This document shows, one piece after another, positions 1 through 64,000 of a stretch of 64,000 nucleotides of DNA. The stretch's first letter is position 1. Each line of letters starts with the position of its first letter. Under the pieces are notes generated by a model, which was not told the DNA's origin, did not search any database, and saw only the letters and a program-made list of their open reading frames with translations. The translations under genes were made by a program, and so were the position numbers. The stretch is from Phycicoccus sp. Root101 (lineage in GTDB: Bacteria; Actinomycetota; Actinomycetes; Actinomycetales; Dermatophilaceae), in NCBI RefSeq assembly GCF_001426245.1, contig NZ_LMCM01000008.1, positions 310,001 to 374,000 of the forward strand, given 5' to 3'.

Positions 1-3000
1 TCGCCGAGAAGCGGGCCGCCATCGACGCCGTGCTGGGGCGTCTGGACAACGTGGGCCTGTCCGACCTCGTGCTCGACGCCTACGACGGCGCCAGCAACAA
101 GCGACGGCTGGCGCAGGAGTTCGGCAAGGCGCTCGAACGCGGCACCAGCACCACCGAGCCCGACACCGCCGAGATCGAACGCGACCTCGTCGACCGCCGC
201 GCCATCCTCGTCGAGCACTCCAGGGCCCTGCACGAGGTGCGTCAGCCCTGGGGCGTCTCGGCCCACCAGGCGCAGGAGGCCATCGCCACCCTGGGCGCTG
301 CCCGGCACTCGCCGACCTCGCGCGTCCGGGTCCGCGGCCAGCAGCTCGCCGATCTCGACCGCCGCCGGGTCCAGGAGCTCGGCCGCCAGCTCACCGAGGC
401 GGCATCGCTGGGCGCCTGGTCGACCGAGGACGGGTCCGACCCGTGGTTCGGCGCCCGCATCCCGACCTCCGAGGAGGCGGTCCGCGCCCGCGAGATCACC
501 AGCCGCCTCGCCGAGGGTCAGCTCCAGGACGTCGAGCAGACCATGACCGAGGTGTTCGCCGAGGTCAGCCTGCCGCGCGCCGAACGCGTCGGCGACTGGG
601 GCGTCGTCCTCGACTCGGTGTCGAAGGTCCGCGACACCCTCGAGGTGTTCCGGCCCGAGGTGTTCGACATCCCCCTGGGCGATCTCGTGGCGGCGACCGG
701 CTCGAAGTCCTACCGCGCCGAGCACGACGTCGAGCTCGGCGCGTGGTCCCGGTGGCGCCTGAGGCGTCAGGCCCGTTCGTTGCTGCGCCCCGGCCCGCCG
801 CCCACCGACCTGCACGCGGCCCTGGTCGACGCGCAGCAGCAGCGCACGTCGTGGCAGGCCATGGCCGGCGCCGGTGGCCGCCCCGAGATCCCGCTCGAGC
901 TCGACCGGGCGCAGGCGGCATACGACTCCCTCGCGCAGGACCTGCGCTGGCTCGGCGAGCGGCTCGCCCCCACCGCCGCCGGCGGTGACCTCATGGGTAC
1001 CCCGCTGACCGAGCTGCAGCAGCGGATGGCCGACCTGGCCTCCCGCCCCGAGCGGCTCACCGTCGTCCCGCGCGTCCTCGGCGCCCTCGACGCCCTGCGC
1101 GCCGCGGGCATGGGGCCCTTGGTCGACGACCTCGCCCGCCGCGGCGTCGAGCCCGACGACGTGTCGGCCGAGCTGGACTTCGTGTGGTGGACCTCGCTGT
1201 CCGAGGACCTCATCGTGCGCGACTCGCGGTACGGGGCCCACGACGGGGCCCAGCTCCTGCGGGTGGCGGCGGAGTACGTCACCGCCGACCACGCCCACCT
1301 GGCCGCGAGCGCCGACCGCGTCCGCGCCGGAGCCGCCCGCAAGCTGCGCGAGGTCCTCGCCGACCACCCCGAGCAGGAGGCGCTGGTGAGGGCAGAGGCT
1401 GGTAAGTCGCGGCGCCACCGGCCGCTGCGCGAGCTGCTGCCCAAGGCAGGGGAGACCTTGACCGCGGCCAAGCCCGCGTGGGCGATGAGCCCGCTGGTCG
1501 TCGCCTCGATCCTGCCGCCGGGACGCTGGTTCGACGTGGTCATCTTCGACGAGGCCTCGCAGATCCCACCCGCGCAGGCGGTCTCTGCGATCTCCCGCGC
1601 CCACCAGGTCGTCGTCGCCGGTGACGAGCGCCAGCTCCCGCCGACGAACTTCTTCACCTCAGCGGTCGACGAGGACCTCGCGCCGGACTCGGAGACGCTG
1701 ACCGAGGGGTTCGAGTCGGTGCTCGACGTGCTGACCGCCGCCCTGCCGACGCGTCGCCTGTCGTGGCACTACCGCTCGCTCGACGAGCGCCTCGTCGCGT
1801 TCGCCAACCGTGAGATGTACGACGGCTCGCTCGTGACCTTCCCCGGCACGGGCACCGACGCCGTGGTGCGCCTCGAGTCGGTCGAGGGTTCCGGCGTCGT
1901 CGCGCCCGGCGAGGAGGCCATCGAGTCGACGGAGGCCGAGGTCGACCGGGTCGTGGCCCTGGTCCTCGAGCACGCCCGCACCCGACCGCAGGAGTCGCTC
2001 GGCGTCATCGCGCTCGGCATCAAGCACGCCACCCGCCTCGACGACGCGCTGCGCAAGGCCCTGCTCGAGGCCGACGGTGTCGGCGACTTCTTCGACGAGG
2101 ACCGTCGCGAACGCTTCTTCGTCAAGAACCTCGAGCGCGTCCAGGGTGACGAGCGTGACGCCATCATCCTGTCCGTGGGGTACGGCAAGACCCCGCACGG
2201 TCGGGTGCTGCACCGGTTCGGACCGCTGAACCTCGAGGGCGGCGAGCGCCGCCTCAACGTCGCCATCACCCGTGCCCGGCGCCGCATGACCGTCGTCTCG
2301 TCGCTGCTCGCGTCGGACCTCGACCCGACCCGTCTCAAGGCGCGTGGCGCGGTCATGCTCCGCGACTTCCTCTCGTATGCCGCCGACGGAACCCTCCCGG
2401 GTCCGGCCGCCTCGTCCGCCGCGTCCACGGTCGCCGCCCCGGTGGCTGTGACGGAGGCCGCAGGGACGGACGCGTCGTCGACGGACGAGGTCGTCGAGCC
2501 GGTCCCGGACCTCACGGCTGCGGCTGCCGCGGCTCCGCTGGGCGGGCTGGTGCGGGCGGAGTTCGCCCGTCGTCTGCGCGAGTCGGGGCTGGTGGTGCAC
2601 GAGGCGTTCGGTGGCGCCGGTCACCCGGTCGACCTCGCGGTCGAGGACCCCGACCGCCCCGGCCTGGTGCTGGTCGCGGTGGAGACCGACGGCCCGGCCT
2701 ACGCCGCCATGCACAGCAGCCGCGACCGCGACCGCCTGCGCGGCGAGCAGCTCGGCCGCTTGGGTTGGGAGCACGTCCGCGTGTGGACGACGGACCTCTT
2801 CCGTGACCCGGCCCGAGACGTGTCACGCGTCCACGCGGCGGTCCAGCGGGCAGCCTCCCGCCGGACGGCAGCCGAGCGTGCGGCCAAGGCCGCCGCACCC
2901 GTGGTCGCTGTCGCGAACCCTGTCGTGATCCCGGCCGCCGAGCCGGTCGAGCCCGAGGCGGCGACGGGCGCAGCGACCCCCGTCGACACGGCCCTCGCCG

Positions 3001-3404
3001 ACTCTGCTCCCGTCGACCCGGCTCCGGTCGAGGCGGAGGCACCCGCGGAGTCCGAGGAGGTCGTCGGCGACGCGGTGGCGGAGGCCTCGACCGGCGATGC
3101 CCAGCTGACGTTCGAGGGCCTCGGGTCGTCGGACGACTTCGCGCCCAAGCCCGACACCGGCGCCCGCAAGCGCCGGGTCCGTGGCCGCCGCGCCACGGCG
3201 AAGCCCACGAACACCCAGTCGGGGGAGCAGCTCCCCGAGCCCGAGCCGGCCGAGGGCGCCGAGTCCACCAAGGCCGAGGCCCAGCCGAAGGCGCCGGACC
3301 AGACCAAGGACGACACCGACGCCGGCTGGGGCGAGCAGCCGAACCTCTCGGCGCACGACCGCTGGCTGTTCGAGCAGCGACCCCCGCACTGGGGTCGCGA
3401 CTGA
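1..3404 (+). CDS. SF1 (DNA2/NAM7-type) helicase with C-terminal nuclease-like domain, 5' partial
   Basis: The reading frame is already open at nt 3 (AEKRAAIDAVLGRL, the motif Ia region), so the start and Walker A lie upstream and 1133 residues are visible. Motif II is DEAS (about nt 1548-1559), motif III is GDERQLPP (about 1621-1644), then WHYRS, VQGDERD and NVAITRARRR, the ordered SF1 motifs IV-VI. About nt 2540-2850 looks like a PD-(D/E)XK/Vsr-like fold (PVDLAVEDPD...VAVETDG), as in the MTES_1575-type endonuclease domain attached to such helicases. An Ala/Pro/Glu-rich linker and a conserved-looking RPPHW end follow. Likely role is ATP-driven nucleic-acid unwinding in repair or defence; the substrate cannot be read from sequence. 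Family confident, biological role not. Confidence 0.85.
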   Translation, partial: AEKRAAIDAVLGRLDNVGLSDLVLDAYDGASNKRRLAQEFGKALERGTSTTEPDTAEIERDLVDRRAILVEHSRALHEVRQPWGVSAHQAQEAIATLGAARHSPTSRVRVRGQQLADLDRRRVQELGRQLTEAASLGAWSTEDGSDPWFGARIPTSEEAVRAREITSRLAEGQLQDVEQTMTEVFAEVSLPRAERVGDWGVVLDSVSKVRDTLEVFRPEVFDIPLGDLVAATGSKSYRAEHDVELGAWSRWRLRRQARSLLRPGPPPTDLHAALVDAQQQRTSWQAMAGAGGRPEIPLELDRAQAAYDSLAQDLRWLGERLAPTAAGGDLMGTPLTELQQRMADLASRPERLTVVPRVLGALDALRAAGMGPLVDDLARRGVEPDDVSAELDFVWWTSLSEDLIVRDSRYGAHDGAQLLRVAAEYVTADHAHLAASADRVRAGAARKLREVLADHPEQEALVRAEAGKSRRHRPLRELLPKAGETLTAAKPAWAMSPLVVASILPPGRWFDVVIFDEASQIPPAQAVSAISRAHQVVVAGDERQLPPTNFFTSAVDEDLAPDSETLTEGFESVLDVLTAALPTRRLSWHYRSLDERLVAFANREMYDGSLVTFPGTGTDAVVRLESVEGSGVVAPGEEAIESTEAEVDRVVALVLEHARTRPQESLGVIALGIKHATRLDDALRKALLEADGVGDFFDEDRRERFFVKNLERVQGDERDAIILSVGYGKTPHGRVLHRFGPLNLEGGERRLNVAITRARRRMTVVSSLLASDLDPTRLKARGAVMLRDFLSYAADGTLPGPAASSAASTVAAPVAVTEAAGTDASSTDEVVEPVPDLTAAAAAAPLGGLVRAEFARRLRESGLVVHEAFGGAGHPVDLAVEDPDRPGLVLVAVETDGPAYAAMHSSRDRDRLRGEQLGRLGWEHVRVWTTDLFRDPARDVSRVHAAVQRAASRRTAAERAAKAAAPVVAVANPVVIPAAEPVEPEAATGAATPVDTALADSAPVDPAPVEAEAPAESEEVVGDAVAEASTGDAQLTFEGLGSSDDFAPKPDTGARKRRVRGRRATAKPTNTQSGEQLPEPEPAEGAESTKAEAQPKAPDQTKDDTDAGWGEQPNLSAHDRWLFEQRPPHWGRD

Positions 3405-3438
3405 CCCACGCCCGCCACGGGCGGGCGACACCAGACGG

Positions 3439-3519
3439 TCACACGCAAAACGCTGGTTGCGGGGCAACCCTCGGGGAAACAACCCGCGGTATGCCGTGCA
3501 ACCAGCGTTTTGCGTGTGA
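3439..3519. repeat. Perfect 22-bp inverted repeat between convergent genes
   Basis: Bases 3439-3460 and 3498-3519 are exact reverse complements, separated by 37 bases (3461-3497) that include one copy of GTATGCCG. It lies between the helicase stop and the convergent mscL stop. The stem is longer than most intrinsic terminators and carries a short T-run (GCGTTTTGCG) in the right arm. It could be a bidirectional terminator or a dispersed palindromic element. Confidence 0.8.
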
Positions 3520-3555
3520 AGGGGGCGCGTCGGGCGCGCGCCTGGCCCGGTGGGC

Positions 3556-3921
3556 TCAGACGGCGCGGTTGAGCGAGTCGCGGATCTCGCGGAGCAGGAT
3601 GACGCTCTCGTCCGGGGCGTCGTCGACCTCCGGCGCCTGGGCGAACCGGGCCTTCGCTGCCTCGTACGGCTTGACGACGAAGAAGTAGACGACGAATGCC
3701 ATGAGCAGGAAGGCGAACAGAGCAGTCAGGAACGGTCCGACCGAGACCAAGCCGCCGGGCTTGAAGTCATCGAAGTTCTTGGCGCCGCCCACCTTGCCCA
3801 CGAGCTCGATGATGATCTTGGTGAACGAGGTGACCACGGCCGCGAATGCCGCGCCGATGATGAACGCGACGGCAAGCTCGACGAGGTTGCCCCGCATGAC
3901 GAAGTCTTTGAAACCCTTCAT
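3556..3921 (-). CDS. mscL: Large-conductance mechanosensitive channel MscL
   Basis: A 121-residue protein beginning MKGFKDFVMRGN, the family's amphipathic N-terminal helix. The first membrane helix is about residues 14-40 (LVELAVAFIIGAAFAA), the second about 68-90 ending in VVKPYEAAK, and a cytoplasmic C-terminal helix carries LLREIRDSL. MscL forms a homopentameric pore that opens under membrane tension to release solutes on osmotic downshock. ATG at 3921 is chosen over upstream starts because it gives the canonical N terminus and has an AGGGAAAGGG-type ribosome site upstream. Convergent with the helicase gene; the 22-bp inverted repeat lies between them. Confidence 0.95.
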   Translation of the reverse strand: MKGFKDFVMRGNLVELAVAFIIGAAFAAVVTSFTKIIIELVGKVGGAKNFDDFKPGGLVSVGPFLTALFAFLLMAFVVYFFVVKPYEAAKARFAQAPEVDDAPDESVILLREIRDSLNRAV

Positions 3922-4060
3922 GGGATCCGCACCCTTTCCCTTGATGAGTGGAGCAGTGGCTTCCACGCTAGCGATCCGAACCGCGCGCGTCTGCGCATGA
4001 CCATCTGCGGAAAATGTCCGTGTCGCGGACGGAGCTGCGTCCCTCACCGGGTCGTGGGGC

Positions 4061-4753
4061 TCAGCGCGACCGGAGGATCACCGCGAGCTGCGGGCGACCC
4101 AGCACGTCCTGTTGGGCGGCGGACAGGTCGAGGATGGTCGGCTGGTCGACCGCCACGGTGAGCCCCGAACCCTCCAGGTTGTCGCCGCTGGAGGAACCCG
4201 GCCCGTTGAGCACCGCCCCGAAGTCGGTGGTGAACACCGCGTCGACGGCCAGGACCGGCGCGCTGTGGGCCACCACGCCGCCCGGACCGACGAGGTCGAT
4301 GCGGTCGCCGGGGCGCACCATCGACACCGACCGGGCGTCGGCGATCATCACGTGGAAGGCGAGCAGGTCGATCGGCTGCCCGGCCAGGACGCTCGACGGC
4401 CTGGCCCGGTCGGTGGTGACCGGCTCGCCGCGGTTGAGCGTCGCCGTCAGGGGCCGGCCGATGACCTGCGACACCTCGGACGCCGCACCGTCCGGGACGA
4501 GGTCGGCCGGAAAGAGCAGCACGCGCAGGGCGTCGGGGGTCGCCACCTCGCCGACCGCCAGCGGTCGGGCCGCGACGACGACCGGTGTGAGTGCCCCGCC
4601 ACGCGGTGACTGCGCGAGGGCGACGACACCGAGCACCGCGGCCGCGGCGCATGCAGCCGCCAGTCCACGACGCGCGACCCGGCGTCGCCACTCACGGCGA
4701 CGTCCGGGACCGCGCAGCCAGTCGACCAGCTGCCCTGCCCGGGCCGTCTCCAC
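4061..4753 (-). CDS. SAF-domain membrane protein (CpaB/RcpC-like)
   Basis: 230 residues from a GTG start preceded by a GAGGA ribosome site. A basic, Arg-rich N-terminal segment (1-28) leads into one membrane helix (about 29-48, GLAAACAAAAVLGVVALA), then an extracytoplasmic SAF domain (VVVAARPLAVGEVATPDALRV, RPLTATLNRGEPVTTD, MVRPGDRIDLVGPGG). CpaB/RcpC proteins stabilise Flp/Tad pilus secretins, but no other pilus genes are visible and actinobacteria often carry such proteins alone, so a specific pilus role is not supported. It follows the phosphorylase gene by about 10 bases on the same strand and probably shares its transcript. Confidence 0.7.
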   Translation of the reverse strand: METARAGQLVDWLRGPGRRREWRRRVARRGLAAACAAAAVLGVVALAQSPRGGALTPVVVAARPLAVGEVATPDALRVLLFPADLVPDGAASEVSQVIGRPLTATLNRGEPVTTDRARPSSVLAGQPIDLLAFHVMIADARSVSMVRPGDRIDLVGPGGVVAHSAPVLAVDAVFTTDFGAVLNGPGSSSGDNLEGSGLTVAVDQPTILDLSAAQQDVLGRPQLAVILRSR

Positions 4754-4763
4754 GTGACGATCC

Positions 4764-5600
4764 TCAGCCGGGGAGCGCGAAGGGGAGGGTGATCCCGTCG
4801 AGCGCGCGGCGGCACGAGCAGGTGGCGGTCTCGTCGTCCTCAGCGGCAGGCATGGCCGCGAGTGCCGAACGCAGGACGGCCTTGAGGCCGTCGACGTTGC
4901 GGCCGAACACCGCCAGCACCTCCTCGTGGGTGACGGCCTCTCCGCCGTCGACTCCGGCGTCGTGGTCCGTGACGAGCGCGATGGTGGTGAAGCACATGGC
5001 CAGCTCGCGGGCGACCGATGCCTCGGGCATCCCGGTCATGCCGACCACGGTCCACCCGGCCTGCTGGTGCCAGGCGGACTCGGCCTTGGAGGAGAAGCGC
5101 GGACCGTTGATGACCACGAGGGTGCCTGAGTCGGCGACCTCCTTGCCGGCCCCGCGGGTGGCGGCGATCGCGACCTCACGCCCACGCGGACAGTAGGGGT
5201 CGGCGAACCCGACGTGCACGACCGGTCCCTCCGCGTCGTAGACGGTGTGGGCGCGGCCCCAGGTGCGGTCGACGACCTGGTCGGGGACGACCACGGTCCC
5301 CGGCCCGAGCTCGGGCTTCAGCGAACCGACCGCGCACGGTGCCAGGACCTGGCGGACGCCGACCGATCGCAGGGCCCAGAGGTTCGCCCGGTAGTTGACG
5401 CGGTGGGGCGGGAAGCGGTGTCCCTGACCGTGCCGTGCGATGAAGGCCACCCGCCGGCCGTCCACCTCACCGATGACGAGGTCGTCGCTCGGGTCGCCGA
5501 ACGGTGTGCTCACGCTGACCCGCTCGGCCTGGTCGAAGAACTCGTAGAACCCGGAGCCGCCGATGAGGCCGAGGTCCGCGCGCAGGTGCTCTGGGGTCAT
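4764..5600 (-). CDS. MTAP-family purine nucleoside phosphorylase (S-methyl-5'-thioadenosine/-inosine phosphorylase)
   Basis: 278 residues from ATG 5600. Family motifs are GLIGGSGFYEF (phosphate loop), ARHGQGHRFPPHRVNYRANLWAL, APCAVGSL, GPRFSSKAES and VGMTGMPEASVARELAM. The family cleaves methylthioadenosine (or methylthioinosine/inosine) with phosphate into a free base and a sugar phosphate, for methionine and purine salvage; motif reading does not fix the preferred base. A Cys-containing tail (TATCSCRRALD) follows the catalytic core. ATG 5600 is preferred over ATG 5636 because a leaderless-type -10 (TAGGCT) ends 7 bases before it. The SAF gene lies directly downstream. Confidence 0.85.
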   Translation of the reverse strand: MTPEHLRADLGLIGGSGFYEFFDQAERVSVSTPFGDPSDDLVIGEVDGRRVAFIARHGQGHRFPPHRVNYRANLWALRSVGVRQVLAPCAVGSLKPELGPGTVVVPDQVVDRTWGRAHTVYDAEGPVVHVGFADPYCPRGREVAIAATRGAGKEVADSGTLVVINGPRFSSKAESAWHQQAGWTVVGMTGMPEASVARELAMCFTTIALVTDHDAGVDGGEAVTHEEVLAVFGRNVDGLKAVLRSALAAMPAAEDDETATCSCRRALDGITLPFALPG

Positions 5601-5607
5601 GTCGTCC

Positions 5608-5613
5608 AGCCTA
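5608..5613 (-). promoter_or_regulatory. Leaderless-type -10 element (TAGGCT)
   Basis: On the minus strand TAGGCT is followed by 7 bases and then the phosphorylase ATG at 5600, the geometry of actinobacterial leaderless transcripts. No convincing -35 is visible. It decides between the two candidate starts of this gene. Confidence 0.55.
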
Positions 5614-5668
5614 CGCAGCGGGGTCGGGGCCGACATCCGGGCGAGCTGCTGCTGTGGACGTGAGACGA

Positions 5669-5702
5669 CGACGCCCGCCCCTGTGGACAGGAGCGGGCGT
5701 CG
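5669..5702 (-). terminator. Hairpin terminator after fmdB-type gene
   Basis: CGACGCCCGC (5669-5678) pairs with GCGGGCGTCG (5693-5702), a perfect 10-bp stem with a 14-base loop. It starts 18 bases beyond the zinc-ribbon gene stop, on its downstream side. No U-tract, as is usual in such genomes. Confidence 0.65.
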
Positions 5703-5720
5703 AGGAGACGTAGGGAGTGC

Positions 5721-6095
5721 TCAGGCAGCCGAGCCGTCCGCGGCCTTCGACGAGGACGAGGAGGCCCCGGCCTTGGCTGCACTGCCCGAGGACGACCCCG
5801 ACGAGGACGACCCAGACGAGGACCCCGAGTCGGAACCGGACGAGCTGGACGAACCCGAGTCGCTGGAGCCGTTCGAGCCCGAGTCGCTCTTGCCCGCGGG
5901 CATCGACGCGGACGAGCCGCTGCGCGAGTCGGTGCGGTAGAACCCGCCGCCCTTGAACACGACGCCCACCGCGCTGAAGACCTTGCGCAGGCGGCCCTCG
6001 CACACGGGGCAGACGGTGAGCGAGTCGTCACTGAACGACTGCACCGCGTCGAAGCGGTGGTCGCACTCGGTGCAGGCGTAGGAGTACGTCGGCAC
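5721..6095 (-). CDS. FmdB-type zinc-ribbon protein with Ser/Gly-rich tail
   Basis: 124 residues. The N terminus MPTYSYACTECDHRF and the pairs C8/C11 and C29/C32 (CPVC) form the FmdB/CxxC regulatory zinc ribbon, followed by VGVVFKGGGFYRTD. Residues from about 58 onward are almost entirely Ser, Gly, Asp and Ala, low complexity and probably disordered. The GTG start at 6095 is fixed by GGAGG five bases upstream and by the family N terminus. FmdB was named from a formamidase operon, but the ribbon's general function is unknown. Hairpin 5669-5702 is the likely transcript end. Confidence 0.8.
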   Translation of the reverse strand: MPTYSYACTECDHRFDAVQSFSDDSLTVCPVCEGRLRKVFSAVGVVFKGGGFYRTDSRSGSSASMPAGKSDSGSNGSSDSGSSSSSGSDSGSSSGSSSSGSSSGSAAKAGASSSSSKAADGSAA

Positions 6096-6162
6096 TGGTT
6101 CCTCCAAGATGTGGCGGCCAGCGGTCCGGTGAGGGCTGGCACTGTGGTGGGTCGACTGCCAA

Positions 6163-6168
6163 CTATAA
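6163..6168 (-). promoter_or_regulatory. Candidate -10 element (TATAGT) for the FmdB-type gene
   Basis: In the short gap upstream of the zinc-ribbon gene the minus strand carries TATAGT, an unusually good -10 for this GC-rich DNA, about 70 bases before the GTG start. A matching -35 would fall within the end of the antiporter gene and is not obvious. Confidence 0.4.
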
Positions 6169-6181
6169 GGCCGAGCGGACC

Positions 6182-7852
6182 CTACTTCTTCCCGCCGAGG
6201 CGCTCGCCCAGGCGCCTGACCAGGGCCCGACCGCTGTCTCCCGGCGACAGGGCCTGCCCCGCCGGGACCACGGCGGTCCCGTCGCCCCGGCCGCGCAGCT
6301 GGCGTCCACCGCTGGTGGCCCACCCGGCGAGGCGGCCGTTCTGGCTGACCTCCCGGACCCTCTTCTCGGCCCTGGTGCGGGACTCGGCGGTCGCGACGAT
6401 GAGCAGCTGGTCGCCTCGCCGGACCACGGTGTTGACCTCGGGGACGAACCCCTTGTCACCGCGCACGACCAGCGTGACGTTGGCGCCCTCGGGCAGGCGC
6501 AGCTCGAAGATCTCGACGCCGTGCAGCTTGGACGCGGGGCCCACGGTGACCTGCAGCATCTCCGCCCCCAGCTCCTCCAGGGGCGTCGCCTCGACAGCGA
6601 GGTCGAGCGTGGCGTAGTCCTCCACGATGCCGAGGCGTTGGGCCACCCACGGCAGGGTCGGCGCCTGGACGATGGTGAAGACGACCACGAGGACGAACAC
6701 CAGCTCGAAGATCCACTCGACGTTCTTGGCCCCCACCGTGAGGGGGACGGTCGCGAGCACGACGGGGACGGCGCCCCGCAGCCCGGCCCAGGAGAGGAAC
6801 ACCTGGTCCCGCCACCCGATCCGGAACCAGGAGGCCGAGGCGATCACGGACAGGGGGCGGGCGACCAGCAGGAGGACGAGGCCGATGACGATGGCCGGCA
6901 GGACCTGCGAGCCCATCTTGCTGGGGGAGGCGAGCAGGCCGAGGAGCACGAACAGGCCGATCTGCGCGAGCCAACCCAGCGCCGTGGAGAGGCCGAGCAC
7001 CGCCGGGCCGTGCGGCAGCCGCAGGTTGCCCAGCACGAGGGCGGCCAGGTAGCAGGCGATGAAGCCGCTCGCGTGCACGGTGGCCGCGGCGGCATACGCG
7101 AGGACGGTGAGGGCGACCACCCCGATGCTGAACAGGCCGGACGAACCCGACGCGGCCCGGCGCATGAACTGTCCACCGACCCGCCCGACGGCGAGCCCGA
7201 TCGCGGCACCGACCCCGAGCTCGACCACCGCCTTGAACAGCAGCGTGAACCAGCCCTCGGCGTCGGCCGGGTCGGCGCTGCGGGCGGCGAGCGCCGTGAC
7301 GAGGATGACGACCGGGGCGTCGTTGAAGCCGGACTCGGCCTCGAGCATCCCTGTGATCCGGCGCGGGAGCGGCACCCGGCGCAGCACGGAGAACACGGCC
7401 GCGGCGTCCGTCGAGGACAGGATGGCGCCGACGAGCAGGGCGGTGTTCCAGTCCAGGTGCAGCACGAACCGCGCGGCGACCGCCACGACGGCGACCGAGA
7501 CCACCACGCCCAGGGTCGAGAGCACGGCCGCGGGGCCTACGGACCTGCGGATGCCCTCCCACCGCGTGCTCAACCCGCCCTCGGACAGGATGAGGATGAG
7601 GGCCGCGTAGCCGAGCACCTGCGTGAGCTCGTTGGAGTCGAACTGGATCCGTCCGAAGCCGGCCTCGCCGATGGCCAGACCGATGCCGAGGTAGATGAGC
7701 AGCGACGGCAGGCCGGACCTCACGGACAGCCGGACGGCGGCCACGGAGACCAGCAGGACGAGCGATCCGACGAGCAGTGCGGGCGTCAGGTCGTGCAGCG
7801 TGAAGGCCGACGAACCCGCTTCGAGGGCAAGGGCGGGGAGTCCTGCGTGCAC
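6182..7852 (-). CDS. CPA1-type K+(Na+)/H+ antiporter with TrkA-C-like domain
   Basis: 556 residues from GTG 7852. Residues about 15-400 form about a dozen hydrophobic helices with the CPA1 signature ESGFNDAPVVILV and a conserved STDAAAVFSVLRR segment. Residues about 410-490 (VGPASKLHGVEIFELRLPEGANVTLVVRG...RRGDQLLIVAT) match the TrkA-C/RCK_C ligand-binding domain of NhaP2/CvrA potassium/proton antiporters. Predicted role is cation extrusion in exchange for protons under cytosolic nucleotide control. A Gly/Arg-rich basic tail ends the protein. Divergent from the acylase gene across a gap of under 50 bases. K+ versus Na+ cannot be decided from sequence. Confidence 0.85.
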   Translation of the reverse strand: MHAGLPALALEAGSSAFTLHDLTPALLVGSLVLLVSVAAVRLSVRSGLPSLLIYLGIGLAIGEAGFGRIQFDSNELTQVLGYAALILILSEGGLSTRWEGIRRSVGPAAVLSTLGVVVSVAVVAVAARFVLHLDWNTALLVGAILSSTDAAAVFSVLRRVPLPRRITGMLEAESGFNDAPVVILVTALAARSADPADAEGWFTLLFKAVVELGVGAAIGLAVGRVGGQFMRRAASGSSGLFSIGVVALTVLAYAAAATVHASGFIACYLAALVLGNLRLPHGPAVLGLSTALGWLAQIGLFVLLGLLASPSKMGSQVLPAIVIGLVLLLVARPLSVIASASWFRIGWRDQVFLSWAGLRGAVPVVLATVPLTVGAKNVEWIFELVFVLVVVFTIVQAPTLPWVAQRLGIVEDYATLDLAVEATPLEELGAEMLQVTVGPASKLHGVEIFELRLPEGANVTLVVRGDKGFVPEVNTVVRRGDQLLIVATAESRTRAEKRVREVSQNGRLAGWATSGGRQLRGRGDGTAVVPAGQALSPGDSGRALVRRLGERLGGKK

Positions 7853-7887
7853 GGCCCGTCACGTCCTTTCCCTGTCAGTGGTGCGGA

Positions 7888-7893
7888 TAGTCT
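7888..7893 (+). promoter_or_regulatory. Leaderless-type -10 element (TAGTCT)
   Basis: TAGTCT followed by 6 bases and the acylase GTG at 7900 gives leaderless spacing. It supports the short gap to the divergent antiporter gene and the GTG start. Confidence 0.55.
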
Positions 7894-7899
7894 CGCAGG

Positions 7900-10587
7900 G
7901 TGTCCCGCGCCATTCTTGCCCGCCGCATTGCCATCGCCGTGGCGGCCCTCCTGGTCGTCGTCCTCGGAATAGTCGCGGTTCTCGCGGTCACGTGGGTGAG
8001 GCGTCCGTTCCCCGTCACCGAGGGGGAGATGAAGGTCCCCGGTCTGCAGGGCAAGGTCGACGTGGTCCGCAACGACAAGGGCATCCCGCAGATCTACGCC
8101 GACAGCTCCGACGACCTGTTCCGCGCGCAGGGGTTCGTGCAGGCCCAGGACCGGTTCTTCGAGATGGACCTGCGCCGGCACATCACCTCCGGGCGGCTCT
8201 CCGAGCTGGTCGGTGAGGGCGGCCTCGAGACCGACCGGGTGATCCGGACGCTGGGCTGGCGGCGCGTCGCCGAGGCCGAGCTGCCGACGCTCAAGCCCGA
8301 GACCCGCCGCTACCTGCAGGCGTACTCCGACGGGGTCAACGCCTACATCCACCAGCAGGGCACCCCCTCGAAGATGTCGCTCGAGTACGTCGTCCTGGGC
8401 CAGAAGGTCCCCGACTACCGGGTCGAGGACTGGACCCCGGCGGACTCGCTCGCCTGGCTCAAGGCGATGGCCTGGGACCTGCGCGGCGACTACAGCGACG
8501 AGCTGATGCGGGCTCGCCTCGCGGGGACGATGTCCCTGGCCCAGATCAACGAGCTCTACCCGCCGTACCCCTACGACACCAACAAGCCGATCCTCTCCGC
8601 CCAGGACTGGACGCCGACGACGTCGAACGCCACCAACGGTTCGGCCAACTCCGCCCTGCCCTTCGCCGCCCCCGCCACCACGGGCAAGGCGGCCAAGGCG
8701 GTCAAGGCGGTCAAGGACGCGAAGGCGACCGACCCCGAGCTCACCGCCGAGCGCAGCCCCGCCGCGGAGCAGGCGTATGCCGCGGTGTCCAGGGCCCTGC
8801 GCGCCGTCCCGGTCACCGTCGGGCGGGGCGACGGGATCGGCTCCAACTCGTGGGTGGTCGGCGGGTCGCGCACCAGCACCGGCAAGCCGCTGCTCGCCAA
8901 CGACCCGCACCTCGGCGTCAGCATCCCCGGCATCTGGTACCAGGTCGGCCTGCACTGCCGCTCGGTCAGCAGCAGCTGCCCGTTCGACGTGGCCGGCTAC
9001 TCGTTCGCCGGCCTGCCCGGCGTCGTCATCGGGCACAACCAGTCGATCGGCTGGGGCTTCACCAACCTCGGGCCCGACGTCAGCGACTTCTTCCTCGAGC
9101 AGGTGCGCGGCAACACCTACCTGCGCGACGGCAAGCAGGAGCCGCTGACCATGCGCACCGAGACGATCAAGATCGGTGGCGGCGGGGAGCAGACCATCAC
9201 GGTCCGCAGCACCGCGCACGGCCCGCTGCTGTCCGACGCGCTCGACAAGGTCGCCGAGGCCGGGGACAGCCCCCTGGTCAACTCCCGCACGAGCCCCGGC
9301 GACTACGAGGTCGCGCTGCAGTGGACCGGCATCGAGGTCAACCAGACCGCCGATGCGATCTTCGGCCTCAACACCGCCCAGAACTTCCAGGAGTTCCGCG
9401 CGGCAGCCAAGGACTTCGCCGTCCCGGCGCAGAACCTCCTGTACGCCGACACGGCCGGCAACATCGGCTACCAGGCTCCCGGCTCCATACCGATCCGCAG
9501 CCGGTACATGGAGAGCGCCCCCGGCTTCTGGATCCGCCCGGGGTGGGTCTCCTCGTGGGACTGGAAGGGCAAGGTCCCGTTCGACGAGATGCCCTGGTCC
9601 TACAACCCGCCTGAGGGGTTCATCGTGGCGGCCAACCAGGCGGTCACCGAGAGCGGCTCGCCGTTCCTCACCACCGAGTGGGACTACGGCTTCCGCAGCC
9701 AGCGCATCCGCAGCCTGCTGGAGAAGAACACCAAGGTCACCCCGGCCACGATGTCGCAGATCCAGGGTGACGTGCGCAGCCAGTTCGCCCCGACGCTGGT
9801 CAAGGCGCTGCTCAAGGTGGACCTGAGCGGTGACGACTTCACCAAGCAGGCCCAGGACCTCTTGCGCAAGTGGGACTACACGATGCCGGTGGGCGCGAGC
9901 GACGCCGGCGCGGCCGCGGCCTACTACAACGCGGTCTGGTCGAGCCTGCTCGACCTGACGTTCGACGACGAGCTGCCCAAGGACCTGCGGGCCGACGGCG
10001 GCGACCAGTGGATGCAGGCGATGACCCAGCTGCTGACCAAGCCGCGCTCGGCCTGGTGGGACGACAAGCGGACCGCCGGGGTGGCCGAGGGCCAGTCCGA
10101 GATCCTGCGCAAGGCCCTCGTCGACGCCCGCCTCGACCTGACGCGTGAGCTCGGCAAGGACCCGTCCGACTGGCAGTGGGGGGAGCTGCACACCCTGACG
10201 CTGCAGCACCAGGTGCTCGGCGGCGACGACGTCCCCGGCGTGGTGCGGGCCCTGTTCAACCGCGGCCCGATCGAGCTGCCCGGTGGCTCCGCGATCGTCA
10301 ACGCCAACGGCTGGGACGCCAGCCAGGGCCTCGACGACGCCAGCCGCTCCAAGGCGTTCAAGGTCGACTGGGCCCCCTCGATGCGCATGGTGCTCGACTT
10401 CTCGGACCTCGACCGGTCACGCTGGGTCAACCAGACCGGCAACAGCGGCCACGCGTTCTCCGACCACTACAACGACCAGTCCGAGGCGTGGGCCAAGAAC
10501 GAGCTCTACGACTGGCCGTTCAGCCGCAAGGCAGTCGACGCCGCGGGCGGCGACGAGCTCGTGCTCGTGCCCGGCACGACGAGCTAG
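7900..10587 (+). CDS. Penicillin acylase family Ntn-hydrolase, membrane-anchored
   Basis: 895 residues. An N-terminal hydrophobic helix (about residues 7-28, IAIAVAALLVVVLGIVAVLAV) serves as signal/anchor, so the enzyme acts outside the membrane. The alpha-chain region has DSSDDLFRAQGFVQAQDRFFEMDLRRH. The autoproteolysis site is GIGSNSWVVGG, with Ser315 expected as N-terminal nucleophile of the beta chain after spacer removal (an Ala/Lys-rich linker lies around residues 245-300). LLANDPHLG and PGIWYQ follow, standard for the family. Relatives cleave penicillins, acyl-homoserine lactones or cyclic lipopeptides; substrate not predictable. Its stop overlaps the stop of the convergent cyclo-ligase gene (CTAG). 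Confidence 0.85.
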   Translation: MSRAILARRIAIAVAALLVVVLGIVAVLAVTWVRRPFPVTEGEMKVPGLQGKVDVVRNDKGIPQIYADSSDDLFRAQGFVQAQDRFFEMDLRRHITSGRLSELVGEGGLETDRVIRTLGWRRVAEAELPTLKPETRRYLQAYSDGVNAYIHQQGTPSKMSLEYVVLGQKVPDYRVEDWTPADSLAWLKAMAWDLRGDYSDELMRARLAGTMSLAQINELYPPYPYDTNKPILSAQDWTPTTSNATNGSANSALPFAAPATTGKAAKAVKAVKDAKATDPELTAERSPAAEQAYAAVSRALRAVPVTVGRGDGIGSNSWVVGGSRTSTGKPLLANDPHLGVSIPGIWYQVGLHCRSVSSSCPFDVAGYSFAGLPGVVIGHNQSIGWGFTNLGPDVSDFFLEQVRGNTYLRDGKQEPLTMRTETIKIGGGGEQTITVRSTAHGPLLSDALDKVAEAGDSPLVNSRTSPGDYEVALQWTGIEVNQTADAIFGLNTAQNFQEFRAAAKDFAVPAQNLLYADTAGNIGYQAPGSIPIRSRYMESAPGFWIRPGWVSSWDWKGKVPFDEMPWSYNPPEGFIVAANQAVTESGSPFLTTEWDYGFRSQRIRSLLEKNTKVTPATMSQIQGDVRSQFAPTLVKALLKVDLSGDDFTKQAQDLLRKWDYTMPVGASDAGAAAAYYNAVWSSLLDLTFDDELPKDLRADGGDQWMQAMTQLLTKPRSAWWDDKRTAGVAEGQSEILRKALVDARLDLTRELGKDPSDWQWGELHTLTLQHQVLGGDDVPGVVRALFNRGPIELPGGSAIVNANGWDASQGLDDASRSKAFKVDWAPSMRMVLDFSDLDRSRWVNQTGNSGHAFSDHYNDQSEAWAKNELYDWPFSRKAVDAAGGDELVLVPGTTS

Positions 10588-11246
10588 CGGGAGCCGGCCG
10601 GGCCGGGGAACGCGTCCCCTGACGGCGCCGGGAGTCGTCGGAGCCCTCCCTCCGCGGTGACCACTGCGTCGACGGCCCGGTCGTGCGACTCTCGGGGCAG
10701 GTCGTCCTCGAGCAGCTCCCACGGGTGGACCACGGCGACGAGGGTGGCCGCGGTGCGCGGGAGCGCCCGGTCGTAGCAGCCCTTGCCCTGGCCGATCCGG
10801 GTGCCGTCGACGTCGACGCCGTGCGCCGGGACGAAGACCACCTTCGCCCGGCCGACCGCATCGAGTCCCAGCGCCGTCCCGCTGCCCGCCTCGCGCCAGT
10901 CGAGGTCCCAGTCCGCGAGGGTGAGGGGCAGCAGCACGCGGACCCCCCTGGCCACGAAGGCCGCGACCAGCGCCTCGGTGGGGGGTTCGGTCGGCATCGA
11001 CTCGTAGGCGGCGACCCAGTCACCGCGTCCCACTCCGGCCTCACGGGCCGCCCTGAGGGCGGCCAGGGCGATGGCCTCGCCGTCGGCGGCCCGGTCGCGG
11101 CCCGGCACCTGCTCGCGCCTCAGCCGGCGCAGCCGCCCTCGGACCGCCGCCTTGTCCTCGGGAGCGGGCCCGGCGGCATACCCGCTGGTGGGCTGGGGGT
11201 CCGGCTCGGGGGGACGGTCGGGACTGGGGGTGGGCACAGGCTCCAT
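10584..11246 (-). CDS. 5-formyltetrahydrofolate cyclo-ligase
   Basis: 220 residues. Family features are DKAAVRGRLRRLRREQVPG near the start, VAAYESMPTEPPTEALVAAFVARG, and the nucleotide/folate signature GTRIGQGKGCYDRAL (about residues 148-162). The enzyme converts 5-formyl-THF to 5,10-methenyl-THF using ATP, returning folate to one-carbon metabolism. The N-terminal 30 residues are Pro-rich and non-conserved, so the true start may be downstream of ATG 11246. The gene diverges from galU, a neighbourhood often seen in actinobacteria, and converges on the acylase gene with the two TAG stops sharing CTAG. Confidence 0.85.
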   Translation of the reverse strand: MEPVPTPSPDRPPEPDPQPTSGYAAGPAPEDKAAVRGRLRRLRREQVPGRDRAADGEAIALAALRAAREAGVGRGDWVAAYESMPTEPPTEALVAAFVARGVRVLLPLTLADWDLDWREAGSGTALGLDAVGRAKVVFVPAHGVDVDGTRIGQGKGCYDRALPRTAATLVAVVHPWELLEDDLPRESHDRAVDAVVTAEGGLRRLPAPSGDAFPGPAGSR

Positions 11247-11288
11247 GGTGCCCGCCACGGTGGTCGAGCCGCGAGGGCCGGGGCCGAA

Positions 11289-11294
11289 TAGGGT
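11289..11294 (+). promoter_or_regulatory. Leaderless-type -10 element (TAGGGT) for galU
   Basis: TAGGGT, 7 bases, then ATG 11302. This fixes the galU start well inside a longer open frame and is the likely promoter for the whole galU-sepX cluster. Confidence 0.6.
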
Positions 11295-11301
11295 GGGACG
11301 C

Positions 11302-12222
11302 ATGAGCAGCCAGCCCGCCCGACCTGTGACCAAGGCCGTGATCCCCGCAGCTGGACTCGGGACCCGCTTCCTCCCCGCCACCAAGGCGACGCCCAAGGAG
11401 ATGCTGCCGGTCGTCGACAAGCCGGCGATCCAGTACGTCGTCGAGGAGTCGGTGCGCGCCGGGCTCGATGACGTCCTCATCATCACGGGCCGCAACAAGA
11501 ACGCCCTCGAGGACCACTTCGACCACCAGTGGGAGCTCGAGCAGGCGCTCGAGGCCAAGGGCGACACGTTCCGCCTCGAGCGGGTGCGCGAGTCGGCGGC
11601 GATGAAGGTGCACTTCGTGCGCCAGGGCCAGCCCAAGGGGCTCGGCCACGCGGTGCACGTCGCGAAGGAGCACGTGGGCGACAACCCGTTCGCCGTGCTG
11701 CTCGGCGACGACCTCATCGACGCCCGCGACCACCTGCTCGAGGAGATGCTGCGCGTCCGCGAGGAGAAGGGCGGCAGCGTCATCGCGCTGCTCGAGGTGC
11801 CGCCGGAGTCCGTCCACCTGTACGGCTGCGCCGCGGTCGACGAGGTCGACGGTGATGTCGTGCGCATCACGGGACTGGTGGAGAAGCCCGACCCGTCCGA
11901 GGCGCCGAGCAACTTCGCCGTCATCGGTCGCTACATCCTCGACCCGTCCGTGTTCGGCGTGCTCGAGCAGACGCCGCCCGGACGCGGCGGTGAGATCCAG
12001 CTGACCGACGCCCTGCAGACCCTGGCCGGCTCCTCCGAGCCCGGCGGCGGGGTGCACGGTGTCGTCTTCCGCGGCCGCCGCTACGACACCGGCGACCGGC
12101 TCGACTACCTCAAGGCCGTCGTGCGGCTCGGCCTGGACCACAACGAGCTGGGTGCCGACTTCGGCGGCTGGCTGGACGAGTTCGCCGCCGAGCGCCGGGA
12201 CGCGAAGGCCGCCTCCCAGTGA
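11302..12222 (+). CDS. galU: UTP-glucose-1-phosphate uridylyltransferase
   Basis: 306 residues. KAVIPAAGLGTRFLPATKATPKEMLPVVDKPAIQYVVEE is the nucleotidyltransferase signature; GHAVHVAKEHVGDNPFAVLLGDDL and LVEKPDPSEAPSNFAVIGRYIL are GalU-specific. It makes UDP-glucose from UTP and glucose-1-phosphate for glycans and wall polymers, in the cytoplasm. The stop overlaps the next start (GTGA), so galU and moeA/glp are translationally coupled. This linkage to the divisome-associated cluster is common in actinobacteria. Confidence 0.95.
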   Translation: MSSQPARPVTKAVIPAAGLGTRFLPATKATPKEMLPVVDKPAIQYVVEESVRAGLDDVLIITGRNKNALEDHFDHQWELEQALEAKGDTFRLERVRESAAMKVHFVRQGQPKGLGHAVHVAKEHVGDNPFAVLLGDDLIDARDHLLEEMLRVREEKGGSVIALLEVPPESVHLYGCAAVDEVDGDVVRITGLVEKPDPSEAPSNFAVIGRYILDPSVFGVLEQTPPGRGGEIQLTDALQTLAGSSEPGGGVHGVVFRGRRYDTGDRLDYLKAVVRLGLDHNELGADFGGWLDEFAAERRDAKAASQ

Positions 12223-13439
12223 TCTCCGTCGAGCAGCACCTCACCCGGATCCTCGAGACCGTCAAGGTCATCAGGCCGTTCGAGCAGGGCGTGCTCGATG
12301 CGCAGGGCTGCGTCCTCGCCGAGGACGTGACTGCGCGCGGGTCGCTGCCCGGCTTCACCAACTCCGCGATGGACGGGTATGCCGTGCACGCCGCGGACGT
12401 GGCGTCCGCCTCCGAGGAGCACCCGGTCGTGCTGCCCGTGGTCAACGACATCGCGGCCGGCAACACCAACGCGCTCTCCCTGGCCCAGGGCCAGACGATG
12501 CGGATCATGACCGGCGCACCGATGCCCCGGGGGGCCGACGCCGTCGTGGCCGTCGAGAACACCGACGGCGGGGTGGTCCGCGTCAGCATCCGGGCCGCGT
12601 CCGTGGTCGGCCAACACGTGCGGGAGGTCGGCGAGGACGTCGAGGAGGGGACCGTCGTGCTCCGGCGCGGCACCCTGCTCGGCCCCGGGCAGATCGCCCT
12701 GCTCGCCGCCGCAGGGGTCGCCCGGGTGCGGGTCGTCCCGCGACCCCGCGTCGTCGTCATCTCCACCGGTGACGAGCTCGTCGAGGTGGGGGAGAAGCCG
12801 GCCTTCGGCCAGATCGTCGACTCCAACTCGGTCATGCTCACCGCTGCCGTCACCTCCGTCGGTGCCACGCCCTACCGCGTCGGCGGGGTTGCCGACGACG
12901 CCCGCACCCTGATGGCCACCCTCGAGGGCCAGCTCGTCCGCGCCGACGCCATCATCACCACCGGCGGGGTCTCGATGGGGGCCTTCGACACGGTCAAAGA
13001 GGTGCTCTCGCGCGTCGGCACGGTGCAGTTCGACAAGGTCGCCATGCGTCCGGGCATGCCGCAGGGCTTCGGGGTGCTGGGGGACGAGCAGGTCCCGGTC
13101 TTCACCCTGCCGGGCAACCCGGTCAGCGCGCTCGTGTCGTTCCACGTGTTCGTGGCCCCCGCGCTGCGCGCCATGGCCGGTCGCCCCGAGCCGTCCTTCC
13201 CCCCGGGGTACGTGCCCGCGGTGGCGGCAGAGTCGTTCAGCTCGATCCCCGGGAAGATGGAGTTCATGCGGGTCGTCCTGGACGACGACCGGGCCCGGCT
13301 CGCCGGTGGTCAGGGGTCGCACATGCTCGGCGCCCTCGCGGCCGCCGATGCGCTCGCGGTCATCCCGCCCGACGTCACCCAGGTCGACGAGGGTGACGCC
13401 CTCGAGTGCCTTCCCCTGCTCGGTCGGGAGGGCCAGTGA
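12219..13439 (+). CDS. moeA: MoeA/gephyrin-like molybdotransferase (Glp)
   Basis: 406 residues with full MoeA architecture: MDGYAVHA near the start, the molybdopterin-binding TGDELVEVGEKPAFGQIVDSN block, TTGGVSMGAFD, and the C-terminal domain (GVLGDEQVPVFTLPGNPVSALVSF). MoeA inserts molybdate into adenylylated molybdopterin. In Corynebacterium the homologue Glp, encoded in the same kind of neighbourhood, binds FtsZ and the membrane receptor GlpR/SepX; the sepX homologue lies four genes downstream here, so a divisome role is a reasonable inference alongside or instead of cofactor synthesis. Overlaps galU and moaC by four bases (GTGA) at each end. Confidence 0.85.
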   Translation: MISVEQHLTRILETVKVIRPFEQGVLDAQGCVLAEDVTARGSLPGFTNSAMDGYAVHAADVASASEEHPVVLPVVNDIAAGNTNALSLAQGQTMRIMTGAPMPRGADAVVAVENTDGGVVRVSIRAASVVGQHVREVGEDVEEGTVVLRRGTLLGPGQIALLAAAGVARVRVVPRPRVVVISTGDELVEVGEKPAFGQIVDSNSVMLTAAVTSVGATPYRVGGVADDARTLMATLEGQLVRADAIITTGGVSMGAFDTVKEVLSRVGTVQFDKVAMRPGMPQGFGVLGDEQVPVFTLPGNPVSALVSFHVFVAPALRAMAGRPEPSFPPGYVPAVAAESFSSIPGKMEFMRVVLDDDRARLAGGQGSHMLGALAAADALAVIPPDVTQVDEGDALECLPLLGREGQ

Positions 13440-13951
13440 GCCAAGTCACCGGTGGCCAACCGGACGGGCCGGACGGTTCGCGGCTGACCCACGTCCGCGC
13501 CGACGGCTCCGCGCACATGGTCGACGTGTCGGCCAAGTCGGTGACCGCCCGGGAGGCCAGTGCCGCCGGTCGGGTCCTGTTGTCCCCCAAGGCGATCGGC
13601 GCCCTCCGTGACGGCAACGTCCCCAAGGGTGACGCGCTCGCGGTGGCCCGGATCGCCGGCATCCAGGCGGTCAAGCGCACTCCGGAGCTGATCCCCCTGG
13701 CGCATCCGATCGCCGTGCACGGCGTGGCCGTCGACCTCGACGTCGCCGACGACGGGGTCGACGTCCGGGCCACGGTCCGCACGGCCGACCGGACCGGCAT
13801 CGAGATGGAGGCGCTCACCGCTGTCGCCGTTGCCGCCCTGGCACTCATCGACATGGTCAAGGCGGTCGACAAGCACGCCCGCATCACCGACGTCCGGGTC
13901 ACCGCCAAGTCCGGCGGTCGGTCCGGCGACTGGGTGGAGGAGACGACGTGA
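13436..13951 (+). CDS. moaC: Cyclic pyranopterin monophosphate synthase MoaC
   Basis: 171 residues. Motifs are LTHVRADGSAHMVDVSAKSVTAREA, KRTPELIPLAHPIAVHGVAVDLD and GIEMEALTAVAVAALALIDMVKAVDK, the last carrying catalytic lysines. MoaC converts the MoaA product to cPMP in molybdenum-cofactor synthesis. GTG 13436 is chosen because it overlaps the moeA stop as GTGA; the first 15 residues are variable. moaA, moaD and moaE are not in the window. Confidence 0.92.
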   Translation: MSQVTGGQPDGPDGSRLTHVRADGSAHMVDVSAKSVTAREASAAGRVLLSPKAIGALRDGNVPKGDALAVARIAGIQAVKRTPELIPLAHPIAVHGVAVDLDVADDGVDVRATVRTADRTGIEMEALTAVAVAALALIDMVKAVDKHARITDVRVTAKSGGRSGDWVEETT

Positions 13952-14460
13952 GCGACCCGACGCAGGCGACCGAGGGGGTGCCGGAGGCGCCACGGGCGTT
14001 CGTCGTCACCTGTTCCACCCGGGCGGCCGGGGGTGTCTACCCGGACCGGGGCGGACCCCTGATCGTGGCGGCCCTGCGCGAGTGGGGCTTCGAGGTCGGC
14101 GACCCGACGGTCGTCCCGGACGGGCCGGCGGTGCGCGAGGCGCTCGAGGCGGTCCTGGCCGCGGAGCCGGACCTCGTCATCACCACCGGAGGCACCGGGC
14201 TCTCGCCGACCGACGGCACCCCGGAGGCCACCCGGCCCCTGCTCGACCGCGAGGTCAGCGGCATCGCCGAGGCGATCCGCGCGGCCGGGGTCCGAGCCGG
14301 GGTGCCGACGGCCATGCTCTCGCGCGGACTCGCCGGCATCGCCGGATCGACCCTCGTGGTCAACCTCCCCGGGTCCTCGGGCGGGGTCAAGGACGGCCTC
14401 GCCGTGCTCGAGCCCGTGCTGCGGCACGCGCTCTCGCAGATCCGGGGCGGCGACCACTGA
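13948..14460 (+). CDS. MogA/MoaB-type molybdopterin adenylyltransferase
   Basis: 170 residues, MoCF domain: VVTCSTRAAGGVYPDRGGPLIVAALREWGF, DLVITTGGTGLSPTDGTPEAT (nucleotide/pterin loop), and NLPGSSGGVKDGLAVLEPVL near the C terminus. MogA adenylylates molybdopterin before molybdate insertion by MoeA; MoaB homologues can be inactive for this, so the paralogue is left open. GTGA overlap with moaC keeps it in the translationally coupled cluster. Confidence 0.85.
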   Translation: MSDPTQATEGVPEAPRAFVVTCSTRAAGGVYPDRGGPLIVAALREWGFEVGDPTVVPDGPAVREALEAVLAAEPDLVITTGGTGLSPTDGTPEATRPLLDREVSGIAEAIRAAGVRAGVPTAMLSRGLAGIAGSTLVVNLPGSSGGVKDGLAVLEPVLRHALSQIRGGDH

Positions 14461-14467
14461 TGTCGAC

Positions 14468-15142
14468 GTGGCGCGCCTGATGGCTCCGTGGCCGGTCCAG
14501 CTCGCTGGCCGCACGACGGCTGGTCAGGAGCTGCTGCTCGACCCGCTGCGCCGGCGTGACCGCAAGGACTGGGTGCGCGTGCGCTCGGTCAACCGCGAGT
14601 GGCTCGGCCCGTGGGAGGCCACCGCCCCCGAGGACGACCCCCGCCCGGTGTCCTTCAGCGGCCTGGTGCGGCACTACAACCGCGAGGGTCGGGCCGGGCG
14701 GATGATGCCGTTCACGATCCGCACCGAGGGGCAGGTCGTGGGCCAGCTGGTGCTGTTCGGCATCTCGTGGGGCTCGTTGCTGTCGACCTCGGCGGGCTAC
14801 TGGATCGACCGGCGGGTGGCAGGTCGGGGCATCGTGCCGATGGCCCTGGCCCTCGCCGGCGACCACGCGCTCGGCCCGATGGGCCTGCACCGCATCGAGG
14901 TCAACATCCGCCCCGAGAACACCAACAGCCTTGCCGTCGTGCGCAAGCTGGGCTTTCGCGACGAGGGCCGGCGGGCGGCATACCTGCACATCGACGGTCA
15001 GTGGCGCGACCACCGAACGTTCGCGCTGACGCGCGAGGACCTCGGTGGGGCGACGCTCGTGGAGCGATTGCACACCAATCACACCAGTCACATTGGCGAC
15101 ACACCGCCCCACGTCCCCGAGGGTCCCGCGCACGGCACCTAA
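14468..15142 (+). CDS. RimJ/RimL-type GNAT N-acetyltransferase
   Basis: 224 residues from GTG 14468. GNAT features are GYWIDRRVAGRGIVPMALALAGDHALGPMGLHRIEVNIRPENTNSLAVVRKLGFRDEGRRAAYLHIDGQWRDH, matching the acetyl-CoA loop and C-terminal strands of ribosomal-protein acetyltransferases. About 35 residues after the core are not conserved. The gene follows mogA/moaB-like by 7 bases and precedes sepX by 10; this GNAT is a regular member of the galU-moeA-sepX neighbourhood. Substrate unknown. Confidence 0.8.
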   Translation: MARLMAPWPVQLAGRTTAGQELLLDPLRRRDRKDWVRVRSVNREWLGPWEATAPEDDPRPVSFSGLVRHYNREGRAGRMMPFTIRTEGQVVGQLVLFGISWGSLLSTSAGYWIDRRVAGRGIVPMALALAGDHALGPMGLHRIEVNIRPENTNSLAVVRKLGFRDEGRRAAYLHIDGQWRDHRTFALTREDLGGATLVERLHTNHTSHIGDTPPHVPEGPAHGT

Positions 15143-15145
15143 CGT
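15140..15145 (+). promoter_or_regulatory. Leaderless-type -10 element (TAACGT) for sepX
   Basis: TAACGT, 7 bases, then GTG 15153. It overlaps the GNAT stop region, suggesting sepX can be transcribed independently of the upstream cluster. Confidence 0.5.
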
Positions 15146-15152
15146 CGTGTTC

Positions 15153-16235
15153 GTGCAGCCCAGCAGTCTCATCTTCCTCGTCATCATCGCCGTCTGGGCT
15201 GCCTACTTCGTGCAGTACTGGGTCCGTCGCCGCGAGCACCTCGCCACCGCCCAGTCGGTCGACCAGTTCTCCGAGACCATGCGGGTCCTCGAGCGCCGCT
15301 CCCCGCTCCCCGCCACGGACCTCTCGACCCCGGCTCGTCCCTCGTATGCCGTGAGCCCGGCGCGCGCGGTGCGCGCCCAGGTGCTCGTCAAGCGCGCCGA
15401 GACCACGACCTTCACGATGACCCCCTCCGGTGCGGTCACGCCCGTCGCGGACGCGGTCCCCGACTCGCCCCGCCGCTCCGGTGGCTGGGACGCCTCGGTC
15501 GACACCGACGACGAGGGTCAGGGTTGGGACGTCGAGGCGGCGCCGGTCGTCCGACCGGCGCGTGCGGTTCGCGGGCTGACCCTGCTCGCCGCCCTCGCAG
15601 GGTTCGTCCTCTCCGTGCCGCTCGCAGCCCTCGGGGTCGTCCCGTGGTTCGGCATCCTCGTGCCGCTGGCCGCCGCCGCCGGCGCGGTCGTCTGGCTCCG
15701 CCAGGCCGTCGCCACCGAGCAGGCTGCTCGCCGCGACGCGCGTCGCCCCTCCGCGGAGCTCCGGTCGCAGCGCAGCGAGTCCTCGGCACACCGCCGGGAC
15801 CAGGGCCTGCAGCGTTCGGGGCGCCCCGCTCCCCGTGAGCACGCGGCACCCACCGCCCGCGCCGCCGGCCCCGACGCAGAGCACGCCTCCGAGGAGGCCG
15901 AGCCGGTCGCCGAGTCGGTCGCCGCGCCCGTGCGTGACGAGCTCTACGACGTGCAGGAGGTCGAGCGCGGTCTCGCCGCACCCGCCGCGGTGGCGACGCG
16001 AAGTCCTGCCGCCCGAGGCGCCGCCGCTCCGGCAGCCGCGGCGCCGCGGATGCCCCTCGTCGACGAGGACGACATCCCCCTGACCTGGGACCCGGTGCCC
16101 GTCCCGCGCCCGACCTACACGATGAAGTCCCGTGCGACCCGCCCGGCTCCCACCTCCGCGGACCTCGTCGGTGACGCCGACACCGAGTTCGCGCGCTACG
16201 AGCAGGAGCCGGTCCGCCGCGTCGCCGGCGCCTGA
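15153..16235 (+). CDS. sepX: SepX/GlpR-type divisome membrane protein
   Basis: 360 residues. An N-terminal membrane helix (SSLIFLVIIAVWAAYFVQYW, residues about 4-23) is followed by RRREHLATAQSVDQFSETMRVLERR, the hallmark N-terminal region of SepX (Streptomyces) and GlpR (Corynebacterium). Two more helices lie about residues 135-180 (TLLAALAGFVLSVPLAALGV...FGILVPLAAAAGAVVWL). A long Ala/Glu/Arg-rich disordered stretch precedes a conserved end, DEDDIPLTWDPVPVPRPTYTMKSRA. GlpR is the membrane receptor for Glp, and SepX supports FtsZ-ring function. Assignment rests on both ends, topology and gene neighbourhood. Confidence 0.78.
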   Translation: MQPSSLIFLVIIAVWAAYFVQYWVRRREHLATAQSVDQFSETMRVLERRSPLPATDLSTPARPSYAVSPARAVRAQVLVKRAETTTFTMTPSGAVTPVADAVPDSPRRSGGWDASVDTDDEGQGWDVEAAPVVRPARAVRGLTLLAALAGFVLSVPLAALGVVPWFGILVPLAAAAGAVVWLRQAVATEQAARRDARRPSAELRSQRSESSAHRRDQGLQRSGRPAPREHAAPTARAAGPDAEHASEEAEPVAESVAAPVRDELYDVQEVERGLAAPAAVATRSPAARGAAAPAAAAPRMPLVDEDDIPLTWDPVPVPRPTYTMKSRATRPAPTSADLVGDADTEFARYEQEPVRRVAGA

Positions 16236-16278
16236 CCCGCTCGGCACGACCCGAGACCCGAGGGTCGCCGGCTGCCGG

Positions 16279-16719
16279 CTAGCGCTTGCCCCACACCGCC
16301 TGGGCGCCGGCATCGCCCGCGAGCGCCACGATCACCGCGGTGCCCACCGCGCTCGCGAGGACCAGGACCGCCAAGCCCAGCCGCATCCTGCGGTCGGGCT
16401 GCTCGCGCCGCAGCACCAGCCACTGCGCCACGGTCGTCACGGCGAGGGCCGCCGCCCACGGCAGCACCATCGAGCCCAACGACCGGTGGTGGTCGATGAA
16501 CGCCGGGTTGCCCAGCTTGGTGGCCAGGTCGTTCCCGGCCCGTGTGGTCACGGGGACGGCGACGAGGCCGACCACCGCCCCCAGCGGGACGAGGAAGGTC
16601 AGCTTGCGCTGCGCCGCAGGCCAGACGCTCACGGCCATGGCCGCCACGGCCGTGAGGGGGAGCAGGACGACGACGAGGTGGACGAGCAGGGCATGGGCGG
16701 GCAGGCCGTTGATCTCCAT
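16279..16719 (-). CDS. DUF2231-type small membrane protein
   Basis: 146 residues beginning MEINGLPAHALLVHLVVVLLPL, the DUF2231 signature (GLPAHxLLVH), with four hydrophobic helices (about 10-30, 38-58, 84-104, 114-134). Function is unknown; relatives are predicted redox-associated membrane proteins. It is transcribed towards sepX and diverges from the ECF sigma gene. Confidence 0.7.
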   Translation of the reverse strand: MEINGLPAHALLVHLVVVLLPLTAVAAMAVSVWPAAQRKLTFLVPLGAVVGLVAVPVTTRAGNDLATKLGNPAFIDHHRSLGSMVLPWAAALAVTTVAQWLVLRREQPDRRMRLGLAVLVLASAVGTAVIVALAGDAGAQAVWGKR

Positions 16720-16784
16720 GCCGGATAGACGAGATGGGCTGCGCAGTTGTTCACGGGCCGGTCCCGACGAGCTTGCGGCCGAGG

Positions 16785-16810
16785 TGAACCCCGGGGCCGG
16801 GCATTTCGTC
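16785..16810 (+). promoter_or_regulatory. ECF sigma promoter TGAACC-N16-CGTC (autoregulatory)
   Basis: TGAACC at 16785-16790 and CGTC at 16807-16810, exactly 16 bases apart and 35 bases before the sigma-factor ATG. This is the promoter form reported for Mycobacterium SigL-class ECF factors and implies self-activation. Confidence 0.7.
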
Positions 16811-16845
16811 CTTTACCGGGAAGGGCCGGAGCGGGAGGATCGCAG

Positions 16846-17388
16846 ATGTCGGCGTCGGTCGGCGAAGGAGTGGTGGTGGAGGCTGGTCAGCGGCACGCGG
16901 CCCTCCAGGGACTGCATGACCGGCATGCCCCGGAGCTGTGGCGGTTCGCGCTGCGCCTGACCCGCGACCCCCAGGTCGCCGAGGACCTCGTCCAGGAGTC
17001 GCTGCTGCGCGCCTGGCGCGACCCGCAGCTCGGCGGGCGCAGCGAGGCGCAGGCGAGGGCCTGGCTGTTCACGGTCGTGCGGAACCTCGTCGTCGACCGC
17101 TGGCGCAGCGCCGCCAACCGGCACGAGGTGGCCGGCCTCGACTGGGTCGACCCGCTCGTCGCGGACCGCACCGGTGAGGTGCTCGACCGCTGGCTCATCG
17201 CCGACGCCCTCGGCACCCTGTCGGCCGATCACCGCCGCGTTGTCGCGGCGGCCTACTACGAAGGAAGGACGGTGGCCGAGATCGCCGCTGAGCTGCGGAT
17301 CCCCGAGGGGACGGTGAAGTCGCGACTCCACTACGGACTGCGGAGCCTGCGCCTCGCCCTGCAGGAGAAGGGGGTGACCCGGGCATGA
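16846..17388 (+). CDS. ECF RNA polymerase sigma factor (SigL/SigK-like)
   Basis: 180 residues. Region 2 is LWRFALRLTRDPQVAEDLVQESLLRAWRD with AWLFTVVRNLVVDRWR; region 4 is LSADHRRVVAAAYYEGRTVAEIAAELRIPEGTVKSRLHYGLRSLR, a helix-turn-helix for the -35. It directs RNA polymerase to stress-type promoters and is probably held inactive by the membrane anti-sigma encoded next (ATGA overlap). ATG 16846 is selected for GGGAGGA seven bases upstream; a longer frame begins upstream but lacks family similarity. The promoter in front resembles its own expected target. Confidence 0.92.
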   Translation: MSASVGEGVVVEAGQRHAALQGLHDRHAPELWRFALRLTRDPQVAEDLVQESLLRAWRDPQLGGRSEAQARAWLFTVVRNLVVDRWRSAANRHEVAGLDWVDPLVADRTGEVLDRWLIADALGTLSADHRRVVAAAYYEGRTVAEIAAELRIPEGTVKSRLHYGLRSLRLALQEKGVTRA

Positions 17389-18347
17389 ACGACACCGACC
17401 AGTACGCCCAGTGGGATGCCGCCTACGTCCTCGGTGCCCTCTCCGGCAGCGAGCGGGCGGAGTACGAGGAGCACCTGTCCGGGTGCCTGAGCTGCCGCAC
17501 AGCCGTGGCCGAGCTCGCCGGCCTGCCCGGGCTGCTCGGCCAGCTCAGTCCGGCCGAGGCGATCGCCGTCGAGTCGGGTTCGGGCGGCAGCGACGGCGCC
17601 GGACCGTTCGCCGACCCCTTCGCCGTCCCCGACCCGCCGGCGTCCCTCATGCCCCGCCTTCCGCACGCGTCCGAATGGCGCCAGCGGTGGCTGGCTCCCA
17701 TGGCCGCCGCGGCGGCTGCCCTCCTCATCGGGGGCGTCGGCGGGTATGCCGTGTCCGCCTCCCGTGACGCCGTCCCCGGCGCTGGCCCTTCGTCGACCCT
17801 GGCCCAGGGGCGCAGTCGCCTGGCGTTCGCGCCCGTGAGCGCGTCCCCGATGACCGCCGTCGTCGACGTCGTCCCGACCTCGCAGGGGACCGAGCTGCGG
17901 GTGGAGTGCCAGTACGCGCAGTCCACGGCAACCGGCGCCGGTAGCGGCACCGGCAGCGGCACTGGCTCCGGCGTGGGTGGCTCCGGAACGTCGGGGGCCA
18001 CGGGCTCGGGTTCCACCGGGTCGGGTGCCATGACCGGCACGCGTGGCCGGATGGGTACCGGCGGGTCCATGCCGTCGAGCGGTTCCTCGGGCGGCTCGAC
18101 CGCTGCGACGGGGTCGACCGGCTCGGCGACGACCGGCTCCGGCGACGGGGGATACCCGGGGATCCGGTACGCCATCTGGGTGGTGGGCCGCGACGGTCGG
18201 GACATGCTGGTGAAGGACTGGACGGCTCGGGCCGGACGCGTCATGCACCCCCGGGGTGTCACCCCGTGGTCGGTCGGCCAGATCGAGTCGATCGAGATCC
18301 GCCTGGTGGACGGCGGAGCCACCGTGATGCGCGCCCAGGTGGGCTGA
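17385..18347 (+). CDS. Membrane zinc-binding anti-sigma factor (RskA-type)
   Basis: 320 residues. The N-terminal zf-HC2 anti-sigma domain has YEEHLSGCLSCR (His-x3-Cys-x2-Cys, about residues 27-35) after DAAYVLGALSGSERAEYEE. One membrane helix (about 103-125, APMAAAAAALLIGGVGGYAV) separates it from an extracytoplasmic RskA-like domain interrupted by a Gly/Ser/Thr linker of about 75 residues (roughly 185-260), before a C-terminal strand-rich part (YAIWVVGRDGRDMLVKDW). It probably sequesters the upstream sigma factor until a signal outside the membrane triggers proteolysis. The linker length is unusual and could vary between strains. Confidence 0.88.
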   Translation: MNDTDQYAQWDAAYVLGALSGSERAEYEEHLSGCLSCRTAVAELAGLPGLLGQLSPAEAIAVESGSGGSDGAGPFADPFAVPDPPASLMPRLPHASEWRQRWLAPMAAAAAALLIGGVGGYAVSASRDAVPGAGPSSTLAQGRSRLAFAPVSASPMTAVVDVVPTSQGTELRVECQYAQSTATGAGSGTGSGTGSGVGGSGTSGATGSGSTGSGAMTGTRGRMGTGGSMPSSGSSGGSTAATGSTGSATTGSGDGGYPGIRYAIWVVGRDGRDMLVKDWTARAGRVMHPRGVTPWSVGQIESIEIRLVDGGATVMRAQVG

Positions 18348-18420
18348 ACGCGGGCGGGCAGCTCGCCAGGCGCACGGGCGACGCGCACGGACGGTCGTCC
18401 GCGGCATACCGGGGTGCCGT

Positions 18421-18451
18421 TTTCCGTGAGGGGCACTGCTGGTGTTATCGT
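18421..18451 (+). promoter_or_regulatory. Candidate promoter of tRNA-Ala
   Basis: TATCGT (18446-18451) lies 14 bases before the tRNA 5' end, with a weak TTTCCG -35 around 18421-18426. Position relative to the tRNA is the main support. Confidence 0.4.
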
Positions 18452-18465
18452 TTCGTCCGCATCAA

Positions 18466-18538
18466 GGGGCTGTGGCGCAGTTGGTAGCGCGTCTCGTTCG
18501 CAATGAGAAGGCCCGGGGTTCGAATCCCCGCAGCTCCA
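18466..18538 (+). tRNA. tRNA-Ala (anticodon CGC)
   Basis: 73 nt. The acceptor stem GGGGCTG pairs with CAGCTCC (one G-U); the D arm has GCGCAGTTGGTAGCGC; the anticodon stem TCTCG/TGAGA encloses TTCGCAA, giving anticodon CGC; the T arm is CGGGGTTCGAATCCCCG; discriminator A. CCA is not fully encoded (ACC follows). It reads GCG, a major alanine codon in this DNA. Confidence 0.95.
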
Positions 18539-18545
18539 CCCCGGG

Positions 18546-18592
18546 AGAACCCCGTCTGGACCGCGCCGATGGCGCCGGGCAGGCGGGGTTCT
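18546..18592 (+). terminator. Hairpin downstream of tRNA-Ala
   Basis: AGAACCCCG (18546-18554) pairs with CGGGGTTCT (18584-18592), 9 bp, followed by a T-containing stretch (TCGTCGTC). It starts 7 bases after the tRNA and is the likely transcript end. Confidence 0.55.
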
Positions 18593-18726
18593 TCGTCGTC
18601 CGGGCCCGAGGTCCCCCGGCACGCGCCGAGGTGAGCCCAAGAAATGTCGAAGGTGGCTCTGCCACGGTGGCGTCGAGCTGACCCGGGGTCAGGTCGTCGG
18701 GCGTTGCGCGATCGAGGGCGAGCGTG

Positions 18727-19305
18727 ATGGAAGAACGAGTGACGAGGTCCACCAGCGGGCGTGGACCCAGGCATACGGCCGCGGTGGCCCTGGGCCTCGC
18801 GGTGGTCGCCGCCGGGAGCGTCGCCGCCTCGCTGGCGATGGGTGTGGGCTCGCGGGATGCCCGCTCGAACCCCTCGACGTCGTCGGGTCAGCAGCAGAGC
18901 CGGGCCGTCGGCCACCCGACGGGGGCAGCGACGACCGGCGTGAAGCCCACGGGTTCGAGCGAGGCGCGTCGGCTGCACGCCCTGGACCCAACCCAGGTGG
19001 CCAGGTCGGTGGCCAGCGACGACGCGACGGCGAAGAAACCTGCGTCCGGAACCGCTGCCAAGGGGGTGTGGCACCTCGGCGAGGTCGGCACCTACCTGGT
19101 GGGCAAGGGCATCGCTCCGGGCACCTACGAGTCGGCCGGTGCCACGCAGGGCGAGTGCAGCTGGTCGCGACTGCGCGACCTCGACGGGAAGGCGACGGCG
19201 GTGATCCAGCGTGGTGCGGGTACGGGCAAGGCGGTCGTGACCATCAGGTCCTCGGACGCGTTCTTCGAGACCGCCCACTGCCAGAACTGGCACAAGGTCG
19301 CCTGA
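18727..19305 (+). CDS. Secreted protein of unknown function with PGTYxSxGA-type domain
   Basis: 192 residues. The N terminus is basic, then hydrophobic (about residues 17-40, AAVALGLAVVAAGSVAASLAMGVG), a signal or anchor. A low-complexity Ser/Thr/Ala linker precedes a small C-terminal domain, VGTYLVGKGIAPGTYESAGATQGECSWSRL...HCQNW, with two Cys that could form a disulfide. This GTYxVGxxIxPGTYxSxG pattern recurs in secreted actinobacterial proteins with no assigned function. ATG 18727 is used; a GTG immediately upstream is possible. Confidence 0.6.
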   Translation: MEERVTRSTSGRGPRHTAAVALGLAVVAAGSVAASLAMGVGSRDARSNPSTSSGQQQSRAVGHPTGAATTGVKPTGSSEARRLHALDPTQVARSVASDDATAKKPASGTAAKGVWHLGEVGTYLVGKGIAPGTYESAGATQGECSWSRLRDLDGKATAVIQRGAGTGKAVVTIRSSDAFFETAHCQNWHKVA

Positions 19306-19336
19306 GCAACCCAGGCTCAGGGCCCCGCGGACGTGA

Positions 19337-19762
19337 CTAGGAGACCGGCTCCACGCCGAGCTCCGACAGGAGCTGGACGACGCGTCGGCGGATGTCGTCC
19401 CGGATCGGGCGGACCGCGTCGACGCCCTGCCCCGCAGGGTCCTCGAGGGTCCAGTCCTCGTACCGCTTGCCGGGGAAGATCGGACACGTGTCGCCGCACC
19501 CCATGGTGATGACGACGTCGGACGCCTGGACCGCGTCGGTGGTGAGGATCTTGGGCTTCTCGGCCGAGATGTCGATGCCCTCCTCGAGCATCGCCTCGCG
19601 GACGGCGGGGTTGATGGACTCGGCCGGTGCAGACCCTGCTGAGCGGACCTCGACAGCGCCGGCGGACAGGCGGTGCGTGTAGGCCGCGGCCATCTGGGAG
19701 CGCCCGGCGTTGTGGACGCAGACGTACAGGACGGACGGCCGGGGGCCGGTCTCGAGGGTCAT
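19337..19762 (-). CDS. arsC: Arsenate reductase ArsC (LMW-phosphatase type)
   Basis: 141 residues. The P-loop is VCVHNAGRSQMAAAY (C-x5-R), and a second Cys pair is in MGCGDTCPIFPGKRYEDW, followed by DPAGQGVDAVRPIRDDI. This class reduces arsenate to arsenite with thioredoxin or mycothiol. The start overlaps the aquaporin stop (ATGA), so both are one transcript reading away from arsR. With no ArsB/Acr3 pump nearby, the aquaporin is the likely arsenite exit route. Confidence 0.92.
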   Translation of the reverse strand: MTLETGPRPSVLYVCVHNAGRSQMAAAYTHRLSAGAVEVRSAGSAPAESINPAVREAMLEEGIDISAEKPKILTTDAVQASDVVITMGCGDTCPIFPGKRYEDWTLEDPAGQGVDAVRPIRDDIRRRVVQLLSELGVEPVS

Positions 19763-20517
19763 CGCTGGTGCCTCTCGGTCGGTGCGGGATGGGGCAGGAC
19801 GACGTCGTCGGCCCGCTCGCCGGCGTCGGGGTAGAGGGCCAGGACCAGCCCGGACCCGACGACGAGGCCGACGAGCTGCGCGAGCACGAACCCCGGCGCC
19901 GAGGAGGGCGCGATCCCCGCGAACGTGTCGGAGAACATCCGCCCCACCGTCACGGCAGGGTTCGCGAACGAGGTCGAGCTGGTGAACCAGTAGGCGGCCC
20001 CGATGTAGGCGCCGACCGCGGGAGCCGCGAGGGCGCCCCGCCCGGTGCGGGCCAGGGCGAAGACGAGGGCGACCAGGACGGCCGTGGCCACGACCTCGCC
20101 GAGCAGGTGCCCGGGCGTGGCGCGGTCCTTGGTCGACAGGGAGGTACCCACGTCGAACATCGCGTTGGCGAGCACCGCACCCACCACCGCTCCGCCGACC
20201 TGGACGACGACGTATGCCGCGAGGTGGGTGGCGCCCAGCCCGTGCCCTTGCCGCCGCCCCAGGAACCAGTCCGCGAGGGACACGACGGGGTTGAAGTGTG
20301 CGCCGGACACCGGGCCGAACACCAGGATGAGGACGGTCAGGCCCAGCACCGTCGCGGTGCTGTTCTCCAGCAGCTGCAGGCCGACGTCGTCCGGTGAGAG
20401 CTGTTGGGCGGCGATGCCCGAGCCGACCACGATGGCCACGAGCAGGGCGGTGCCCACGAACTCGGCGAGGAGTCGACGAGCCAGTGGCGCTGGCCCCGCG
20501 ACGGGGGGCTCGTCCAT
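19759..20517 (-). CDS. Aquaporin/MIP-family channel, probable arsenite exit channel
   Basis: 252 residues with six hydrophobic helices and both MIP signature loops: SGAHFNPVVS and TSFANPAVT (NPV and NPA). ATG 20517 is preceded by AGGAG. Cotranscription with arsC and divergence from arsR mirror the aqpS-arsC-arsR arrangement of Sinorhizobium meliloti, where arsenite made by ArsC leaves by facilitated diffusion. Transport of arsenite here is inferred from context only; the NPV variation is compatible with a non-water substrate. Confidence 0.85.
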   Translation of the reverse strand: MDEPPVAGPAPLARRLLAEFVGTALLVAIVVGSGIAAQQLSPDDVGLQLLENSTATVLGLTVLILVFGPVSGAHFNPVVSLADWFLGRRQGHGLGATHLAAYVVVQVGGAVVGAVLANAMFDVGTSLSTKDRATPGHLLGEVVATAVLVALVFALARTGRGALAAPAVGAYIGAAYWFTSSTSFANPAVTVGRMFSDTFAGIAPSSAPGFVLAQLVGLVVGSGLVLALYPDAGERADDVVLPHPAPTERHQR

Positions 20518-20556
20518 CAGCACTCCTAGGGTCCATGGGCGTCGGCGAGGTGAACG

Positions 20557-20584
20557 TTGACCCATTGATTTACATTTGTCAATG
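20557..20584. promoter_or_regulatory. Candidate arsR operator/promoter
   Basis: CATTGA (20563-20568) and TCAATG (20579-20584) form a 6-10-6 inverted repeat in an AT-rich patch, the only one between the divergent ars genes, with TTGACC at 20557-20562 as a possible -35. ArsR-family proteins bind such palindromes; binding here would silence both directions. Confidence 0.55.
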
Positions 20585-20603
20585 CGTGGTGGAGGATCGG
20601 CCC

Positions 20604-21005
20604 ATGCCCTCCTCGACCCGCGCCCGGCTGCCGGTGGCCGACGACCCGGCCACGTGCTGCGCACCGATGACCGCCGGGGTGCTCGACGTCGCGGACGCGG
20701 AGGAGCTCGCCCACCGGTTCAAGGCCCTGGGTGACCCGACGAGGGTCCGTCTCGTCTCCCTCATCGCTGCGGCACCGGGGGCGGAGGCGTGCATCTGCGA
20801 CCTGACCGAGCCCGTCGGCCTCTCCCAGCCCACCGTCTCGCACCACATGAAGATCCTCGCCGATGCCGGGCTGGTGCGACGCGAACAACGTGGACGCTGG
20901 GCCTACTTCACGGTCCAGCGCGAGGCGCTCGATGCCCTCGCGCGGACCCTGGGCGAGCCCGCCACGGCTGCTCCGCGTCGCTCCGGCGGGGGTCTTACGA
21001 CCTAG
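20604..21005 (+). CDS. arsR: ArsR-family metalloregulator
   Basis: 133 residues from ATG 20604 (GGAGG upstream). The winged helix includes AHRFKALGDPTRVRLVSLI and the recognition helix LSQPTVSHHMKILADAGLVRREQRGRW. Metal ligands are plausibly Cys18 and Cys19 (ATCCAPM) plus Cys63/Cys65 (EACICDLTEPVG), resembling the N-terminal CC plus one Cys described for Corynebacterium ArsR. Arsenite binding should release DNA and derepress aquaporin-arsC. A short basic tail follows the domain. Confidence 0.92.
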   Translation: MPSSTRARLPVADDPATCCAPMTAGVLDVADAEELAHRFKALGDPTRVRLVSLIAAAPGAEACICDLTEPVGLSQPTVSHHMKILADAGLVRREQRGRWAYFTVQREALDALARTLGEPATAAPRRSGGGLTT

Positions 21006-21085
21006 GTCCAATTGCTGCTGTCCGCTGCAGGGCATCAGGGTGGGCGCACCACACGGACGCACCCCCCTGACACCTGGAGACACAC

Positions 21086-22096
21086 ATGGCACGCATCACC
21101 AACGCCCTGCGGGTGGGGGTCGTCGTGGCCGCGCTCGTCGGCTCGGCCCTCGCCGCGACCCAACCCGCCCAGGCGGCCTCGAGCAAGGGCTGCACCGACG
21201 GCGGCTTCCGCCTCGTGAACCGGGCCACCGGGGCCACGGTCGCTGCAGCGGGGACGGACCGGGTGCGCGCGACGATCCCCGCGGCCCAGCTGGGGACGGC
21301 GTTCGCCGTCCGGGGTCGCTACGCGCAGTTCGACGTCCGGTCCTCGGACTTCGCAGTCTTCAACCAGGCGTTCACGGGCGCCGCCAACGAGCTCGACATC
21401 ACCGGCGGCCGGTTCACGCCGGTCTTCGCCAGCAAGGTCCCGAACCACCGCGGGCTCGTTCTCAGCAGCGCCATCACCGTCCAGCTCGACGGCGAGAACC
21501 TCTCCCTGCAGCGCACCGGCACCGGCCTGTCCATGACGCTCAGCGCCAAGGACTGCGCCCAGGGGGGGATCTTCCAGATGGAACCCCAGCGCTCGGACGG
21601 CACGACCACCCGCATCACGCACACGCTGGCCACCTCCACGACCGCCGGCCTCACGCCCTTCTACTACGACAACCCGAACTTCCGCGCCAAGGCCGGACAG
21701 TTCCTCGGGTCGGGCTGCACGAGCGTGCAGACGGGCCCGCCCGGACAGTTCTGCGTGCAGGTGACCCCGCGCGTCAACATCTCCAACGACGTCTCGCCGC
21801 AGTTCGTGGTGCGTGACAGCGCGCAGGTGGCGACCCGCGTGCCGCAGCCCACCTGCAACACGGCCACCGCGGTGACGCCGAGCGTCCGTCACTGCGGAGG
21901 GGTCTCGGTCTGGGACGTCGCCAGCGGGGGACGGATGGGCTTCGTCACCGGTGCGGACTCGACCGAGGTCGCCAACCCGCCCACCACCTGCACGAGCAAC
22001 TGCCAGGCGCAGAACCAGGTGCGAGGACGTCTGGCCAACCTCGGTCACCCCTTCCCGGTGCCGGCGGGCAGCCGGCTGACCCCCCGGGTCGGCTGA
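21086..22096 (+). CDS. Secreted Cys-containing protein of unknown function
   Basis: 336 residues. A clear Sec signal peptide (residues 1-30, VGVVVAALVGSALAATQPAQA|AS) and no further membrane segment, so it is exported. The mature part holds eight Cys (for example KGCTDGG, KDCAQGG, SGCTSV, RHCGG, TCTSNC), probably paired as disulfides, with strand-like alternation. I do not recognise the family. ATG 21086 follows GGAG. It is separated from arsR by about 80 bases and ends at a strong hairpin. Confidence 0.65.
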   Translation: MARITNALRVGVVVAALVGSALAATQPAQAASSKGCTDGGFRLVNRATGATVAAAGTDRVRATIPAAQLGTAFAVRGRYAQFDVRSSDFAVFNQAFTGAANELDITGGRFTPVFASKVPNHRGLVLSSAITVQLDGENLSLQRTGTGLSMTLSAKDCAQGGIFQMEPQRSDGTTTRITHTLATSTTAGLTPFYYDNPNFRAKAGQFLGSGCTSVQTGPPGQFCVQVTPRVNISNDVSPQFVVRDSAQVATRVPQPTCNTATAVTPSVRHCGGVSVWDVASGGRMGFVTGADSTEVANPPTTCTSNCQAQNQVRGRLANLGHPFPVPAGSRLTPRVG

Positions 22097-22138
22097 CCGC
22101 AGGCCCCGGACCGCCCCGGCAACCCCCAGCCGGCGCGC

Positions 22139-22173
22139 GACGACCCCCTCCCGGCAGCCGGGAGGGGGTCGTC
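22139..22173. terminator. Strong bidirectional hairpin terminator
   Basis: A perfect 16-bp stem (GACGACCCCCTCCCGG at 22139-22154 with its complement at 22158-22173) and a 3-base loop, between the convergent secreted-protein and VOC genes. Confidence 0.75.
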
Positions 22174-22191
22174 TGGTGCGCGGCTCGGGGC

Positions 22192-22620
22192 CTACCTCGC
22201 CATGGCGTCGGTGCCGTCGGACAGCAACGACGAGATGAGGCCGAACACGTTGCCGTCAGGGTCGAGGAGGTACCCGACCCGGCCGACGCCCTGCATGTCC
22301 TCGGGGGCGACGGCCTCGGACGCCCCGAGCTCCAGCCCCTTCGCGAACACCTCGTCCACGCTGCCCTCGATGCCGATGACGAAGTTCGCGCCGTTGACCG
22401 GAGCGCCCCGCTCGGGCGCCGGACCCCGTCGCTGGGTGAGGCCACCGTTGATGCCCCGGCCGGGCGCATCCATGGTGATCGCACCCTCGCCGGTCTCGAT
22501 GGACCAGTACGGCATGTCACCGAACTGGGTGAACGACCACCCGAGCAGCTGGCCGTAGAAGTCGATGAGCCGCTGCGGCTCGGATGCGTGGATCTCGAAG
22601 TGGACGACGAGGTTGGCCAC
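22192..22620 (-). CDS. VOC (glyoxalase/bleomycin-resistance) family protein
   Basis: 142 residues, one VOC module pair: VVHFEIHASEPQRLIDFYGQLLGWSFTQF at the N terminus, INGGLTQRRGPAPERG in the middle, and VGYLLDPDGNVFGLIS at the end with the usual acidic/His metal-ligand positions (HFEIHA, DPDGNVF). Function within VOC (isomerase, dioxygenase or binding protein) cannot be assigned. GTG 22620 is fixed by GGAGG six bases upstream. Confidence 0.8.
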   Translation of the reverse strand: MANLVVHFEIHASEPQRLIDFYGQLLGWSFTQFGDMPYWSIETGEGAITMDAPGRGINGGLTQRRGPAPERGAPVNGANFVIGIEGSVDEVFAKGLELGASEAVAPEDMQGVGRVGYLLDPDGNVFGLISSLLSDGTDAMAR

Positions 22621-22791
22621 GGTGTCCTCCCTTGGCTGGGTCCGTGCTGGCCACGGGCCGGGTGCGCCCCACGCTATGCCGCGACGGTGCGTGCCCACCA
22701 GCACGAACGGTGCCTCAGCAACCTCACAGCCAGCGTCCGGCAACCTCGCAGGTGTGGGGCGCAGAGTGTGGCTGCTCTGGTGGAGCGAGTG

Positions 22792-23958
22792 ATGTGGAAC
22801 GAGGTGGTGGTCGTGCCGTTGCTGGGCTGGCCGTTGATGGTCACGCTGGGTTCTTTGTTCGTCCTCGTCGTCGCCGCCACGGTGCTGGGATGGTCGCGGG
22901 TGCGCGGGCCCCGCGCGGTGCGGGTGCTCCAGCGGGCGGCGCTGGTCGGGTCTTCGCAGGCCCTGGTCGTGCTGCTCCTCGCGGCTGGTGCCAACAACTA
23001 CGGCTACTTCTACGGCTCGTGGTCCGACCTGTTCGGTGGCTCGTCCCAGGCCGCGGTCGCCCTGCCGCCGACCCACGGCGGCCCCGGCCCGAGGCAGGGT
23101 CACGTCGGTGCTGCAGGAGCCTTGCCCGCGGTGAAGAGCGGACCCACCTCCTGGTCCACGCCGACGGAGTGGGCCACGCGAGGCCGCGTCGACACGGTGA
23201 CGGTTCGGGGTGCGCGCAGCGACCTGTCGGAGCAGGCCCTCGTCTACCTGCCGCCCGAGTACTTCCAGCCGGCCTCGGCGCACCGGACCTTTCCCGCCGT
23301 CGAGGTGATGACCGGCTATCCGGGGGTTGTCGCGAATCTCGTTCAGCGACAGCACTATCCAGACACCCTCCTCACGGAGATGGGGCAGCGCAGGGCCGGG
23401 CCGATGGTGCTGGTGATGCTCAGGCCGACGGTCGCGCCACCGCGTGACACCGAGTGCACCGACGTCCCCGCCGGCCCGCAGGCCCTGACGTACCTCGCCG
23501 AGGACGTCCCGTCCGCGGTCGAGTCGGCCTACCGGGTGCGCCCGACCGGGTGGGGCGCCATGGGGGACTCGACCGGAGGGTACTGCGCGGTGAAGCTCGC
23601 GATGGCCCACTCCGACGTCTTCTCCACGGCGGTCTCCCTGTCGGGGTACTACCACACGCTGCGGGACACGACCACGGGCGACCTGTGGGGTGGTTCGTCG
23701 GTGCTGCGCGACCTCAACAGCCCGGAATGGTTGCTGGCGCACCAACCGGCACCGCCGGTCTCCGTGCTGGCCACGATCGGCACTGCGGAGAAGGGTCACA
23801 CCGGGATCTCGGACACCCGCCACTTCCTGTCGCTGGTCCGGTCACCGATGAGCGTCACCTCGGTCGTCATCCCCGGTGGTGGCCACAACTTCCACTCGTG
23901 GTCGACGGTGATGGGCCCGGCGTTCGACTGGCTGTCGAAGCGGCTCCACGCTGCCTGA
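22792..23958 (+). CDS. Membrane-anchored esterase (esterase D / mycolyltransferase-like alpha/beta hydrolase)
   Basis: 388 residues. Hydrophobic helices lie about residues 5-35 and 47-70, then an extracytoplasmic alpha/beta hydrolase domain. The nucleophile elbow is GDSTGG (AMGDSTGGYCAVKLAM), the catalytic His is in PGGGHNFHSW, and FPAVEVMTGYPG precedes a long central region as in the PF00756 family. Members include esterases and mycolyltransferases; mycolic acids are not expected in this lineage, so a general esterase is more likely. ATG 22792 follows GGAGCGAG; in-frame upstream sequence lacks family features. Confidence 0.8.
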   Translation: MWNEVVVVPLLGWPLMVTLGSLFVLVVAATVLGWSRVRGPRAVRVLQRAALVGSSQALVVLLLAAGANNYGYFYGSWSDLFGGSSQAAVALPPTHGGPGPRQGHVGAAGALPAVKSGPTSWSTPTEWATRGRVDTVTVRGARSDLSEQALVYLPPEYFQPASAHRTFPAVEVMTGYPGVVANLVQRQHYPDTLLTEMGQRRAGPMVLVMLRPTVAPPRDTECTDVPAGPQALTYLAEDVPSAVESAYRVRPTGWGAMGDSTGGYCAVKLAMAHSDVFSTAVSLSGYYHTLRDTTTGDLWGGSSVLRDLNSPEWLLAHQPAPPVSVLATIGTAEKGHTGISDTRHFLSLVRSPMSVTSVVIPGGGHNFHSWSTVMGPAFDWLSKRLHAA

Positions 23959-23959
23959 G

Positions 23960-24949
23960 TCAGGGCGCTCCCGCAGGCGTGGCCTCGAGGAGGGTCCTGG
24001 CGATGAGCGCGTGGCCTGCGGAGTTGGGGTGGTCGCCGTCGTCGGCGAGCAGGGGAGTGGGGTCCTTGCCGCCGTCACCGTTGAACGGACGGTAGAGGTC
24101 GACGCAGGTGGCCCCGATCCCTTGCGCTGCATCGCAGATCCGCGTGTTCGCCGCTGCAGTCACGTCGTCGCTCCACTGCGCGAACCCCGCGCCGTAGTCG
24201 CCATCGGCCACGTCGCCGTCCTCGAAGACGTTCCAGTACGTCGTCACGAGGACGCGTGCCGTGTCCGGTGCGAGCGTCCGCACGCGCCGGAGGGCGACGG
24301 CCAGCGGGTCGGCGAGGCCGGCAGCCCCGTCGCGCACGCACGCGTCGTCGCAGGCGTCGTCCCGCCACCGGTCCACCAGGGGCACGAGGTCGTTGGCGCC
24401 GATCGTGACCACGACGACCGAGGCGGCGCGCAGGGCGTCCTGGTCGGCTCCGGTGCCCAGCTGGCTCGTCAACCCGGGCACGGTGAGTCCGGAGTGGCCG
24501 AGGTTGACGACGCGTTCGCTGGAGGCGTGGTCGCGGGAGGCGAGGGCCGCGGCATACCGGACGATGAAGGGCTGGCAGTCGCACGCCGTGCCGGACATGA
24601 CGGAGTCTCCGAGGCCGACCACGACCAGTGGCCCGCGCCCGGTGACGGAGGTCGTCGGCGGCGTCGCGGGCGTCGTCGTCGAGGACGTACCGGCCGTGCC
24701 GGAGGTAACCGGGCTGCGGGTGTGGGCCGAGGCGGCGGGCGTGCAGGCGGACAGCACGACGACCAACGCCGTCAGCACCGCCGCCACCACCGCCCTGCGG
24801 GCGGCCTGCGACCTCGAGGGTCCCGCGAGGAACGGCACCCTGACGACCCTCGACACCCTTCGAGCCTGCTCCCCGGCGGCGGCGCAGGCAACTTGGCGCA
24901 GGCGACGGCTCAGGGTCCGCTCAGGGCGGCGCTGGGACCGTGGGGTCAT
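23960..24949 (-). CDS. SGNH/GDSL hydrolase lipoprotein
   Basis: 329 residues from ATG 24949. Lipobox VVVLSAC (about residue 69), a Ser/Thr/Pro linker, then block I GLGDSVMSG, block III VTIGANDL, and block V DDGDHPNSAGH, giving Ser/Asp/His catalysis of an SGNH esterase. Acts on the cell surface; substrate unknown. The lipobox is unusually far from the N terminus; GTG 24856 (VSRVVRVPF...) would give a normal signal length and is a serious alternative, which would also remove the overlap with the divergent gene's ATG. Confidence 0.78.
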   Translation of the reverse strand: MTPRSQRRPERTLSRRLRQVACAAAGEQARRVSRVVRVPFLAGPSRSQAARRAVVAAVLTALVVVLSACTPAASAHTRSPVTSGTAGTSSTTTPATPPTTSVTGRGPLVVVGLGDSVMSGTACDCQPFIVRYAAALASRDHASSERVVNLGHSGLTVPGLTSQLGTGADQDALRAASVVVVTIGANDLVPLVDRWRDDACDDACVRDGAAGLADPLAVALRRVRTLAPDTARVLVTTYWNVFEDGDVADGDYGAGFAQWSDDVTAAANTRICDAAQGIGATCVDLYRPFNGDGGKDPTPLLADDGDHPNSAGHALIARTLLEATPAGAP

Positions 24950-25766
24950 GACGACGCTCGCACCAGCACGACAGCGCACGATGCTCAACAAGGTCCCCGA
25001 GGTGACCGTGTACTTCTGGATCATCAAGATCCTGTGCACCACCGTGGGGGAGAGCTTCGCCGACTACGTGAACGAGACCCTCGGCTTCGGGCTGACGAAC
25101 ACCACCGTGGTGTTCTCGGTCGCGCTCGTGGCGGTCCTGGTGGCCCAGTTCCGGCTGCGGCAGTACGTCCCGGCCGTCTACTGGCTGGCGGTGGTGCTCG
25201 TCAGCGTGGTCGGCACGCTCCTCACCGACAACCTCACCGACGGTGTCGGCGTGCCGCTCTGGGTGAGTACCGCAGTGTTCACCGTGGCCCTCGCCGCCGT
25301 GTTCGCGGTCTGGTACGCCCGGGAGCGCACCCTCTCCATCCACTCGATCGTCACCACGCCGCGTGAGGCGTTCTACTGGCTCACGGTCCTCGTGACCTTC
25401 GCGCTCGGCACGGCCGCAGGCGACTGGACGCTGGAGCTGACCGGCTGGTCGGCCGGCGCCTCGGTCCTGCTGCCGCTCGGGCTGATCGCCGCGGTGCTCA
25501 CCGCCTGGAAGCTCGGCGCCGGACCGGTGCTGTGCTTCTGGCTCGCCTACATCCTCACCCGCCCCCTCGGCGCCAACATCGGCGACTTCCTCGCCTCGGC
25601 GCGCGACGAGGGTGGAGCGGGCCTGGGGACGCTGGGGACCAGCGTCCTGTTCCTCGGCACCATCCTCGCCGTGGTGGTCTACCTCAGCGTGACCCACAAG
25701 GACCGCACGGAGCGGGCGAACCTCCGGGCCGAGCAGGCGACTCCGGTGGAGGACCGACAGGTCTGA
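24948..25766 (+). CDS. DUF347/COG4705 repeat membrane protein
   Basis: 272 residues, about eight hydrophobic helices arranged as four repeats of a two-helix unit: VYFWIIKILCTTVGESFADY, VYWLAVVLVSVVGTLLTDNL, FYWLTVLVTFALGTAAGDW and CFWLAYILTRPLGANIGDF. Each has an aromatic pair, a central Gly and a trailing Asp, the DUF347 pattern. Function unknown; the repeated Asp suggests an ion-binding path. Start uncertain: ATG 24948 overlaps the opposite-strand ATG, while ATG 24981 (MLNKVPEVTVYFW) matches where homologues usually begin. Confidence 0.78.
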   Translation: MTTLAPARQRTMLNKVPEVTVYFWIIKILCTTVGESFADYVNETLGFGLTNTTVVFSVALVAVLVAQFRLRQYVPAVYWLAVVLVSVVGTLLTDNLTDGVGVPLWVSTAVFTVALAAVFAVWYARERTLSIHSIVTTPREAFYWLTVLVTFALGTAAGDWTLELTGWSAGASVLLPLGLIAAVLTAWKLGAGPVLCFWLAYILTRPLGANIGDFLASARDEGGAGLGTLGTSVLFLGTILAVVVYLSVTHKDRTERANLRAEQATPVEDRQV

Positions 25767-25820
25767 CGTCGGCACCGGGCCGGCTCGAGGATCGGCGGCC
25801 CGACGAAGAGTGAGGCAGAC

Positions 25821-26240
25821 GTGGTGCAGCGCAGGACGAGGGTGTTGGTGGTCACCGACAGTGCCACCCCCTCGCCTGCGCTGCTCCATGCGGTGGCGGC
25901 CCGGGCCCGGGACGAGGACGTGCAGCTCCGGCTCGTGGTGCTGAACCCGGCGCGGGCCGAGCTGCACCTCCTGCACCCCGAGCGGCGCGACCTGGCGTTC
26001 GAGGCCGAGTGCATCCTGCTCGAGACGCTGCCGGACCTCGAGGCCGCAGCGGGCCGGCGGGTGATCGGTTCGGTCTCCATCCGGCACGACCCCGTGGAAG
26101 CCGTGGAGGAGACCGTCCTCAGCGAGCCGGTCGACGAGATCCTGCTGGCCCTGCCGACCACGCGCACCAGGTCCTGGGGTCACCACGACGTCGTCCGTCG
26201 CGTCGCGAGGTTCGGGGTCCCGGTGACCACCCTCGGCTGA
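25821..26240 (+). CDS. UspA-like/unknown alpha-beta protein
   Basis: 139 residues. RVLVVTDSATPSPALLHAVAARARDEDVQLRLVVLNPA suggests a Rossmann-like universal-stress fold, and DEILLALPTTRTRSWGHHDVVRRVARFGVPVTTL resembles the family's C-terminal strand and helix, but the ATP-binding G-x2-G-x9-G(S/T) motif is absent. It follows the DUF347 gene by 55 bases and probably shares its transcript. GTG start with GAGG upstream. No confident function. Confidence 0.55.
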   Translation: MVQRRTRVLVVTDSATPSPALLHAVAARARDEDVQLRLVVLNPARAELHLLHPERRDLAFEAECILLETLPDLEAAAGRRVIGSVSIRHDPVEAVEETVLSEPVDEILLALPTTRTRSWGHHDVVRRVARFGVPVTTLG

Positions 26241-26247
26241 CCGACGT

Positions 26248-27495
26248 TCAGCTCGGTCGGACTGCCGTCCGGCTCAGGGGGAGGGGAGTCGGTGCCTGGC
26301 GGTCGAGACCGCCAGGCACCGACGACCAGCCGACAGCGCAGGGGTCGCTGATTTCGGACTGGTCCGTCCTCGCCCACGAACCACCCGCCGGCAGGGGGGT
26401 CGACGGGGGCGTGCTGGGCGAGGCCGTGGGGGTGGCCGGTCGCGAGTCGACCGCACCCGCCAGCACGTATGCGGCGGTGTTGCGTTCGCTGACCTGCGAC
26501 CAGTCCAGGGGTGGTGGGACGTGGTGGTTGTGTCGCACCATGCGCTGCCGCAGCAGGTCGTCGGTGCACAGGCGGGCGAGGTGCTCCGCGAGCTCCCGGT
26601 CATCGCCGGCCAGCAGGCCCTCGACGCCGTGGGTGACGAACTCGGTGACACCGGTGCCGTGCCGGGCGACGACCGCCAACCCTGCGGCACGCGCCTCCAG
26701 CGCCGCGAGGCCGAAGGACTCCAGGGTCGCGGGAGCGACGTACACGTCCGCGCGACGGTAGACGTCGCGCAGCTGTGGGTGCGACAGGTCGCCGGGGGCC
26801 TGCACCCAGTCCGCCATGCCCAGGCGCCTGATCCGTCGTCGCACCCGCCCCAGGAGCGGTCCGTCGCCGACGAGGAGGGCGGTGACCGCGGTGCCCGCGG
26901 GGACGAGCCCTTGCATGCGGTGCAGCGCCGCCACGAGCTCCAGGGGTCGCTTGCGGTGGCTCATCCGCATCACCGAGACGAGGGTGACGTGGCGGGAGAC
27001 CCGGGCCGGGAGCGCCGGTGTCCAGTAGGCCGTGTCGACGGCGTTCGGGATGACGAGCACGTCGCGGCCGACCATGGCCCGGCGGACCGGGCCTGCGGCC
27101 ACGTCGCTCACGGCCGCCCACTGGATCGGCAGGTCTGGCCACCCCCGGACGGCAGCGCACGCCCTGAACAACGGCCAGGCGCTGCCCCAGACGGAGTGGA
27201 CGGTCGCCACGGCGGCGACGTCCGCCTTGGCCGCCGACTCGACCGAGCGGAGGGCCAAGGGGGAGTAGGCAGAGACGTGACCGTGGACGACGTCGGTGCA
27301 GGCGAGGAGGGTGGCGAACGCGCGGGGGTCGCGGCACACCTCGACGGGTCCACCGACATCGGCAGGGCCCGGGGTCCGGGTGAGCACCGTGACCTCGTGC
27401 CCGGCCGCGGCCTGGCTCTCGGCCAGGGCCCGGACGAGCACCTCGATGCCGCCGACGGTGGGCCCGTAGGTGTCGGTCGCGTGCAGGATCCTCAC
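26248..27495 (-). CDS. GT4-type glycosyltransferase
   Basis: 415 residues. The N-terminal half has RILHATDTYGPTVGGIEVLVRALAESQAAAGHEVTVLT, the C-terminal half VSVMRMSHRKRPLELV, LLVGDGPLLGRVRRRIRRLG, and the nucleotide-sugar motif ATLESFGLAALEARAAGLAVVA (E-x7-E), so a retaining GT-B enzyme. Its start overlaps the UPF0104 gene stop (GTGA). The last 80 residues are Pro/Ser/Thr-rich, and the final part is encoded through a perfect 17-bp hairpin, suggesting the reading frame once ended earlier. Probable lipid or envelope glycosylation with its neighbour. Confidence 0.85.
   Translation of the reverse strand: MRILHATDTYGPTVGGIEVLVRALAESQAAAGHEVTVLTRTPGPADVGGPVEVCRDPRAFATLLACTDVVHGHVSAYSPLALRSVESAAKADVAAVATVHSVWGSAWPLFRACAAVRGWPDLPIQWAAVSDVAAGPVRRAMVGRDVLVIPNAVDTAYWTPALPARVSRHVTLVSVMRMSHRKRPLELVAALHRMQGLVPAGTAVTALLVGDGPLLGRVRRRIRRLGMADWVQAPGDLSHPQLRDVYRRADVYVAPATLESFGLAALEARAAGLAVVARHGTGVTEFVTHGVEGLLAGDDRELAEHLARLCTDDLLRQRMVRHNHHVPPPLDWSQVSERNTAAYVLAGAVDSRPATPTASPSTPPSTPLPAGGSWARTDQSEISDPCAVGWSSVPGGLDRQAPTPLPLSRTAVRPS
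26288..26323. terminator. Perfect 17-bp hairpin at convergent gene ends, inside the GT C-terminal codons
   Basis: GTCGGTGCCTGGCGGTC (26288-26304) and its complement (26307-26323) are separated by two bases. Its position 48 bases beyond the stop of the UspA-like gene, facing the glycosyltransferase, is that of a terminator, yet it is translated as the tail of the latter. Confidence 0.65.
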
Positions 27496-28538
27496 GCGGC
27501 CGCCGTCCCGGACCGGGGCCGCAGGGCCAACCAGCAGCCCAGCCACACGCCGCCCACGGGGATCTCCAGGAGGAAGGTGAAGGCGCGGTAGAGCAGGACC
27601 CCAGCGGCGACCCCGAGCGGGTCGGCACCGAACCCGATGAGCGCGGCTGCGGTCCCCACCTCGGCGAACCCCGCGCCGCCGGGCGTCAGGGGGATGAGGC
27701 TGAGGACGCGGTCCGTGGCCAGGGCGGCGATGACGGCATACACGGGCAGGTCGATGCCGACCGCGTGCAGGCAGCACCACAGCAGCGCGCCCTGGAGCGC
27801 GACATATGCGGCCATCCCCGTGGTGAGCTGCGGCCAGCGGGCGCTGACGATCCCGCGGACGCGGTCACGCGACTCCAGCAGCTCGACCTGGACCCGCGCC
27901 GCGGAGACGCCGTCACCACGGCGGAACCGGCGAGCAGCCGCCGCCACCAGGCGGGCCGCGCCGGTGGCGAGCCGGTCGCTGGTGAGCAGGGCCGCGCCGA
28001 CCGCCACGAGCGCGGCGATCAGGGCCGCACCCACGATCGCCCACGTCTGCAACGCCCGGCCGGGCAGCGCGCCCGCCGCGGTCATCATGACGACGGCGAC
28101 GAGGGGGAGGGCGAGCTTGGCCAGCACGTCCCAGACGTTGGTGACCATGACGAAGGTGGCGTAGGCGCTGCGGTGGAACCGCCAGGCGCGCACCATCGTG
28201 AAGTTGAGGGCCACGCCGAGCGCGCCGCCGAACGGGATGACGTTGGACACCGCGCTGCCGGTGAGGCTCAGGGTCAGGGCGCGCCGTCGGCTCAGCCCCG
28301 GCAGGGCGGCGGTGAGGACGAAGGAGTGGGCGAGGAGCCCGCAGGCCCAGAGCAGGGCGAGCCCGACGGCGACGCGGGCCGAGATGTCGCCGATGGTCGA
28401 GCCGATCTGCCCCCAGCCGACCCCGGCGACCTTCGGCAGGGCCCACCACAGGACGGTGAGGGCGAGCGACATGGCGGCGATGGCACGCAGGGACACGGAG
28501 GCGCGGTCCGCGACCACGCGCGCGGCGTTCCTGTCCAT
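27492..28538 (-). CDS. UPF0104/lysylphosphatidylglycerol-synthase transmembrane-domain protein
   Basis: 348 residues with about eight membrane helices. Family features: SNVIPFGGALGVALNFTMVR, TNVWDVLAKLALPL and DRVLSLIPLTPGGAGFAEVGTAAAL (the PxxPGGxGxxE motif of the MprF flippase half). No aminoacyltransferase domain, so it is a stand-alone flippase-type module, probably moving a modified lipid or lipid-linked sugar across the membrane for the adjacent glycosyltransferase. ATG 28538 has GAGGGG five bases upstream. Divergent from the PAP2-regulator operon across a 17-bp palindrome. Confidence 0.82.
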   Translation of the reverse strand: MDRNAARVVADRASVSLRAIAAMSLALTVLWWALPKVAGVGWGQIGSTIGDISARVAVGLALLWACGLLAHSFVLTAALPGLSRRRALTLSLTGSAVSNVIPFGGALGVALNFTMVRAWRFHRSAYATFVMVTNVWDVLAKLALPLVAVVMMTAAGALPGRALQTWAIVGAALIAALVAVGAALLTSDRLATGAARLVAAAARRFRRGDGVSAARVQVELLESRDRVRGIVSARWPQLTTGMAAYVALQGALLWCCLHAVGIDLPVYAVIAALATDRVLSLIPLTPGGAGFAEVGTAAALIGFGADPLGVAAGVLLYRAFTFLLEIPVGGVWLGCWLALRPRSGTAAA

Positions 28539-28592
28539 GACTGCCCCTCGATGCCGACCTCGGTCCACGTCACCACACTGTGGCCCGGCGGT

Positions 28593-28634
28593 CCTGAACG
28601 GTTCCTGAGAGAGTTTCCTCAGGAATCGTTCAGG
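28593..28634. promoter_or_regulatory. Long palindrome, candidate OmpR-family operator
   Basis: CCTGAACGGTTCCTGAG (28593-28609) and CTCAGGAATCGTTCAGG (28618-28634) are inverted with one mismatch and an 8-base spacer. Within it, TTCCTGAG/TTTCCTCAG also reads as an imperfect direct repeat. It is centred between the divergent UPF0104-GT and PAP2-response regulator operons, so the downstream regulator is the obvious candidate binder. Confidence 0.6.
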
Positions 28635-28712
28635 CGGCCAGCGGGACAGTGGTGTGATCCTGACCGCTGGCCGGTGACCTTACCGGCGACCAGAGAGTGA
28701 GCGCGTGAACCT

Positions 28713-29450
28713 GTGAGCCGTCGACCCGTTGCCGCACCCCGGCTCGCCGTGCCCGGCGCGCTGGTGGTGACCTCGTCGCGCACCCCGGCCCTCGCCGGAG
28801 CCGGTGTCGCTGCCGCGGCCCTGGCCGGGTTCGCCGGCCTCGTCGACGGGGTGACGGAGAACGCCGACCTCACGTCGTACGACCCCGGCATCGCGTCCTC
28901 CGTGGCCGACCTGAGAGTCCCCGGCCTCACCTTCGCCGCGGAGGTCGTCAGCACCGTGGGCAGCGAGGTGGCCATCGGCCTGCTGACCGTGGTGACCCTG
29001 GCCCTGCTGTGGTTCGTCTGGCGGGAACGCGCCCGGGCGGTCCTGTTCGGTGCGACCATGGCGGCTGCGGGGGTCCTGACGCTCGGCGTCAAGCACCTGT
29101 TGGGGCGGCACCGCCCGCCGGCCGCGTTCGTCGTGGGGCCGGTCGACACCGGGTACTCGTTCCCCTCCGGCCACACGTTGTTCTCGACCGTGTTCATCGG
29201 GCTCGTGGTGATGCTGGTCCTCTGGCCGCGGGCCCACCGGCGTGGTCGGGTGGCGGCCGTGGCCGCGTGGGCGCTCGCCAGCGCCGCGATCGGGGCGAGC
29301 CGGGTCTACCTCGGCTACCACTGGACCACCGACGTCATCGCGGGTTGGGTGTTGGCTGTCGGAGTCCTCGGCCTCGCCCTCACCGTGGGGTCGGTCCGGC
29401 GGCAGCAGCACGACGTGAGGGGTGCAGCCCATGCGGGTCCTGCTCGTTGA
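28713..29450 (+). CDS. PAP2-family lipid phosphatase
   Basis: 245 residues, six hydrophobic helices. The three phosphatase signature motifs are KHLLGRHRPP (K-x6-RP), YSFPSGHT (PSGH) and SRVYLGYHWTTDVIAG (SR-x5-H-x3-D), with the catalytic His residues outside the membrane. Substrates in the family are phosphatidate, phosphatidylglycerophosphate or undecaprenyl pyrophosphate. The response-regulator start lies within its last codons, giving translational coupling. GTG 28713 lacks a strong ribosome site, so the start is less certain than the domain. Confidence 0.88.
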   Translation: MSRRPVAAPRLAVPGALVVTSSRTPALAGAGVAAAALAGFAGLVDGVTENADLTSYDPGIASSVADLRVPGLTFAAEVVSTVGSEVAIGLLTVVTLALLWFVWRERARAVLFGATMAAAGVLTLGVKHLLGRHRPPAAFVVGPVDTGYSFPSGHTLFSTVFIGLVVMLVLWPRAHRRGRVAAVAAWALASAAIGASRVYLGYHWTTDVIAGWVLAVGVLGLALTVGSVRRQQHDVRGAAHAGPAR

Positions 29451-30120
29451 GGACGAGAAGGCCCTGGCGGAGACCCTGCGCCGCGGCCTGACGAACGAGG
29501 GGTTCGTCGTCGACGTCGCCCACGACGGCATCACCGGTCAATGGCTCGCGACGGAGAACCCCTACGACGTCATGGTGCTGGACATCATGCTGCCCGGTCG
29601 CAACGGCTACGACGTGCTGAAGAACATCCGCGAGCTGAAGATCTGGACGCCCGCGATGATGCTCACCGCCAAGGACGGCGACTACGACCAGACGGACGCG
29701 TTCGACCTCGGGGCCGACGACTACCTCACGAAGCCGTTCAGCTTCCTCGTGCTGGTCGCGCGGCTGCGCGCCCTGGTGCGTCGAGGTGCCCCCGTCCGCC
29801 CGGTCGAGCTTGCGGTCGGGGATCTGCAGCTCGACCCGAACAAGCGCACCGTCAGCCGCAACGGGCACTCGATCCCCTTGACTGCCAAGGAGTTCGCGGT
29901 CCTACAGTTCATGATGCGCCACCCCGAGGTGGTCCTGTCCAAGGCGGAGATCCTCGACAACGTCTGGGACCAAGCCTTCGACGGCAGCGACAACATCGTC
30001 GAGGTCTACGTCGGTTACCTGCGCCGCAAGATCGACGTCGCCTTCGGTGTCACGTCCCTGGAGACGGTGCGGGGGATGGGCTACCGGCTCATGGCGGTGA
30101 CTGGCGGAACGCCCCAGTGA
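29431..30120 (+). CDS. OmpR-family response regulator
   Basis: 229 residues. The receiver domain has the acidic pair in VEDEKAL, phospho-Asp in VMVLDIMLPG and Lys in LTKPFSF; the C-terminal winged helix is LTAKEFAVLQFMMRHPEVVLSKAEILDNVWDQAFDGSDNIVEVYVGYLRRKI...VRGMGYRL. ATG 29431 (GAGGGG upstream) is preferred to GTG 29422. It overlaps the PAP2 gene at its start, and its 3' end overlaps the convergent sensor kinase by 32 bases. Likely binds the palindrome at 28593-28634. Confidence 0.92.
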   Translation: MRVLLVEDEKALAETLRRGLTNEGFVVDVAHDGITGQWLATENPYDVMVLDIMLPGRNGYDVLKNIRELKIWTPAMMLTAKDGDYDQTDAFDLGADDYLTKPFSFLVLVARLRALVRRGAPVRPVELAVGDLQLDPNKRTVSRNGHSIPLTAKEFAVLQFMMRHPEVVLSKAEILDNVWDQAFDGSDNIVEVYVGYLRRKIDVAFGVTSLETVRGMGYRLMAVTGGTPQ

Positions 30121-31495
30121 CCGGTTCGGTCGCCTCCGCGGTGACCGGCGCCGGCACCACGGGGACACGAGCCTCGAACCGGCACTGACCGTCCGGGGTC
30201 TCGGTCGCCCGCACCACACCGCCGTGCGCCTCGACGATCGTCCGGACGATGGCCAGCCCCAGCCCGCTCCCGCCGCTGTCGCGCTCGCGCGACTCCTCGA
30301 GGCGGGCGAACCGGTCGAAGACCGCCTCCCGCTGCTCCAGCGGGACCGGCGGGCCGTCGTTGTCGATGGTCATCACCACGTCGTCCCCCTGCGGCTGCAC
30401 GCCGAGGAACACGCCGCCCTGGGTGTGGGCGGCGGCGTTGTCGACGAGGTTGCGCAGCGCCTGGCCCAGCTTGAGGCGGTCGCCCACGACGCGGGACGCG
30501 GTGATCGAGGCCGTCACCGGGACCTCGCCGGTGGCGCGCAGCCGGCGGACCTCGCCCTCGAGCAGGTCGTCGACGTCCACCTCCTGCAGGGTCAGCGGGA
30601 GGCCGTCGTCGGCCTTGGCCAGGGTCAGCAGGTCCTCCACAAGGTGCTGCATCCGCAGGACCTCGCCGTGGATGACGGCGTCCCGGTCGGGGTCCGAGCG
30701 CGACACCTCGATCGCGGCGCGGATGGTGGCCAAGGGGCTGCGCAGCTCGTGGGAGGCGTCGGAGATGAACCTGCGCGTGGTCGCGTCCGCCTGCTCCAAC
30801 CGCGCCAGCATGAGGTTCATGGTCTGTGCGAGCCGGGCGATCTCGTCGCCGGTCGGCGGCACGGTGATGTGACCCCGCCCGCGCACCCTGGTGATGCGGG
30901 CGACCTCGCTGCGGATGCGCTCGACCGGCATCAGGGCCTGCTTGACGATCCGGCTGATCAGCATGAGCAGGAGGACGAGCACCGCGAGCGCGCCGAGCGC
31001 GAGCAGCAGCGTGGCGGTGCGGACCGTGTTGGCCTCCACGTCGAGCGGGTTGGCCACCACGACCACGTATGCCGCCCCCGACGGGTCGGCGACGCCCTGC
31101 GCGACCACGGCGTGGGGTTCGCCCACCTCACCGGGGATCGTCGCCTCCTGGGCCACGTCGACCGATCCCGGAGCGGGGCGCAGGGCGGTGAGCGGGGACC
31201 GCGCCAGGGCCGACTCGGACGACGCGACGACCCGCTGCTGGCTGTCGATGACCTGCAGGAGCGAACCCTGGCTGGTCACGTCGAGGAGGGCGAGGTCGGC
31301 CGACCGTCCGCCGCCGGCGATCGTTGCGCTGATCTCGGTGGCACGGCTGCGGGCCGCCTCCTGGGCGGCGCTGTAGAGGATGCGGTCGAGGGCCGTGGCG
31401 AAGGCCACGACGCCCAGGACGATGACGATCGTCGCTGCGGCCGCGGAGACCACCAGGACGCGGCGCTGCAGTGACCAAGCGTTCCAACGTCTCAC
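30089..31495 (-). CDS. HAMP-HisKA sensor histidine kinase
   Basis: 468 residues. A membrane helix at about 15-35, an extracytoplasmic sensor of about 115 residues, a second helix (about 152-173, LLLALGALAVLVLLLMLI), HAMP, the H-box FISDASHELRSPLATIR, N-box LRNLVDNAAAHT, and G-boxes SGGSGLGLAIVRTIVEAHGG. The SDASHELRSP variant is typical of CutS/TcrY-like kinases. GTG 31495 gives a basic N terminus followed by the first helix. It converges on the OmpR-type regulator with overlapping 3' ends and is probably its partner. Confidence 0.9.
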   Translation of the reverse strand: MRRWNAWSLQRRVLVVSAAAATIVIVLGVVAFATALDRILYSAAQEAARSRATEISATIAGGGRSADLALLDVTSQGSLLQVIDSQQRVVASSESALARSPLTALRPAPGSVDVAQEATIPGEVGEPHAVVAQGVADPSGAAYVVVVANPLDVEANTVRTATLLLALGALAVLVLLLMLISRIVKQALMPVERIRSEVARITRVRGRGHITVPPTGDEIARLAQTMNLMLARLEQADATTRRFISDASHELRSPLATIRAAIEVSRSDPDRDAVIHGEVLRMQHLVEDLLTLAKADDGLPLTLQEVDVDDLLEGEVRRLRATGEVPVTASITASRVVGDRLKLGQALRNLVDNAAAHTQGGVFLGVQPQGDDVVMTIDNDGPPVPLEQREAVFDRFARLEESRERDSGGSGLGLAIVRTIVEAHGGVVRATETPDGQCRFEARVPVVPAPVTAEATEPVTGAFRQSPP

Positions 31496-31724
31496 GCGAA
31501 GCCCCGTCGGTCTGGATGTGGGCAGGCAGGCTAGCAGCGACGTCCTGAAGTGACCCTGAGTCTCGGACGGGGAACGGATTTCCCAATCACGCCTCACGCT
31601 TCGAGCGCCGGCGGTAAATTCAATCACCTCCTGTCCGCACCGTCGTAGGAGGCGCGAGCACTGTGTCGACACTGGTTCCCCCGAGGGTCCTGGGTGCTCG
31701 ACGTGCGCCGACGGTGGCGGCCGG

Positions 31725-32177
31725 ATGAGGGCCCCGAGCGGGCAGCCGATCGCCCTGATCGCCGATGACGACGAGGACATCCGCGGAGTGCTGTCCCTGG
31801 CCGTCGGCACGGCCGGGCTCCAGTCGGTCCTGGCCGAGGACGGCCGGCAGGCGGTCCAGCTGCTCGAGGACCTGCACCCCGACCTCATCCTGCTCGACGT
31901 CCAGATGCCCGGGTTGAGCGGCATCGAGGTCTGCTGGTGGATCCGGCGCCAGCGCCACCTCGCCCACGTGCCCGTCGTGCTCGTCAGCGCCCGCACGTCA
32001 CCCTTCGAGATCGACGCCGGGCTGCTCGCCGGCGCGAACCACTACGTCACGAAGCCGTTCACCCAGGCCCAGATCCTCGGGGTCATCGCCAAGTTCCGGA
32101 CGAGCCGCCCGGCGACGACGCCGGCCCTGCGCGCCCCGACGGCCGTCGTCATACCGGACCTCGGTCTGGCCCGCTGA
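31725..32177 (+). CDS. Receiver-only response regulator (paralogue A)
   Basis: 150 residues: one CheY-like receiver (IADDDEDIRGVLSLAV, phospho-Asp in LILLDVQMPG, Thr/Ser at LVSARTS, Lys in VTKPF) and a short tail ending AVVIPDLGLAR. No output domain, so it probably acts by protein contact or in a phosphorelay. It shares a 56-base identical stretch (31893-31948) and a nearly identical protein core with the regulator at 35271-35699, including the unusual CWWIRRQRHL. ATG 31725 chosen; ribosome site weak. Confidence 0.85.
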   Translation: MRAPSGQPIALIADDDEDIRGVLSLAVGTAGLQSVLAEDGRQAVQLLEDLHPDLILLDVQMPGLSGIEVCWWIRRQRHLAHVPVVLVSARTSPFEIDAGLLAGANHYVTKPFTQAQILGVIAKFRTSRPATTPALRAPTAVVIPDLGLAR

Positions 32178-32402
32178 GCGGACGGCGCGGCCCGGCACCT
32201 GTTGGTGCCGCCGCGGGATCAGCCATCCCCCCGGATGCTGACCCCGCGTCGGCGGCAGGCCCAGTGTGGGCCGCCGTCGGTCCCCGGGGGAAGCGTCTTG
32301 GCAGATGTCGGGGCACAAGTTGACCCACTTGTGACCCGGGGACCGGAGGGGTCGATCGTCCGGTTCCGTTGCCCCGGGCTCTCCCGTTGGGCGTGGAGTC
32401 GA

Positions 32403-32422
32403 ATACATCGCGCGTGATGTAT
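32403..32422. promoter_or_regulatory. Palindromic operator overlapping the ohrR promoter
   Basis: ATACATC (32403-32409) and GATGTAT (32416-32422) are perfect inverted repeats six bases apart, overlapping a -10 (TATATT, 32420-32425), and about 30 bases before the GTG start. Placement fits autorepression by the MarR/OhrR-family product. Confidence 0.7.
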
Positions 32423-32449
32423 ATTCTGTCCCGGCCGGAAGGAGCGCTC

Positions 32450-32893
32450 GTGACCACCCCCACCAATCTTCGGCTCGACGACCAGCTGTGCTTCGCCCTG
32501 TATGCGGCGACCAACCAGATCACCCGTGCCTACCGTCCGCTGCTCGACCGCATCGGTCTGACCTACCCGCAGTACCTCGTGATGATGGTGCTGTGGGAGT
32601 CCGACCACCGCCCGATCAGCGACATCGCCGGCAGGTTGCAGCTGTCGACCCACGCCCTCAGCCCGCTGCTGCGCCGACTCGAGAGCGCCGGCTTCGTGGA
32701 GCGCCAGGTCGACGGCGCCGATGCCCGGGTCACGATCGTGTCGCTGACCCCCGAGGGTCGCGAGCTCGAGCAGGGGGCCTCGCTGGCGCAGTACGACGTG
32801 GTGGACCAGACCCGCCTGTGCAGTGAGGACCTGGGCGAGCTGCGCGACGCGCTGCGCGCCCTCGTCGTCGACCTCGTGGCGGAGGCGTCATGA
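32450..32893 (+). CDS. ohrR: OhrR-type MarR-family peroxide-sensing repressor
   Basis: 147 residues from GTG 32450 (AAGGAG six bases upstream). LDDQLCFALYAATNQITRAYRPLLDRIGLTYPQYLVMMVLWE is the OhrR signature with the reactive Cys at 14; the winged helix is LQLSTHALSPLLRRLESAGFVERQ with the wing DGADARVTIVSLT. A second Cys near residue 124 (TRLCSED) suggests a two-Cys sensor like that of Xanthomonas. OhrR normally controls the peroxidase ohr; none is adjacent. The next gene overlaps by ATGA. Confidence 0.87.
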   Translation: MTTPTNLRLDDQLCFALYAATNQITRAYRPLLDRIGLTYPQYLVMMVLWESDHRPISDIAGRLQLSTHALSPLLRRLESAGFVERQVDGADARVTIVSLTPEGRELEQGASLAQYDVVDQTRLCSEDLGELRDALRALVVDLVAEAS

Positions 32894-33207
32894 GCCCGAA
32901 CCGTTCGAGAGTTCCCGAGGACAGGCGGCAACCGAGCAGCCCGAACTCGGACTATTCGATGTCGTGGGGCAGCAGGCAGTCCGAGAGCGAGGTCGAGTCG
33001 AGGTCCGATGCGCGGTCGCGTGCTGACGACTGGAGCGTCCACTGTCCGTCGTGCGGCAGCGAGAAGACGACCGTCGTGCAGTCGGCCGACCGCGGACCGG
33101 GCAGCTCGATCCGGCGCGACAACCCCGGGTACAAGTGCTTCTCCTGCGGCGCGGGGTGGACGGTGACCGTCGGCGACGACCGCGACCCGGGCGACCGTTC
33201 CGGCTGA
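32890..33207 (+). CDS. Small zinc-ribbon protein
   Basis: 105 residues, no recognised family. The first 45 are Ser/Arg/Glu-rich and probably disordered; the C-terminal half has CPSCGSEKTTVVQ...GYKCFSCGAGWTVTV, a four-Cys zinc ribbon. ATGA overlap with ohrR makes it part of a redox-controlled transcript, so a thiol-metal site responsive to oxidants is conceivable but unproven. Confidence 0.65.
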   Translation: MSPNRSRVPEDRRQPSSPNSDYSMSWGSRQSESEVESRSDARSRADDWSVHCPSCGSEKTTVVQSADRGPGSSIRRDNPGYKCFSCGAGWTVTVGDDRDPGDRSG

Positions 33208-33384
33208 CCCGCCGGCTGCCCCCGGCTGCCCCCGGCTGCCTCCTGGATGACCTGCACCACTGACCACCCGCCCCGATCGTCCAGGGCCCGGACGGCCCAC
33301 CTGAACCCGGGTGGTCTCCGAAGTCCTGTGTGACAATTCTCCGGGGCGGCGAAAAGCCGTGATGAGGGACAAAGGGGGGGCGCG

Positions 33385-33807
33385 TTGGAGAGCCAGGACG
33401 TCCGTGTCCTTGTCGCGGAGGACGATGAGGACATCCGCATCCTCATCGAGCGCGTCTTCTCCTACGTCGGGGTCCGGGTCACCACCGTCGGCAACGGGGC
33501 CGCGGCCCTGGCGGCCGTGTCGGTCGTCGACCCGCACTGCCTGGTCCTGGACCTGCGCATGCCCGACGTCGACGGCATGGAGGTCCTGACCACCATGCGT
33601 CACACGGGCGCCACGGTGCCGGCGGTCATGCTCACGGCCTCGGTCGAGACCGAGATCGAGGTGGAGGCGCTCGAGGTGGGGGCCTTCGCCGTGGTGCGCA
33701 AGCCGTTCCAGACCCGTGCCCTGCTCACCGTCGTGGCACGGGCGATCCGTTCGGTGTCACCGGACCTTCCGTTCCCCGAGCGGTTCGCGGAGGCGACCCG
33801 CCTCTGA
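33385..33807 (+). CDS. Receiver-only response regulator (distinct type)
   Basis: 140 residues: VLVAEDDEDIRILIERVF, phospho-Asp in CLVLDLRMPDVDG, Thr at MLTAS, Lys in VRKPFQT. No effector domain. Sequence is clearly different from the twin regulators at 31725 and 35271. The TTG start at 33385 is supported by AAGGGGGG upstream and by absence of similarity before it. Partner kinase unknown; the MASE1 kinase downstream is one candidate. Confidence 0.78.
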   Translation: MESQDVRVLVAEDDEDIRILIERVFSYVGVRVTTVGNGAAALAAVSVVDPHCLVLDLRMPDVDGMEVLTTMRHTGATVPAVMLTASVETEIEVEALEVGAFAVVRKPFQTRALLTVVARAIRSVSPDLPFPERFAEATRL

Positions 33808-33817
33808 GGCCTGGGGG

Positions 33818-34063
33818 CTATCCCTCGTCCCTGACGTCCTCGACGTCCTTGTGGGCGCCCTCGCCGTGGTCGGCGGTGCCGTCGTCCGCGTGCACCCCGA
33901 GGAGGTGCTCGAGCCTGGTCAGCGACGCAAGGCCATCGCTGAGGTCGCGCACGACGTCCTCCGGCCGACCCGCCTCACCGCGGGCTGCCTCCCTGGCCAG
34001 CTCGAGGTAGCCGCGCAGGGCGGCCAGCGTGTTCCGCACGCGGTGGTCCGCGGGCTCACCCAC
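33818..34063 (-). CDS. 81-residue DHp/Hpt-like helical protein
   Basis: Begins GTG 34063, overlapping the KdpE-like regulator stop by eight bases. ADHRVRNTLAALRGYLELAREAARG resembles a kinase H-box helix (compare HELRNPLAALRGYLEL), followed by a second helix, VVRDLSDGLASLTRLEHLLGV, then an acidic, His-rich tail (HADDGTADHGEGAHKD). No ATP-binding domain follows. It may be a stand-alone dimerisation/phosphotransfer module, or just a helical protein; the coupling to a regulator gene is the main support. Confidence 0.5.
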   Translation of the reverse strand: MGEPADHRVRNTLAALRGYLELAREAARGEAGRPEDVVRDLSDGLASLTRLEHLLGVHADDGTADHGEGAHKDVEDVRDEG

Positions 34064-34778
34064 CCTGGCCGGTCCCTGCCTGGGCGACGCCGGCGACGAC
34101 GGTCGGCACCCAGCGGTAGCCGATCCGGGTCTCCGTGCGCACGAACCGCGGTTCCTTGGAGTCGTCGCCGAGCTTGGCCCGCAACGAGCGCAGGTGGGCC
34201 CGCAGGGTCTGCACCGTCTCCTCACCGTGGCCGGCGCCCCAGATGCGGGCGATCAGCCACTGGTGCGTCAGCAGCTTGCCCGGCTGCGCCACGAACAGCT
34301 CGAGCAGGCGCCACTCGGTCGGGGTGAGCCGCAGGGCGACGCCGTCGAGCTCCACGGTCTTCATGGCCAGGTCCACGTCGAGGCCGTCCGTGCTGAGGGT
34401 GGCCGAGTCCGGGGTGGCGCCCGACCGCCGGAGCAGTGCCCGCACGCGGGCGCGGAGCTCGCCCAGGCTGAACGGCTTCTCGAGGTAGTCGTCAGCGCCC
34501 TCGTCGAGAGCCGCGATCTTGCGCTCCTCCTCCCCGTCGCCGGAGAGGATCAGGACCGGGACCGAGCTCCACGAGCGGATCCGGCGCAGCACCTCGATCC
34601 CGTCGATGTCCGGGAGGTTGAGGTCGAGCACGATCAGGTCCGGGGCGCTGGACGCGGCGAGGGAGACGGCATCGAGTCCGTTCCGGGACGCGTCGACGTC
34701 GTATCCCTCCCGCTGGAGGCCGCGGGTCAGCGCCGTCACGATCTGCGCCTCGTCATCGACCACCATCAGTCGAGCCAT
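34056..34778 (-). CDS. KdpE-like OmpR-family response regulator
   Basis: 240 residues. Receiver: MVVDDEAQIVTALTRGLQREGYDV, phospho-Asp in LIVLDLNLPDIDG, LILSGD, Lys in LEKPFS; winged helix LTPTEWRLLELFVAQPGKLLTHQWLIARIWG...TLRAHLRSLRAKL...ETRIGYRW, closest in feel to KdpE. No kdpFABC or kdpD is present here. Leaderless start with TAGACT at the -10, and three 10-bp-phased TTGTG repeats upstream suggest autoregulation. The small DHp-like gene overlaps its 3' end. Confidence 0.88.
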   Translation of the reverse strand: MARLMVVDDEAQIVTALTRGLQREGYDVDASRNGLDAVSLAASSAPDLIVLDLNLPDIDGIEVLRRIRSWSSVPVLILSGDGEEERKIAALDEGADDYLEKPFSLGELRARVRALLRRSGATPDSATLSTDGLDVDLAMKTVELDGVALRLTPTEWRLLELFVAQPGKLLTHQWLIARIWGAGHGEETVQTLRAHLRSLRAKLGDDSKEPRFVRTETRIGYRWVPTVVAGVAQAGTGQGG

Positions 34779-34784
34779 TCCGTG

Positions 34785-34790
34785 AGTCTA
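34785..34790 (-). promoter_or_regulatory. Leaderless-type -10 (TAGACT) of the KdpE-like regulator
   Basis: Minus-strand TAGACT is followed by six bases and ATG 34778. Confidence 0.55.
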
Positions 34791-34793
34791 GAG

Positions 34794-34819
34794 ACACAAA
34801 GGTGCACAAGGGGGCACAA
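34794..34819. repeat. Three 10-bp-phased direct repeats (CACAA/TTGTG)
   Basis: ACACAA at 34794, GCACAA at 34804 and GCACAA at 34814, on one helical face just upstream of the regulator -10. OmpR-family proteins bind tandem direct repeats of about this spacing. Confidence 0.65.
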
Positions 34820-35270
34820 TCGACGTAGCTCACAGGTGGACGCGTGGGTCGGCATCGCGACGGCTTCCCTGGCGCGCGGTCGCTCCCGCTGGCCCTCGTT
34901 GGCCAGGACCTTCGTGGATCTTCACGCCATCTTCACGCGGTGCGGGGGGTTGCTCATCGCATCCTTCACGCCGACCGTCGCAGAATGGGTCTCGGCACCA
35001 CGCGGTGCCGGTCATGACGGTCCTGGATTTCCCCCCTGCAGGACCCCGGCGACCGGACGGACTCGTAGAGACCTCCCTGCACTCTTCGAGTCCGTCCACC
35101 CCCCTGATGAACCCGTGCCGACGTCCCCCGGTCGGCGCGCGGACGTCACCGAAGACGGCGGCGGTGCGAGACCCCTGATCGCACCTGCCGTCACTGCCCC
35201 GGGACGGGCTCGTGATGGTTCCCCCTCCATTTCGAGCCCGTCCCTGCACGTGATGGGAGATCGTGGACTC
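34820..35270. other. 450-base intergenic region with TTCACGC direct repeats
   Basis: No convincing gene on either strand. ATCTTCACGC occurs at 34918 and 34929 (11-bp spacing) and ATCCTTCACGC at 34961, similar to 11-bp GTTCACC-type PHO boxes. The rest is unstructured GC-rich sequence leading to a GGGAG ribosome site before the receiver gene. Confidence 0.5.
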
Positions 35271-35699
35271 ATGCCCCTTGCCCTGATCGCCGACGACGAC
35301 GCGGACATCCGCGATCTCCTGTCGCTGGCCGTGGGCAGGACCGGCGCCCAGACCGTCCTCGTGGAGGACGGCCGTGAGGCGGTGCGGAGGCTGCAGGACA
35401 TCACCCCGGACGTGATCCTCCTCGACGTCCAGATGCCCGGGTTGAGCGGCATCGAGGTCTGCTGGTGGATCCGGCGGCAGCGGCACCTGGTGCACGTGCC
35501 CGTGATCCTGGTCAGCTCGCGGACGTCGCCGTTCGAGATCGACGCGGGCCTGCTGGCCGGTGCGAACCACTACGTGACCAAGCCGTTCAGCCCGGCGCAC
35601 ATCATGGCGGTGGTCGCCCAGCTGCTCACCGAGCGTGCCGCACTTGCACTTCCCGCGCCGGTCGTGATCCCCGACCTGCCGATGCAGAGGGACTGCTGA
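35271..35699 (+). CDS. Receiver-only response regulator (paralogue B)
   Basis: 142 residues, one receiver: LIADDDADIRDLLSLAVG, phospho-Asp in VILLDVQMPGLSG, CWWIRRQRHLVHVPVILVSSRTS, VTKPFSP, ending APVVIPDLPMQRDC. Nearly identical in core to the 31725 regulator, including a 56-base identical block at 35421-35476. It sits one base before the MASE1 kinase start, so they are cotranscribed and probably partners. ATG 35271 has GGGAG upstream; ATG 35253 is in frame and possible. Confidence 0.85.
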   Translation: MPLALIADDDADIRDLLSLAVGRTGAQTVLVEDGREAVRRLQDITPDVILLDVQMPGLSGIEVCWWIRRQRHLVHVPVILVSSRTSPFEIDAGLLAGANHYVTKPFSPAHIMAVVAQLLTERAALALPAPVVIPDLPMQRDC

Positions 35700-35700
35700 C

Positions 35701-37767
35701 ATGACCACCGCCGGCCTCACCGCATACGGGAAGGGCCTCCCTCGTCGCCCGAGGGAGGTGGCCGTCGGTGTCGCGGTCCTCGCCGTCGTCTTCGTCCTCA
35801 TGCTGACGTCCGTCCGGTTGGCGCCGGTGGGTTCCACCGTGGCTGCGTGGTGGCCGGCGGCGGGGGTGAGCGCAGGCGGGGTGCTCCTCACCCGCGGCCG
35901 CCAGCGGGTGGTCATGCTCGCCGGCATCTGGCTGGTGTGCCTGTCCGCCAACGTCATCGGTGGCCGGCACGTGCCCTCCGCCGCGGGCTTCGCCTTCGCC
36001 AACCTGGCCGAGTGCGTCGTGGTCGCGCTGCTGATGTTCGGCTACGGCGGCCAGGGGCGCTCGCTGCGGACGATGCAGGACTTCTGGCGACTGCTGCTCG
36101 CGGCGTTCTGCGGTGCGGTGGTGGCGGGCGCGCTCGGCGGGCTCAGTGCAACGGCCTTCACGCCGGCACCGTTCCTGCCCACCGCGCGCTCGGTCGCCGC
36201 GTCCCACCTCGCAGCCCTGCTGGTGATCCTCCCCCTGTTCCTGCGCACCGGTCCGACCATCCACCGCCGGCCGTGGGAGCGGGTCGTGCAGTGGACCGGC
36301 GTCGTCGTGAGCACCTCGGTGGTGTTCGGCCTCACCCAGCAGGTTCCCGTGGCGTTCGTGGCGATCCCCGTCCTGGTCTGGAGCGCGTTGCGCAACTCCC
36401 TGCGGACGACCTCGCTGCAGCTGCTCTGCGTCGGGGTGCTCGTCAGCGTGTTCACTGCTCGCGGCCACGGGCCGTTCGCCCTCAGCGCGTCCGGGTCGAA
36501 CCTCCCGCCCGAGACCGTCGCCTCGCTGGTGCAGGCGTTCCTGGCCGTGTGCGCCTTCACCGTGCTGCCCCTGTCGTTGACGGTCATGCAGCGCCGTGAG
36601 CTGCTGGCCCGGGTCAGCGAGAGCGAGGAGGTGTTCCGGCACGGGTTCGCCGACGCGATGCTGGGCATGTTCATCCTGCGTTGCGAGGACGCCTACCCCC
36701 GCGCCATCGAGGCGAACGACGTGGCGGCCCGCCTCCTGGGCCAGGACCGCGGGGCCCTGCTGTCCGACGGCGACTGGCTGGAGAACTTCCTGGAGCCGGG
36801 ACGTTCCGAGGTCCGCGCCGGAATGCTGGCGATCATGGCCGAGACCAGCAAGGGGTGGCGCGGCGAGGTCCAGCTCGCGCAGGACCCGTCGCGGTGGATC
36901 GAGCTGGTGCTCTCCACTCTCAACCGTGACGGCTCCCACTACATGTTCACCGCCCAGCTCGTCGACACCACGGAGCAGCACAGCGCGCGCCAGCTCCTCG
37001 AGGCGGCCCTGGTCAAGGAGCGCGAGGCCGTCGTCGAGCTCCGGCGCCTCAACGACGCGAAGTCCACATTCGTCTCGTCAGTGAGCCATGAGCTGCGCAC
37101 CCCCGTCACCAGCGTCGTCGGCTACACAGAGATGCTCATCGACGGGGTGGGCGGCGACGTCAACCCCGACCAGCGCGACATGCTCGGCCGGATCCGGCGC
37201 AACGGTCAACGCCTCATGGTCCTCATCGAGGACCTCCTCACCGCCTCCCGGCTCGAGTCCGGCGCGAACACCCCGGTCCTGCGCAACCACGACCTGCGCG
37301 ACACCGCCAAGGGCGCGCTCGAGGGGGTCGCGCCGCTGCTGCGCGACCGGCGGCTGCGGATGAACCTCGAGGTGGGCAGCCAACCGACGCCGGTGCTCGC
37401 CGATGCCGGTCAGCTCGAGCGACTGGTCATGAACCTGCTGAGCAACGCCATCAAGTTCACCCCCGACGGTGGTGCCGTCACGGTGCGCGTGTCCCACAGC
37501 GACACGAACGCCCTGCTCTCGGTGTCGGACACCGGCATGGGCATCCCCGAGGACGAGCAGGACCAGCTCTTCAGCCGCTTCTTCCGGTCCAGCAGCGCCC
37601 AACGGCAGGCGATCCAGGGCACGGGGATCGGCCTGTCGATCGTCCGCGGCATCGCCAGCCAGCACGGCGGGGCCGTGTCGGCCGCCTCGGTCGAGGGACT
37701 CGGCTCGACGTTCACGCTGAACCTGCCCCTCGACGACCCTGCCGCCGTGGACGCCGCCACCCTCTGA
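35701..37767 (+). CDS. MASE1-PAS sensor histidine kinase
   Basis: 688 residues. About eight membrane helices in the first 300 residues with MASE1-like AAWWPAAGVSAGGVLL and SANVIGGRH; a PAS-like domain (about 305-425, SEEVFRHGFADAMLGMFILR...IELVLSTLNRDGSHYMFTAQLVDTTEQ); HisKA with FVSSVSHELRTPVTSVVGYTEML; HATPase with MNLLSNAIKFTPDGG, VSDTGMGIPEDEQDQLFSRFFR and GTGIGLSIVRGIASQHGG. A membrane-sensing kinase likely phosphorylating the upstream receiver-only protein, the start of a phosphorelay without a visible DNA-binding output. Confidence 0.9.
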   Translation: MTTAGLTAYGKGLPRRPREVAVGVAVLAVVFVLMLTSVRLAPVGSTVAAWWPAAGVSAGGVLLTRGRQRVVMLAGIWLVCLSANVIGGRHVPSAAGFAFANLAECVVVALLMFGYGGQGRSLRTMQDFWRLLLAAFCGAVVAGALGGLSATAFTPAPFLPTARSVAASHLAALLVILPLFLRTGPTIHRRPWERVVQWTGVVVSTSVVFGLTQQVPVAFVAIPVLVWSALRNSLRTTSLQLLCVGVLVSVFTARGHGPFALSASGSNLPPETVASLVQAFLAVCAFTVLPLSLTVMQRRELLARVSESEEVFRHGFADAMLGMFILRCEDAYPRAIEANDVAARLLGQDRGALLSDGDWLENFLEPGRSEVRAGMLAIMAETSKGWRGEVQLAQDPSRWIELVLSTLNRDGSHYMFTAQLVDTTEQHSARQLLEAALVKEREAVVELRRLNDAKSTFVSSVSHELRTPVTSVVGYTEMLIDGVGGDVNPDQRDMLGRIRRNGQRLMVLIEDLLTASRLESGANTPVLRNHDLRDTAKGALEGVAPLLRDRRLRMNLEVGSQPTPVLADAGQLERLVMNLLSNAIKFTPDGGAVTVRVSHSDTNALLSVSDTGMGIPEDEQDQLFSRFFRSSSAQRQAIQGTGIGLSIVRGIASQHGGAVSAASVEGLGSTFTLNLPLDDPAAVDAATL

Positions 37768-37838
37768 CGCCGAGGTCCGGGCGCACGGACGTGGAAGAGT
37801 GGTGGCCGTCCGTTCCGGCCCACCCGACAGGGAGCACC

Positions 37839-40055
37839 GTGAAAGAGCACTTCCGGCTCGAGACCCACCCGATCGCCGACCCCGCGAACATCGTGCAGGG
37901 CGAACACCACCGGATCACCGTCCTCGACGCCGGGCTGGTGCGGCTGGAGTACAGCGCGACGGGAGAGTTCGAGGACCGGGCGTCGCAGACGGTGCTCAAC
38001 CGCGCCTTCCCGCCGTGCGACTTCACGGTGACGCAGGGGGCCGACGGCCTGGTCGAGATCAGCACCGAACGCTTCCACCTCACCTACGACGGGGGCGAGT
38101 TCACCACCCAGGGCATGTCCGTGTGGGCGAAGGGCGGGTTCCACTCCCAGGACAGCGTGTGGAGGTATGGCGTGCCGTCCCCGAACCTCGGTGGCACCGC
38201 GCGCACGCTCGACGACGTCGACGGCGCCATCCCGCTGGAGAACGGGATCCTCGCCCACGACGGCATCGCGATGGTCGACGACTCCTCGACGGTCCTGCTC
38301 ACCGACGACGGCTGGATCACCCCGCGCCGCGAGGGCAACCTCGACCTCTACGTCTTCGCGTACGGCCGCGACTTCCGTCGCGCGCTCGAGGTGCTCTACA
38401 CCCTGACAGGCCCGACCCCGCTGCTGCCGCGGTACGCCCTCGGCAACTGGTGGAGCCGCTACCACCCGTACTCCGCGGACGAGTACCTCGCGCTCATGGA
38501 CAAGTTCGCGGGCGAGGGCATCCCGTTCTCCGTCGGTGTCATCGACATGGACTGGCACCTGGTCGACATCGACCCGAAGTACGGCAGCGGCTGGACCGGC
38601 TACACCTGGAACCGAGACCTCTTCCCCGACCCGCAGGCGTTTCTCACCGCGCTGCACGAGCGGGGTCTGGCCACGTCGCTCAACGTGCACCCGGCCGAGG
38701 GCGTCCACGCGCACGAAGCCGCCTACGCCGCCCTCGCGAAGAGGGTCGGGGTGGACCCGGCCTCCGAGGTCGCCGTCCCCTTCGACCCCACCGACCCCGA
38801 CTTCCTCGAGGCGTACTTCGAGGAGCTGCACCACCCGCTCGAGGACGAGGGCGTCGACTTCTGGTGGCTGGACTGGCAGCAGGGCGGAGTCACCCGGGTC
38901 CCCGGCCTGGACCCGTTGTGGCTGCTCAACCACTTCCACTACCTCGACTCGGGACGGGCGGGCCGACGGCCGCTGACCTTCTCGCGCTACGCGGGGATCG
39001 GCAGCCACCGCTACCCGATCGGCTTCTCGGGCGACACGATGATCACGTGGGAGTCGCTGGACTTCCAGCCGTACTTCACGGCGACGGCGAGCAACGCCGG
39101 CTACGGCTGGTGGAGCCACGACGTCGGCGGCCACTTCAAGGGGTACAAGGACGACGAGCTCGCCACGCGCTGGGTCCAGCTCGGGGTCTTCTCGCCGATC
39201 AACCGGCTGCACTCGGGCTTCAACCCGTTCAACACCAAGGAGCCGTGGCGCTTCGGCACGCGCGCCCAGCAGGTGATGACCGAGCACCTGCGGCTGCGGC
39301 ACCAGCTGATGCCCTACCTCGCCACGATGAACGTCCGCGCGCACGAGGGGCGCCCGATCGTCGAGCCGATGTACTACGAGCACGCGGATGAGCACGAGGC
39401 GTACCAGGTGCCCAACCAGTTCATGTTCGGCACCGACCTGCTGGTGGCGCCCATCACCTCACCGGCCGACCGCGAGACCGGTCTCGGGCGGGTCAAGGCG
39501 TGGCTGCCGGAGGGGGAGTGGGTCGACCTGTTCACGGGCACCCGCTACCGCGGCGGTCGGGTGCTGCACCTGCACCGCGACCTCGGCTCCATACCGGTGC
39601 TCGCGCGGGCCGGCACGATCCTCCCGGTGGTGCCCGCGGACTCCCTCGGCGGAGGCACCGACCCGTCGAGCCGGATCGAGCTGCGAGTCGTCCCCGGCGC
39701 GGACGGGGAGTTCACCCTGGTCGAGGACAGGGACGACCAGCGGTGGGCCCGCACGCGGATCACGTATGACGACGCGGCGGGTGCCGTGACCGTGCACGAC
39801 GTGGAGGGCGACGGCTCGTCCGTGCCCGCGGACCGTTCGTACGACACGGTTCTCGTCGGGATCGACAAGGCCGACCCGGTGGCCGCGGCGTTCGCGATCC
39901 TCGACCGGGCGCAGATGGGCTTCGAGCTCAAGGGCGCGGCCTACGAGGCGATCCGCACGGCCCCCACACCGGCCTCCGCGATCGGGACCCTGCAGGCGCT
40001 CGAGGTGTCGCCGGCTCTGCTGGGCGCGCTCACCGAGGTGCTGCTGGCCGGCTGA
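37839..40055 (+). CDS. GH31-family alpha-glucosidase/alpha-xylosidase
   Basis: 738 residues, no signal peptide, so cytoplasmic. GH31 features: NWWSRYHPYSADEYLALMDKFAGEGIPF, DMDWHLVDIDPKYGSGWTGYTWN, the nucleophile region DFWWLDWQQGG (Asp345), the acid/base region IGFSGDTMITW (Asp399), and WWSHDVGGHFKGYKD. These retaining enzymes release glucose or xylose from alpha-glycosides; specificity is not readable. GTG 37839 follows GGGAG. It ends with an extra C-terminal segment of about 70 residues beyond the beta domain. A strong hairpin follows. Confidence 0.88.
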   Translation: MKEHFRLETHPIADPANIVQGEHHRITVLDAGLVRLEYSATGEFEDRASQTVLNRAFPPCDFTVTQGADGLVEISTERFHLTYDGGEFTTQGMSVWAKGGFHSQDSVWRYGVPSPNLGGTARTLDDVDGAIPLENGILAHDGIAMVDDSSTVLLTDDGWITPRREGNLDLYVFAYGRDFRRALEVLYTLTGPTPLLPRYALGNWWSRYHPYSADEYLALMDKFAGEGIPFSVGVIDMDWHLVDIDPKYGSGWTGYTWNRDLFPDPQAFLTALHERGLATSLNVHPAEGVHAHEAAYAALAKRVGVDPASEVAVPFDPTDPDFLEAYFEELHHPLEDEGVDFWWLDWQQGGVTRVPGLDPLWLLNHFHYLDSGRAGRRPLTFSRYAGIGSHRYPIGFSGDTMITWESLDFQPYFTATASNAGYGWWSHDVGGHFKGYKDDELATRWVQLGVFSPINRLHSGFNPFNTKEPWRFGTRAQQVMTEHLRLRHQLMPYLATMNVRAHEGRPIVEPMYYEHADEHEAYQVPNQFMFGTDLLVAPITSPADRETGLGRVKAWLPEGEWVDLFTGTRYRGGRVLHLHRDLGSIPVLARAGTILPVVPADSLGGGTDPSSRIELRVVPGADGEFTLVEDRDDQRWARTRITYDDAAGAVTVHDVEGDGSSVPADRSYDTVLVGIDKADPVAAAFAILDRAQMGFELKGAAYEAIRTAPTPASAIGTLQALEVSPALLGALTEVLLAG

Positions 40056-40061
40056 CCTCCT

Positions 40062-40112
40062 CGGTTCGAGGTGTTCAGGTACCGGATCCCGGTCCTCGAA
40101 CACCTCGAACCG
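40062..40112. terminator. Long inverted repeat, bidirectional terminator
   Basis: The 15-base arms CGGTTCGAGGTGTTC (40062-40076) and its exact complement (40098-40112) enclose a second small stem (ACCGG/CCGGT), between the convergent GH31 gene and the 86-residue reading frame. Confidence 0.7.
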
Positions 40113-40136
40113 GCCGGGGAGGCGCTCAACCGGCGG

Positions 40137-40397
40137 TCAGCCGAAGAGGGTGCCGTCGCTGATCGCCTCGGCATCGGCCCGCAGGTCGGCGTCACGGACG
40201 ACGAATGCGGGGCCGACGCGATCAGCGAGGAGGCGGTTGAGCTCGGCGTGGACCGTGTCGGCCGGCACCCCACCCATGGCGTCGCGCACCTCACGGATGG
40301 TGGCCCGCAGGACGGCGTTCGCGGCGTCGAGGCGGGCGACGTCCTCGTCCTCGATCATCATGCCCACGGTGCCCGGGGCGAACTCGAAGCGCGTCAC
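40137..40397 (-). CDS. Small protein of unknown function
   Basis: 86 residues from GTG 40397, 17 bases after the O-mannosyltransferase stop and on the same strand. Sequence FEFAPGTVGMMIEDEDVARLDAANAVLRATIREVRDAM is amphipathic-helical, followed by DTVHAELNRLLADRVGPAFVVRDADLRADAEAISDGTLFG. No motif recognised and no membrane segment. Codon use (third-position GC) supports real coding. May be cotranscribed with the mannosyltransferase. Confidence 0.55.
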   Translation of the reverse strand: MTRFEFAPGTVGMMIEDEDVARLDAANAVLRATIREVRDAMGGVPADTVHAELNRLLADRVGPAFVVRDADLRADAEAISDGTLFG

Positions 40398-40414
40398 GGG
40401 CCAAGCCTGCCGTG

Positions 40415-41971
40415 TCAGACCCAGCTGGGGAACCACATCCGCAGCGACCACTGACCCTGGGGGATGACCTGGGCGGTGTAGATCGGCCAGAAGAACGCGA
40501 ACAGCACCAGCGTCAGCAGGCAGTAGGCGCCCACGACGTAGAGGCCGACCTCGCGTCGGCGGCGCGAGTCGGTCCGCTTGCCGAGGACGATCCCGAGGAC
40601 GAAGACGACGGCGAAGATGATCCACGGCTCGAACGCCACCGTGTAGAAGGAGTAGATCGTGCGCTCCTCGAGGCCGAACCACGGGAGGTAGCCGCCGGCC
40701 AGCCCGGCGAGGATGCCGCCAGCCCGCCAGTCCCGCTTGAACAGCCAGTAGAAGACGAGCACGAACACCGCAGCCGCGCCCAGCCACCAGATCGAGACCG
40801 TGCCGATCGAGGTGATCGCCTTGGAGCACTGGGCGACGGTGCAGCCGTCCTCGCCGCGCTTGGGCCCCTCGTAGAAGAACGACGTGGGCCGCCCCTGGAC
40901 GACCCACGACCACGGGTTGGTCCGGTAGGGGTGGTTGTCGTGGAGGTTGACGTGGAAGGTGTAGATCTCCTGGTGGTAGTGCCACAGCGAGCGCACCGCG
41001 TCAGGGACCCACGGCGTGTCCTTCGACGGGTGGATCGCTCCCCACGTGCGGTCGTACCCGAGGTTCGAGCGGAACCAGCCCACCCAGGACGCGAGGTAGG
41101 TCAGCGTGGCCGTCCCCACCATGAGCAGCGCGGCCCACAGCCCGTCCTTGACGAGCATCGCTGAGAACCAGTGGCGCACCCCGGCAGCTCGCCGCGCGCC
41201 GAGGTCCCACAGCACCGTCATGAGGCCGAACGCCACGAGGAAGAACAGTCCCGACCACTTGGTGCCGGCACACAGGCCCAGGCAGACCGCCGCCACCCAG
41301 CGCCATGGTCGCCAGCCGAGCCACGGGCCGAGCCCGGTCGCGAGCTGGCGCGGCGTGAGGTCGGCGACCTTGGCGGCCAGGATCGCCCGCGAGCGGTCAC
41401 GGTCGATGAGCAACGCGCAGAACGCGGCCAGGGCCCAGAACATGACGATGAGGTCGAGCAGCCCCGTCCGGGACTGGACGAAGTGGTGCCCCTCGAAGGC
41501 CACGAGGAACGCGGCGATCGTCCCGAGCAGGGAAGAGCCGAACAACCGCCGGGCCGCTCGGCCGATCATGAGGATCGACAGCGTCCCGAGCACGCACACC
41601 GAGAAGCGCCAGCCCCACGACGAGGTCTGGCCGAAGAGGTGCTCCCCGACCGCGATGATCCACTTGCCGACGGGCGGGTGGACGACGAGGTCGCCCTCGG
41701 TCCCGAACACGTCGGGCGTGCCGCGGGTGAACAGCTCGTCGGGCTTCTTGATGCTGTCGGGCACGCGCATCTCGACGCCGTACTCGAGCATCGAGACGCC
41801 CTGCTTGACGTAGTACGTCTCGTCGAACACCAGCTGGTGCGGCCGGTCCAGCGACCAGAAGCGCATGATGCCGCCGACGACGGCGAAGAACAGCGGACCG
41901 AGCCAGCCCCACAGGGTGTCGCTGGGCCGGAACCCGAGCAGCCGTGATCGCAGCTCGTCGGTCCGGGTCAT
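40415..41971 (-). CDS. Protein O-mannosyltransferase (PMT family)
   Basis: 518 residues with about eleven membrane helices. The catalytic acidic pair is in LVFDETYYVKQGVSMLEYG, the extracytoplasmic loop holds VVHPPVGKWIIAVGEHLFG, and the PMT_4TMC-like C terminus has NPWSWVVQGRPTSFFYEG. It moves mannose from polyprenyl-phosphate-mannose to Ser/Thr of secreted proteins at the membrane. ATG 41971 is chosen because TACGAT lies seven bases upstream (leaderless); the region before it lacks PMT features. Divergent from rsmI, a pairing common in actinobacteria. Confidence 0.92.
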   Translation of the reverse strand: MTRTDELRSRLLGFRPSDTLWGWLGPLFFAVVGGIMRFWSLDRPHQLVFDETYYVKQGVSMLEYGVEMRVPDSIKKPDELFTRGTPDVFGTEGDLVVHPPVGKWIIAVGEHLFGQTSSWGWRFSVCVLGTLSILMIGRAARRLFGSSLLGTIAAFLVAFEGHHFVQSRTGLLDLIVMFWALAAFCALLIDRDRSRAILAAKVADLTPRQLATGLGPWLGWRPWRWVAAVCLGLCAGTKWSGLFFLVAFGLMTVLWDLGARRAAGVRHWFSAMLVKDGLWAALLMVGTATLTYLASWVGWFRSNLGYDRTWGAIHPSKDTPWVPDAVRSLWHYHQEIYTFHVNLHDNHPYRTNPWSWVVQGRPTSFFYEGPKRGEDGCTVAQCSKAITSIGTVSIWWLGAAAVFVLVFYWLFKRDWRAGGILAGLAGGYLPWFGLEERTIYSFYTVAFEPWIIFAVVFVLGIVLGKRTDSRRRREVGLYVVGAYCLLTLVLFAFFWPIYTAQVIPQGQWSLRMWFPSWV

Positions 41972-41978
41972 GCGCGAC

Positions 41979-41984
41979 ATCGTA
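41979..41984 (-). promoter_or_regulatory. Leaderless-type -10 (TACGAT) of the O-mannosyltransferase gene
   Basis: Minus strand TACGAT, seven bases, then ATG 41971. Confidence 0.5.
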
Positions 41985-42000
41985 TGCACACCGGGCCTGA

Positions 42001-42006
42001 CAGGAT
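42001..42006 (+). promoter_or_regulatory. Candidate -10 (CAGGAT) of rsmI
   Basis: CAGGAT, seven bases, GTG 42014. The first base departs from TANNNT, so weaker than the others; the same CAGGAT form precedes the CPBP gene. Confidence 0.4.
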
Positions 42007-42013
42007 GACACCC

Positions 42014-42856
42014 GTGACACCAGAGCCGAAGGCAGGAGTCCTCGTCCTCGCGGCGACCCCCATCGGCGACCCCCGTGACGCCGCACCGCGGCTCGCGCAG
42101 GAGATCACCGGCGCCGACGTCGTCGCGGCGGAGGACACCCGCCGGCTGCGCCGGTTGTGCAACGACCTCGGGGTGACGCCCGGGGGGTCGGTGCTCAGCT
42201 ACCACGAGCACAACGAGGCGGCCCGGACCCCCGAGCTCGTCGAGCGGCTGCGCGCCGGCGAGCGCGTGGTCGTCGTGACCGACGCCGGTATGCCGTCCGT
42301 GTCGGACCCCGGGTACCGCCTGGTCGACGCGGCCGTGGCTGCCGGCGTCCGGGTCACCTGCGTGCCGGGGCCCAGTGCCGTGCTCATGGCGCTCGCGGTC
42401 TCCGGTCTGCCGGTCGACCGGTTCTGCTTCGAGGGCTTCCTCCCGCGCAAGGGTGGCGAGCGGGCACGCACCCTCGCTGCGCTGTCCGACGAGCGTCGCA
42501 CCATGGTGTTCTTCGAGGCGCCGCACCGCATCGAGGTGAGCCTGCGGGCGATGGCCGAGGCCTGGGGGCCGGACCGTCGTGCGGCCGTGTGCCGCGAGCT
42601 GACCAAGACCTACGAGGAGGTCCGCCGCGGTGGCCTCGGTGAGCTCGCCGACTGGGCCGCCGACGGCGTGCGCGGCGAGATCACGGTCGTCGTGGCCGGG
42701 GCGACGCCCACGGTGACGTCCGTCGAGGAGGCGCTGCCCGCCATACGGGAGCGGGTCACGGCCGGGGAGCGGCTCAAGGACGTGTGTGCCGACGTCGCGG
42801 TGACCACGGGGCTGTCGAAGAAGTCGTTGTACGACGGGTACCTGGCGCAGCGGTGA
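42014..42856 (+). CDS. rsmI: 16S rRNA (cytidine1402-2'-O)-methyltransferase RsmI
   Basis: 280 residues. Tetrapyrrole-methylase fold: VLVLAATPIGDPRDAAPRLAQEI, AAEDTRRLRRLCNDLGV, SYHEHNEAARTPELVERL, VVVTDAGMPSVSDPGYRLVDAAV, PGPSAVLMALAVSGLP, FEGFLPRKGGER and FFEAPHRIEVSLRAMAEAWG. It methylates the 2'-OH of C1402 in the decoding centre. GTG 42014 is chosen from candidate -10 spacing; ATG 42005 is in frame and would add three residues. Confidence 0.95.
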   Translation: MTPEPKAGVLVLAATPIGDPRDAAPRLAQEITGADVVAAEDTRRLRRLCNDLGVTPGGSVLSYHEHNEAARTPELVERLRAGERVVVVTDAGMPSVSDPGYRLVDAAVAAGVRVTCVPGPSAVLMALAVSGLPVDRFCFEGFLPRKGGERARTLAALSDERRTMVFFEAPHRIEVSLRAMAEAWGPDRRAAVCRELTKTYEEVRRGGLGELADWAADGVRGEITVVVAGATPTVTSVEEALPAIRERVTAGERLKDVCADVAVTTGLSKKSLYDGYLAQR

Positions 42857-42880
42857 GCGGGTCCCGGGCCGGCGCCCGGG

Positions 42881-43651
42881 TCAGGTGAGGAACGACAGGT
42901 GGTCCTTGAGCAGCGCGTAGCCGACGAAGGCGACGACGTCGAGGATCGTGTGGCACACGACGAGCGGGCCGACCCGCTTGGTGCGGGTGTAGACCCAGCC
43001 GAAGAACAGGCCCATGGCGATGTTGCCGATGAAGCCGCCGAAGCCCTGGTAGAGGTGGTACGAGCCGCGGATCAGGGCCGACGTCACGACCACTGCGGGC
43101 AGCGACCAGCCGGCCTGGCGCCACCGGGTGAAGAGGTAGCCGACCATGATGACCTCCTCGAGGACGGCGTTCTGCACCGCCGCGAGGACGAGGACGGGCA
43201 CGGTCCACCAGTGGTCGGAGAGGTTGGCCGCGGCGATGGTGGTGTTGAACCCGGCGGCCTTCGCCGCGGCGTACAGCGCCAGTCCCGGCAGTCCCACGGC
43301 GGCTGCCAGCAGCAGTCCCCGGACGAGGTCCCGGCCGGGCTGGCGCAGGTCGGCCCCGATGGCGTGGGTGGCGTCGGGGCGGTCGCGCCGCAGCAGGTGC
43401 ACGGCGAGGGCGACCGGGACGAGGGCGATGGCGATGCCGACGAGCTGGTAGGCCAGGTCGAGCCAGGGTCGGTCGGGCGTCACCGACGAGTTCATCGCGG
43501 TGGTCTGCTGGTTGAGCGCGCGCTGCTGCGTGAGCTTGTTGATGATCGACAGGAGCGACCAGATCGCCGACGCCCCCAGGCTGACGCCGAGGACGAGGAC
43601 CGTCTCGGTGACCAGCGAGCGACGCGACAGCGGGGTGGTGGCGACGGTCAT
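42881..43651 (-). CDS. CPBP-family intramembrane glutamic protease
   Basis: 256 residues, about seven membrane helices. Catalytic motifs: motif 1 QNAVLEEVIMVGYLF (EE), motif 2 IRGSYHLYQGFGGFIGNIAMGLFFGWVYTRT (His), motif 3 PLVVCHTILDVVAF (His). The Arg of the usual EExxxR is replaced by Gly, so CAAX-type protease activity is not guaranteed. Role in the family ranges from protein maturation to bacteriocin immunity. ATG 43651 is six bases after CAGGAT. Confidence 0.85.
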   Translation of the reverse strand: MTVATTPLSRRSLVTETVLVLGVSLGASAIWSLLSIINKLTQQRALNQQTTAMNSSVTPDRPWLDLAYQLVGIAIALVPVALAVHLLRRDRPDATHAIGADLRQPGRDLVRGLLLAAAVGLPGLALYAAAKAAGFNTTIAAANLSDHWWTVPVLVLAAVQNAVLEEVIMVGYLFTRWRQAGWSLPAVVVTSALIRGSYHLYQGFGGFIGNIAMGLFFGWVYTRTKRVGPLVVCHTILDVVAFVGYALLKDHLSFLT

Positions 43652-43657
43652 GCGCCC

Positions 43658-43663
43658 ATCCTG
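43658..43663 (-). promoter_or_regulatory. Candidate -10 (CAGGAT) of the CPBP gene
   Basis: Minus-strand CAGGAT, six bases, then ATG 43651. It lies near the 3' end of the DUF4126 gene, so the two may also be cotranscribed. Confidence 0.4.
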
Positions 43664-43682
43664 TCCGCGAACCCTGAGAGCG

Positions 43683-44282
43683 TCATGCAAGCGCTGAGCG
43701 GCTGTCGCGTCGGCGCCGTCGTCGCCGGGCGACGCGCCACAGCCACACGAGCAGCGCAGCGAGGGCGACGAGCAGGACGATCACCAGGACGGGCAGGAAG
43801 ACCGCGACCAGGCTCATCCCGATGGAGGCGCCGTCCTCGACGGTCGAGGCGACCGGGGCGCCGAAGCCGAGGGTTCCGGCGTTGATCGCCGGCCGCGCCA
43901 CGGTCTTGCCGGTGTGGACCAGGCCGGACACCACCACCCCCAGGGCGATCCCGACCCACGGGTGGTCGGTCATCCAGGTGGAGCGGTCGATCTGGTCCGC
44001 CGCGGACGTGGCCGCGAAGACCAGGCCACCCATGCTCGGACGGATGAAGGTCTGCACGGCGTCGTTGACGGTGTCGACGGCGGGGATCTTGTCGAGCACG
44101 ACCTCGGTGAGCAGCAGCAGTGCGCCGATCCCGATGGCCCACCAGGACTCGATCCAGGCGTAGGACTGGGGGAGCGTGAGGACGTCGGTGAAGCGTGCGA
44201 CGAGCGCGACGAGCAGGAACGGGATGTAGGCGTTCAGGCCCGCCGCGGCGGACAGGCCCATGCCGGTGAGGGCGGCGATCAT
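43683..44282 (-). CDS. DUF4126 membrane protein
   Basis: 199 residues, about five membrane helices. The N terminus LTGMGLSAAAGLNAYIPFLLVALVARF and DKIPAVDTVNDAVQTFIRPSMGGLVFAA are typical of DUF4126. Ends in a run of Arg (WRVARRRRRRRDSR). Function unknown. ATG 44282 follows a full AGGAGGTGA ribosome site, implying high translation. Confidence 0.78.
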   Translation of the reverse strand: MIAALTGMGLSAAAGLNAYIPFLLVALVARFTDVLTLPQSYAWIESWWAIGIGALLLLTEVVLDKIPAVDTVNDAVQTFIRPSMGGLVFAATSAADQIDRSTWMTDHPWVGIALGVVVSGLVHTGKTVARPAINAGTLGFGAPVASTVEDGASIGMSLVAVFLPVLVIVLLVALAALLVWLWRVARRRRRRRDSRSALA

Positions 44283-44298
44283 CGGTCACCTCCTAGGG

Positions 44299-44337
44299 CG
44301 AAGGGCCCGGCAGCCGTGGTGGCTGCCGGGCCCTTCG
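44299..44337 (-). terminator. Strong hairpin terminator of the cell-wall-binding gene
   Basis: A perfect 17-bp stem (CGAAGGGCCCGGCAGCC at 44299-44315 with 44321-44337) and 5-base loop, 40 bases downstream of the minus-strand cell-wall-binding gene stop. Confidence 0.75.
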
Positions 44338-44376
44338 GGTGGATCACGGTCGTGCGGGTGGTGCTGTGGAGCTGGG

Positions 44377-45534
44377 TCAGCAGGGCTTCCCGTTGAGCGC
44401 GTCGTTGGACACGATCGCCGTGCCGCCGATGGCGCGGATGAGCCTCGGCTCCAGCTCGTTGACCGCCTTGAACGTCTCGGCCGGGACGCACTTCTGCTGG
44501 ACCAGCAGCAGCGGGGCGCCGATGACGGCCGAGGAGGTGGAGGCGGACAGGGCGTCCGGGAACGTGCTGCCGTTGGCCAGCATGACCGCGCCGCCGGTGG
44601 GCAGGCCCAGGTTGTGCGCCGTCAGCGCCGCGGTGCCGTAGCGGTTGGCTCCACCGAGGCGGGTGATCTTCACGTTGGGCAGGACCATGCGGATCTTGGA
44701 GGCGACCGCGCCGGAGACGGCGCCGGTCCCGCCCAGGATGCGGACCTCGGTGGGGTTGGTGTCCTCGAGGGCGAACTGCGTCACGTCCGGAAGGCTCGCG
44801 GGGTCGGTCAGCATGAGCGGCGCACCGGCGATGGACCCGGCGGCGCCACCTGCGAGGGCGTCGGCGAAGGTCTTGCCGCTGGAGAGGTAGACGACCGACG
44901 GCGGGGTGGGCTCGGCGTCGGGGTTGGCCTCGTCGAACTGCCACGTGAAGTACGACGCGAAGGCCGCCGTCTCGTAGCGGTTGTCGCCGTACAGGCGGTC
45001 GACGAAGGGGACGACCTTGGCGAGCTGGTCCTCGATGCCGCTGCTGACCGCACCGGTGCCACCCATGATGACGATGGACTCGACGCCGAGGCGCTTGATC
45101 TCGGCGATGGTGCCGGCCGGGACGGTGCCGTTCGGCGGGACGAGGAGGAGGGGGCCACCGATGCCTGCCGCGGCAGGGCCGCCGGCGAGGGCGTCGGGGA
45201 ACTGCATCCCGGAGGCGACGACCAGCGTGCCACCCGCGAGCTGCTTGTCGTCGTAGCTGGTCTTGGAGACCGCGACCGACGTGGCGTAACGGTCGGCACC
45301 GGCCAGACGACCCGTGGTGGGCTCTCCCGCGGCGTTCGGGGCCACCTTCTTGGCGGTGGCGCGGTGGTCGGAGCGCTGGTGCAGCAGCTTCGCCAGCGCC
45401 TTGGCCTGGGAGGCCGACTGGACGGTCTGGGGGGCGGGCTTGGTCACCGGTGACGCGGTGGCGGCGCCAGCTCCGAGCGGGACGGCGATCACTGCAGCGA
45501 TGAGGGCTGCAGCCTTGGGCAGACGGTTGGCCAT
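44377..45534 (-). CDS. Secreted cell-wall-binding-repeat (CWB2) protein
   Basis: 385 residues. Sec signal peptide (MANRLPKAAALIAAVIAVPLGAGAATA|SP), a linker, then three CWB2 repeats, each starting R-L-x-G-x-x-R-Y-x-T: GRLAGADRYATSVAVSK, DRLYGDNRYETAAFASY, TRLGGANRYGTAALTAH, with the matching GGTGAVS/VASGMQFPDALAGG segments. CWB2 repeats anchor proteins to anionic wall polymers. No catalytic domain is attached, so this is a binding-only surface protein. Two Cys near the C terminus (QQKCVPAE, GKPC) may pair. Confidence 0.9.
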   Translation of the reverse strand: MANRLPKAAALIAAVIAVPLGAGAATASPVTKPAPQTVQSASQAKALAKLLHQRSDHRATAKKVAPNAAGEPTTGRLAGADRYATSVAVSKTSYDDKQLAGGTLVVASGMQFPDALAGGPAAAGIGGPLLLVPPNGTVPAGTIAEIKRLGVESIVIMGGTGAVSSGIEDQLAKVVPFVDRLYGDNRYETAAFASYFTWQFDEANPDAEPTPPSVVYLSSGKTFADALAGGAAGSIAGAPLMLTDPASLPDVTQFALEDTNPTEVRILGGTGAVSGAVASKIRMVLPNVKITRLGGANRYGTAALTAHNLGLPTGGAVMLANGSTFPDALSASTSSAVIGAPLLLVQQKCVPAETFKAVNELEPRLIRAIGGTAIVSNDALNGKPC

Positions 45535-45753
45535 GTCTCTTCTCTCTGGAAAGGCGGCATCTCCCCGCCGCACGCGCTCACAGTAGGTCCTCACCCGCGT
45601 CGAAGTAAGGCATAACCGGCAAAATTTGTGCCTCCCCACGGAACCGACACGTCCGGCCGGTTCAGCAGGAGGTATGACGCGCGCGGTGGCGCGCGGGCGC
45701 CATACCGGTGCGGGGGTGCCCGGAGCGGCCGGAAGTCGCTTGCCCGCGCCCCC
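45535..45753. promoter_or_regulatory. Intergenic promoter region with AT-rich patch and GGTATG/CATACC hairpin
   Basis: Between the divergent wall protein and metG. An AT-rich stretch at about 45607-45632 (GGCATAACCGGCAAAATTTG) is probably the wall-gene promoter zone. GGTATG (45671-45676) and CATACC (45701-45706) bracket CGCGCGC/GCGCGCG, a potential hairpin. No coding potential seen. Confidence 0.45.
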
Positions 45754-45759
45754 TAGGAT
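45754..45759 (+). promoter_or_regulatory. -10 (TAGGAT) driving a leaderless upstream peptide and metG
   Basis: TAGGAT, six bases, then GTG 45766, which starts a 28-codon frame ending on metG's ATG. Confidence 0.55.
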
Positions 45760-45765
45760 CGGTGC

Positions 45766-45852
45766 GTGAGCACCGCAACCGTCGTCCCATGCTCCCGAGC
45801 CCTGCCGGCACCGCACGTGCGCTGCCCGGGCACCGAGGCCGTCGCCGCATGA
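45766..45852 (+). CDS. Leaderless 28-residue upstream peptide coupled to metG
   Basis: A GTG at leaderless distance from TAGGAT opens a frame encoding 28 residues (starting [14 protein letters not shown], two Cys) whose TGA overlaps the metG ATG as ATGA. Translation of this peptide would feed ribosomes directly to metG. Codon third positions are less GC-biased than in neighbours, so the peptide may matter less than its act of translation. Confidence 0.45.
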
Positions 45853-47651
45853 AGGTCCTGTCCGCCGTCGCCTGGCCCTACGCCAACGGGCCGCGCCACC
45901 TCGGCCACGTCGCCGGGTTCGCCGTGCCGTCCGACGTGTTCAGCCGCTACATGCGGATGGCCGGCAACGACGTCCTCATGGTCAGCGGCTCCGACGAGCA
46001 CGGCACCCCGATCCTCGTGCTGGCCGACCAGGAGGGTGTGACCGCCCGCGAGCTGGTCGACCGCAACCACGCGATCATCGCGCACGAGCTCGCCGACCTC
46101 GGGTGCTCCTACGACCTCTACACGCGCACCACGACGGCCAACCACTACTCCGTGGCGCAGGAGCTGTTCACGCAGGTCTGGAAGAACGGCTACATGGTCG
46201 AGCAGACCACCCGTGGCGCCATCTCCCCGTCGACGGGCCGGACGCTGCCCGACCGCTACATCGAGGGCACCTGCCCGATCTGCTCGTACCCCGAGGCCCG
46301 CGGCGACCAGTGCGACAACTGCGGCAACCAGCTCGACCCGACCGAGCTGATCAACCCGCGGTCCAAGGTCAACGGCGAGACCCCGGAGTTCATCGAGACG
46401 CAGCACTTCTTCCTCGACCTGCCGGCGCTCGCGGACGCCCTGCGCGAGTGGCTCGAGGGTCGCGAGGCGTCGGGTACGTGGCGTCCCAACGTCATCAAGT
46501 TCAGCCTCAACATCCTCGACGACATCCGCCCGCGGGCCATGACCCGCGACATCGACTGGGGCATCCCGGTGCCGCTCGAGGGCTGGGTCGACCAGCCGAC
46601 CAAGCGTCTCTACGTGTGGTTCGACGCCGTCATCGGCTACCTGTCGGCCTCGGTCGAGTGGGCCCGCCGGCTCGGTGAGCCCGAGCGCTGGCGCGAGTGG
46701 TGGAACGACCCGGAGGCCGTGTCCTACTACTTCATGGGCAAGGACAACATCACCTTCCACTCCCAGATCTGGCCGGCCGAGCTCCTCGGGTATGCCGGTC
46801 TGGGCAGCAAGGGGGGAGAGCCGGGGGCGTTCGGGACGCTCAACCTGCCGACCGAGGTCGTCTCGAGCGAGTACCTCACGATGGAGGGCAAGCAGTTCTC
46901 GACGTCCCGCGGGTACGTCATCCACATCCGCGACGTGCTCGAGCGCTACGGCCCCGATGCGATCCGCTACTTCATCTGTGCGGCCGGACCGGAGAACCAG
47001 GACTCCAACTTCACCTGGGCCGAGTTCGTCCAGCGCAACAACTCCGAGCTCGTCGCCGGCTGGGGCAACCTGGTCAACCGCACGGCGGCCATGGTCGCGA
47101 AGAACTTCGGCGAGATCCCGCAGCCCGGTCCGCTCGAGCCGGTCGACGAGGCCGTCCGGGCCAAGGTGCTCGCGGCGTTCGGGACGGTCGGCGACCTGCT
47201 CGCGCGCCAGCGGATCAAGTCCGCCGTCGCGGAGGCGATGCGCACCGTGGGCGAGGTCAACAAGTACGTCACCGACACCGAGCCGTTCAAGCTCAAGGGC
47301 GAGGACCAGCAGGTCCGTCTGGCGACCGTGCTGCACACCCTCGTCCAGTGCGTCAGCGACCTCAACACGGTGCTCAGCCCGTTCCTGCCGCACTCCTCGA
47401 ATGCCGTGCACCTGGCCATCGGTGGCGAGGGCGGGTTCATGCCGATGCCGGCCGTGCAGGACGTCCCCGGCCTGGACGCCGGCGACGAGGGCCGCAGCTA
47501 CCCGATCATCACCGGCGAGTACACCTCGACACCACGCTGGGAGTCCCGTCCGGTGCGTGTCGGGGCGAGTGTGACCAAGCCCACACCCATCTTCACCAAG
47601 CTGGACGAGGCGGTCGTCGAGGAAGAGCTCGCCCGGCTCGAGCAGAGCTGA
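45849..47651 (+). CDS. metG: Methionyl-tRNA synthetase
   Basis: 600 residues. HIGH-type motif in [15 protein letters not shown], zinc site [23 protein letters not shown]-equivalent in [14 protein letters not shown], and the anticodon-binding domain ([36 protein letters not shown]). Charges tRNA-Met with methionine; essential. ATG 45849 gives the family N terminus ([14 protein letters not shown]); in-frame ATG 45789 is upstream but its product lacks similarity. The leader contains a short coupled peptide. Confidence 0.96.
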
Positions 47652-47665
47652 CCGGACGGCCCCGG

Positions 47666-48538
47666 ATGGCGGACCCCACGAGCAGCGACGCGCCCGCGCG
47701 CACCGGCCACGGCCGGGTGCCCACCGCGCCCGACCCGTTGCCCATCCCGGTCGTCGACAACCACACCCACCTCGACATCGCGCGCGAGGGGGAGGACGCC
47801 CCCGACGTCGCTGCCGCGGTGGCGCTCGCGGCCTCGGTCGGGGTCGACCGGATGGTCCAGATCGGGTGCGACCTGCCCGGCGCCAGGTTCACCGTCGAGG
47901 TCGTCGACCGGCACCGCGCGATGCTCGGCGGGGTGGCCCTGCACCCCAACGAGGTGCCCCGCCTCGCCGAGCAGGGCGACCTGCCCTCCGCCCGTGCGGA
48001 GATCGAGGCGCTGGCCGCCCACCCCCGGGTCCGGGTCATCGGGGAGACGGGGCTGGACTACTACCGCACCGGTCCCGAAGGGGTTGGGGTGCAACAGGAT
48101 TCGTTCCGGTGGCACATCGACCTCGCCAAGCGCACGGGCAAGGCGCTCCAGATCCACGACCGTGATGCCCACGACGACGTCCTGCGGATCCTCGCCGAGG
48201 AGGGGGCACCTGAGAAGACGGTGCTCCACTGCTTCTCCGGAGACATGGGTATGGCGCGTGAGTGCGTCGAGCGCGGCTACTACCTGTCCTTCGCCGGGAC
48301 GGTCACGTTCAAGAACGCCAAGGGCCTGCGGGACGCCCTGGCTGTCACCCCGTTGGACCGCCTGCTCGTCGAGACCGACGCCCCGTACCTGACGCCGGTG
48401 CCGTGGCGGGGGGCGACGAACTCGCCCTTCCTCGTCCCCCTCACGGTCCGGGCCATGGCAGGGGTCCTGGGCGTCGCCGTGCCGACTCTCTGCCAGGCCC
48501 TGAGTGCCACGTCGGAGGACGTCTACGGCCCCTGGTGA
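47666..48538 (+). CDS. tatD: TatD-family metal-dependent deoxyribonuclease
   Basis: 290 residues. Metal ligands in order: VVDNHTHLDIA (His-x-His), RVIGETGLDYYR (Glu), ALQIHDRDAHDD (His), VLHCFSGDMGMA (His), VETDAPYLTP (Asp). TatD enzymes are 3'-5' exonucleases linked to DNA quality control. It follows metG by 14 bases and is likely cotranscribed, the usual metG-tatD order. Confidence 0.93.
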   Translation: MADPTSSDAPARTGHGRVPTAPDPLPIPVVDNHTHLDIAREGEDAPDVAAAVALAASVGVDRMVQIGCDLPGARFTVEVVDRHRAMLGGVALHPNEVPRLAEQGDLPSARAEIEALAAHPRVRVIGETGLDYYRTGPEGVGVQQDSFRWHIDLAKRTGKALQIHDRDAHDDVLRILAEEGAPEKTVLHCFSGDMGMARECVERGYYLSFAGTVTFKNAKGLRDALAVTPLDRLLVETDAPYLTPVPWRGATNSPFLVPLTVRAMAGVLGVAVPTLCQALSATSEDVYGPW

Positions 48539-48822
48539 GGTGGCGTCGGGCGCGTGGGCGCACATGGTGCTCCTGTGACGGGAGTCCCGCATGTCCTTGG
48601 TGAAAGCAAGACGGTTCCGTTATCAAAAGTTGACCTACGGGAGATCGGCGGTCATGGTTGATGACTGTTGGCCGGGGTCGGACCTTGGGTGACGCGAGCG
48701 GGGGTGCTCAATCCGTCGGGGAACCGGCGGCCCGGAGCGCCCCTCTTTCTTTGCCGGTGGAACCCTTGCCGGCGGGACGCGGCACCCCACCGATGCCCGG
48801 GGAGATCGACCACTGGAGCATT
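48539..48822 (+). promoter_or_regulatory. Long leader of the resuscitation-promoting factor gene, possible riboswitch
   Basis: TTGACC (48630-48635) is the best -35 in the region. About 170 bases of GC-rich, self-complementary leader follow, including GACGCGAGCGGGGG and CGTCGGGGAACCGGCGG. Actinobacterial rpf genes are often preceded by ydaO-type c-di-AMP riboswitches, and these blocks are loosely similar; the match is not strong enough to call without a covariance model. Confidence 0.35.
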
Positions 48823-49959
48823 GTGATCACCCGTCCCGTTCGGCGTATCGCCCAAGCCGCGGTGGTGACGTCCCTCGTCGCCGGAGCCGTTGGCGTCTCG
48901 CACCTCGACAAGTCCGTGACCGTCTCGGTCGACGGCAAGCCCTCCACCGTCCACGCCTTCGGCGGCACGGTGGGTGACGTCCTCGCGAAGCAGGACATCA
49001 CCCTCAAGGAGCACGACGTGGTCGTGCCGGCCCCCGACACCAAGGTGTCCGACGGGCAGAAGATCGTCGTCCGTTACGGACGCAAGCTCACCGTGACCGT
49101 CGACGGCGCCACGCGTGACTACTGGACCACCGCGACCACGGTCGACGGTGCCCTGCAGGAGCTCGGCATCCGCGCCGACTCCGCCAAGCTCTCCGCGTCA
49201 CGTTCGATGAGCCTGGGCCGCGAGGGCCTGGCGCTCTCCGTGACCACCCCCAAGGACGTCCTCGTCCGCGTGGACGGCAAGAACCGCTCCGAGACCACGA
49301 CGGGCACCACGGTCGGTGCCGCGCTCAAGGAGCTCGGCGTGACCATGGACGCCGACGACCGCGTGGCTCCCGGCCCCGCGCGTGCGGTGACCAAGGGCAT
49401 GAAGATCTCGGTCCTGCGCGTCTCCGCCACCCAGGCCAAGACCACCGAGTCGATCGCCGCCCCGGTCTCGCAGAAGAACGACAGCGGCCTGTTCAAGGGC
49501 CAGAGCAAGGTCCTCAAGGCCGGCTCCGAGGGTGCCCGCGTCACCACCTGGCGCGTCACCAAGGTCGACGGCAAGGTCGAGAGCCGCAAGAAGCTCTCCT
49601 CCGTCGTCACCCAGAAGCCGGTGACCAGGATCGTCGCCGTCGGCACCAAGTCGCGTCCGGCGGCCACCACCAGCAGCCGTCCCAGCGCGGGCAACACCTC
49701 CGGCGCCGGGATCAACCTCTCGAACGCCGCGATGTGGGACCGCATCGCCCAGTGCGAGTCGACCGGCAACTGGTCGATCAACACCGGCAACGGCTACTAC
49801 GGTGGCCTGCAGTTCGACATCTCGTCGTGGATGGCCAACGGTGGCGGGGACTTCGCGTCGCGCCCTGACCTGGCCTCCCGGGCCGAGCAGATCACGGTGG
49901 CGAACCGCTACTACGCCAAGGCGGGCCTGAGCCCGTGGGGATGCGCCCACGCGGCCTGA
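48823..49959 (+). CDS. rpfB: RpfB-type resuscitation-promoting factor
   Basis: 378 residues. N-terminal membrane helix ([17 protein letters not shown]), three DUF348 repeats (SVTVSVDGK..., KLTVTVDGA..., DVLVRVDGK...), a G5 domain (about 225-300) and a C-terminal Rpf transglycosylase domain, [14 protein letters not shown]...[10 protein letters not shown], with the catalytic Glu in QCESTGNW. Cleaves peptidoglycan to wake dormant cells. GTG 48823 follows GGAG; ATG 48793 is an in-frame alternative. Neighbouring rsmA and ispE give the conserved rpf-ksgA-ispE order, interrupted here by a two-component system. Confidence 0.92.
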
Positions 49960-49988
49960 TCGCCGTGCCGACGTCCTGACACGTCACC

Positions 49989-50023
49989 GACGGCGCCCTC
50001 GACCCCACCGGGTCGGGGGCGTC
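49989..50023 (+). terminator. Hairpin after rpf
   Basis: An imperfect stem between 49989 and 50023 (CCTCGACCC/GGGTCGGGG core) 30 bases after the stop. Confidence 0.5.
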
Positions 50024-50077
50024 CTCGTGTGTCCCGCCGGGTGTCCCTGGGTGTGAGGGGAGCGCGCCCACCTCCCC

Positions 50078-50083
50078 TAGAGT
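50078..50083 (+). promoter_or_regulatory. Leaderless-type -10 (TAGAGT) of rsmA
   Basis: TAGAGT, seven bases, then ATG 50091. Confidence 0.6.
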
Positions 50084-50090
50084 TCTCGGC

Positions 50091-50957
50091 ATGGCGGAGC
50101 AGACCAGCGGATTCCTCGGGGCCGCCCAGATCCGCGAGATCGCCGCCGGGCTCGGGATGCGTCCCACCAAGCAGTGGGGCCAGAACTTCGTCGTCGATGC
50201 CAACACGGTCAAGCGCATCGTGCGGCTGGCCGGTGTGGGTCAGGACGACGTCGTGGTCGAGGTCGGACCCGGTCTGGGCTCGCTCACCCTGGCCCTCCTG
50301 CCCGAGGTGGGTCACGTCACGGCCGTCGAGGTGGACCCGACCCTCGCGGAGGCGCTGCCGGGCACGGTGAGCCGGCTCGCGCCGGCATACGCCGACCGGC
50401 TCACGCTCGTCCACGCGGACGCGATGCAGGTCCGCGAGCTGCCCGACCCGCAGCCCACCGCCCTCGTCGCGAACCTGCCGTACAACGTCTCCGTGCCCGT
50501 GGTGCTCAACTTCCTCGAGACGTTCCCGACGCTCGAGCGGGTGCTCGTCATGGTCCAGCTCGAGGTCGCCGAACGCCTCGCCGCGTCGCCGGGGTCCAAG
50601 GCCTACGGCGTGCCGAGCGTCAAAGCCGCCTGGTATGCCGCGGTGCGGCTCGCAGGGACGGTGCCACGCAGCGTGTTCTGGCCGGTGCCGAACGTCGAGT
50701 CGGGCCTGGTGCTGCTGGAACGGCGACCGGCGCCGACGACCGCCGCCAGCCGCCGCGACACCTTCACCTGCATCGACGCGGCGTTCGCCCAGCGGCGCAA
50801 GACGTTGCGCGCCGCGCTGAGCGGGTGGGCGGGTTCGGCCCCCCGTGCCGAGGAGTGCCTGCGCGCCGCCGGGGTCGACCCCCGCACGCGGGGGGAGCAG
50901 CTGGGCATCGCGGAGTTCGCCGCGATCGCCGCGGCCCGCGCCGCGCTCGGCGACTGA
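50091..50957 (+). CDS. rsmA: 16S rRNA (A1518/A1519-N6)-dimethyltransferase
   Basis: 288 residues. SAM-binding [17 protein letters not shown], acidic loop [15 protein letters not shown], catalytic [16 protein letters not shown] and the C-terminal rRNA-binding part ([14 protein letters not shown]). Also known as KsgA; dimethylates two adenines in helix 45 as a late 30S maturation check. N terminus has the typical [23 protein letters not shown]. Confidence 0.95.
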
Positions 50958-50976
50958 CGGGCCGCGGCCACCGGTC

Positions 50977-53490
50977 TCAGGGCGTCGTCGGGCAGACGAC
51001 GGCCGAGCCGGCCCCCGACGCGGTGCGCTCGGCGAGCTGGTCCGCGCCCCGCTCGCGGGCGAGGTTGAAGTCGAGCCAGTCGCCGCGGACCGGCACCTGG
51101 AGGCCGCGCACCGCGCAGGCGAACTCGGCGTCCGGCAGCCGGACGATCGCGGGGAGGGCGTCCGCGGACAGCGACCGCAGGTAGGCGTAGTCGACGGGAG
51201 TGGTGGCCTGCGTGCGGGAGAGGTTGTGCTCGGCGATGTAGAGGTCCGGGTTGACCAGGGCCAGGCCCAGCAGCCCGAGCGCTCCGGTCCGGACGGCGAC
51301 CGGGACGAGCCACCGGCGCCCGCCCACGACCCCGGCGACGAGCACCATCACCAGCACGAGGCCGAGCCAGCCCTCGAAGACCGAGACGAGCAGCCGGAGC
51401 CGGGTGAAGCCGTACGCCTCCTCGTAGAGGCTCATCCGGTGCAGGGCGGAGACGACCACGACGATGGTCATCAGGCACAGGGCGCCGAGCGCCACGTCAC
51501 GGCGCCGCGACGGCTCGGCCTTGTGGCTGGCCCAGGCGACGACGGTGAGGGTGAGCACGGTCGCCACGGTCAGCTGGCCGAACCCCTCGTGGACGTAGTC
51601 GGCATACGTCAGCCCGGTCGTCCGCTGGAGGTAGTCGTGGCCACCGAAGAGCGCGGTCGCCTGGGCCACGAGGAAGGCGGCGAAGACGGCGTTGACGGCC
51701 GCGATCGGGGCCAGCCACTCGAAGGGGCGGCGGCTGGGACGCAGCCGCGGCTGGAGGCGGTCGACGGCTGGTGGGGCGAGGCCCACGTAGGCCGCCGCGA
51801 GGGTGCCGCCCGCGACGAAGAGGGCCAGGGCCGTGCGGGCGGGCAGGTCGTTCCAGGTGATGTCCGGGGTGATCGCGTCGACCCAGGTCGCGAAGAGGGC
51901 ATCCGCTGAGGCGAACAGCGACCCGAACACGAGGAGCAGGACGGCGGACAGGAGCCCTGCGCGCACGGCCGGGAGCCAGCTCTGCGTGCCGCCGCGGGGA
52001 CGCAGCGTGCGCCCCAGCCAGGGGAGACCGCGCAGGCCGGCCAGGGGGACGGCCACGGCGGACCCGACGGTGCCGAGGACGGAGCTCGCACGGGTCGAGC
52101 CCACGGCGACGAGGGCCAGCGCAGCCAGCAGGCAGAGCACCGTGATCCACGCGGCGTCGCGCAGCACCAGGGTGACGAGCAGCAGGACGACGACGGCGAC
52201 GTCGGCGGTGTCCGTCCAGGACCAGGTGCCCCTGCCGGCCCGGCGGGTGCGCGTCGCGAGCACCGTGGCGCAGATGGCCGCGAGCACGAGTGCTGCGCCG
52301 AGCCCGATGCGGTGGTCGGGCAGCACCAGGGCGGCGAGGATGCCGGACGCGGCAGCTGCCCCCACGAGGCCCGGCCGGCGCCGGTCCGCGTCGGGCCAGA
52401 ACGCGGTGAGGGTGTCACGGGCGGGCGCGGGAAGGGGTGGCTGCGAGGGTGCCGGCGGGGTCAGGGTGCTCATGACGGGCTCCTTGGTCGTGGTCGGACG
52501 GGTGGGGTCGACGGGTAGCAGCACCTCGATGCGGCAGCCGTGCTCACTGTCGGCGACGGCGATGGTGCCGCCGTGCAGCTGGACGACCCAGCGCGAGATG
52601 GCCAGGCCCAGCCCGGTGCCGCTGTTGTGGGCTGCGCTCGTGGTGAACCGCTCGAACACGAGGCCGCGTTCGGCCGGCGCGATGCCCGGTCCGTCGTCGG
52701 CGACGTCGAGGCGGACCCGGTCGCCCTCGGCGACGGCCGCCACCCTGATCTCGCCGTCGCGCGGGCTGTGGCGGGCAGCGTTGTCGAGGAGGTTGGCGAG
52801 CAGCTGGTGCAGGCGGTCCGCGTCCGCCGACAGCCGCAGTCCGGGAGGTGAGACCACCACGGAGTAGCGCAGGCCGTCGGTCCGGGCCTGCGCGACGGCT
52901 TCCTCGAGGAGCTCGGCGACGTCCACCTTCGCGACCTGGAGGGGTGTCACGCCCTCCTCCACGCGGGACAGGTCGAGGAGGTCGCCGACCAGGCGACCCA
53001 GTCGCTCGGTCTGGGCCAGGGCTGACCGCAGCTCCTCGGGGCCGGGTTCGGAGACGCCGTCGACGAGGTTCTCCAGGACGGCCTGGAGCGCGGAGATCGG
53101 GGTCCGCAGCTCGTGCGAGACGTTGGCGACGAGGTCGCGACGGTGCCGGTCCACCAGCTCGAGGGTCGCCGACATCCGGTTGAACGCCCGCGCCAGCTCG
53201 CCCACCTCGTCGCCGGAGGTGGCGCGCACGCGCTGGGAGTAGTCCCCCTGCGCCATGCGCTGCGCCGCCACCGTCATCTCCCGCAGCGGCGAGGTCATGC
53301 CGCGGGCCAGCAGCTGGGTGACCACGAGGGCGGCCACGACCGCGACCGGCACCGTCGCCCACGGCGAGACGCCGAGGCGCGTGCCCACCACGGCGAGGAC
53401 CGACGCCACGGTGATCGTCACGGCGACCAGCAGGCCGAGCTTGGTCTTGATGGAACGGGCCCGGTCGAGGGGACGCAGGTCGTAGTTCAC
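50977..53490 (-). CDS. Sensor histidine kinase fused to DUF4153/DUF4173-like polytopic protein
   Basis: 837 residues in one uninterrupted frame. Residues 1-339 are a complete kinase: two membrane helices, HAMP, LVANVSHELRTPISALQAVLENLV, NLLDNAARHSP, DDGPGIAPAERGLVFERF and SGTGLGLAISRWVVQLHGG. From residue 340 (MSTLTPPAP) it becomes an 11-12-helix membrane protein with EGFGQLTVATVLTL and LYEEAYGFTRLRLLV, as in DUF4153/DUF4173 proteins. The internal ATG 52473 has AAGGAG six bases before it, so a free second protein could also be made. GTG 53490 overlaps the response-regulator stop (GTGA). Confidence 0.82.
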   Translation of the reverse strand: MNYDLRPLDRARSIKTKLGLLVAVTITVASVLAVVGTRLGVSPWATVPVAVVAALVVTQLLARGMTSPLREMTVAAQRMAQGDYSQRVRATSGDEVGELARAFNRMSATLELVDRHRRDLVANVSHELRTPISALQAVLENLVDGVSEPGPEELRSALAQTERLGRLVGDLLDLSRVEEGVTPLQVAKVDVAELLEEAVAQARTDGLRYSVVVSPPGLRLSADADRLHQLLANLLDNAARHSPRDGEIRVAAVAEGDRVRLDVADDGPGIAPAERGLVFERFTTSAAHNSGTGLGLAISRWVVQLHGGTIAVADSEHGCRIEVLLPVDPTRPTTTKEPVMSTLTPPAPSQPPLPAPARDTLTAFWPDADRRRPGLVGAAAASGILAALVLPDHRIGLGAALVLAAICATVLATRTRRAGRGTWSWTDTADVAVVVLLLVTLVLRDAAWITVLCLLAALALVAVGSTRASSVLGTVGSAVAVPLAGLRGLPWLGRTLRPRGGTQSWLPAVRAGLLSAVLLLVFGSLFASADALFATWVDAITPDITWNDLPARTALALFVAGGTLAAAYVGLAPPAVDRLQPRLRPSRRPFEWLAPIAAVNAVFAAFLVAQATALFGGHDYLQRTTGLTYADYVHEGFGQLTVATVLTLTVVAWASHKAEPSRRRDVALGALCLMTIVVVVSALHRMSLYEEAYGFTRLRLLVSVFEGWLGLVLVMVLVAGVVGGRRWLVPVAVRTGALGLLGLALVNPDLYIAEHNLSRTQATTPVDYAYLRSLSADALPAIVRLPDAEFACAVRGLQVPVRGDWLDFNLARERGADQLAERTASGAGSAVVCPTTP

Positions 53491-54173
53491 GCGCCCGGCT
53501 CCAGGGCGTAGCCGACGCCGTGGACCGTGCGGACGCGGTCGGCGCCGAGCTTGCGGCGCAACGACTTCACGTGGCTGTCGACGGTGCGGGTGCCGGAGGC
53601 GTCGGCCCAGCCCCACACCTCGGCGAGCAGTGCCTCCCTGGACAGGACGGTGCCGGGACGGGCGGCGAGGCAGGCGAGCAGGTCGAACTCGGTGGGGGTG
53701 AGGTGCACCTCGGCGTCGCCCGCCCAGACCCTGCGCTGCGCGCCGTCGATCCGCAGGCCGTTGACGGCGACGGTGGGGGCGGGGGCGTGCGCCTCGGCAG
53801 CCCGCTCGACCCGGCGCAGCAGGACGCGGAGCCGGGCCACGAGCTCGCGCATCGAGAACGGCTTGGTCATGTAGTCGTCCGCGCCGATGCCGAGGCCCAC
53901 CAGCAGGTCGGTCTCGTCGTCGCGTGCGGTAAGCATGAGGACCGGCACCGGTCGGGTCGCCTGGAGGCGGCGGCACACCTCGAGCCCGTCGAGCCCCGGC
54001 AGCATGACGTCGAGGACGACGACCTGGGGGTCCCACGTCGCGGCGTGGTCGAGGGCCACCAGCCCGTCGTGCACCTGCTGCGCGTCGAAGCCCTCGGCGA
54101 CGAGGCGGGCGGTGATGGCGTCGGCGATGGTCGGCTCGTCCTCGACGACCAGGACACGGGGTGGATGGCTCAC
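53487..54173 (-). CDS. OmpR-family response regulator
   Basis: 228 residues. Receiver VLVVEDEPTIADAITARLVAEGF, phospho-Asp in VVVLDVMLPGLDG, LMLTARDD, MTKPFS; winged helix LTPTEFDLLACLAARPGTVLSREALLAEVWGWADASGTRTVDSHVKSLRRKL...VHGVGYAL. Overlap with the kinase identifies the pair. Leaderless GTG start (TACGCT six bases upstream). Confidence 0.93.
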   Translation of the reverse strand: MSHPPRVLVVEDEPTIADAITARLVAEGFDAQQVHDGLVALDHAATWDPQVVVLDVMLPGLDGLEVCRRLQATRPVPVLMLTARDDETDLLVGLGIGADDYMTKPFSMRELVARLRVLLRRVERAAEAHAPAPTVAVNGLRIDGAQRRVWAGDAEVHLTPTEFDLLACLAARPGTVLSREALLAEVWGWADASGTRTVDSHVKSLRRKLGADRVRTVHGVGYALEPGA

Positions 54174-54179
54174 GGTTCG

Positions 54180-54185
54180 AGCGTA
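54180..54185 (-). promoter_or_regulatory. Leaderless-type -10 (TACGCT) of the response regulator
   Basis: Minus strand TACGCT, six bases, then GTG 54173. Confidence 0.5.
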
Positions 54186-54310
54186 GGAGGAGCGCGAGGA
54201 GGGTCGGCGGAGATCATGTGAAGGTTCTGTGCAGATGTGTGAGGCGTCGGTCCTCGAGGGCCCCCAGGTGCCGGCGGCTGTGCTGATCCGCGCGGTGCGG
54301 CCGTCCCCGT

Positions 54311-54316
54311 TAGGGT
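54311..54316 (+). promoter_or_regulatory. Leaderless-type -10 (TAGGGT) of ispE
   Basis: TAGGGT, seven bases, then ATG 54324. Confidence 0.6.
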
Positions 54317-54323
54317 TGCGACC

Positions 54324-55258
54324 ATGACCTCTGCCGCCGTGATGCCGTCGTCCGTGACGGTGCGGGTCCCGGCCAAGGTCAACCTCGAGCTGCTCGTCGG
54401 TGCGCCCCGTGAGGACGGCTACCACCCGCTGGCGACCGTCTACCACGCCGTGAGCCTCTACGACGAGGTCACCGTCGCCGCCGCGGACGACTGGGGGGTG
54501 GGGGTCTCGGGCCCGCAGTCCCTCGGGGTGCCGGTGGACGAGAGCAACCTCGCCCTCCGGGCCGCGCGCATGCTCGCCGAGGTCGGCGAGGTGCGCGAGC
54601 CCGTGCACGTGAGCATCCGCAAGGACATCCCCGTGATGGGCGGTATGGCGGGTGGTTCGGCCGACGCCGCGGCCGCCCTGGTCGCGTGCGACCGGCTGTG
54701 GGGGCTGGCGCTGCCCCGGACCGAGCTCGAGCACATCGCGGCCGAGCTCGGGAGCGACGTCCCCTTCCTGCTCTCCGGCGGCACCTCGATGGGATCCGGG
54801 CGCGGCGAGGTGCTGGCACCAGTGCTGGCGCGGGGCAGCTTCCACTGGGTGTTCGCGCTCAGCGAGACCGGACTGTCCACGCCGGCCGTGTACGCCGAGT
54901 GCGACCGGCTGCGCGGCGACAAGGCCGTCAAGGACCCCTCATCGAGCCCGCAGATGATGCAGGCACTGCGCTCCGGCGACCCGCGGGCCCTCGGCGAGGC
55001 GCTTCAGAACGACCTGCAGGCGGCGGCGATCTCGCTCATGCCGGCGCTGGGTGACGTGCTCGACGCAGGCCTGGAGTTCGGGGCCCTCGGCGGCGTCGTC
55101 TCCGGTTCGGGACCGACCGTGGCGTTCGTGGTGGAGAACAACGAGGCCGCCCTCGACCTGGCCGTGTCGCTGACGGCCTCGGGCGCGGTGCAGGACGTCC
55201 GGCGCGCCACCGGCCCCGCGCACGGTGCCCACGAGATCAGCGGACCGCGGCCCGGCTG

Positions 55259-55259
<1 letters not shown>
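54324..55259 (+). CDS. ispE: 4-(cytidine 5'-diphospho)-2-C-methyl-D-erythritol kinase
   Basis: 311 residues, GHMP kinase: VRVPAKVNLELLVGAPREDGYHPLATVYHAVSLYD, the ATP loop PVMGGMAGGSADAAAALVA, ELGSDVPFLLSGG and GVVSGSGPTVAFV. Phosphorylates CDP-ME in the MEP isoprenoid pathway. Stop overlaps the ABC-F start by one base (TGATG). Confidence 0.95.
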
Positions 55260-57079
<1,820 letters not shown>

Positions 57080-57085
57080 GGAGCC

Positions 57086-57607
57086 TCAGACCTCGAACGG
57101 CGAGAGGAGGCGGCGCAGCATCGCCGCAAGCTCCTCGTGGTCCTTGGGGGACAGCTCGGCGAGCAGCGTGCGCTCGCGGTCGAGGAGGTCGGCCATCGCG
57201 GCGTCAACGGCCTGCTGCCCCGCCGGGGTGAGCCGGACGATGACGCCGCGGCGGTCGGTGGGGTCGGGGCTGCGGCCGACGAGGCCGCGACGCTCGAGCC
57301 GGTCCACGCGGTTGGTCATGGTGCCGCTGGTGACGAGGGTCTGGCGGATCAGCTGCCCGGGGGAGAGCTCGTAGGGGTCGCCGGCGCGGCGCAGGGCCGA
57401 GAGGACGTCGAACTCCCAACCCTCGAGCTGGTGCAGCGCGAACGCCTGCGCGCGGTCGAGGTCCAGGCGGCGGGCGAGGCGGGAGACGCGGGAGAACACC
57501 TGCAACGGGGCGACGTCGAGGTCGGGGCGCTCGCGCCGCCAGGCCTCGACGATGTGGTCCACGTCGTCGGCCGGTGGCACGACCGGTCCTGGGCGTCGGG
57601 GACTCAT
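57086..57607 (-). CDS. MarR-family transcriptional regulator
   Basis: 173 residues. Winged helix: LHQLEGWEFDVLSALRRAGDPYELSPGQLIRQTLVTSGTMTNRVDRLERRGLVGRSPDPTDRRGVIVRLTPAGQQAVD. No Cys, so not a thiol sensor; the ligand is probably a small aromatic or acidic molecule. ATG 57607 chosen. It faces the trans-aconitate methyltransferase gene across a double palindrome and likely controls both. Confidence 0.88.
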   Translation of the reverse strand: MSPRRPGPVVPPADDVDHIVEAWRRERPDLDVAPLQVFSRVSRLARRLDLDRAQAFALHQLEGWEFDVLSALRRAGDPYELSPGQLIRQTLVTSGTMTNRVDRLERRGLVGRSPDPTDRRGVIVRLTPAGQQAVDAAMADLLDRERTLLAELSPKDHEELAAMLRRLLSPFEV

Positions 57608-57627
57608 GGCGAGAACTGTACCCCTCA

Positions 57628-57648
57628 TCAAGTATCTTGATATCAAGA
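57628..57648. promoter_or_regulatory. Overlapping palindromic operators between marR and tam
   Basis: TCTTGATATCAAGA (57635-57648) is a perfect 14-bp palindrome and overlaps TCAAG-TAT-CTTGA (57628-57640). AT-rich, in the only spacer between the two genes, with MarR-type symmetry. Confidence 0.75.
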
Positions 57649-57671
57649 GAAGTGAGGGGCATCATGAGGAC

Positions 57672-58478
57672 ATGAGCACCCACTGGGACCCGACGCAGTA
57701 CGCCAAGTTCTCCGACCACCGGTCGCGCCCCTTCGGGGACCTCATGGCCCGGGTCGGTGCGAGCTCGCCCGGTCTGGTCGTCGACCTCGGTTGCGGCAAC
57801 GGCCCGCTGACGTTGGGGCTCGCCCGCCGGTGGCCCGACGCGCGCGTCGTGGGCGTGGACCACTCGCCGGAGATGTTGGACGCGGCTCGAGAGCTCGACG
57901 CCGAGGGGCGCGTCGAGTGGGTGGAGGCCGATGTCGCGTCGTGGGACGTGGGCTCGCTCGGGGCGGCCCCGGACGTCATCGTCACCAACGCGACGCTGCA
58001 GTGGGTGCCCGGTCACCTCGCGCTCGTCCGCGCCTGGGTGCAGGCGCTCGCTCCCGGCGGCTGGTTCGCGATGCAGGTGCCCGGCAACAACGACGCTCCC
58101 TCTCACGCGCTCATGCGTGAGACGGCGGCGGACCACCCCGCGGCCGACCGGCTCGCTCCTGCGCTCGACCGGCTGGCCGTCCACGACCCGGCCCGGTACG
58201 TCGTGGAGCTCGGCGCCCTCGGCTGCGAGGTCGACGGGTGGGAGACGACCTACCAGCACGTCCTCGACCCGGGCGGTGCGCAGGACAACCCGGTGCTCGA
58301 GTGGGTGCGAGGGACCGGGCTGCGGCCGGTCCTCGAGGCGCTCGACGACGAGACGGAACGAGCGGCGTTCCTGGCGGACTACGACGCGCGGCTCCGCGCG
58401 GCATACCCCCGCACGCCGGTGGGGGTGATCCTGGCGTTCCGGCGGGTGTTCGCCGTGGCCCACCGCACCGGTGCCTGA
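57672..58478 (+). CDS. tam: Trans-aconitate 2-methyltransferase
   Basis: 268 residues. Begins STHWDPTQYAKFSDHRSRPFGDLMARV, the Tam signature; SAM motif I VVDLGCGNGPLTLGLARRWP, ARVVGVDHSPEMLDAAR, VTNATLQWVPGHLALVRAWVQALAPGGWFAMQVPGNNDAPSHALMRE. Detoxifies trans-aconitate, an aconitase inhibitor, by methyl esterification in the cytoplasm. Divergent from the MarR gene, likely its repressor. Confidence 0.9.
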   Translation: MSTHWDPTQYAKFSDHRSRPFGDLMARVGASSPGLVVDLGCGNGPLTLGLARRWPDARVVGVDHSPEMLDAARELDAEGRVEWVEADVASWDVGSLGAAPDVIVTNATLQWVPGHLALVRAWVQALAPGGWFAMQVPGNNDAPSHALMRETAADHPAADRLAPALDRLAVHDPARYVVELGALGCEVDGWETTYQHVLDPGGAQDNPVLEWVRGTGLRPVLEALDDETERAAFLADYDARLRAAYPRTPVGVILAFRRVFAVAHRTGA

Positions 58479-58498
58479 CCGCCGGGCGCGCCAGCGGC

Positions 58499-59161
58499 CT
58501 ACTTGGCGGTGATGGCGAGGGTCGGCTTGTTCTCGAGGTTGGCGAGGCCGTTCCACGCGAGGTTGACGAGGTGGGCGGCGACGTCGGCCTTCTTCATCTT
58601 GCGCGAGTCGAGCCACCACTGGCCGGTGAGGGCCACCATGCCGACGAGCATCTGGGCATAGAGGGGGGCGGTCTTGGGGTCGATCTTCCGGCGCTTGAAC
58701 TCGGCCGCGAGGATGTGCTCGACCTGGCTCGCGACGTCGGACATGAGGCTCGCGAACGAACCGGTCGACTGCCCGGGCGGGCTGTCGCGGACGAGGATCC
58801 GGAACCCGTCGGTGGAGCTCTCGATGTAGTCGAGCAGGGCCATGGCTGCGCGTTCCAGGGTCTGGCGACTGTTGAGGTCGGCGGTCAGCGCTCCGGTGAC
58901 GAGGGTGAGGAGGGCGGCGATCTCACGGTCGACCACGACGGCGTACAAGCCCTCCTTGCCCCCGAAGTGCTCGTAGACGACCGGCTTGGAGACGTTGGCC
59001 TTCGCGGCGATCTCCTCGACGGTCGTACCCTCGAAACCCTTGTCGGCAAACAACTTCCTGCCCACGTCGATGAGCTGCTCGCGACGCTGCTTCCCGGTCA
59101 TGCGCGACTTCGCGACCGTGGTCACGGGCTTGTCATGGCTGCTGCTCACACGCTCCATCAT
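58499..59161 (-). CDS. TetR-family transcriptional regulator
   Basis: 220 residues. DNA-binding domain GKQRREQLIDVGRKLFADKGFEGTTVEEIAAKANVSKPVVYEHFGGKEGLYAVVVDREI; C-terminal ligand domain with TGQWWLDSRKMKKADVAAHLVNLAWNGL. The helix-turn-helix is textbook; the target is unknown, possibly itself. Several starts are close together (ATG 59161, ATG 59158, GTG 59149); GGAG lies just before the last. Confidence 0.88.
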   Translation of the reverse strand: MMERVSSSHDKPVTTVAKSRMTGKQRREQLIDVGRKLFADKGFEGTTVEEIAAKANVSKPVVYEHFGGKEGLYAVVVDREIAALLTLVTGALTADLNSRQTLERAAMALLDYIESSTDGFRILVRDSPPGQSTGSFASLMSDVASQVEHILAAEFKRRKIDPKTAPLYAQMLVGMVALTGQWWLDSRKMKKADVAAHLVNLAWNGLANLENKPTLAITAK

Positions 59162-59276
59162 GCCTGTTGCCCCCGCCCCGCCCGACCGGTGTGCCGCGTG
59201 GCCGGACCGTGAGGTCCAGCGGGGTGAGGGCACCGCCGCGGATTGGCTACCCTTTGCAGGTCCCTCTGCGGGACGT

Positions 59277-59355
59277 TCCCCGGTTGGTCTGCTGGCAGGG
59301 CCCGCCTGACTTTGAATCAGGACAAGCGACGTAGGTTCGATTCCTACCCGGGGAG
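59277..59355 (+). tRNA. tRNA-Gln-like gene (anticodon TTG), atypical
   Basis: 79 nt. Acceptor TCCCCGG pairs with CCGGGGA, giving U1-A72, with G73, both tRNA-Gln identity features. Anticodon stem CCTGA/TCAGG encloses CTTTGAA, anticodon TTG (reads CAA). T arm GTAGGTTCGATTCCTAC is standard. Unusual: a D arm with T at position 14, an extra base before the 3' D-stem strand, and nine bases (ACAAGCGAC) in the variable region where class I tRNAs have four or five. TACCCT at 59248-59253 is a possible -10. May be functional, diverged or a pseudo-tRNA. Confidence 0.65.
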
Positions 59356-59454
59356 CGCCGTTCTGAGGCGCGCGGGTTACTCCAGCCCCGGGGCGGACCA
59401 TCGGAGGGTGTTGCTCCGCTCGTGCCTTGTGGCTCGACGTGGGACGCTCCGGTG

Positions 59455-60132
59455 ATGGGGGAGCTGTCGGTCGCTCGCGTGCTCTGGTTGCTGGGGCAGG
59501 ACGAGCAGCTGTTCCGGCCGCGGGTCGGTGCGATGGGGGTCGCCGTGGCCGCGGCGGCGCTCGTCGACGTCGTCGGCAGTGGTGCGGCAACGTGGGTCGA
59601 CTCGTCCGGCCAGCCCGAGGTCGTATGCACCGGTGAGTCGCCTTCGGACGCGCTCATCGGGCGCTGGGCTGCCGCGCTCGAGGAGTCCGGAGGGAGGGAG
59701 CCGCTCCGAGTCATCCACGCCATCAACGCCATGGGTTCCCAGAACTGGGACGCCGTCGGCGCGGACCTGGCGAGGCAGGGGATGGCCGAGGAGGTCCCGC
59801 GTCCCGTGCGGCGATGGATGGCGCCACGACGCAGGCCCGACCTCGCCGTCGCGCGCCGGGAGCGGGCGAGGCTCCTCGCCGTGATCGGAGGCCGTGGCAC
59901 CGCCTCTGCGCAGGAGGAAGGCGTGCTCGCCGTGGCCTGGTGCGCGGGGATCGCCGAACACGTCCTCAGCACGAACGCCTTCACGGACTCGGGGGTCATC
60001 GAGCCCACGCGGAGGTTCCTCGCCAACAGCGCGCTGGTGCCCAGGCTCGAACCCGCGGTGTCCTACCTGGTGAGCATGGGCCCGCTCCTCGGCATGGACG
60101 GGAACCCCGGCTGGAGTGGCCCGGGCGGCTGA
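59455..60132 (+). CDS. GPP34 (GOLPH3-like) family protein
   Basis: 225 residues. N-terminal LSVARVLWLLGQDEQLFRPRVGAMGVAVAAAALVDVVGSGAATWVD, then HAINAMGSQNWDAVGADLARQGMAEEV and RARLLAVI...EEGVLAVAWCAG..., the arrangement of bacterial GPP34 proteins, related to the eukaryotic phosphoinositide-binding GOLPH3. Bacterial role unknown. ATG 59455 or the overlapping GTG 59452. Confidence 0.7.
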   Translation: MGELSVARVLWLLGQDEQLFRPRVGAMGVAVAAAALVDVVGSGAATWVDSSGQPEVVCTGESPSDALIGRWAAALEESGGREPLRVIHAINAMGSQNWDAVGADLARQGMAEEVPRPVRRWMAPRRRPDLAVARRERARLLAVIGGRGTASAQEEGVLAVAWCAGIAEHVLSTNAFTDSGVIEPTRRFLANSALVPRLEPAVSYLVSMGPLLGMDGNPGWSGPGG

Positions 60133-60279
60133 GGTCACCTGCAGTCCAGAGCGCCGGAGTGGCCTTCGCCGTCGCCCTCTCGTCGTCGCCTTCGTCGCTG
60201 CGCTCGCTGCGATGTGGGCGCCGGCGTGGCAGTTCAAGGAGCTAACCTGACCGCGACGGTCGCGTCCGGCTGGGTCGCG

Positions 60280-60455
60280 TCAGCCGCCGAGCGCCCCCGC
60301 CATGACAGCCCCGCAGGAGGCCGCGAGCATCAGGGAGTGCTGGCCGGCGGGCGTCCGCAACAGGATGCCGCGGCCCCGAACGTCAGGACCTCGGTCTCGT
60401 CCACCTCGGCGGCCGTCGCCACGAGCGTTCTTCGCAGCGAGTCGCTCAGGGACAT
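60280..60455 (-). pseudogene. Small unknown gene broken by a one-base frameshift
   Basis: Read from ATG 60455, one frame gives MSLSDSLRRTLVATAAEVDETEVLTFGA and then turns incoherent; the adjacent frame continues GILLRTPAGQHSLMLAASCGAVMAGALGG to TGA at 60280. Total length is one base short of 59 codons, so one inserted base near 60380 would restore a 58-residue protein. Either a real decay event or a sequencing error in a GC-rich run. Family unknown. Confidence 0.5.
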
Positions 60456-60473
60456 GCCGGCGAGTATGCCGCG

Positions 60474-61190
60474 TCAGGCTGGGTTCGCGGTTCGGAGGCA
60501 GAACTCGTTCCCGTCGGGATCGGTCATGGCGACCCAGCCCTCGCCGCACTACCCGACGCTCGACCTCGCGGCGCCGAGGGAGAGGAGGCGCTCGACCTCA
60601 TCGGTGTCGCCTGCTGAGTGCGGGGCGAGGTTGAGGTGCAGCCGGTTCTTCGCGAGCTTGGGGTGGAAGGGCGGTCCGCCCCAGCTGATCTTCGATCCAC
60701 CGTCCGCGGCCTGGATGGCCGTCTCCTCGTCCTGGTCCCAGACCAGCGGCCAACCCAGGGCCTCGCTCCAGAAGTAGCCCACCTGTTGGCTGCCGTCGGA
60801 GGAGAAGGCGCCGATCCGGCCGGTGCCGCGCAGGAAGTTGTTCGTCGGCTCCACGACGCAGAACTCATTGCCCTCCGGGTCCGCCAGGACGACGTGCTCC
60901 TCCTCGGGCAGCTGTCCGACATCGAGGTGTCGTCCGCCGGCCGCGAGGGCGCGCGCCACCGTGTCCTGCTGGTCCTGCAGCGACAGGGTCATCAGGTCGA
61001 AGTGGATCTGGTTCGGCCGGGTCTTCGGGACCTCCGTGGGCAGGAAGCGGACCTGGAGCTGCCCGTCGTCACCGGGGAGCAGGGTCACCCCGTCGCCGGC
61101 GACGTCCCGGCCGAGCACGCTCGCCCAGAACCCCGCGAGGCGACGTGGGTGCCGCGCGTCGAAGCAGAGCTCCACCAGCCGGCTGGTCAT
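60474..61190 (-). pseudogene. Two-domain VOC-family gene interrupted by an in-frame amber codon
   Basis: From ATG 61190 (GGAGG upstream), MTSRLVELCFDARHPRRLAGFWASVLGRD opens a tandem VOC protein; the first module ends VLADPEGNEFCVVEP, the second starts GYFWSEALGWPLVWDQDE. At 60549-60551 a TAG follows ...GAARSSVG, but the same frame continues CGEGWVAMTDPDGNEFCLRTANPA and TGA at 60474, the expected end of module two including its metal-ligand Glu. A CAG-to-TAG change explains it. Unless read through, the product is 213 residues and lacks the final strand. Confidence 0.75.
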
Positions 61191-61474
61191 CGCGCCTCCG
61201 AGTTCGATCGGCCCAGCGGGTGCTGCCCTCACCCGGGGTTTCCACTGATCGACGCTAGGCCTCGGTTCATGGGGACGCAACGGAATTCCGACCGGCCGTC
61301 CCGTCGCGTTCAACGCTGTCGGCGCAGTCGGTCCAGAGACGGTCACCCGCACGGGCTCCCCTCCTCGGGCCCGACCCGCAGGCGCCCTCGGAGCCTTTCG
61401 CCAACCCGGAAGGCGCTCGGCGCCGAACTCCTCCCCGTGGCCGTCACATCGACCACCTGATCCGGAGGCATCAC
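61191..61474. other. Intergenic region upstream of the cupredoxin cluster
   Basis: No supportable gene on either strand. It holds the promoter for the downstream copper-protein cluster; the only clear element is the ribosome site GGAGG before ATG 61475. Slightly lower GC around 61259-61295. Confidence 0.5.
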
Positions 61475-61912
61475 ATGACCCGCAAGATCACACTCATCGC
61501 CCTCGTCCCCGTTCTGGCCCTCGGCCTGGCTGCCTGTGGCTCGTCGAACTCGGACAGCGCCTCGTCGCCCTCCACCTCCTCGACGTCCATGTCGTCCATG
61601 CCGATGCCCTCGGAGACGCCCTCTTCGAAGGCCGCTGAGTCGCCGTCGTCGAGCGCATCCGACGCCGCGTCCGCCGTCATCACGATCACGGACTTCAAGT
61701 TCAAGGTGCCTGCATCGGTGGCGCCCGGCGCCACCATCACCATCAAGAACGGCGACTCGCAGGCGCACACCGTCACGTCCAAGTCGGGCGGCTTCGACGT
61801 CAAGATCGACCCCAACGGCACCGCGACGATGAAGGCCCCCGACAAGGCGGGCAGCTTCGACTTCGTCTGCACCTTCCACGCGGACATGTCCAGCACGCTC
61901 GTCGTCAAGTGA
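61475..61912 (+). CDS. Cupredoxin-domain lipoprotein
   Basis: 145 residues. Lipoprotein signal MTRKITLIALVPVLALGLAAC (lipobox LAAC), a Ser/Met/Pro-rich linker (about 22-66, possible Met-rich metal patch MSSMPMP), then a plastocyanin-like domain: VITITDFKFKVPASVAPGATITIKNGDSQAHTVTSK and DFVCTFHADMSSTLVVK, with type-1 copper ligands His, Cys, His and Met visible. A surface electron carrier or copper binder. The next gene overlaps (GTGA). Confidence 0.88.
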   Translation: MTRKITLIALVPVLALGLAACGSSNSDSASSPSTSSTSMSSMPMPSETPSSKAAESPSSSASDAASAVITITDFKFKVPASVAPGATITIKNGDSQAHTVTSKSGGFDVKIDPNGTATMKAPDKAGSFDFVCTFHADMSSTLVVK

Positions 61913-62379
61913 GCACCGCACGCACCGTTGTGCAGCAACGGAGCTCGCGAGACAACGCTGGCGTCGTGCTCCGCGTGGCTGTGGCTCTCTGCCTGGTCGT
62001 GGACGCCGCCGTGCACCTCCACCTCGCCCGTGGGTACCAGCAGTCCGCCCCGAGCGGCATCGGTGCGGGCAACCTCTTCCGCATCCAGGCCGTCTTCGCG
62101 CTCGGCGTCGCGGTCTGGCTCGCCTGGCGCGGTGGCCGCGCTGCCTTCCTCGCCGCCTTCGCCGTGGGGGTGAGCGCGGTCGCCGCCGTCGTCCTCTACC
62201 GCTACGTCAACGTCCCCGCCATCGGCCCCCTGCCGGCGATGTACGAGCCGGTGTGGTTCGCCGAGAAGACGCTCAGCGCCGTCGCCGAGGGCGTTGCGGC
62301 TGCGGGGGCCCTGTTGGCGTTGTCGCTCACCACCGGCCGCAGCTCGGCCCCACGGCACGGCGGCCCGACCAGAAACTAG
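61909..62379 (+). CDS. Four-helix membrane protein of unknown function
   Basis: 156 residues with four hydrophobic helices (about 20-40, 52-72, 78-98, 127-147). Notable: VVDAAVHLHLARGYQQSA, two His and a small loop near the first helix, and the conserved-looking PLPAMYEPVWFAEKTLSAVAEG. GTGA overlap with the cupredoxin gene suggests membrane partnering, perhaps in copper handling or electron transfer. Family not identified. Confidence 0.6.
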   Translation: MSTARTVVQQRSSRDNAGVVLRVAVALCLVVDAAVHLHLARGYQQSAPSGIGAGNLFRIQAVFALGVAVWLAWRGGRAAFLAAFAVGVSAVAAVVLYRYVNVPAIGPLPAMYEPVWFAEKTLSAVAEGVAAAGALLALSLTTGRSSAPRHGGPTRN

Positions 62380-62481
62380 TTGGCCCCCGCACCAGTCCGT
62401 TCCACGCCGGGCACCGAAGTACCTGCACAAGCGTGGTTCCCAGTGCGGCCCGATGCGGCCGCGAATCAAGGAGATACCAGA

Positions 62482-63246
62482 ATGCGCACTACCTCGAAGA
62501 TTGCTTCTGTCGCCCTCGGCTCTGCAGTGCTCCTGCCGTTCCTCGGTGCAGGTGTCGCCCAGGCTGCCGACGGCAGCACGATGGCGACCCTCCGTCCCGT
62601 CGCGTTGAACGGTGTCAAGGGCAGCGGCACCGCGATGGTGACCGTGAACGGCACCCGCATCGACGTGACCATGGCCGCCAACGGCCTGCTCCCCGACGCG
62701 CCGCACGCGGCCCACATCCACTTCGGTGCGGACGCTCGGCACGAGTGCCCGGTCGCCGGTGACGACGCCAAGGGCGACGGCACCATCAACACCACCGACG
62801 GTGGCCCGGCATACGGTCCGATCGTGGTCTCCCTGACCAAGACCGGTGACACCTCGCCGAAGAGCGGCCTCGCGGTCGACCGCTTCGACACCGCCCCCGG
62901 CGGCAAGATCAACTACGAGCGCGGCAGCATCAACGTCTCCTCCGGCGTGGCCCAGGCCATCACCGAGGGCAAGGCTGTCGTCGTCGTCCACGGCGTTGAC
63001 CACAACAACGACGGCAAGTACGACGGCACGACCAAGAGCGACCTCGACCCGAGCCTGCCCACCGAGGCCACTGACCCGGCCATCTGTGGCGTCCTGAACG
63101 CCGCTCCCGCCGGCGGCATGGACACCGGCGCGGGTGGCACGTCCACCCCGAACAACGAGGGCATGCTCCTCCTCGGTGGCGGCCTGCTCATGGCGGCTGT
63201 CGGCACCGGTGCCTTCACTGCTCGCAAGGCTCGTAACCGCGTCTGA
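62482..63246 (+). CDS. CHRD-domain secreted protein with C-terminal membrane anchor
   Basis: 254 residues. Sec signal peptide (VALGSAVLLPFLGAGVAQA|AD), then a CHRD-like domain (TMATLRPVALNGVKGSGTAMVTVNGTRIDVTMAANGLLPDAPHAAHIHFGADARHECPV, with the metal-like HAAHIHFG) and KAVVVVHGVDHNNDGKYDG. A flexible linker ends in a hydrophobic helix and basic tail (GMLLLGGGLLMAAVGTGAFTARKARNRV). No LPxTG precedes it. AAGGAG ribosome site. The downstream sortase starts on its stop (TGATG). Confidence 0.8.
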   Translation: MRTTSKIASVALGSAVLLPFLGAGVAQAADGSTMATLRPVALNGVKGSGTAMVTVNGTRIDVTMAANGLLPDAPHAAHIHFGADARHECPVAGDDAKGDGTINTTDGGPAYGPIVVSLTKTGDTSPKSGLAVDRFDTAPGGKINYERGSINVSSGVAQAITEGKAVVVVHGVDHNNDGKYDGTTKSDLDPSLPTEATDPAICGVLNAAPAGGMDTGAGGTSTPNNEGMLLLGGGLLMAAVGTGAFTARKARNRV

Positions 63247-63956
63247 TGTCTGACATCACGAAGTCCGGTGGCCGTCGCGGCAGCATTGCCGCGGCGGTCA
63301 CCGTCGTGCTTCTCGTGGTCGGTGGGTTCCTCGTCGCGAAGTCCTTCTCGGGAACCGATGCCCCGCCGCAGCCCGACGCAGCCCAGTCCGCACCGTCGGT
63401 CACGCCGGCACCCTCGTCCTCACCGCCGAGCCCGACGTCGTCACCCACCTCCGCGACCGGGAAGACCGCTGCTCCCAGCACCGCGGACTTCGGTCCGATC
63501 ATGGGACCGAGCGCGCCCGTCTCGCTGAAGATCCCGTCGATCGGTGTCGACACCAAGGGCATCGTCGACCTCGGTCTCGACAAGAGCGGCAAGCTGCAGG
63601 CCCCGACCGACTTCGGCAGGGCCGGCTGGTACGCCAACGGCCCGACCCCGGGTGAGTTCGGCCCCGCGGTCATCGGTGCCCACGTCGACAGCAAGTCCGG
63701 TCCCGCCGTGTTCTACCGCCTGGGATCGTTGAAGAAGGGCGCCACCGTGTCCGTGGCCCGCAAGGACGGTTCGACGGCGCGCTTCGTCGTCGACCGTGTC
63801 GCGCGCTACTCGAAGGCGGACTTCCCGACCATGACCGTCTACGGCGACACGAAGGGCCGCGCCGAGCTCCGGCTCATCACCTGCGGCGGTGCCTTCGACC
63901 AGTCCACGGGTCACTACGTCGACAACATCGTGGCGTTCGCCCACCTCACCTCCTGA
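63246..63956 (+). CDS. Class F sortase
   Basis: 236 residues. N-terminal membrane anchor (about 14-33), a Pro/Ser-rich linker, then the sortase fold: SLKIPSIGVDTKGIVDLGLDKSGKL, FGRAGWYANGPTPGEFGPAVIGAHVDS (catalytic His) and AELRLITCGGAFD (TxTC-like Cys), the class F form. Sortases couple proteins to the wall; the overlapping CHRD gene is the obvious candidate substrate, though it lacks a classic signal. The Arg of the active site is most likely in a strand before the Cys. Confidence 0.88.
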   Translation: MSDITKSGGRRGSIAAAVTVVLLVVGGFLVAKSFSGTDAPPQPDAAQSAPSVTPAPSSSPPSPTSSPTSATGKTAAPSTADFGPIMGPSAPVSLKIPSIGVDTKGIVDLGLDKSGKLQAPTDFGRAGWYANGPTPGEFGPAVIGAHVDSKSGPAVFYRLGSLKKGATVSVARKDGSTARFVVDRVARYSKADFPTMTVYGDTKGRAELRLITCGGAFDQSTGHYVDNIVAFAHLTS

Positions 63957-64000
63957 CGGATCTTTCCCGGCCCGATTCCGTTGCTGCGCAACGATGCTGG

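Follow-up and report, generated by a model that had tools for sequence, protein, structure and literature searches.

The octamer CGGCATAC in Phycicoccus sp. Root101 and its relatives: a likely DNA uptake sequence with lineage-specific dialects

Why should one short word recur, in genes and between them, along a stretch of an actinobacterial chromosome? The question is raised by a window of 64,000 nucleotides (the whole stretch of DNA that was analysed; contig NZ_LMCM01000008.1, positions 310,001 to 374,000) from Phycicoccus sp. Root101. The initial annotation had noticed an octamer, CGGCATAC, repeated throughout it, and had suggested that this could be a genome-wide site for a protein, an uptake sequence or a motif for methylation. 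Our recount agreed that the window holds 26 GGCATAC cores, all but one of which (the exception being AGGCATAC) belong to the octamer, and that the sole gap exceeding 10 kb is that at 31067-42288. The plus-strand coordinates of the annotation had marked the start of the 7-mer core, one base past the octamer start. The 25 exact matches of the CGGCATAC word (12 on the plus and 13 on the minus strand) are as follows:

916..923, plus strand, in a gene
2375..2382, minus strand, in a gene
3489..3496, minus strand, intergenic
7090..7097, plus strand, in a Na/H exchanger gene
8775..8782, minus strand, in a penicillin amidase-family gene
11174..11181, plus strand, in a gene
12377..12384, minus strand, in a moeA-like gene
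14976..14983, plus strand, called intergenic, yet within an alternative ORF
15344..15351, minus strand, in a gene
17744..17751, minus strand, in a gene with a zf-HC2 zinc-finger domain
18402..18409, plus strand, intergenic
20212..20219, minus strand, in a gene
24550..24557, plus strand, in a gene
27734..27741, plus strand, in a gene
31067..31074, minus strand, in a gene
42288..42295, minus strand, in a gene
46790..46797, minus strand, in a class I (Met-type) tRNA synthetase gene
50383..50390, plus strand, in an rRNA adenine dimethylase gene
50633..50640, minus strand, in an rRNA adenine dimethylase gene
51600..51607, plus strand, in an ORF (weak gene call)
55902..55909, plus strand, in gene 55259-57079
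56365..56372, minus strand, in gene 55259-57079
58399..58406, plus strand, in a gene
60464..60471, minus strand, intergenic
62807..62814, plus strand, in a gene

Gene 55259-57079 presumably encodes an ABC-F type ATPase, to judge from its sequence.

The repetition had been understated rather than exaggerated: 100 dinucleotide shuffles of the window gave a mean of 0.63 copies and a maximum of 3, against the 25 observed. The excess also held when protein and codon usage were kept fixed, the 21 in-gene copies being 11 times the expectation (1.9, maximum 5, in 100 within-gene shuffles of synonymous codons). In a 400-kb stretch of a relative, G005, 263 in-gene copies stood against 19.2 (maximum 33) after the same kind of shuffle. 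An artefact of codons or of base composition was rejected on the results of the two types of shuffle. The statement that the copies occupy varied reading frames holds weakly for the window, where, on a rough delimitation of the genes, the two Ala-Tyr and Tyr-Ala frames hold 20 of the 21 in-gene copies (9 and 11), another frame holds one, and four copies are intergenic. It is borne out in G005, where CGGCATAC is in excess in all six frames. The four frames other than Ala-Tyr and Tyr-Ala contain 62 copies (6.1 expected), a further 115 are intergenic, and intergenic DNA shows the full word density; the excess therefore persists outside these codon pairs.

The word is also abundant well beyond the window. 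The source genome contains 1468 copies of CGGCATAC (741 plus, 727 minus), compared with 82 (46 and 36) of the reversed word. At least 300 copies were found in 110 of the 186 genomes of the host's family (Micrococcales), whereas the maximum among 272 sampled genomes from 18 other families of the order was 177; within this sample the word is restricted to one family. Its family-wide presence is accompanied by patchy loss, G124 and G018 having hardly any copies beside word-rich congeners, and the absence of any identified word from about 60 of the 186 family genomes counts against an uptake sequence. Among eight loci checked (three of which came from one protein scan that returned mostly distant taxa), only that of Serinicoccus chungangensis was densely word-bearing.

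Some relatives use other spellings, CGGCATCC and CGnCGTAC, and the spellings of related lineages differ by one or two bases. Clear excess over the codon shuffle was observed for CGGCATCC in G044 and G178 and for CGYCGTAC in G094, one of four genomes first taken as noncarriers, which has a dialect of its own; in the other genomes tested the dialect counts lay inside the shuffle range, except for CGGCATCC in G160. Two more words seen on 20-kb stretches, CGTCATAC and CCGCATAC, are probably further dialects. Among nine genomes of the genus, 469 of 815 aligned CGGCATAC sites were identical, compared with 29217 of 103272 composition-matched octamers. Moreover, the sequence at CGGCATAC sites was CGnCGTAC in 103 of the 248 comparisons made with genomes of that dialect, and in 39 of the 426 made with genomes carrying no word. 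The in-place change from CGGCATAC to CGGCATCC was weak (10/225), which is expected if protein coding resists it. In word-free genomes the octamers aligned to CGGCATAC sites are diverse, and a one-step mutational origin is thereby ruled out. Many sites are not common to different genera, which counts against uptake; in the Serinicoccus alignment none of five window sites carried the same word.

We propose that CGGCATAC serves self-recognition in the exchange of DNA, most probably as an uptake sequence; judged from genome sequences, we would give this reading a probability of about 0.68. Among the functions first suggested, uptake or transfer is favoured by the dialects, the in-place respelling, the inverted pairs, the lack of local strand bias and the absence of the word around two integrase genes; further grounds for uptake are the codon-independent excess of the exact word, its restriction to one family, its conservation, the hairpins of the inverted pairs, and the presence of genes for competence and for the Flp pilus. 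In this view the natural-transformation machinery (here perhaps a Flp/Tad pilus with ComEA and ComEC) would include a surface or pilus protein that binds double-stranded DNA bearing the word; such DNA would be preferentially taken up and then recombined into the genome, and copies would build up on both strands wherever protein coding permits. Changes in receptor specificity would lead to slow respelling of the genome, and hence to dialects. Preferential uptake and the receptor are inferred, as is the role of recombination as the driving force.

The word has no local strand bias: the copies divide 12:13 in the window, 184 to 199 in the 400 kb of G005, and 97 to 109 in the orthologous region of 10 genomes when the strand of comEC is taken as the reference. 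The totals over 110 genomes (101,874 and 101,543) are uninformative on polarity, since the two replichores cancel. Chi and KOPS, asymmetric octamers read by DNA motors, are oriented with replication, whereas the present word is balanced between the strands locally, and both were ruled out on this account. That the word is a binding site of some chromosome-organising, repair or recombination protein acting on either strand seems unlikely: its genome-wide occurrence on both strands, in genes and between them, would suit such a site, but the strand balance argues against a role like that of Chi or KOPS, a genome would have to be respelled through selection at thousands of separate sites with no driving force behind it, and the nearly word-free G124 and G018 stand beside rich congeners.

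The spacing of the copies has a bearing on both uptake and a second alternative. Regular spacing was not found in the 400 kb of G005, where the copies are slightly clumped instead; this counts against uptake, as does the stretch of 11 kb in the window that lacks the word. At short range the copies are mostly solitary (26 close neighbours under 100 bp, against 35 at random). TraB-type proteins recognise 8-bp repeats in Streptomyces, and the word might similarly be read by a donor-side DNA pump, an FtsK/TraB-type translocase of actinobacterial conjugation, with word-bearing chromosomal DNA being exported and then recombined. The spread of the word would again depend on transfer, although from the donor side, and would likewise yield dialects and in-place respelling; the mostly solitary copies and the absence of local strand bias nevertheless make a pump of this kind quite improbable.

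The methylation option of the initial annotation fared worse. The cyanobacterial HIP1 (GCGATCGC) resembles the present word in being an octamer over-represented across a clade, with unsettled function, and orphan methyltransferases are reported to act on sequences within it (PMC4390886). By analogy, the exact word over-represented here might be the target of a methyltransferase or epigenetic system of the host, as proposed for HIP1, but we regard this as very unlikely. HIP1 is a palindrome linked to methyltransferases (PMC4390886), whereas the present word is non-palindromic and can be present without the two methylase families examined: among 37 word-bearing genomes (all dialects), PF01555 occurs in 14 and PF07669 in 24, and 9 have neither. 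Creation of the word by mutational bias or codon usage is scarcely credible, since the preference for Ala-Tyr and Tyr-Ala frames in the window fits codon usage but the G005 shuffle, with its six frames in excess and its intergenic copies at full density, and the diverse octamers of aligned word-free genomes largely refute it.

Returning to uptake, ComEC was found in 180 of 186 family genomes, DprA in 163 of 163, the T2SSE ATPase also in 163 of 163 (162 over the cut-off), and ComEA, by a simple pattern, in 17 of 19 regions scanned. A Flp/Tad pilus operon is present, and PilM is nearly absent (6/163). ComEC, DprA and T2SSE-type ATPases also occur in genomes without any word; the machinery therefore does not predict the word, which counts against uptake, and these three near-universal genes provided no correlate of word presence.

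Conserved sites that can be respelled in place, local strand balance, hairpin-forming inverted pairs and absence around integrase genes are traits of the uptake sequences of Neisseriaceae and Pasteurellaceae, two Gram-negative families which, according to a 2025 paper, are alone in having such a system (PMC12616744). Among the matches listed from the open-access literature, judged by title and abstract opening, none described an actinobacterial uptake word. The best reading of our data would be a word for uptake or transfer that has dialects and is the first of its kind in Actinomycetota. With rather less assurance, we also favour a wider view, in which this is a third, independent DNA-uptake watermark, the first outside Proteobacteria and in a single-membrane lineage, with a competence pilus of the Flp/Tad type as its reader; the dialects, three of them well supported and two probable, would split the family into groups able or unable to exchange DNA, and thousands of sites would have been respelled, partly in place, when the receptor changed.

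The DUS of Neisseriaceae (GCCGTCTGAA and its dialects), as described in PMC3630211, is similarly short and asymmetric, has a comparable number of copies (about a thousand to six thousand) and dialects that differ from one another by one or a few bases, and shows two dialects in one genome and some family members without a word. It is a proteobacterial word of 10-12 bases, in contrast to the 8 bases of that in Actinomycetota, and it is served by a type IV pilus with ComP, in place of which a Flp/Tad pilus would act here. The USS of Pasteurellaceae (AAGTGCGGT and a dialect) is likewise non-palindromic and exact, with two dialects and a receptor that is only a prediction (PMC12616744); it differs in its letters, phylum and envelope, and consists of a 9-mer with an AT-rich extension.

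If the uptake reading is true, this independent case would indicate that watermarks in DNA have arisen repeatedly in evolution and are able to operate with a Flp/Tad pilus. Sister species with different spellings would offer a natural experiment on the co-evolution of receptor and word, and could be used to ask whether gene flow is limited by dialects. Addition of the octamer to DNA might also render these environmental bacteria transformable.

Two further observations may be compared with the DUS, which is absent from recently acquired genes of Neisseriaceae (PMC2397512). A tyrosine integrase and a serine recombinase are encoded in the two largest word-free gaps (10.9 kb) of a single 400-kb stretch of one genome, G005, which would fit a depletion of the word in acquired DNA. 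Furthermore, inverted pairs, which in the DUS are linked to terminators (PMC3630211), outnumber direct ones within 60 bp by 41 to 6 over 27 stretches. Eight intergenic inverted pairs of G005 fold with z values of -3.0 to -9.9, and five of the eight lie behind a gene end, so that such pairs appear to form terminator-like hairpins. This does not apply to all of them, since two of the eight are flanked by divergently oriented genes, and the five pairs inverted in the other order are all located in coding DNA.

We observed 25 copies of the octamer CGGCATAC in the 64-kb window (12 on the plus and 13 on the minus strand), the number claimed in the initial annotation, against 0.63 expected from dinucleotide shuffling; the 24 octamers that differ from it by a single base range from 0 to 9 copies each. 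Extending the count to the whole genome (4.38 Mb), as had been suggested, gave 741 copies on the plus strand and 727 on the minus strand, whereas the reversed, uncomplemented control word scored 46 and 36.

Codon usage as the source of the word is largely ruled out by shuffling synonymous codons within genes, which we called by a simple, crude method of our own. The window holds 21 in-gene copies, against 1.9 after shuffling (maximum 5 in 100 shuffles), and 400 kb of a relative, G005, hold 263, against 19.2 (maximum 33). The proposal that the word occupies varied reading frames is weak in the window, where 20 of the 21 in-gene copies lie in the Ala-Tyr and Tyr-Ala frames, so that use of all frames is not demonstrable there alone; it is borne out in G005, where every one of the six frames shows enrichment, even the one that forces ATA (22 against 1.5). 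Loss of the excess outside these two codon pairs, originally named as a refutation, is not seen: the other four frames of G005 contain 62 copies against 6.1. In the same DNA the word is found in sense (124) and antisense (139) orientation to genes, and 115 copies are intergenic, against 104 if uniformly spread.

The word is a feature of the family. Enrichment is seen in every one of the 11 genus genomes (625 to 3986 copies), and in 110 of the 186 family genomes the word reaches 300 or more copies and no less than 2.4 times the control (top count 4724). In an order sample of 297 genomes, the highest count among the 272 from 18 other families was 177 (control 135), with word-to-control ratios of up to about 4, where controls were small. 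A 21.8-kb locus (L002) of Serinicoccus chungangensis, placed by NCBI in Ornithinimicrobiaceae, has 15 words and aligns with the window at 78.6 percent across the longest piece; from this relative the order is inferred to be Micrococcales. Rich genera nevertheless contain poor members (G018, G124 and G094, with 37, 50 and 19 copies, against hundreds to thousands in congeners). Another spelling is used by 15 (two of them weakly) of the 76 family members below 300 copies, which leaves roughly 60 in which no word was identified.

These other spellings, or dialects, were sought in 80- to 140-kb stretches among over-represented octamers containing two or more A/T, and were scanned for in the 163 family genomes that are at least 90 percent complete; beyond three whole-genome scans, the dialect of a genome was assigned from 13 to 140 kb of its DNA. 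CGGCATCC was the top octamer in two CGGCATAC-poor genomes (94 copies in G044 and 88 in G178, 7.5 expected in each). It reaches 3816 to 4480 copies in G027, G028, G044 and G178, 2195 and 2099 in G046 and G047, and 1210 to 1336 in G153, G158 and G175, against 241 to 1040 in the other 154; residual CGGCATAC is present in G044 (361), G027 (235) and G028 (272). Two spellings stand side by side in G046 and G047, which also have 1217 and 1189 copies of CGGCATAC. The mild CGGCATCC excess of G153 (1210) and G158 (1336) occurs in the otherwise word-less genus g46 and is perhaps a decayed or young dialect.

In 140 kb of G094, CGCCGTAC (97) and CGTCGTAC (84) exceed the roughly 11 and 8 predicted from other genomes. 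In the 163-genome scan CGYCGTAC is highest in G094 (5372), is frequent in G012, G013, G022, G023, G025, G098, G099 and G100 (2380 to 3780) and weaker in G006, G009, G014, G024 and G043 (1078 to 1338); counts in the remaining 149 genomes range from 91 to 943. Codon shuffling (60 rounds) left both dialects in excess within genes (CGGCATCC 69 against 13.6 in G044 and 57 against 12.3 in G178; CGYCGTAC 112 against 40.5 in G094). In genomes with another word or none, CGGCATCC stayed within the shuffled range in G000, G005, G067, G103 and G184 and was mildly above it in G160 (23 against 12.4, maximum 19), and CGYCGTAC stayed within it in all five tested (G005, G067, G103, G160 and G184). CGTCATAC leads in 20-kb stretches of G039 and G043, and CCGCATAC in one of G035, the codon control having covered CGGCATCC and CGYCGTAC only. 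Labelling a 54-row ComEC tree by word takes 18 changes, compared with 28.8 for shuffled labels, and none of 200 shuffles came as low; 15 rows have no word, a label that by itself requires 11 changes, and the sisters G094 and G096 carry different words.

Individual sites are both conserved and respelled. In pairwise, non-independent comparisons of BLAST-alignable DNA, 469 of 815 sites were unchanged within the genus (nine genomes, without G005 and G008), against 29217 of 103272 composition-matched octamers, and 22 of 57 between three genus genomes and ten of other CGGCATAC genera, against 1332 of 7885. Opposite no-word genomes the word is kept in 3 of 426 comparisons, with diverse octamers in its place. 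Opposite CGnCGTAC genomes, CGGCATAC sites read CGnCGTAC in 103 of 248, against 39 of 426 with no-word and 80 of 1505 with CGGCATAC genomes; this position 5 A-to-G change leaves the protein unaltered in both main frames. Conversion to CGGCATCC is non-synonymous there and seldom seen in place (10 of 225).

An exact, asymmetric word in thousands of copies, with no local strand bias and respelled in place, calls for a drive acting on the word itself. The only mechanism known to us that would leave all these traces together is preferential uptake with recombination: by analogy with DUS, word-bearing DNA would be preferentially taken up and then recombined into the genome, making CGGCATAC a putative uptake word. 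For DUS, both selection and molecular drive are set out in PMC2397512. Judged by title and opening of the abstract, none of the open-access papers among the matches listed concerned an uptake word in actinobacteria. The main rival, a donor-side DNA pump, would result in similar traces. Counting against the uptake reading, none of the five window sites alignable to Serinicoccus has the same word there, nor do any of four in the reverse direction.

Competence and pilus genes are mostly widespread: ComEC in 180 of 186 family genomes, DprA in 163 of 163, T2SSE-type ATPases in 163 of 163 (162 above cut-off) and ComEA in 17 of 19 scanned regions (by a simple pattern). PilM is present in no more than 6 of 163. 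The Flp operon of the genome holding the window encodes a Flp pilin, CpaB/RcpC, a CpaE-like ATPase, a T2SSE ATPase, a T2SSF protein with a VWA domain and a second T2SSF protein; directly past a two-component pair lies a ComF-like gene (the CpaB, CpaE and ComF matches fall under NCBIfam cut-offs). None of the ComEC, DprA, T2SSE, ComEA, PilM and Flp genes separates word-bearing from word-free genomes. In the actinobacterium Micrococcus luteus, which has comEA and comEC, transformation requires Flp pili, according to PMC6370729. Neither a PF01555 nor a PF07669 methylase was found in 9 of 37 word-bearing genomes of all dialects. Three further loci were noted:

L242:7163-9148, Flp pilus operon: T2SSF membrane protein with an N-terminal von Willebrand factor A domain, possibly an adhesive or DNA-contacting pilus part
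G000:C8:291911-292885, in the genome holding the window and roughly 17 kb upstream of it: N6/N4-type DNA methylase match
Window 30-3404: gene with AAA_11/AAA_12 helicase and MTES_1575 nuclease domains, possibly for nucleic-acid defence or repair

Neighbouring words less than 60 bp apart are mostly inverted (41 inverted and 6 direct in 27 stretches, with 57 expected in all at random; 15 and 0 in 400 kb of G005). Of the ten G005 pairs ordered GTATGCCG-CGGCATAC, eight fall between genes (five lie 5 to 61 bases past a gene end, two between divergent genes, one is ambiguous), with folding z-scores of -3.0 to -9.9; the five of opposite order lie in coding DNA. Inverted DUS pairs, associated with terminators, are described as numerous in every dialect genome of Neisseriaceae in PMC3630211. 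Within the three widest stretches of G005 that lack the word lie a tyrosine integrase, a large serine recombinase and an rRNA operon. The 11-kb gap of the window does cover signalling and GH31 genes, as first noted; a MASE1 histidine kinase is encoded there beside the GH31 gene.

Further octamers stood out. The word-less G067 and G103 (stretches L115-L118, L156-L159 and L204-L207) show a strong excess of CCCCTTCG and CCCCCTTC, CCCCTTCG with 59 and 101 copies per 120 kb against about 7 expected from other genomes; they could be terminator stems or another dialect. G184 (L160-L163) has 16 copies of ACCTACTC within 80 kb, where other genomes predict about 0.4. The palindrome AAGTACTT occurs at 2 to 4 sites per 40 kb (4 to 8 counted on both strands) in the comEC regions of G000, G004, G006, G010 and G067, where almost none would be expected.
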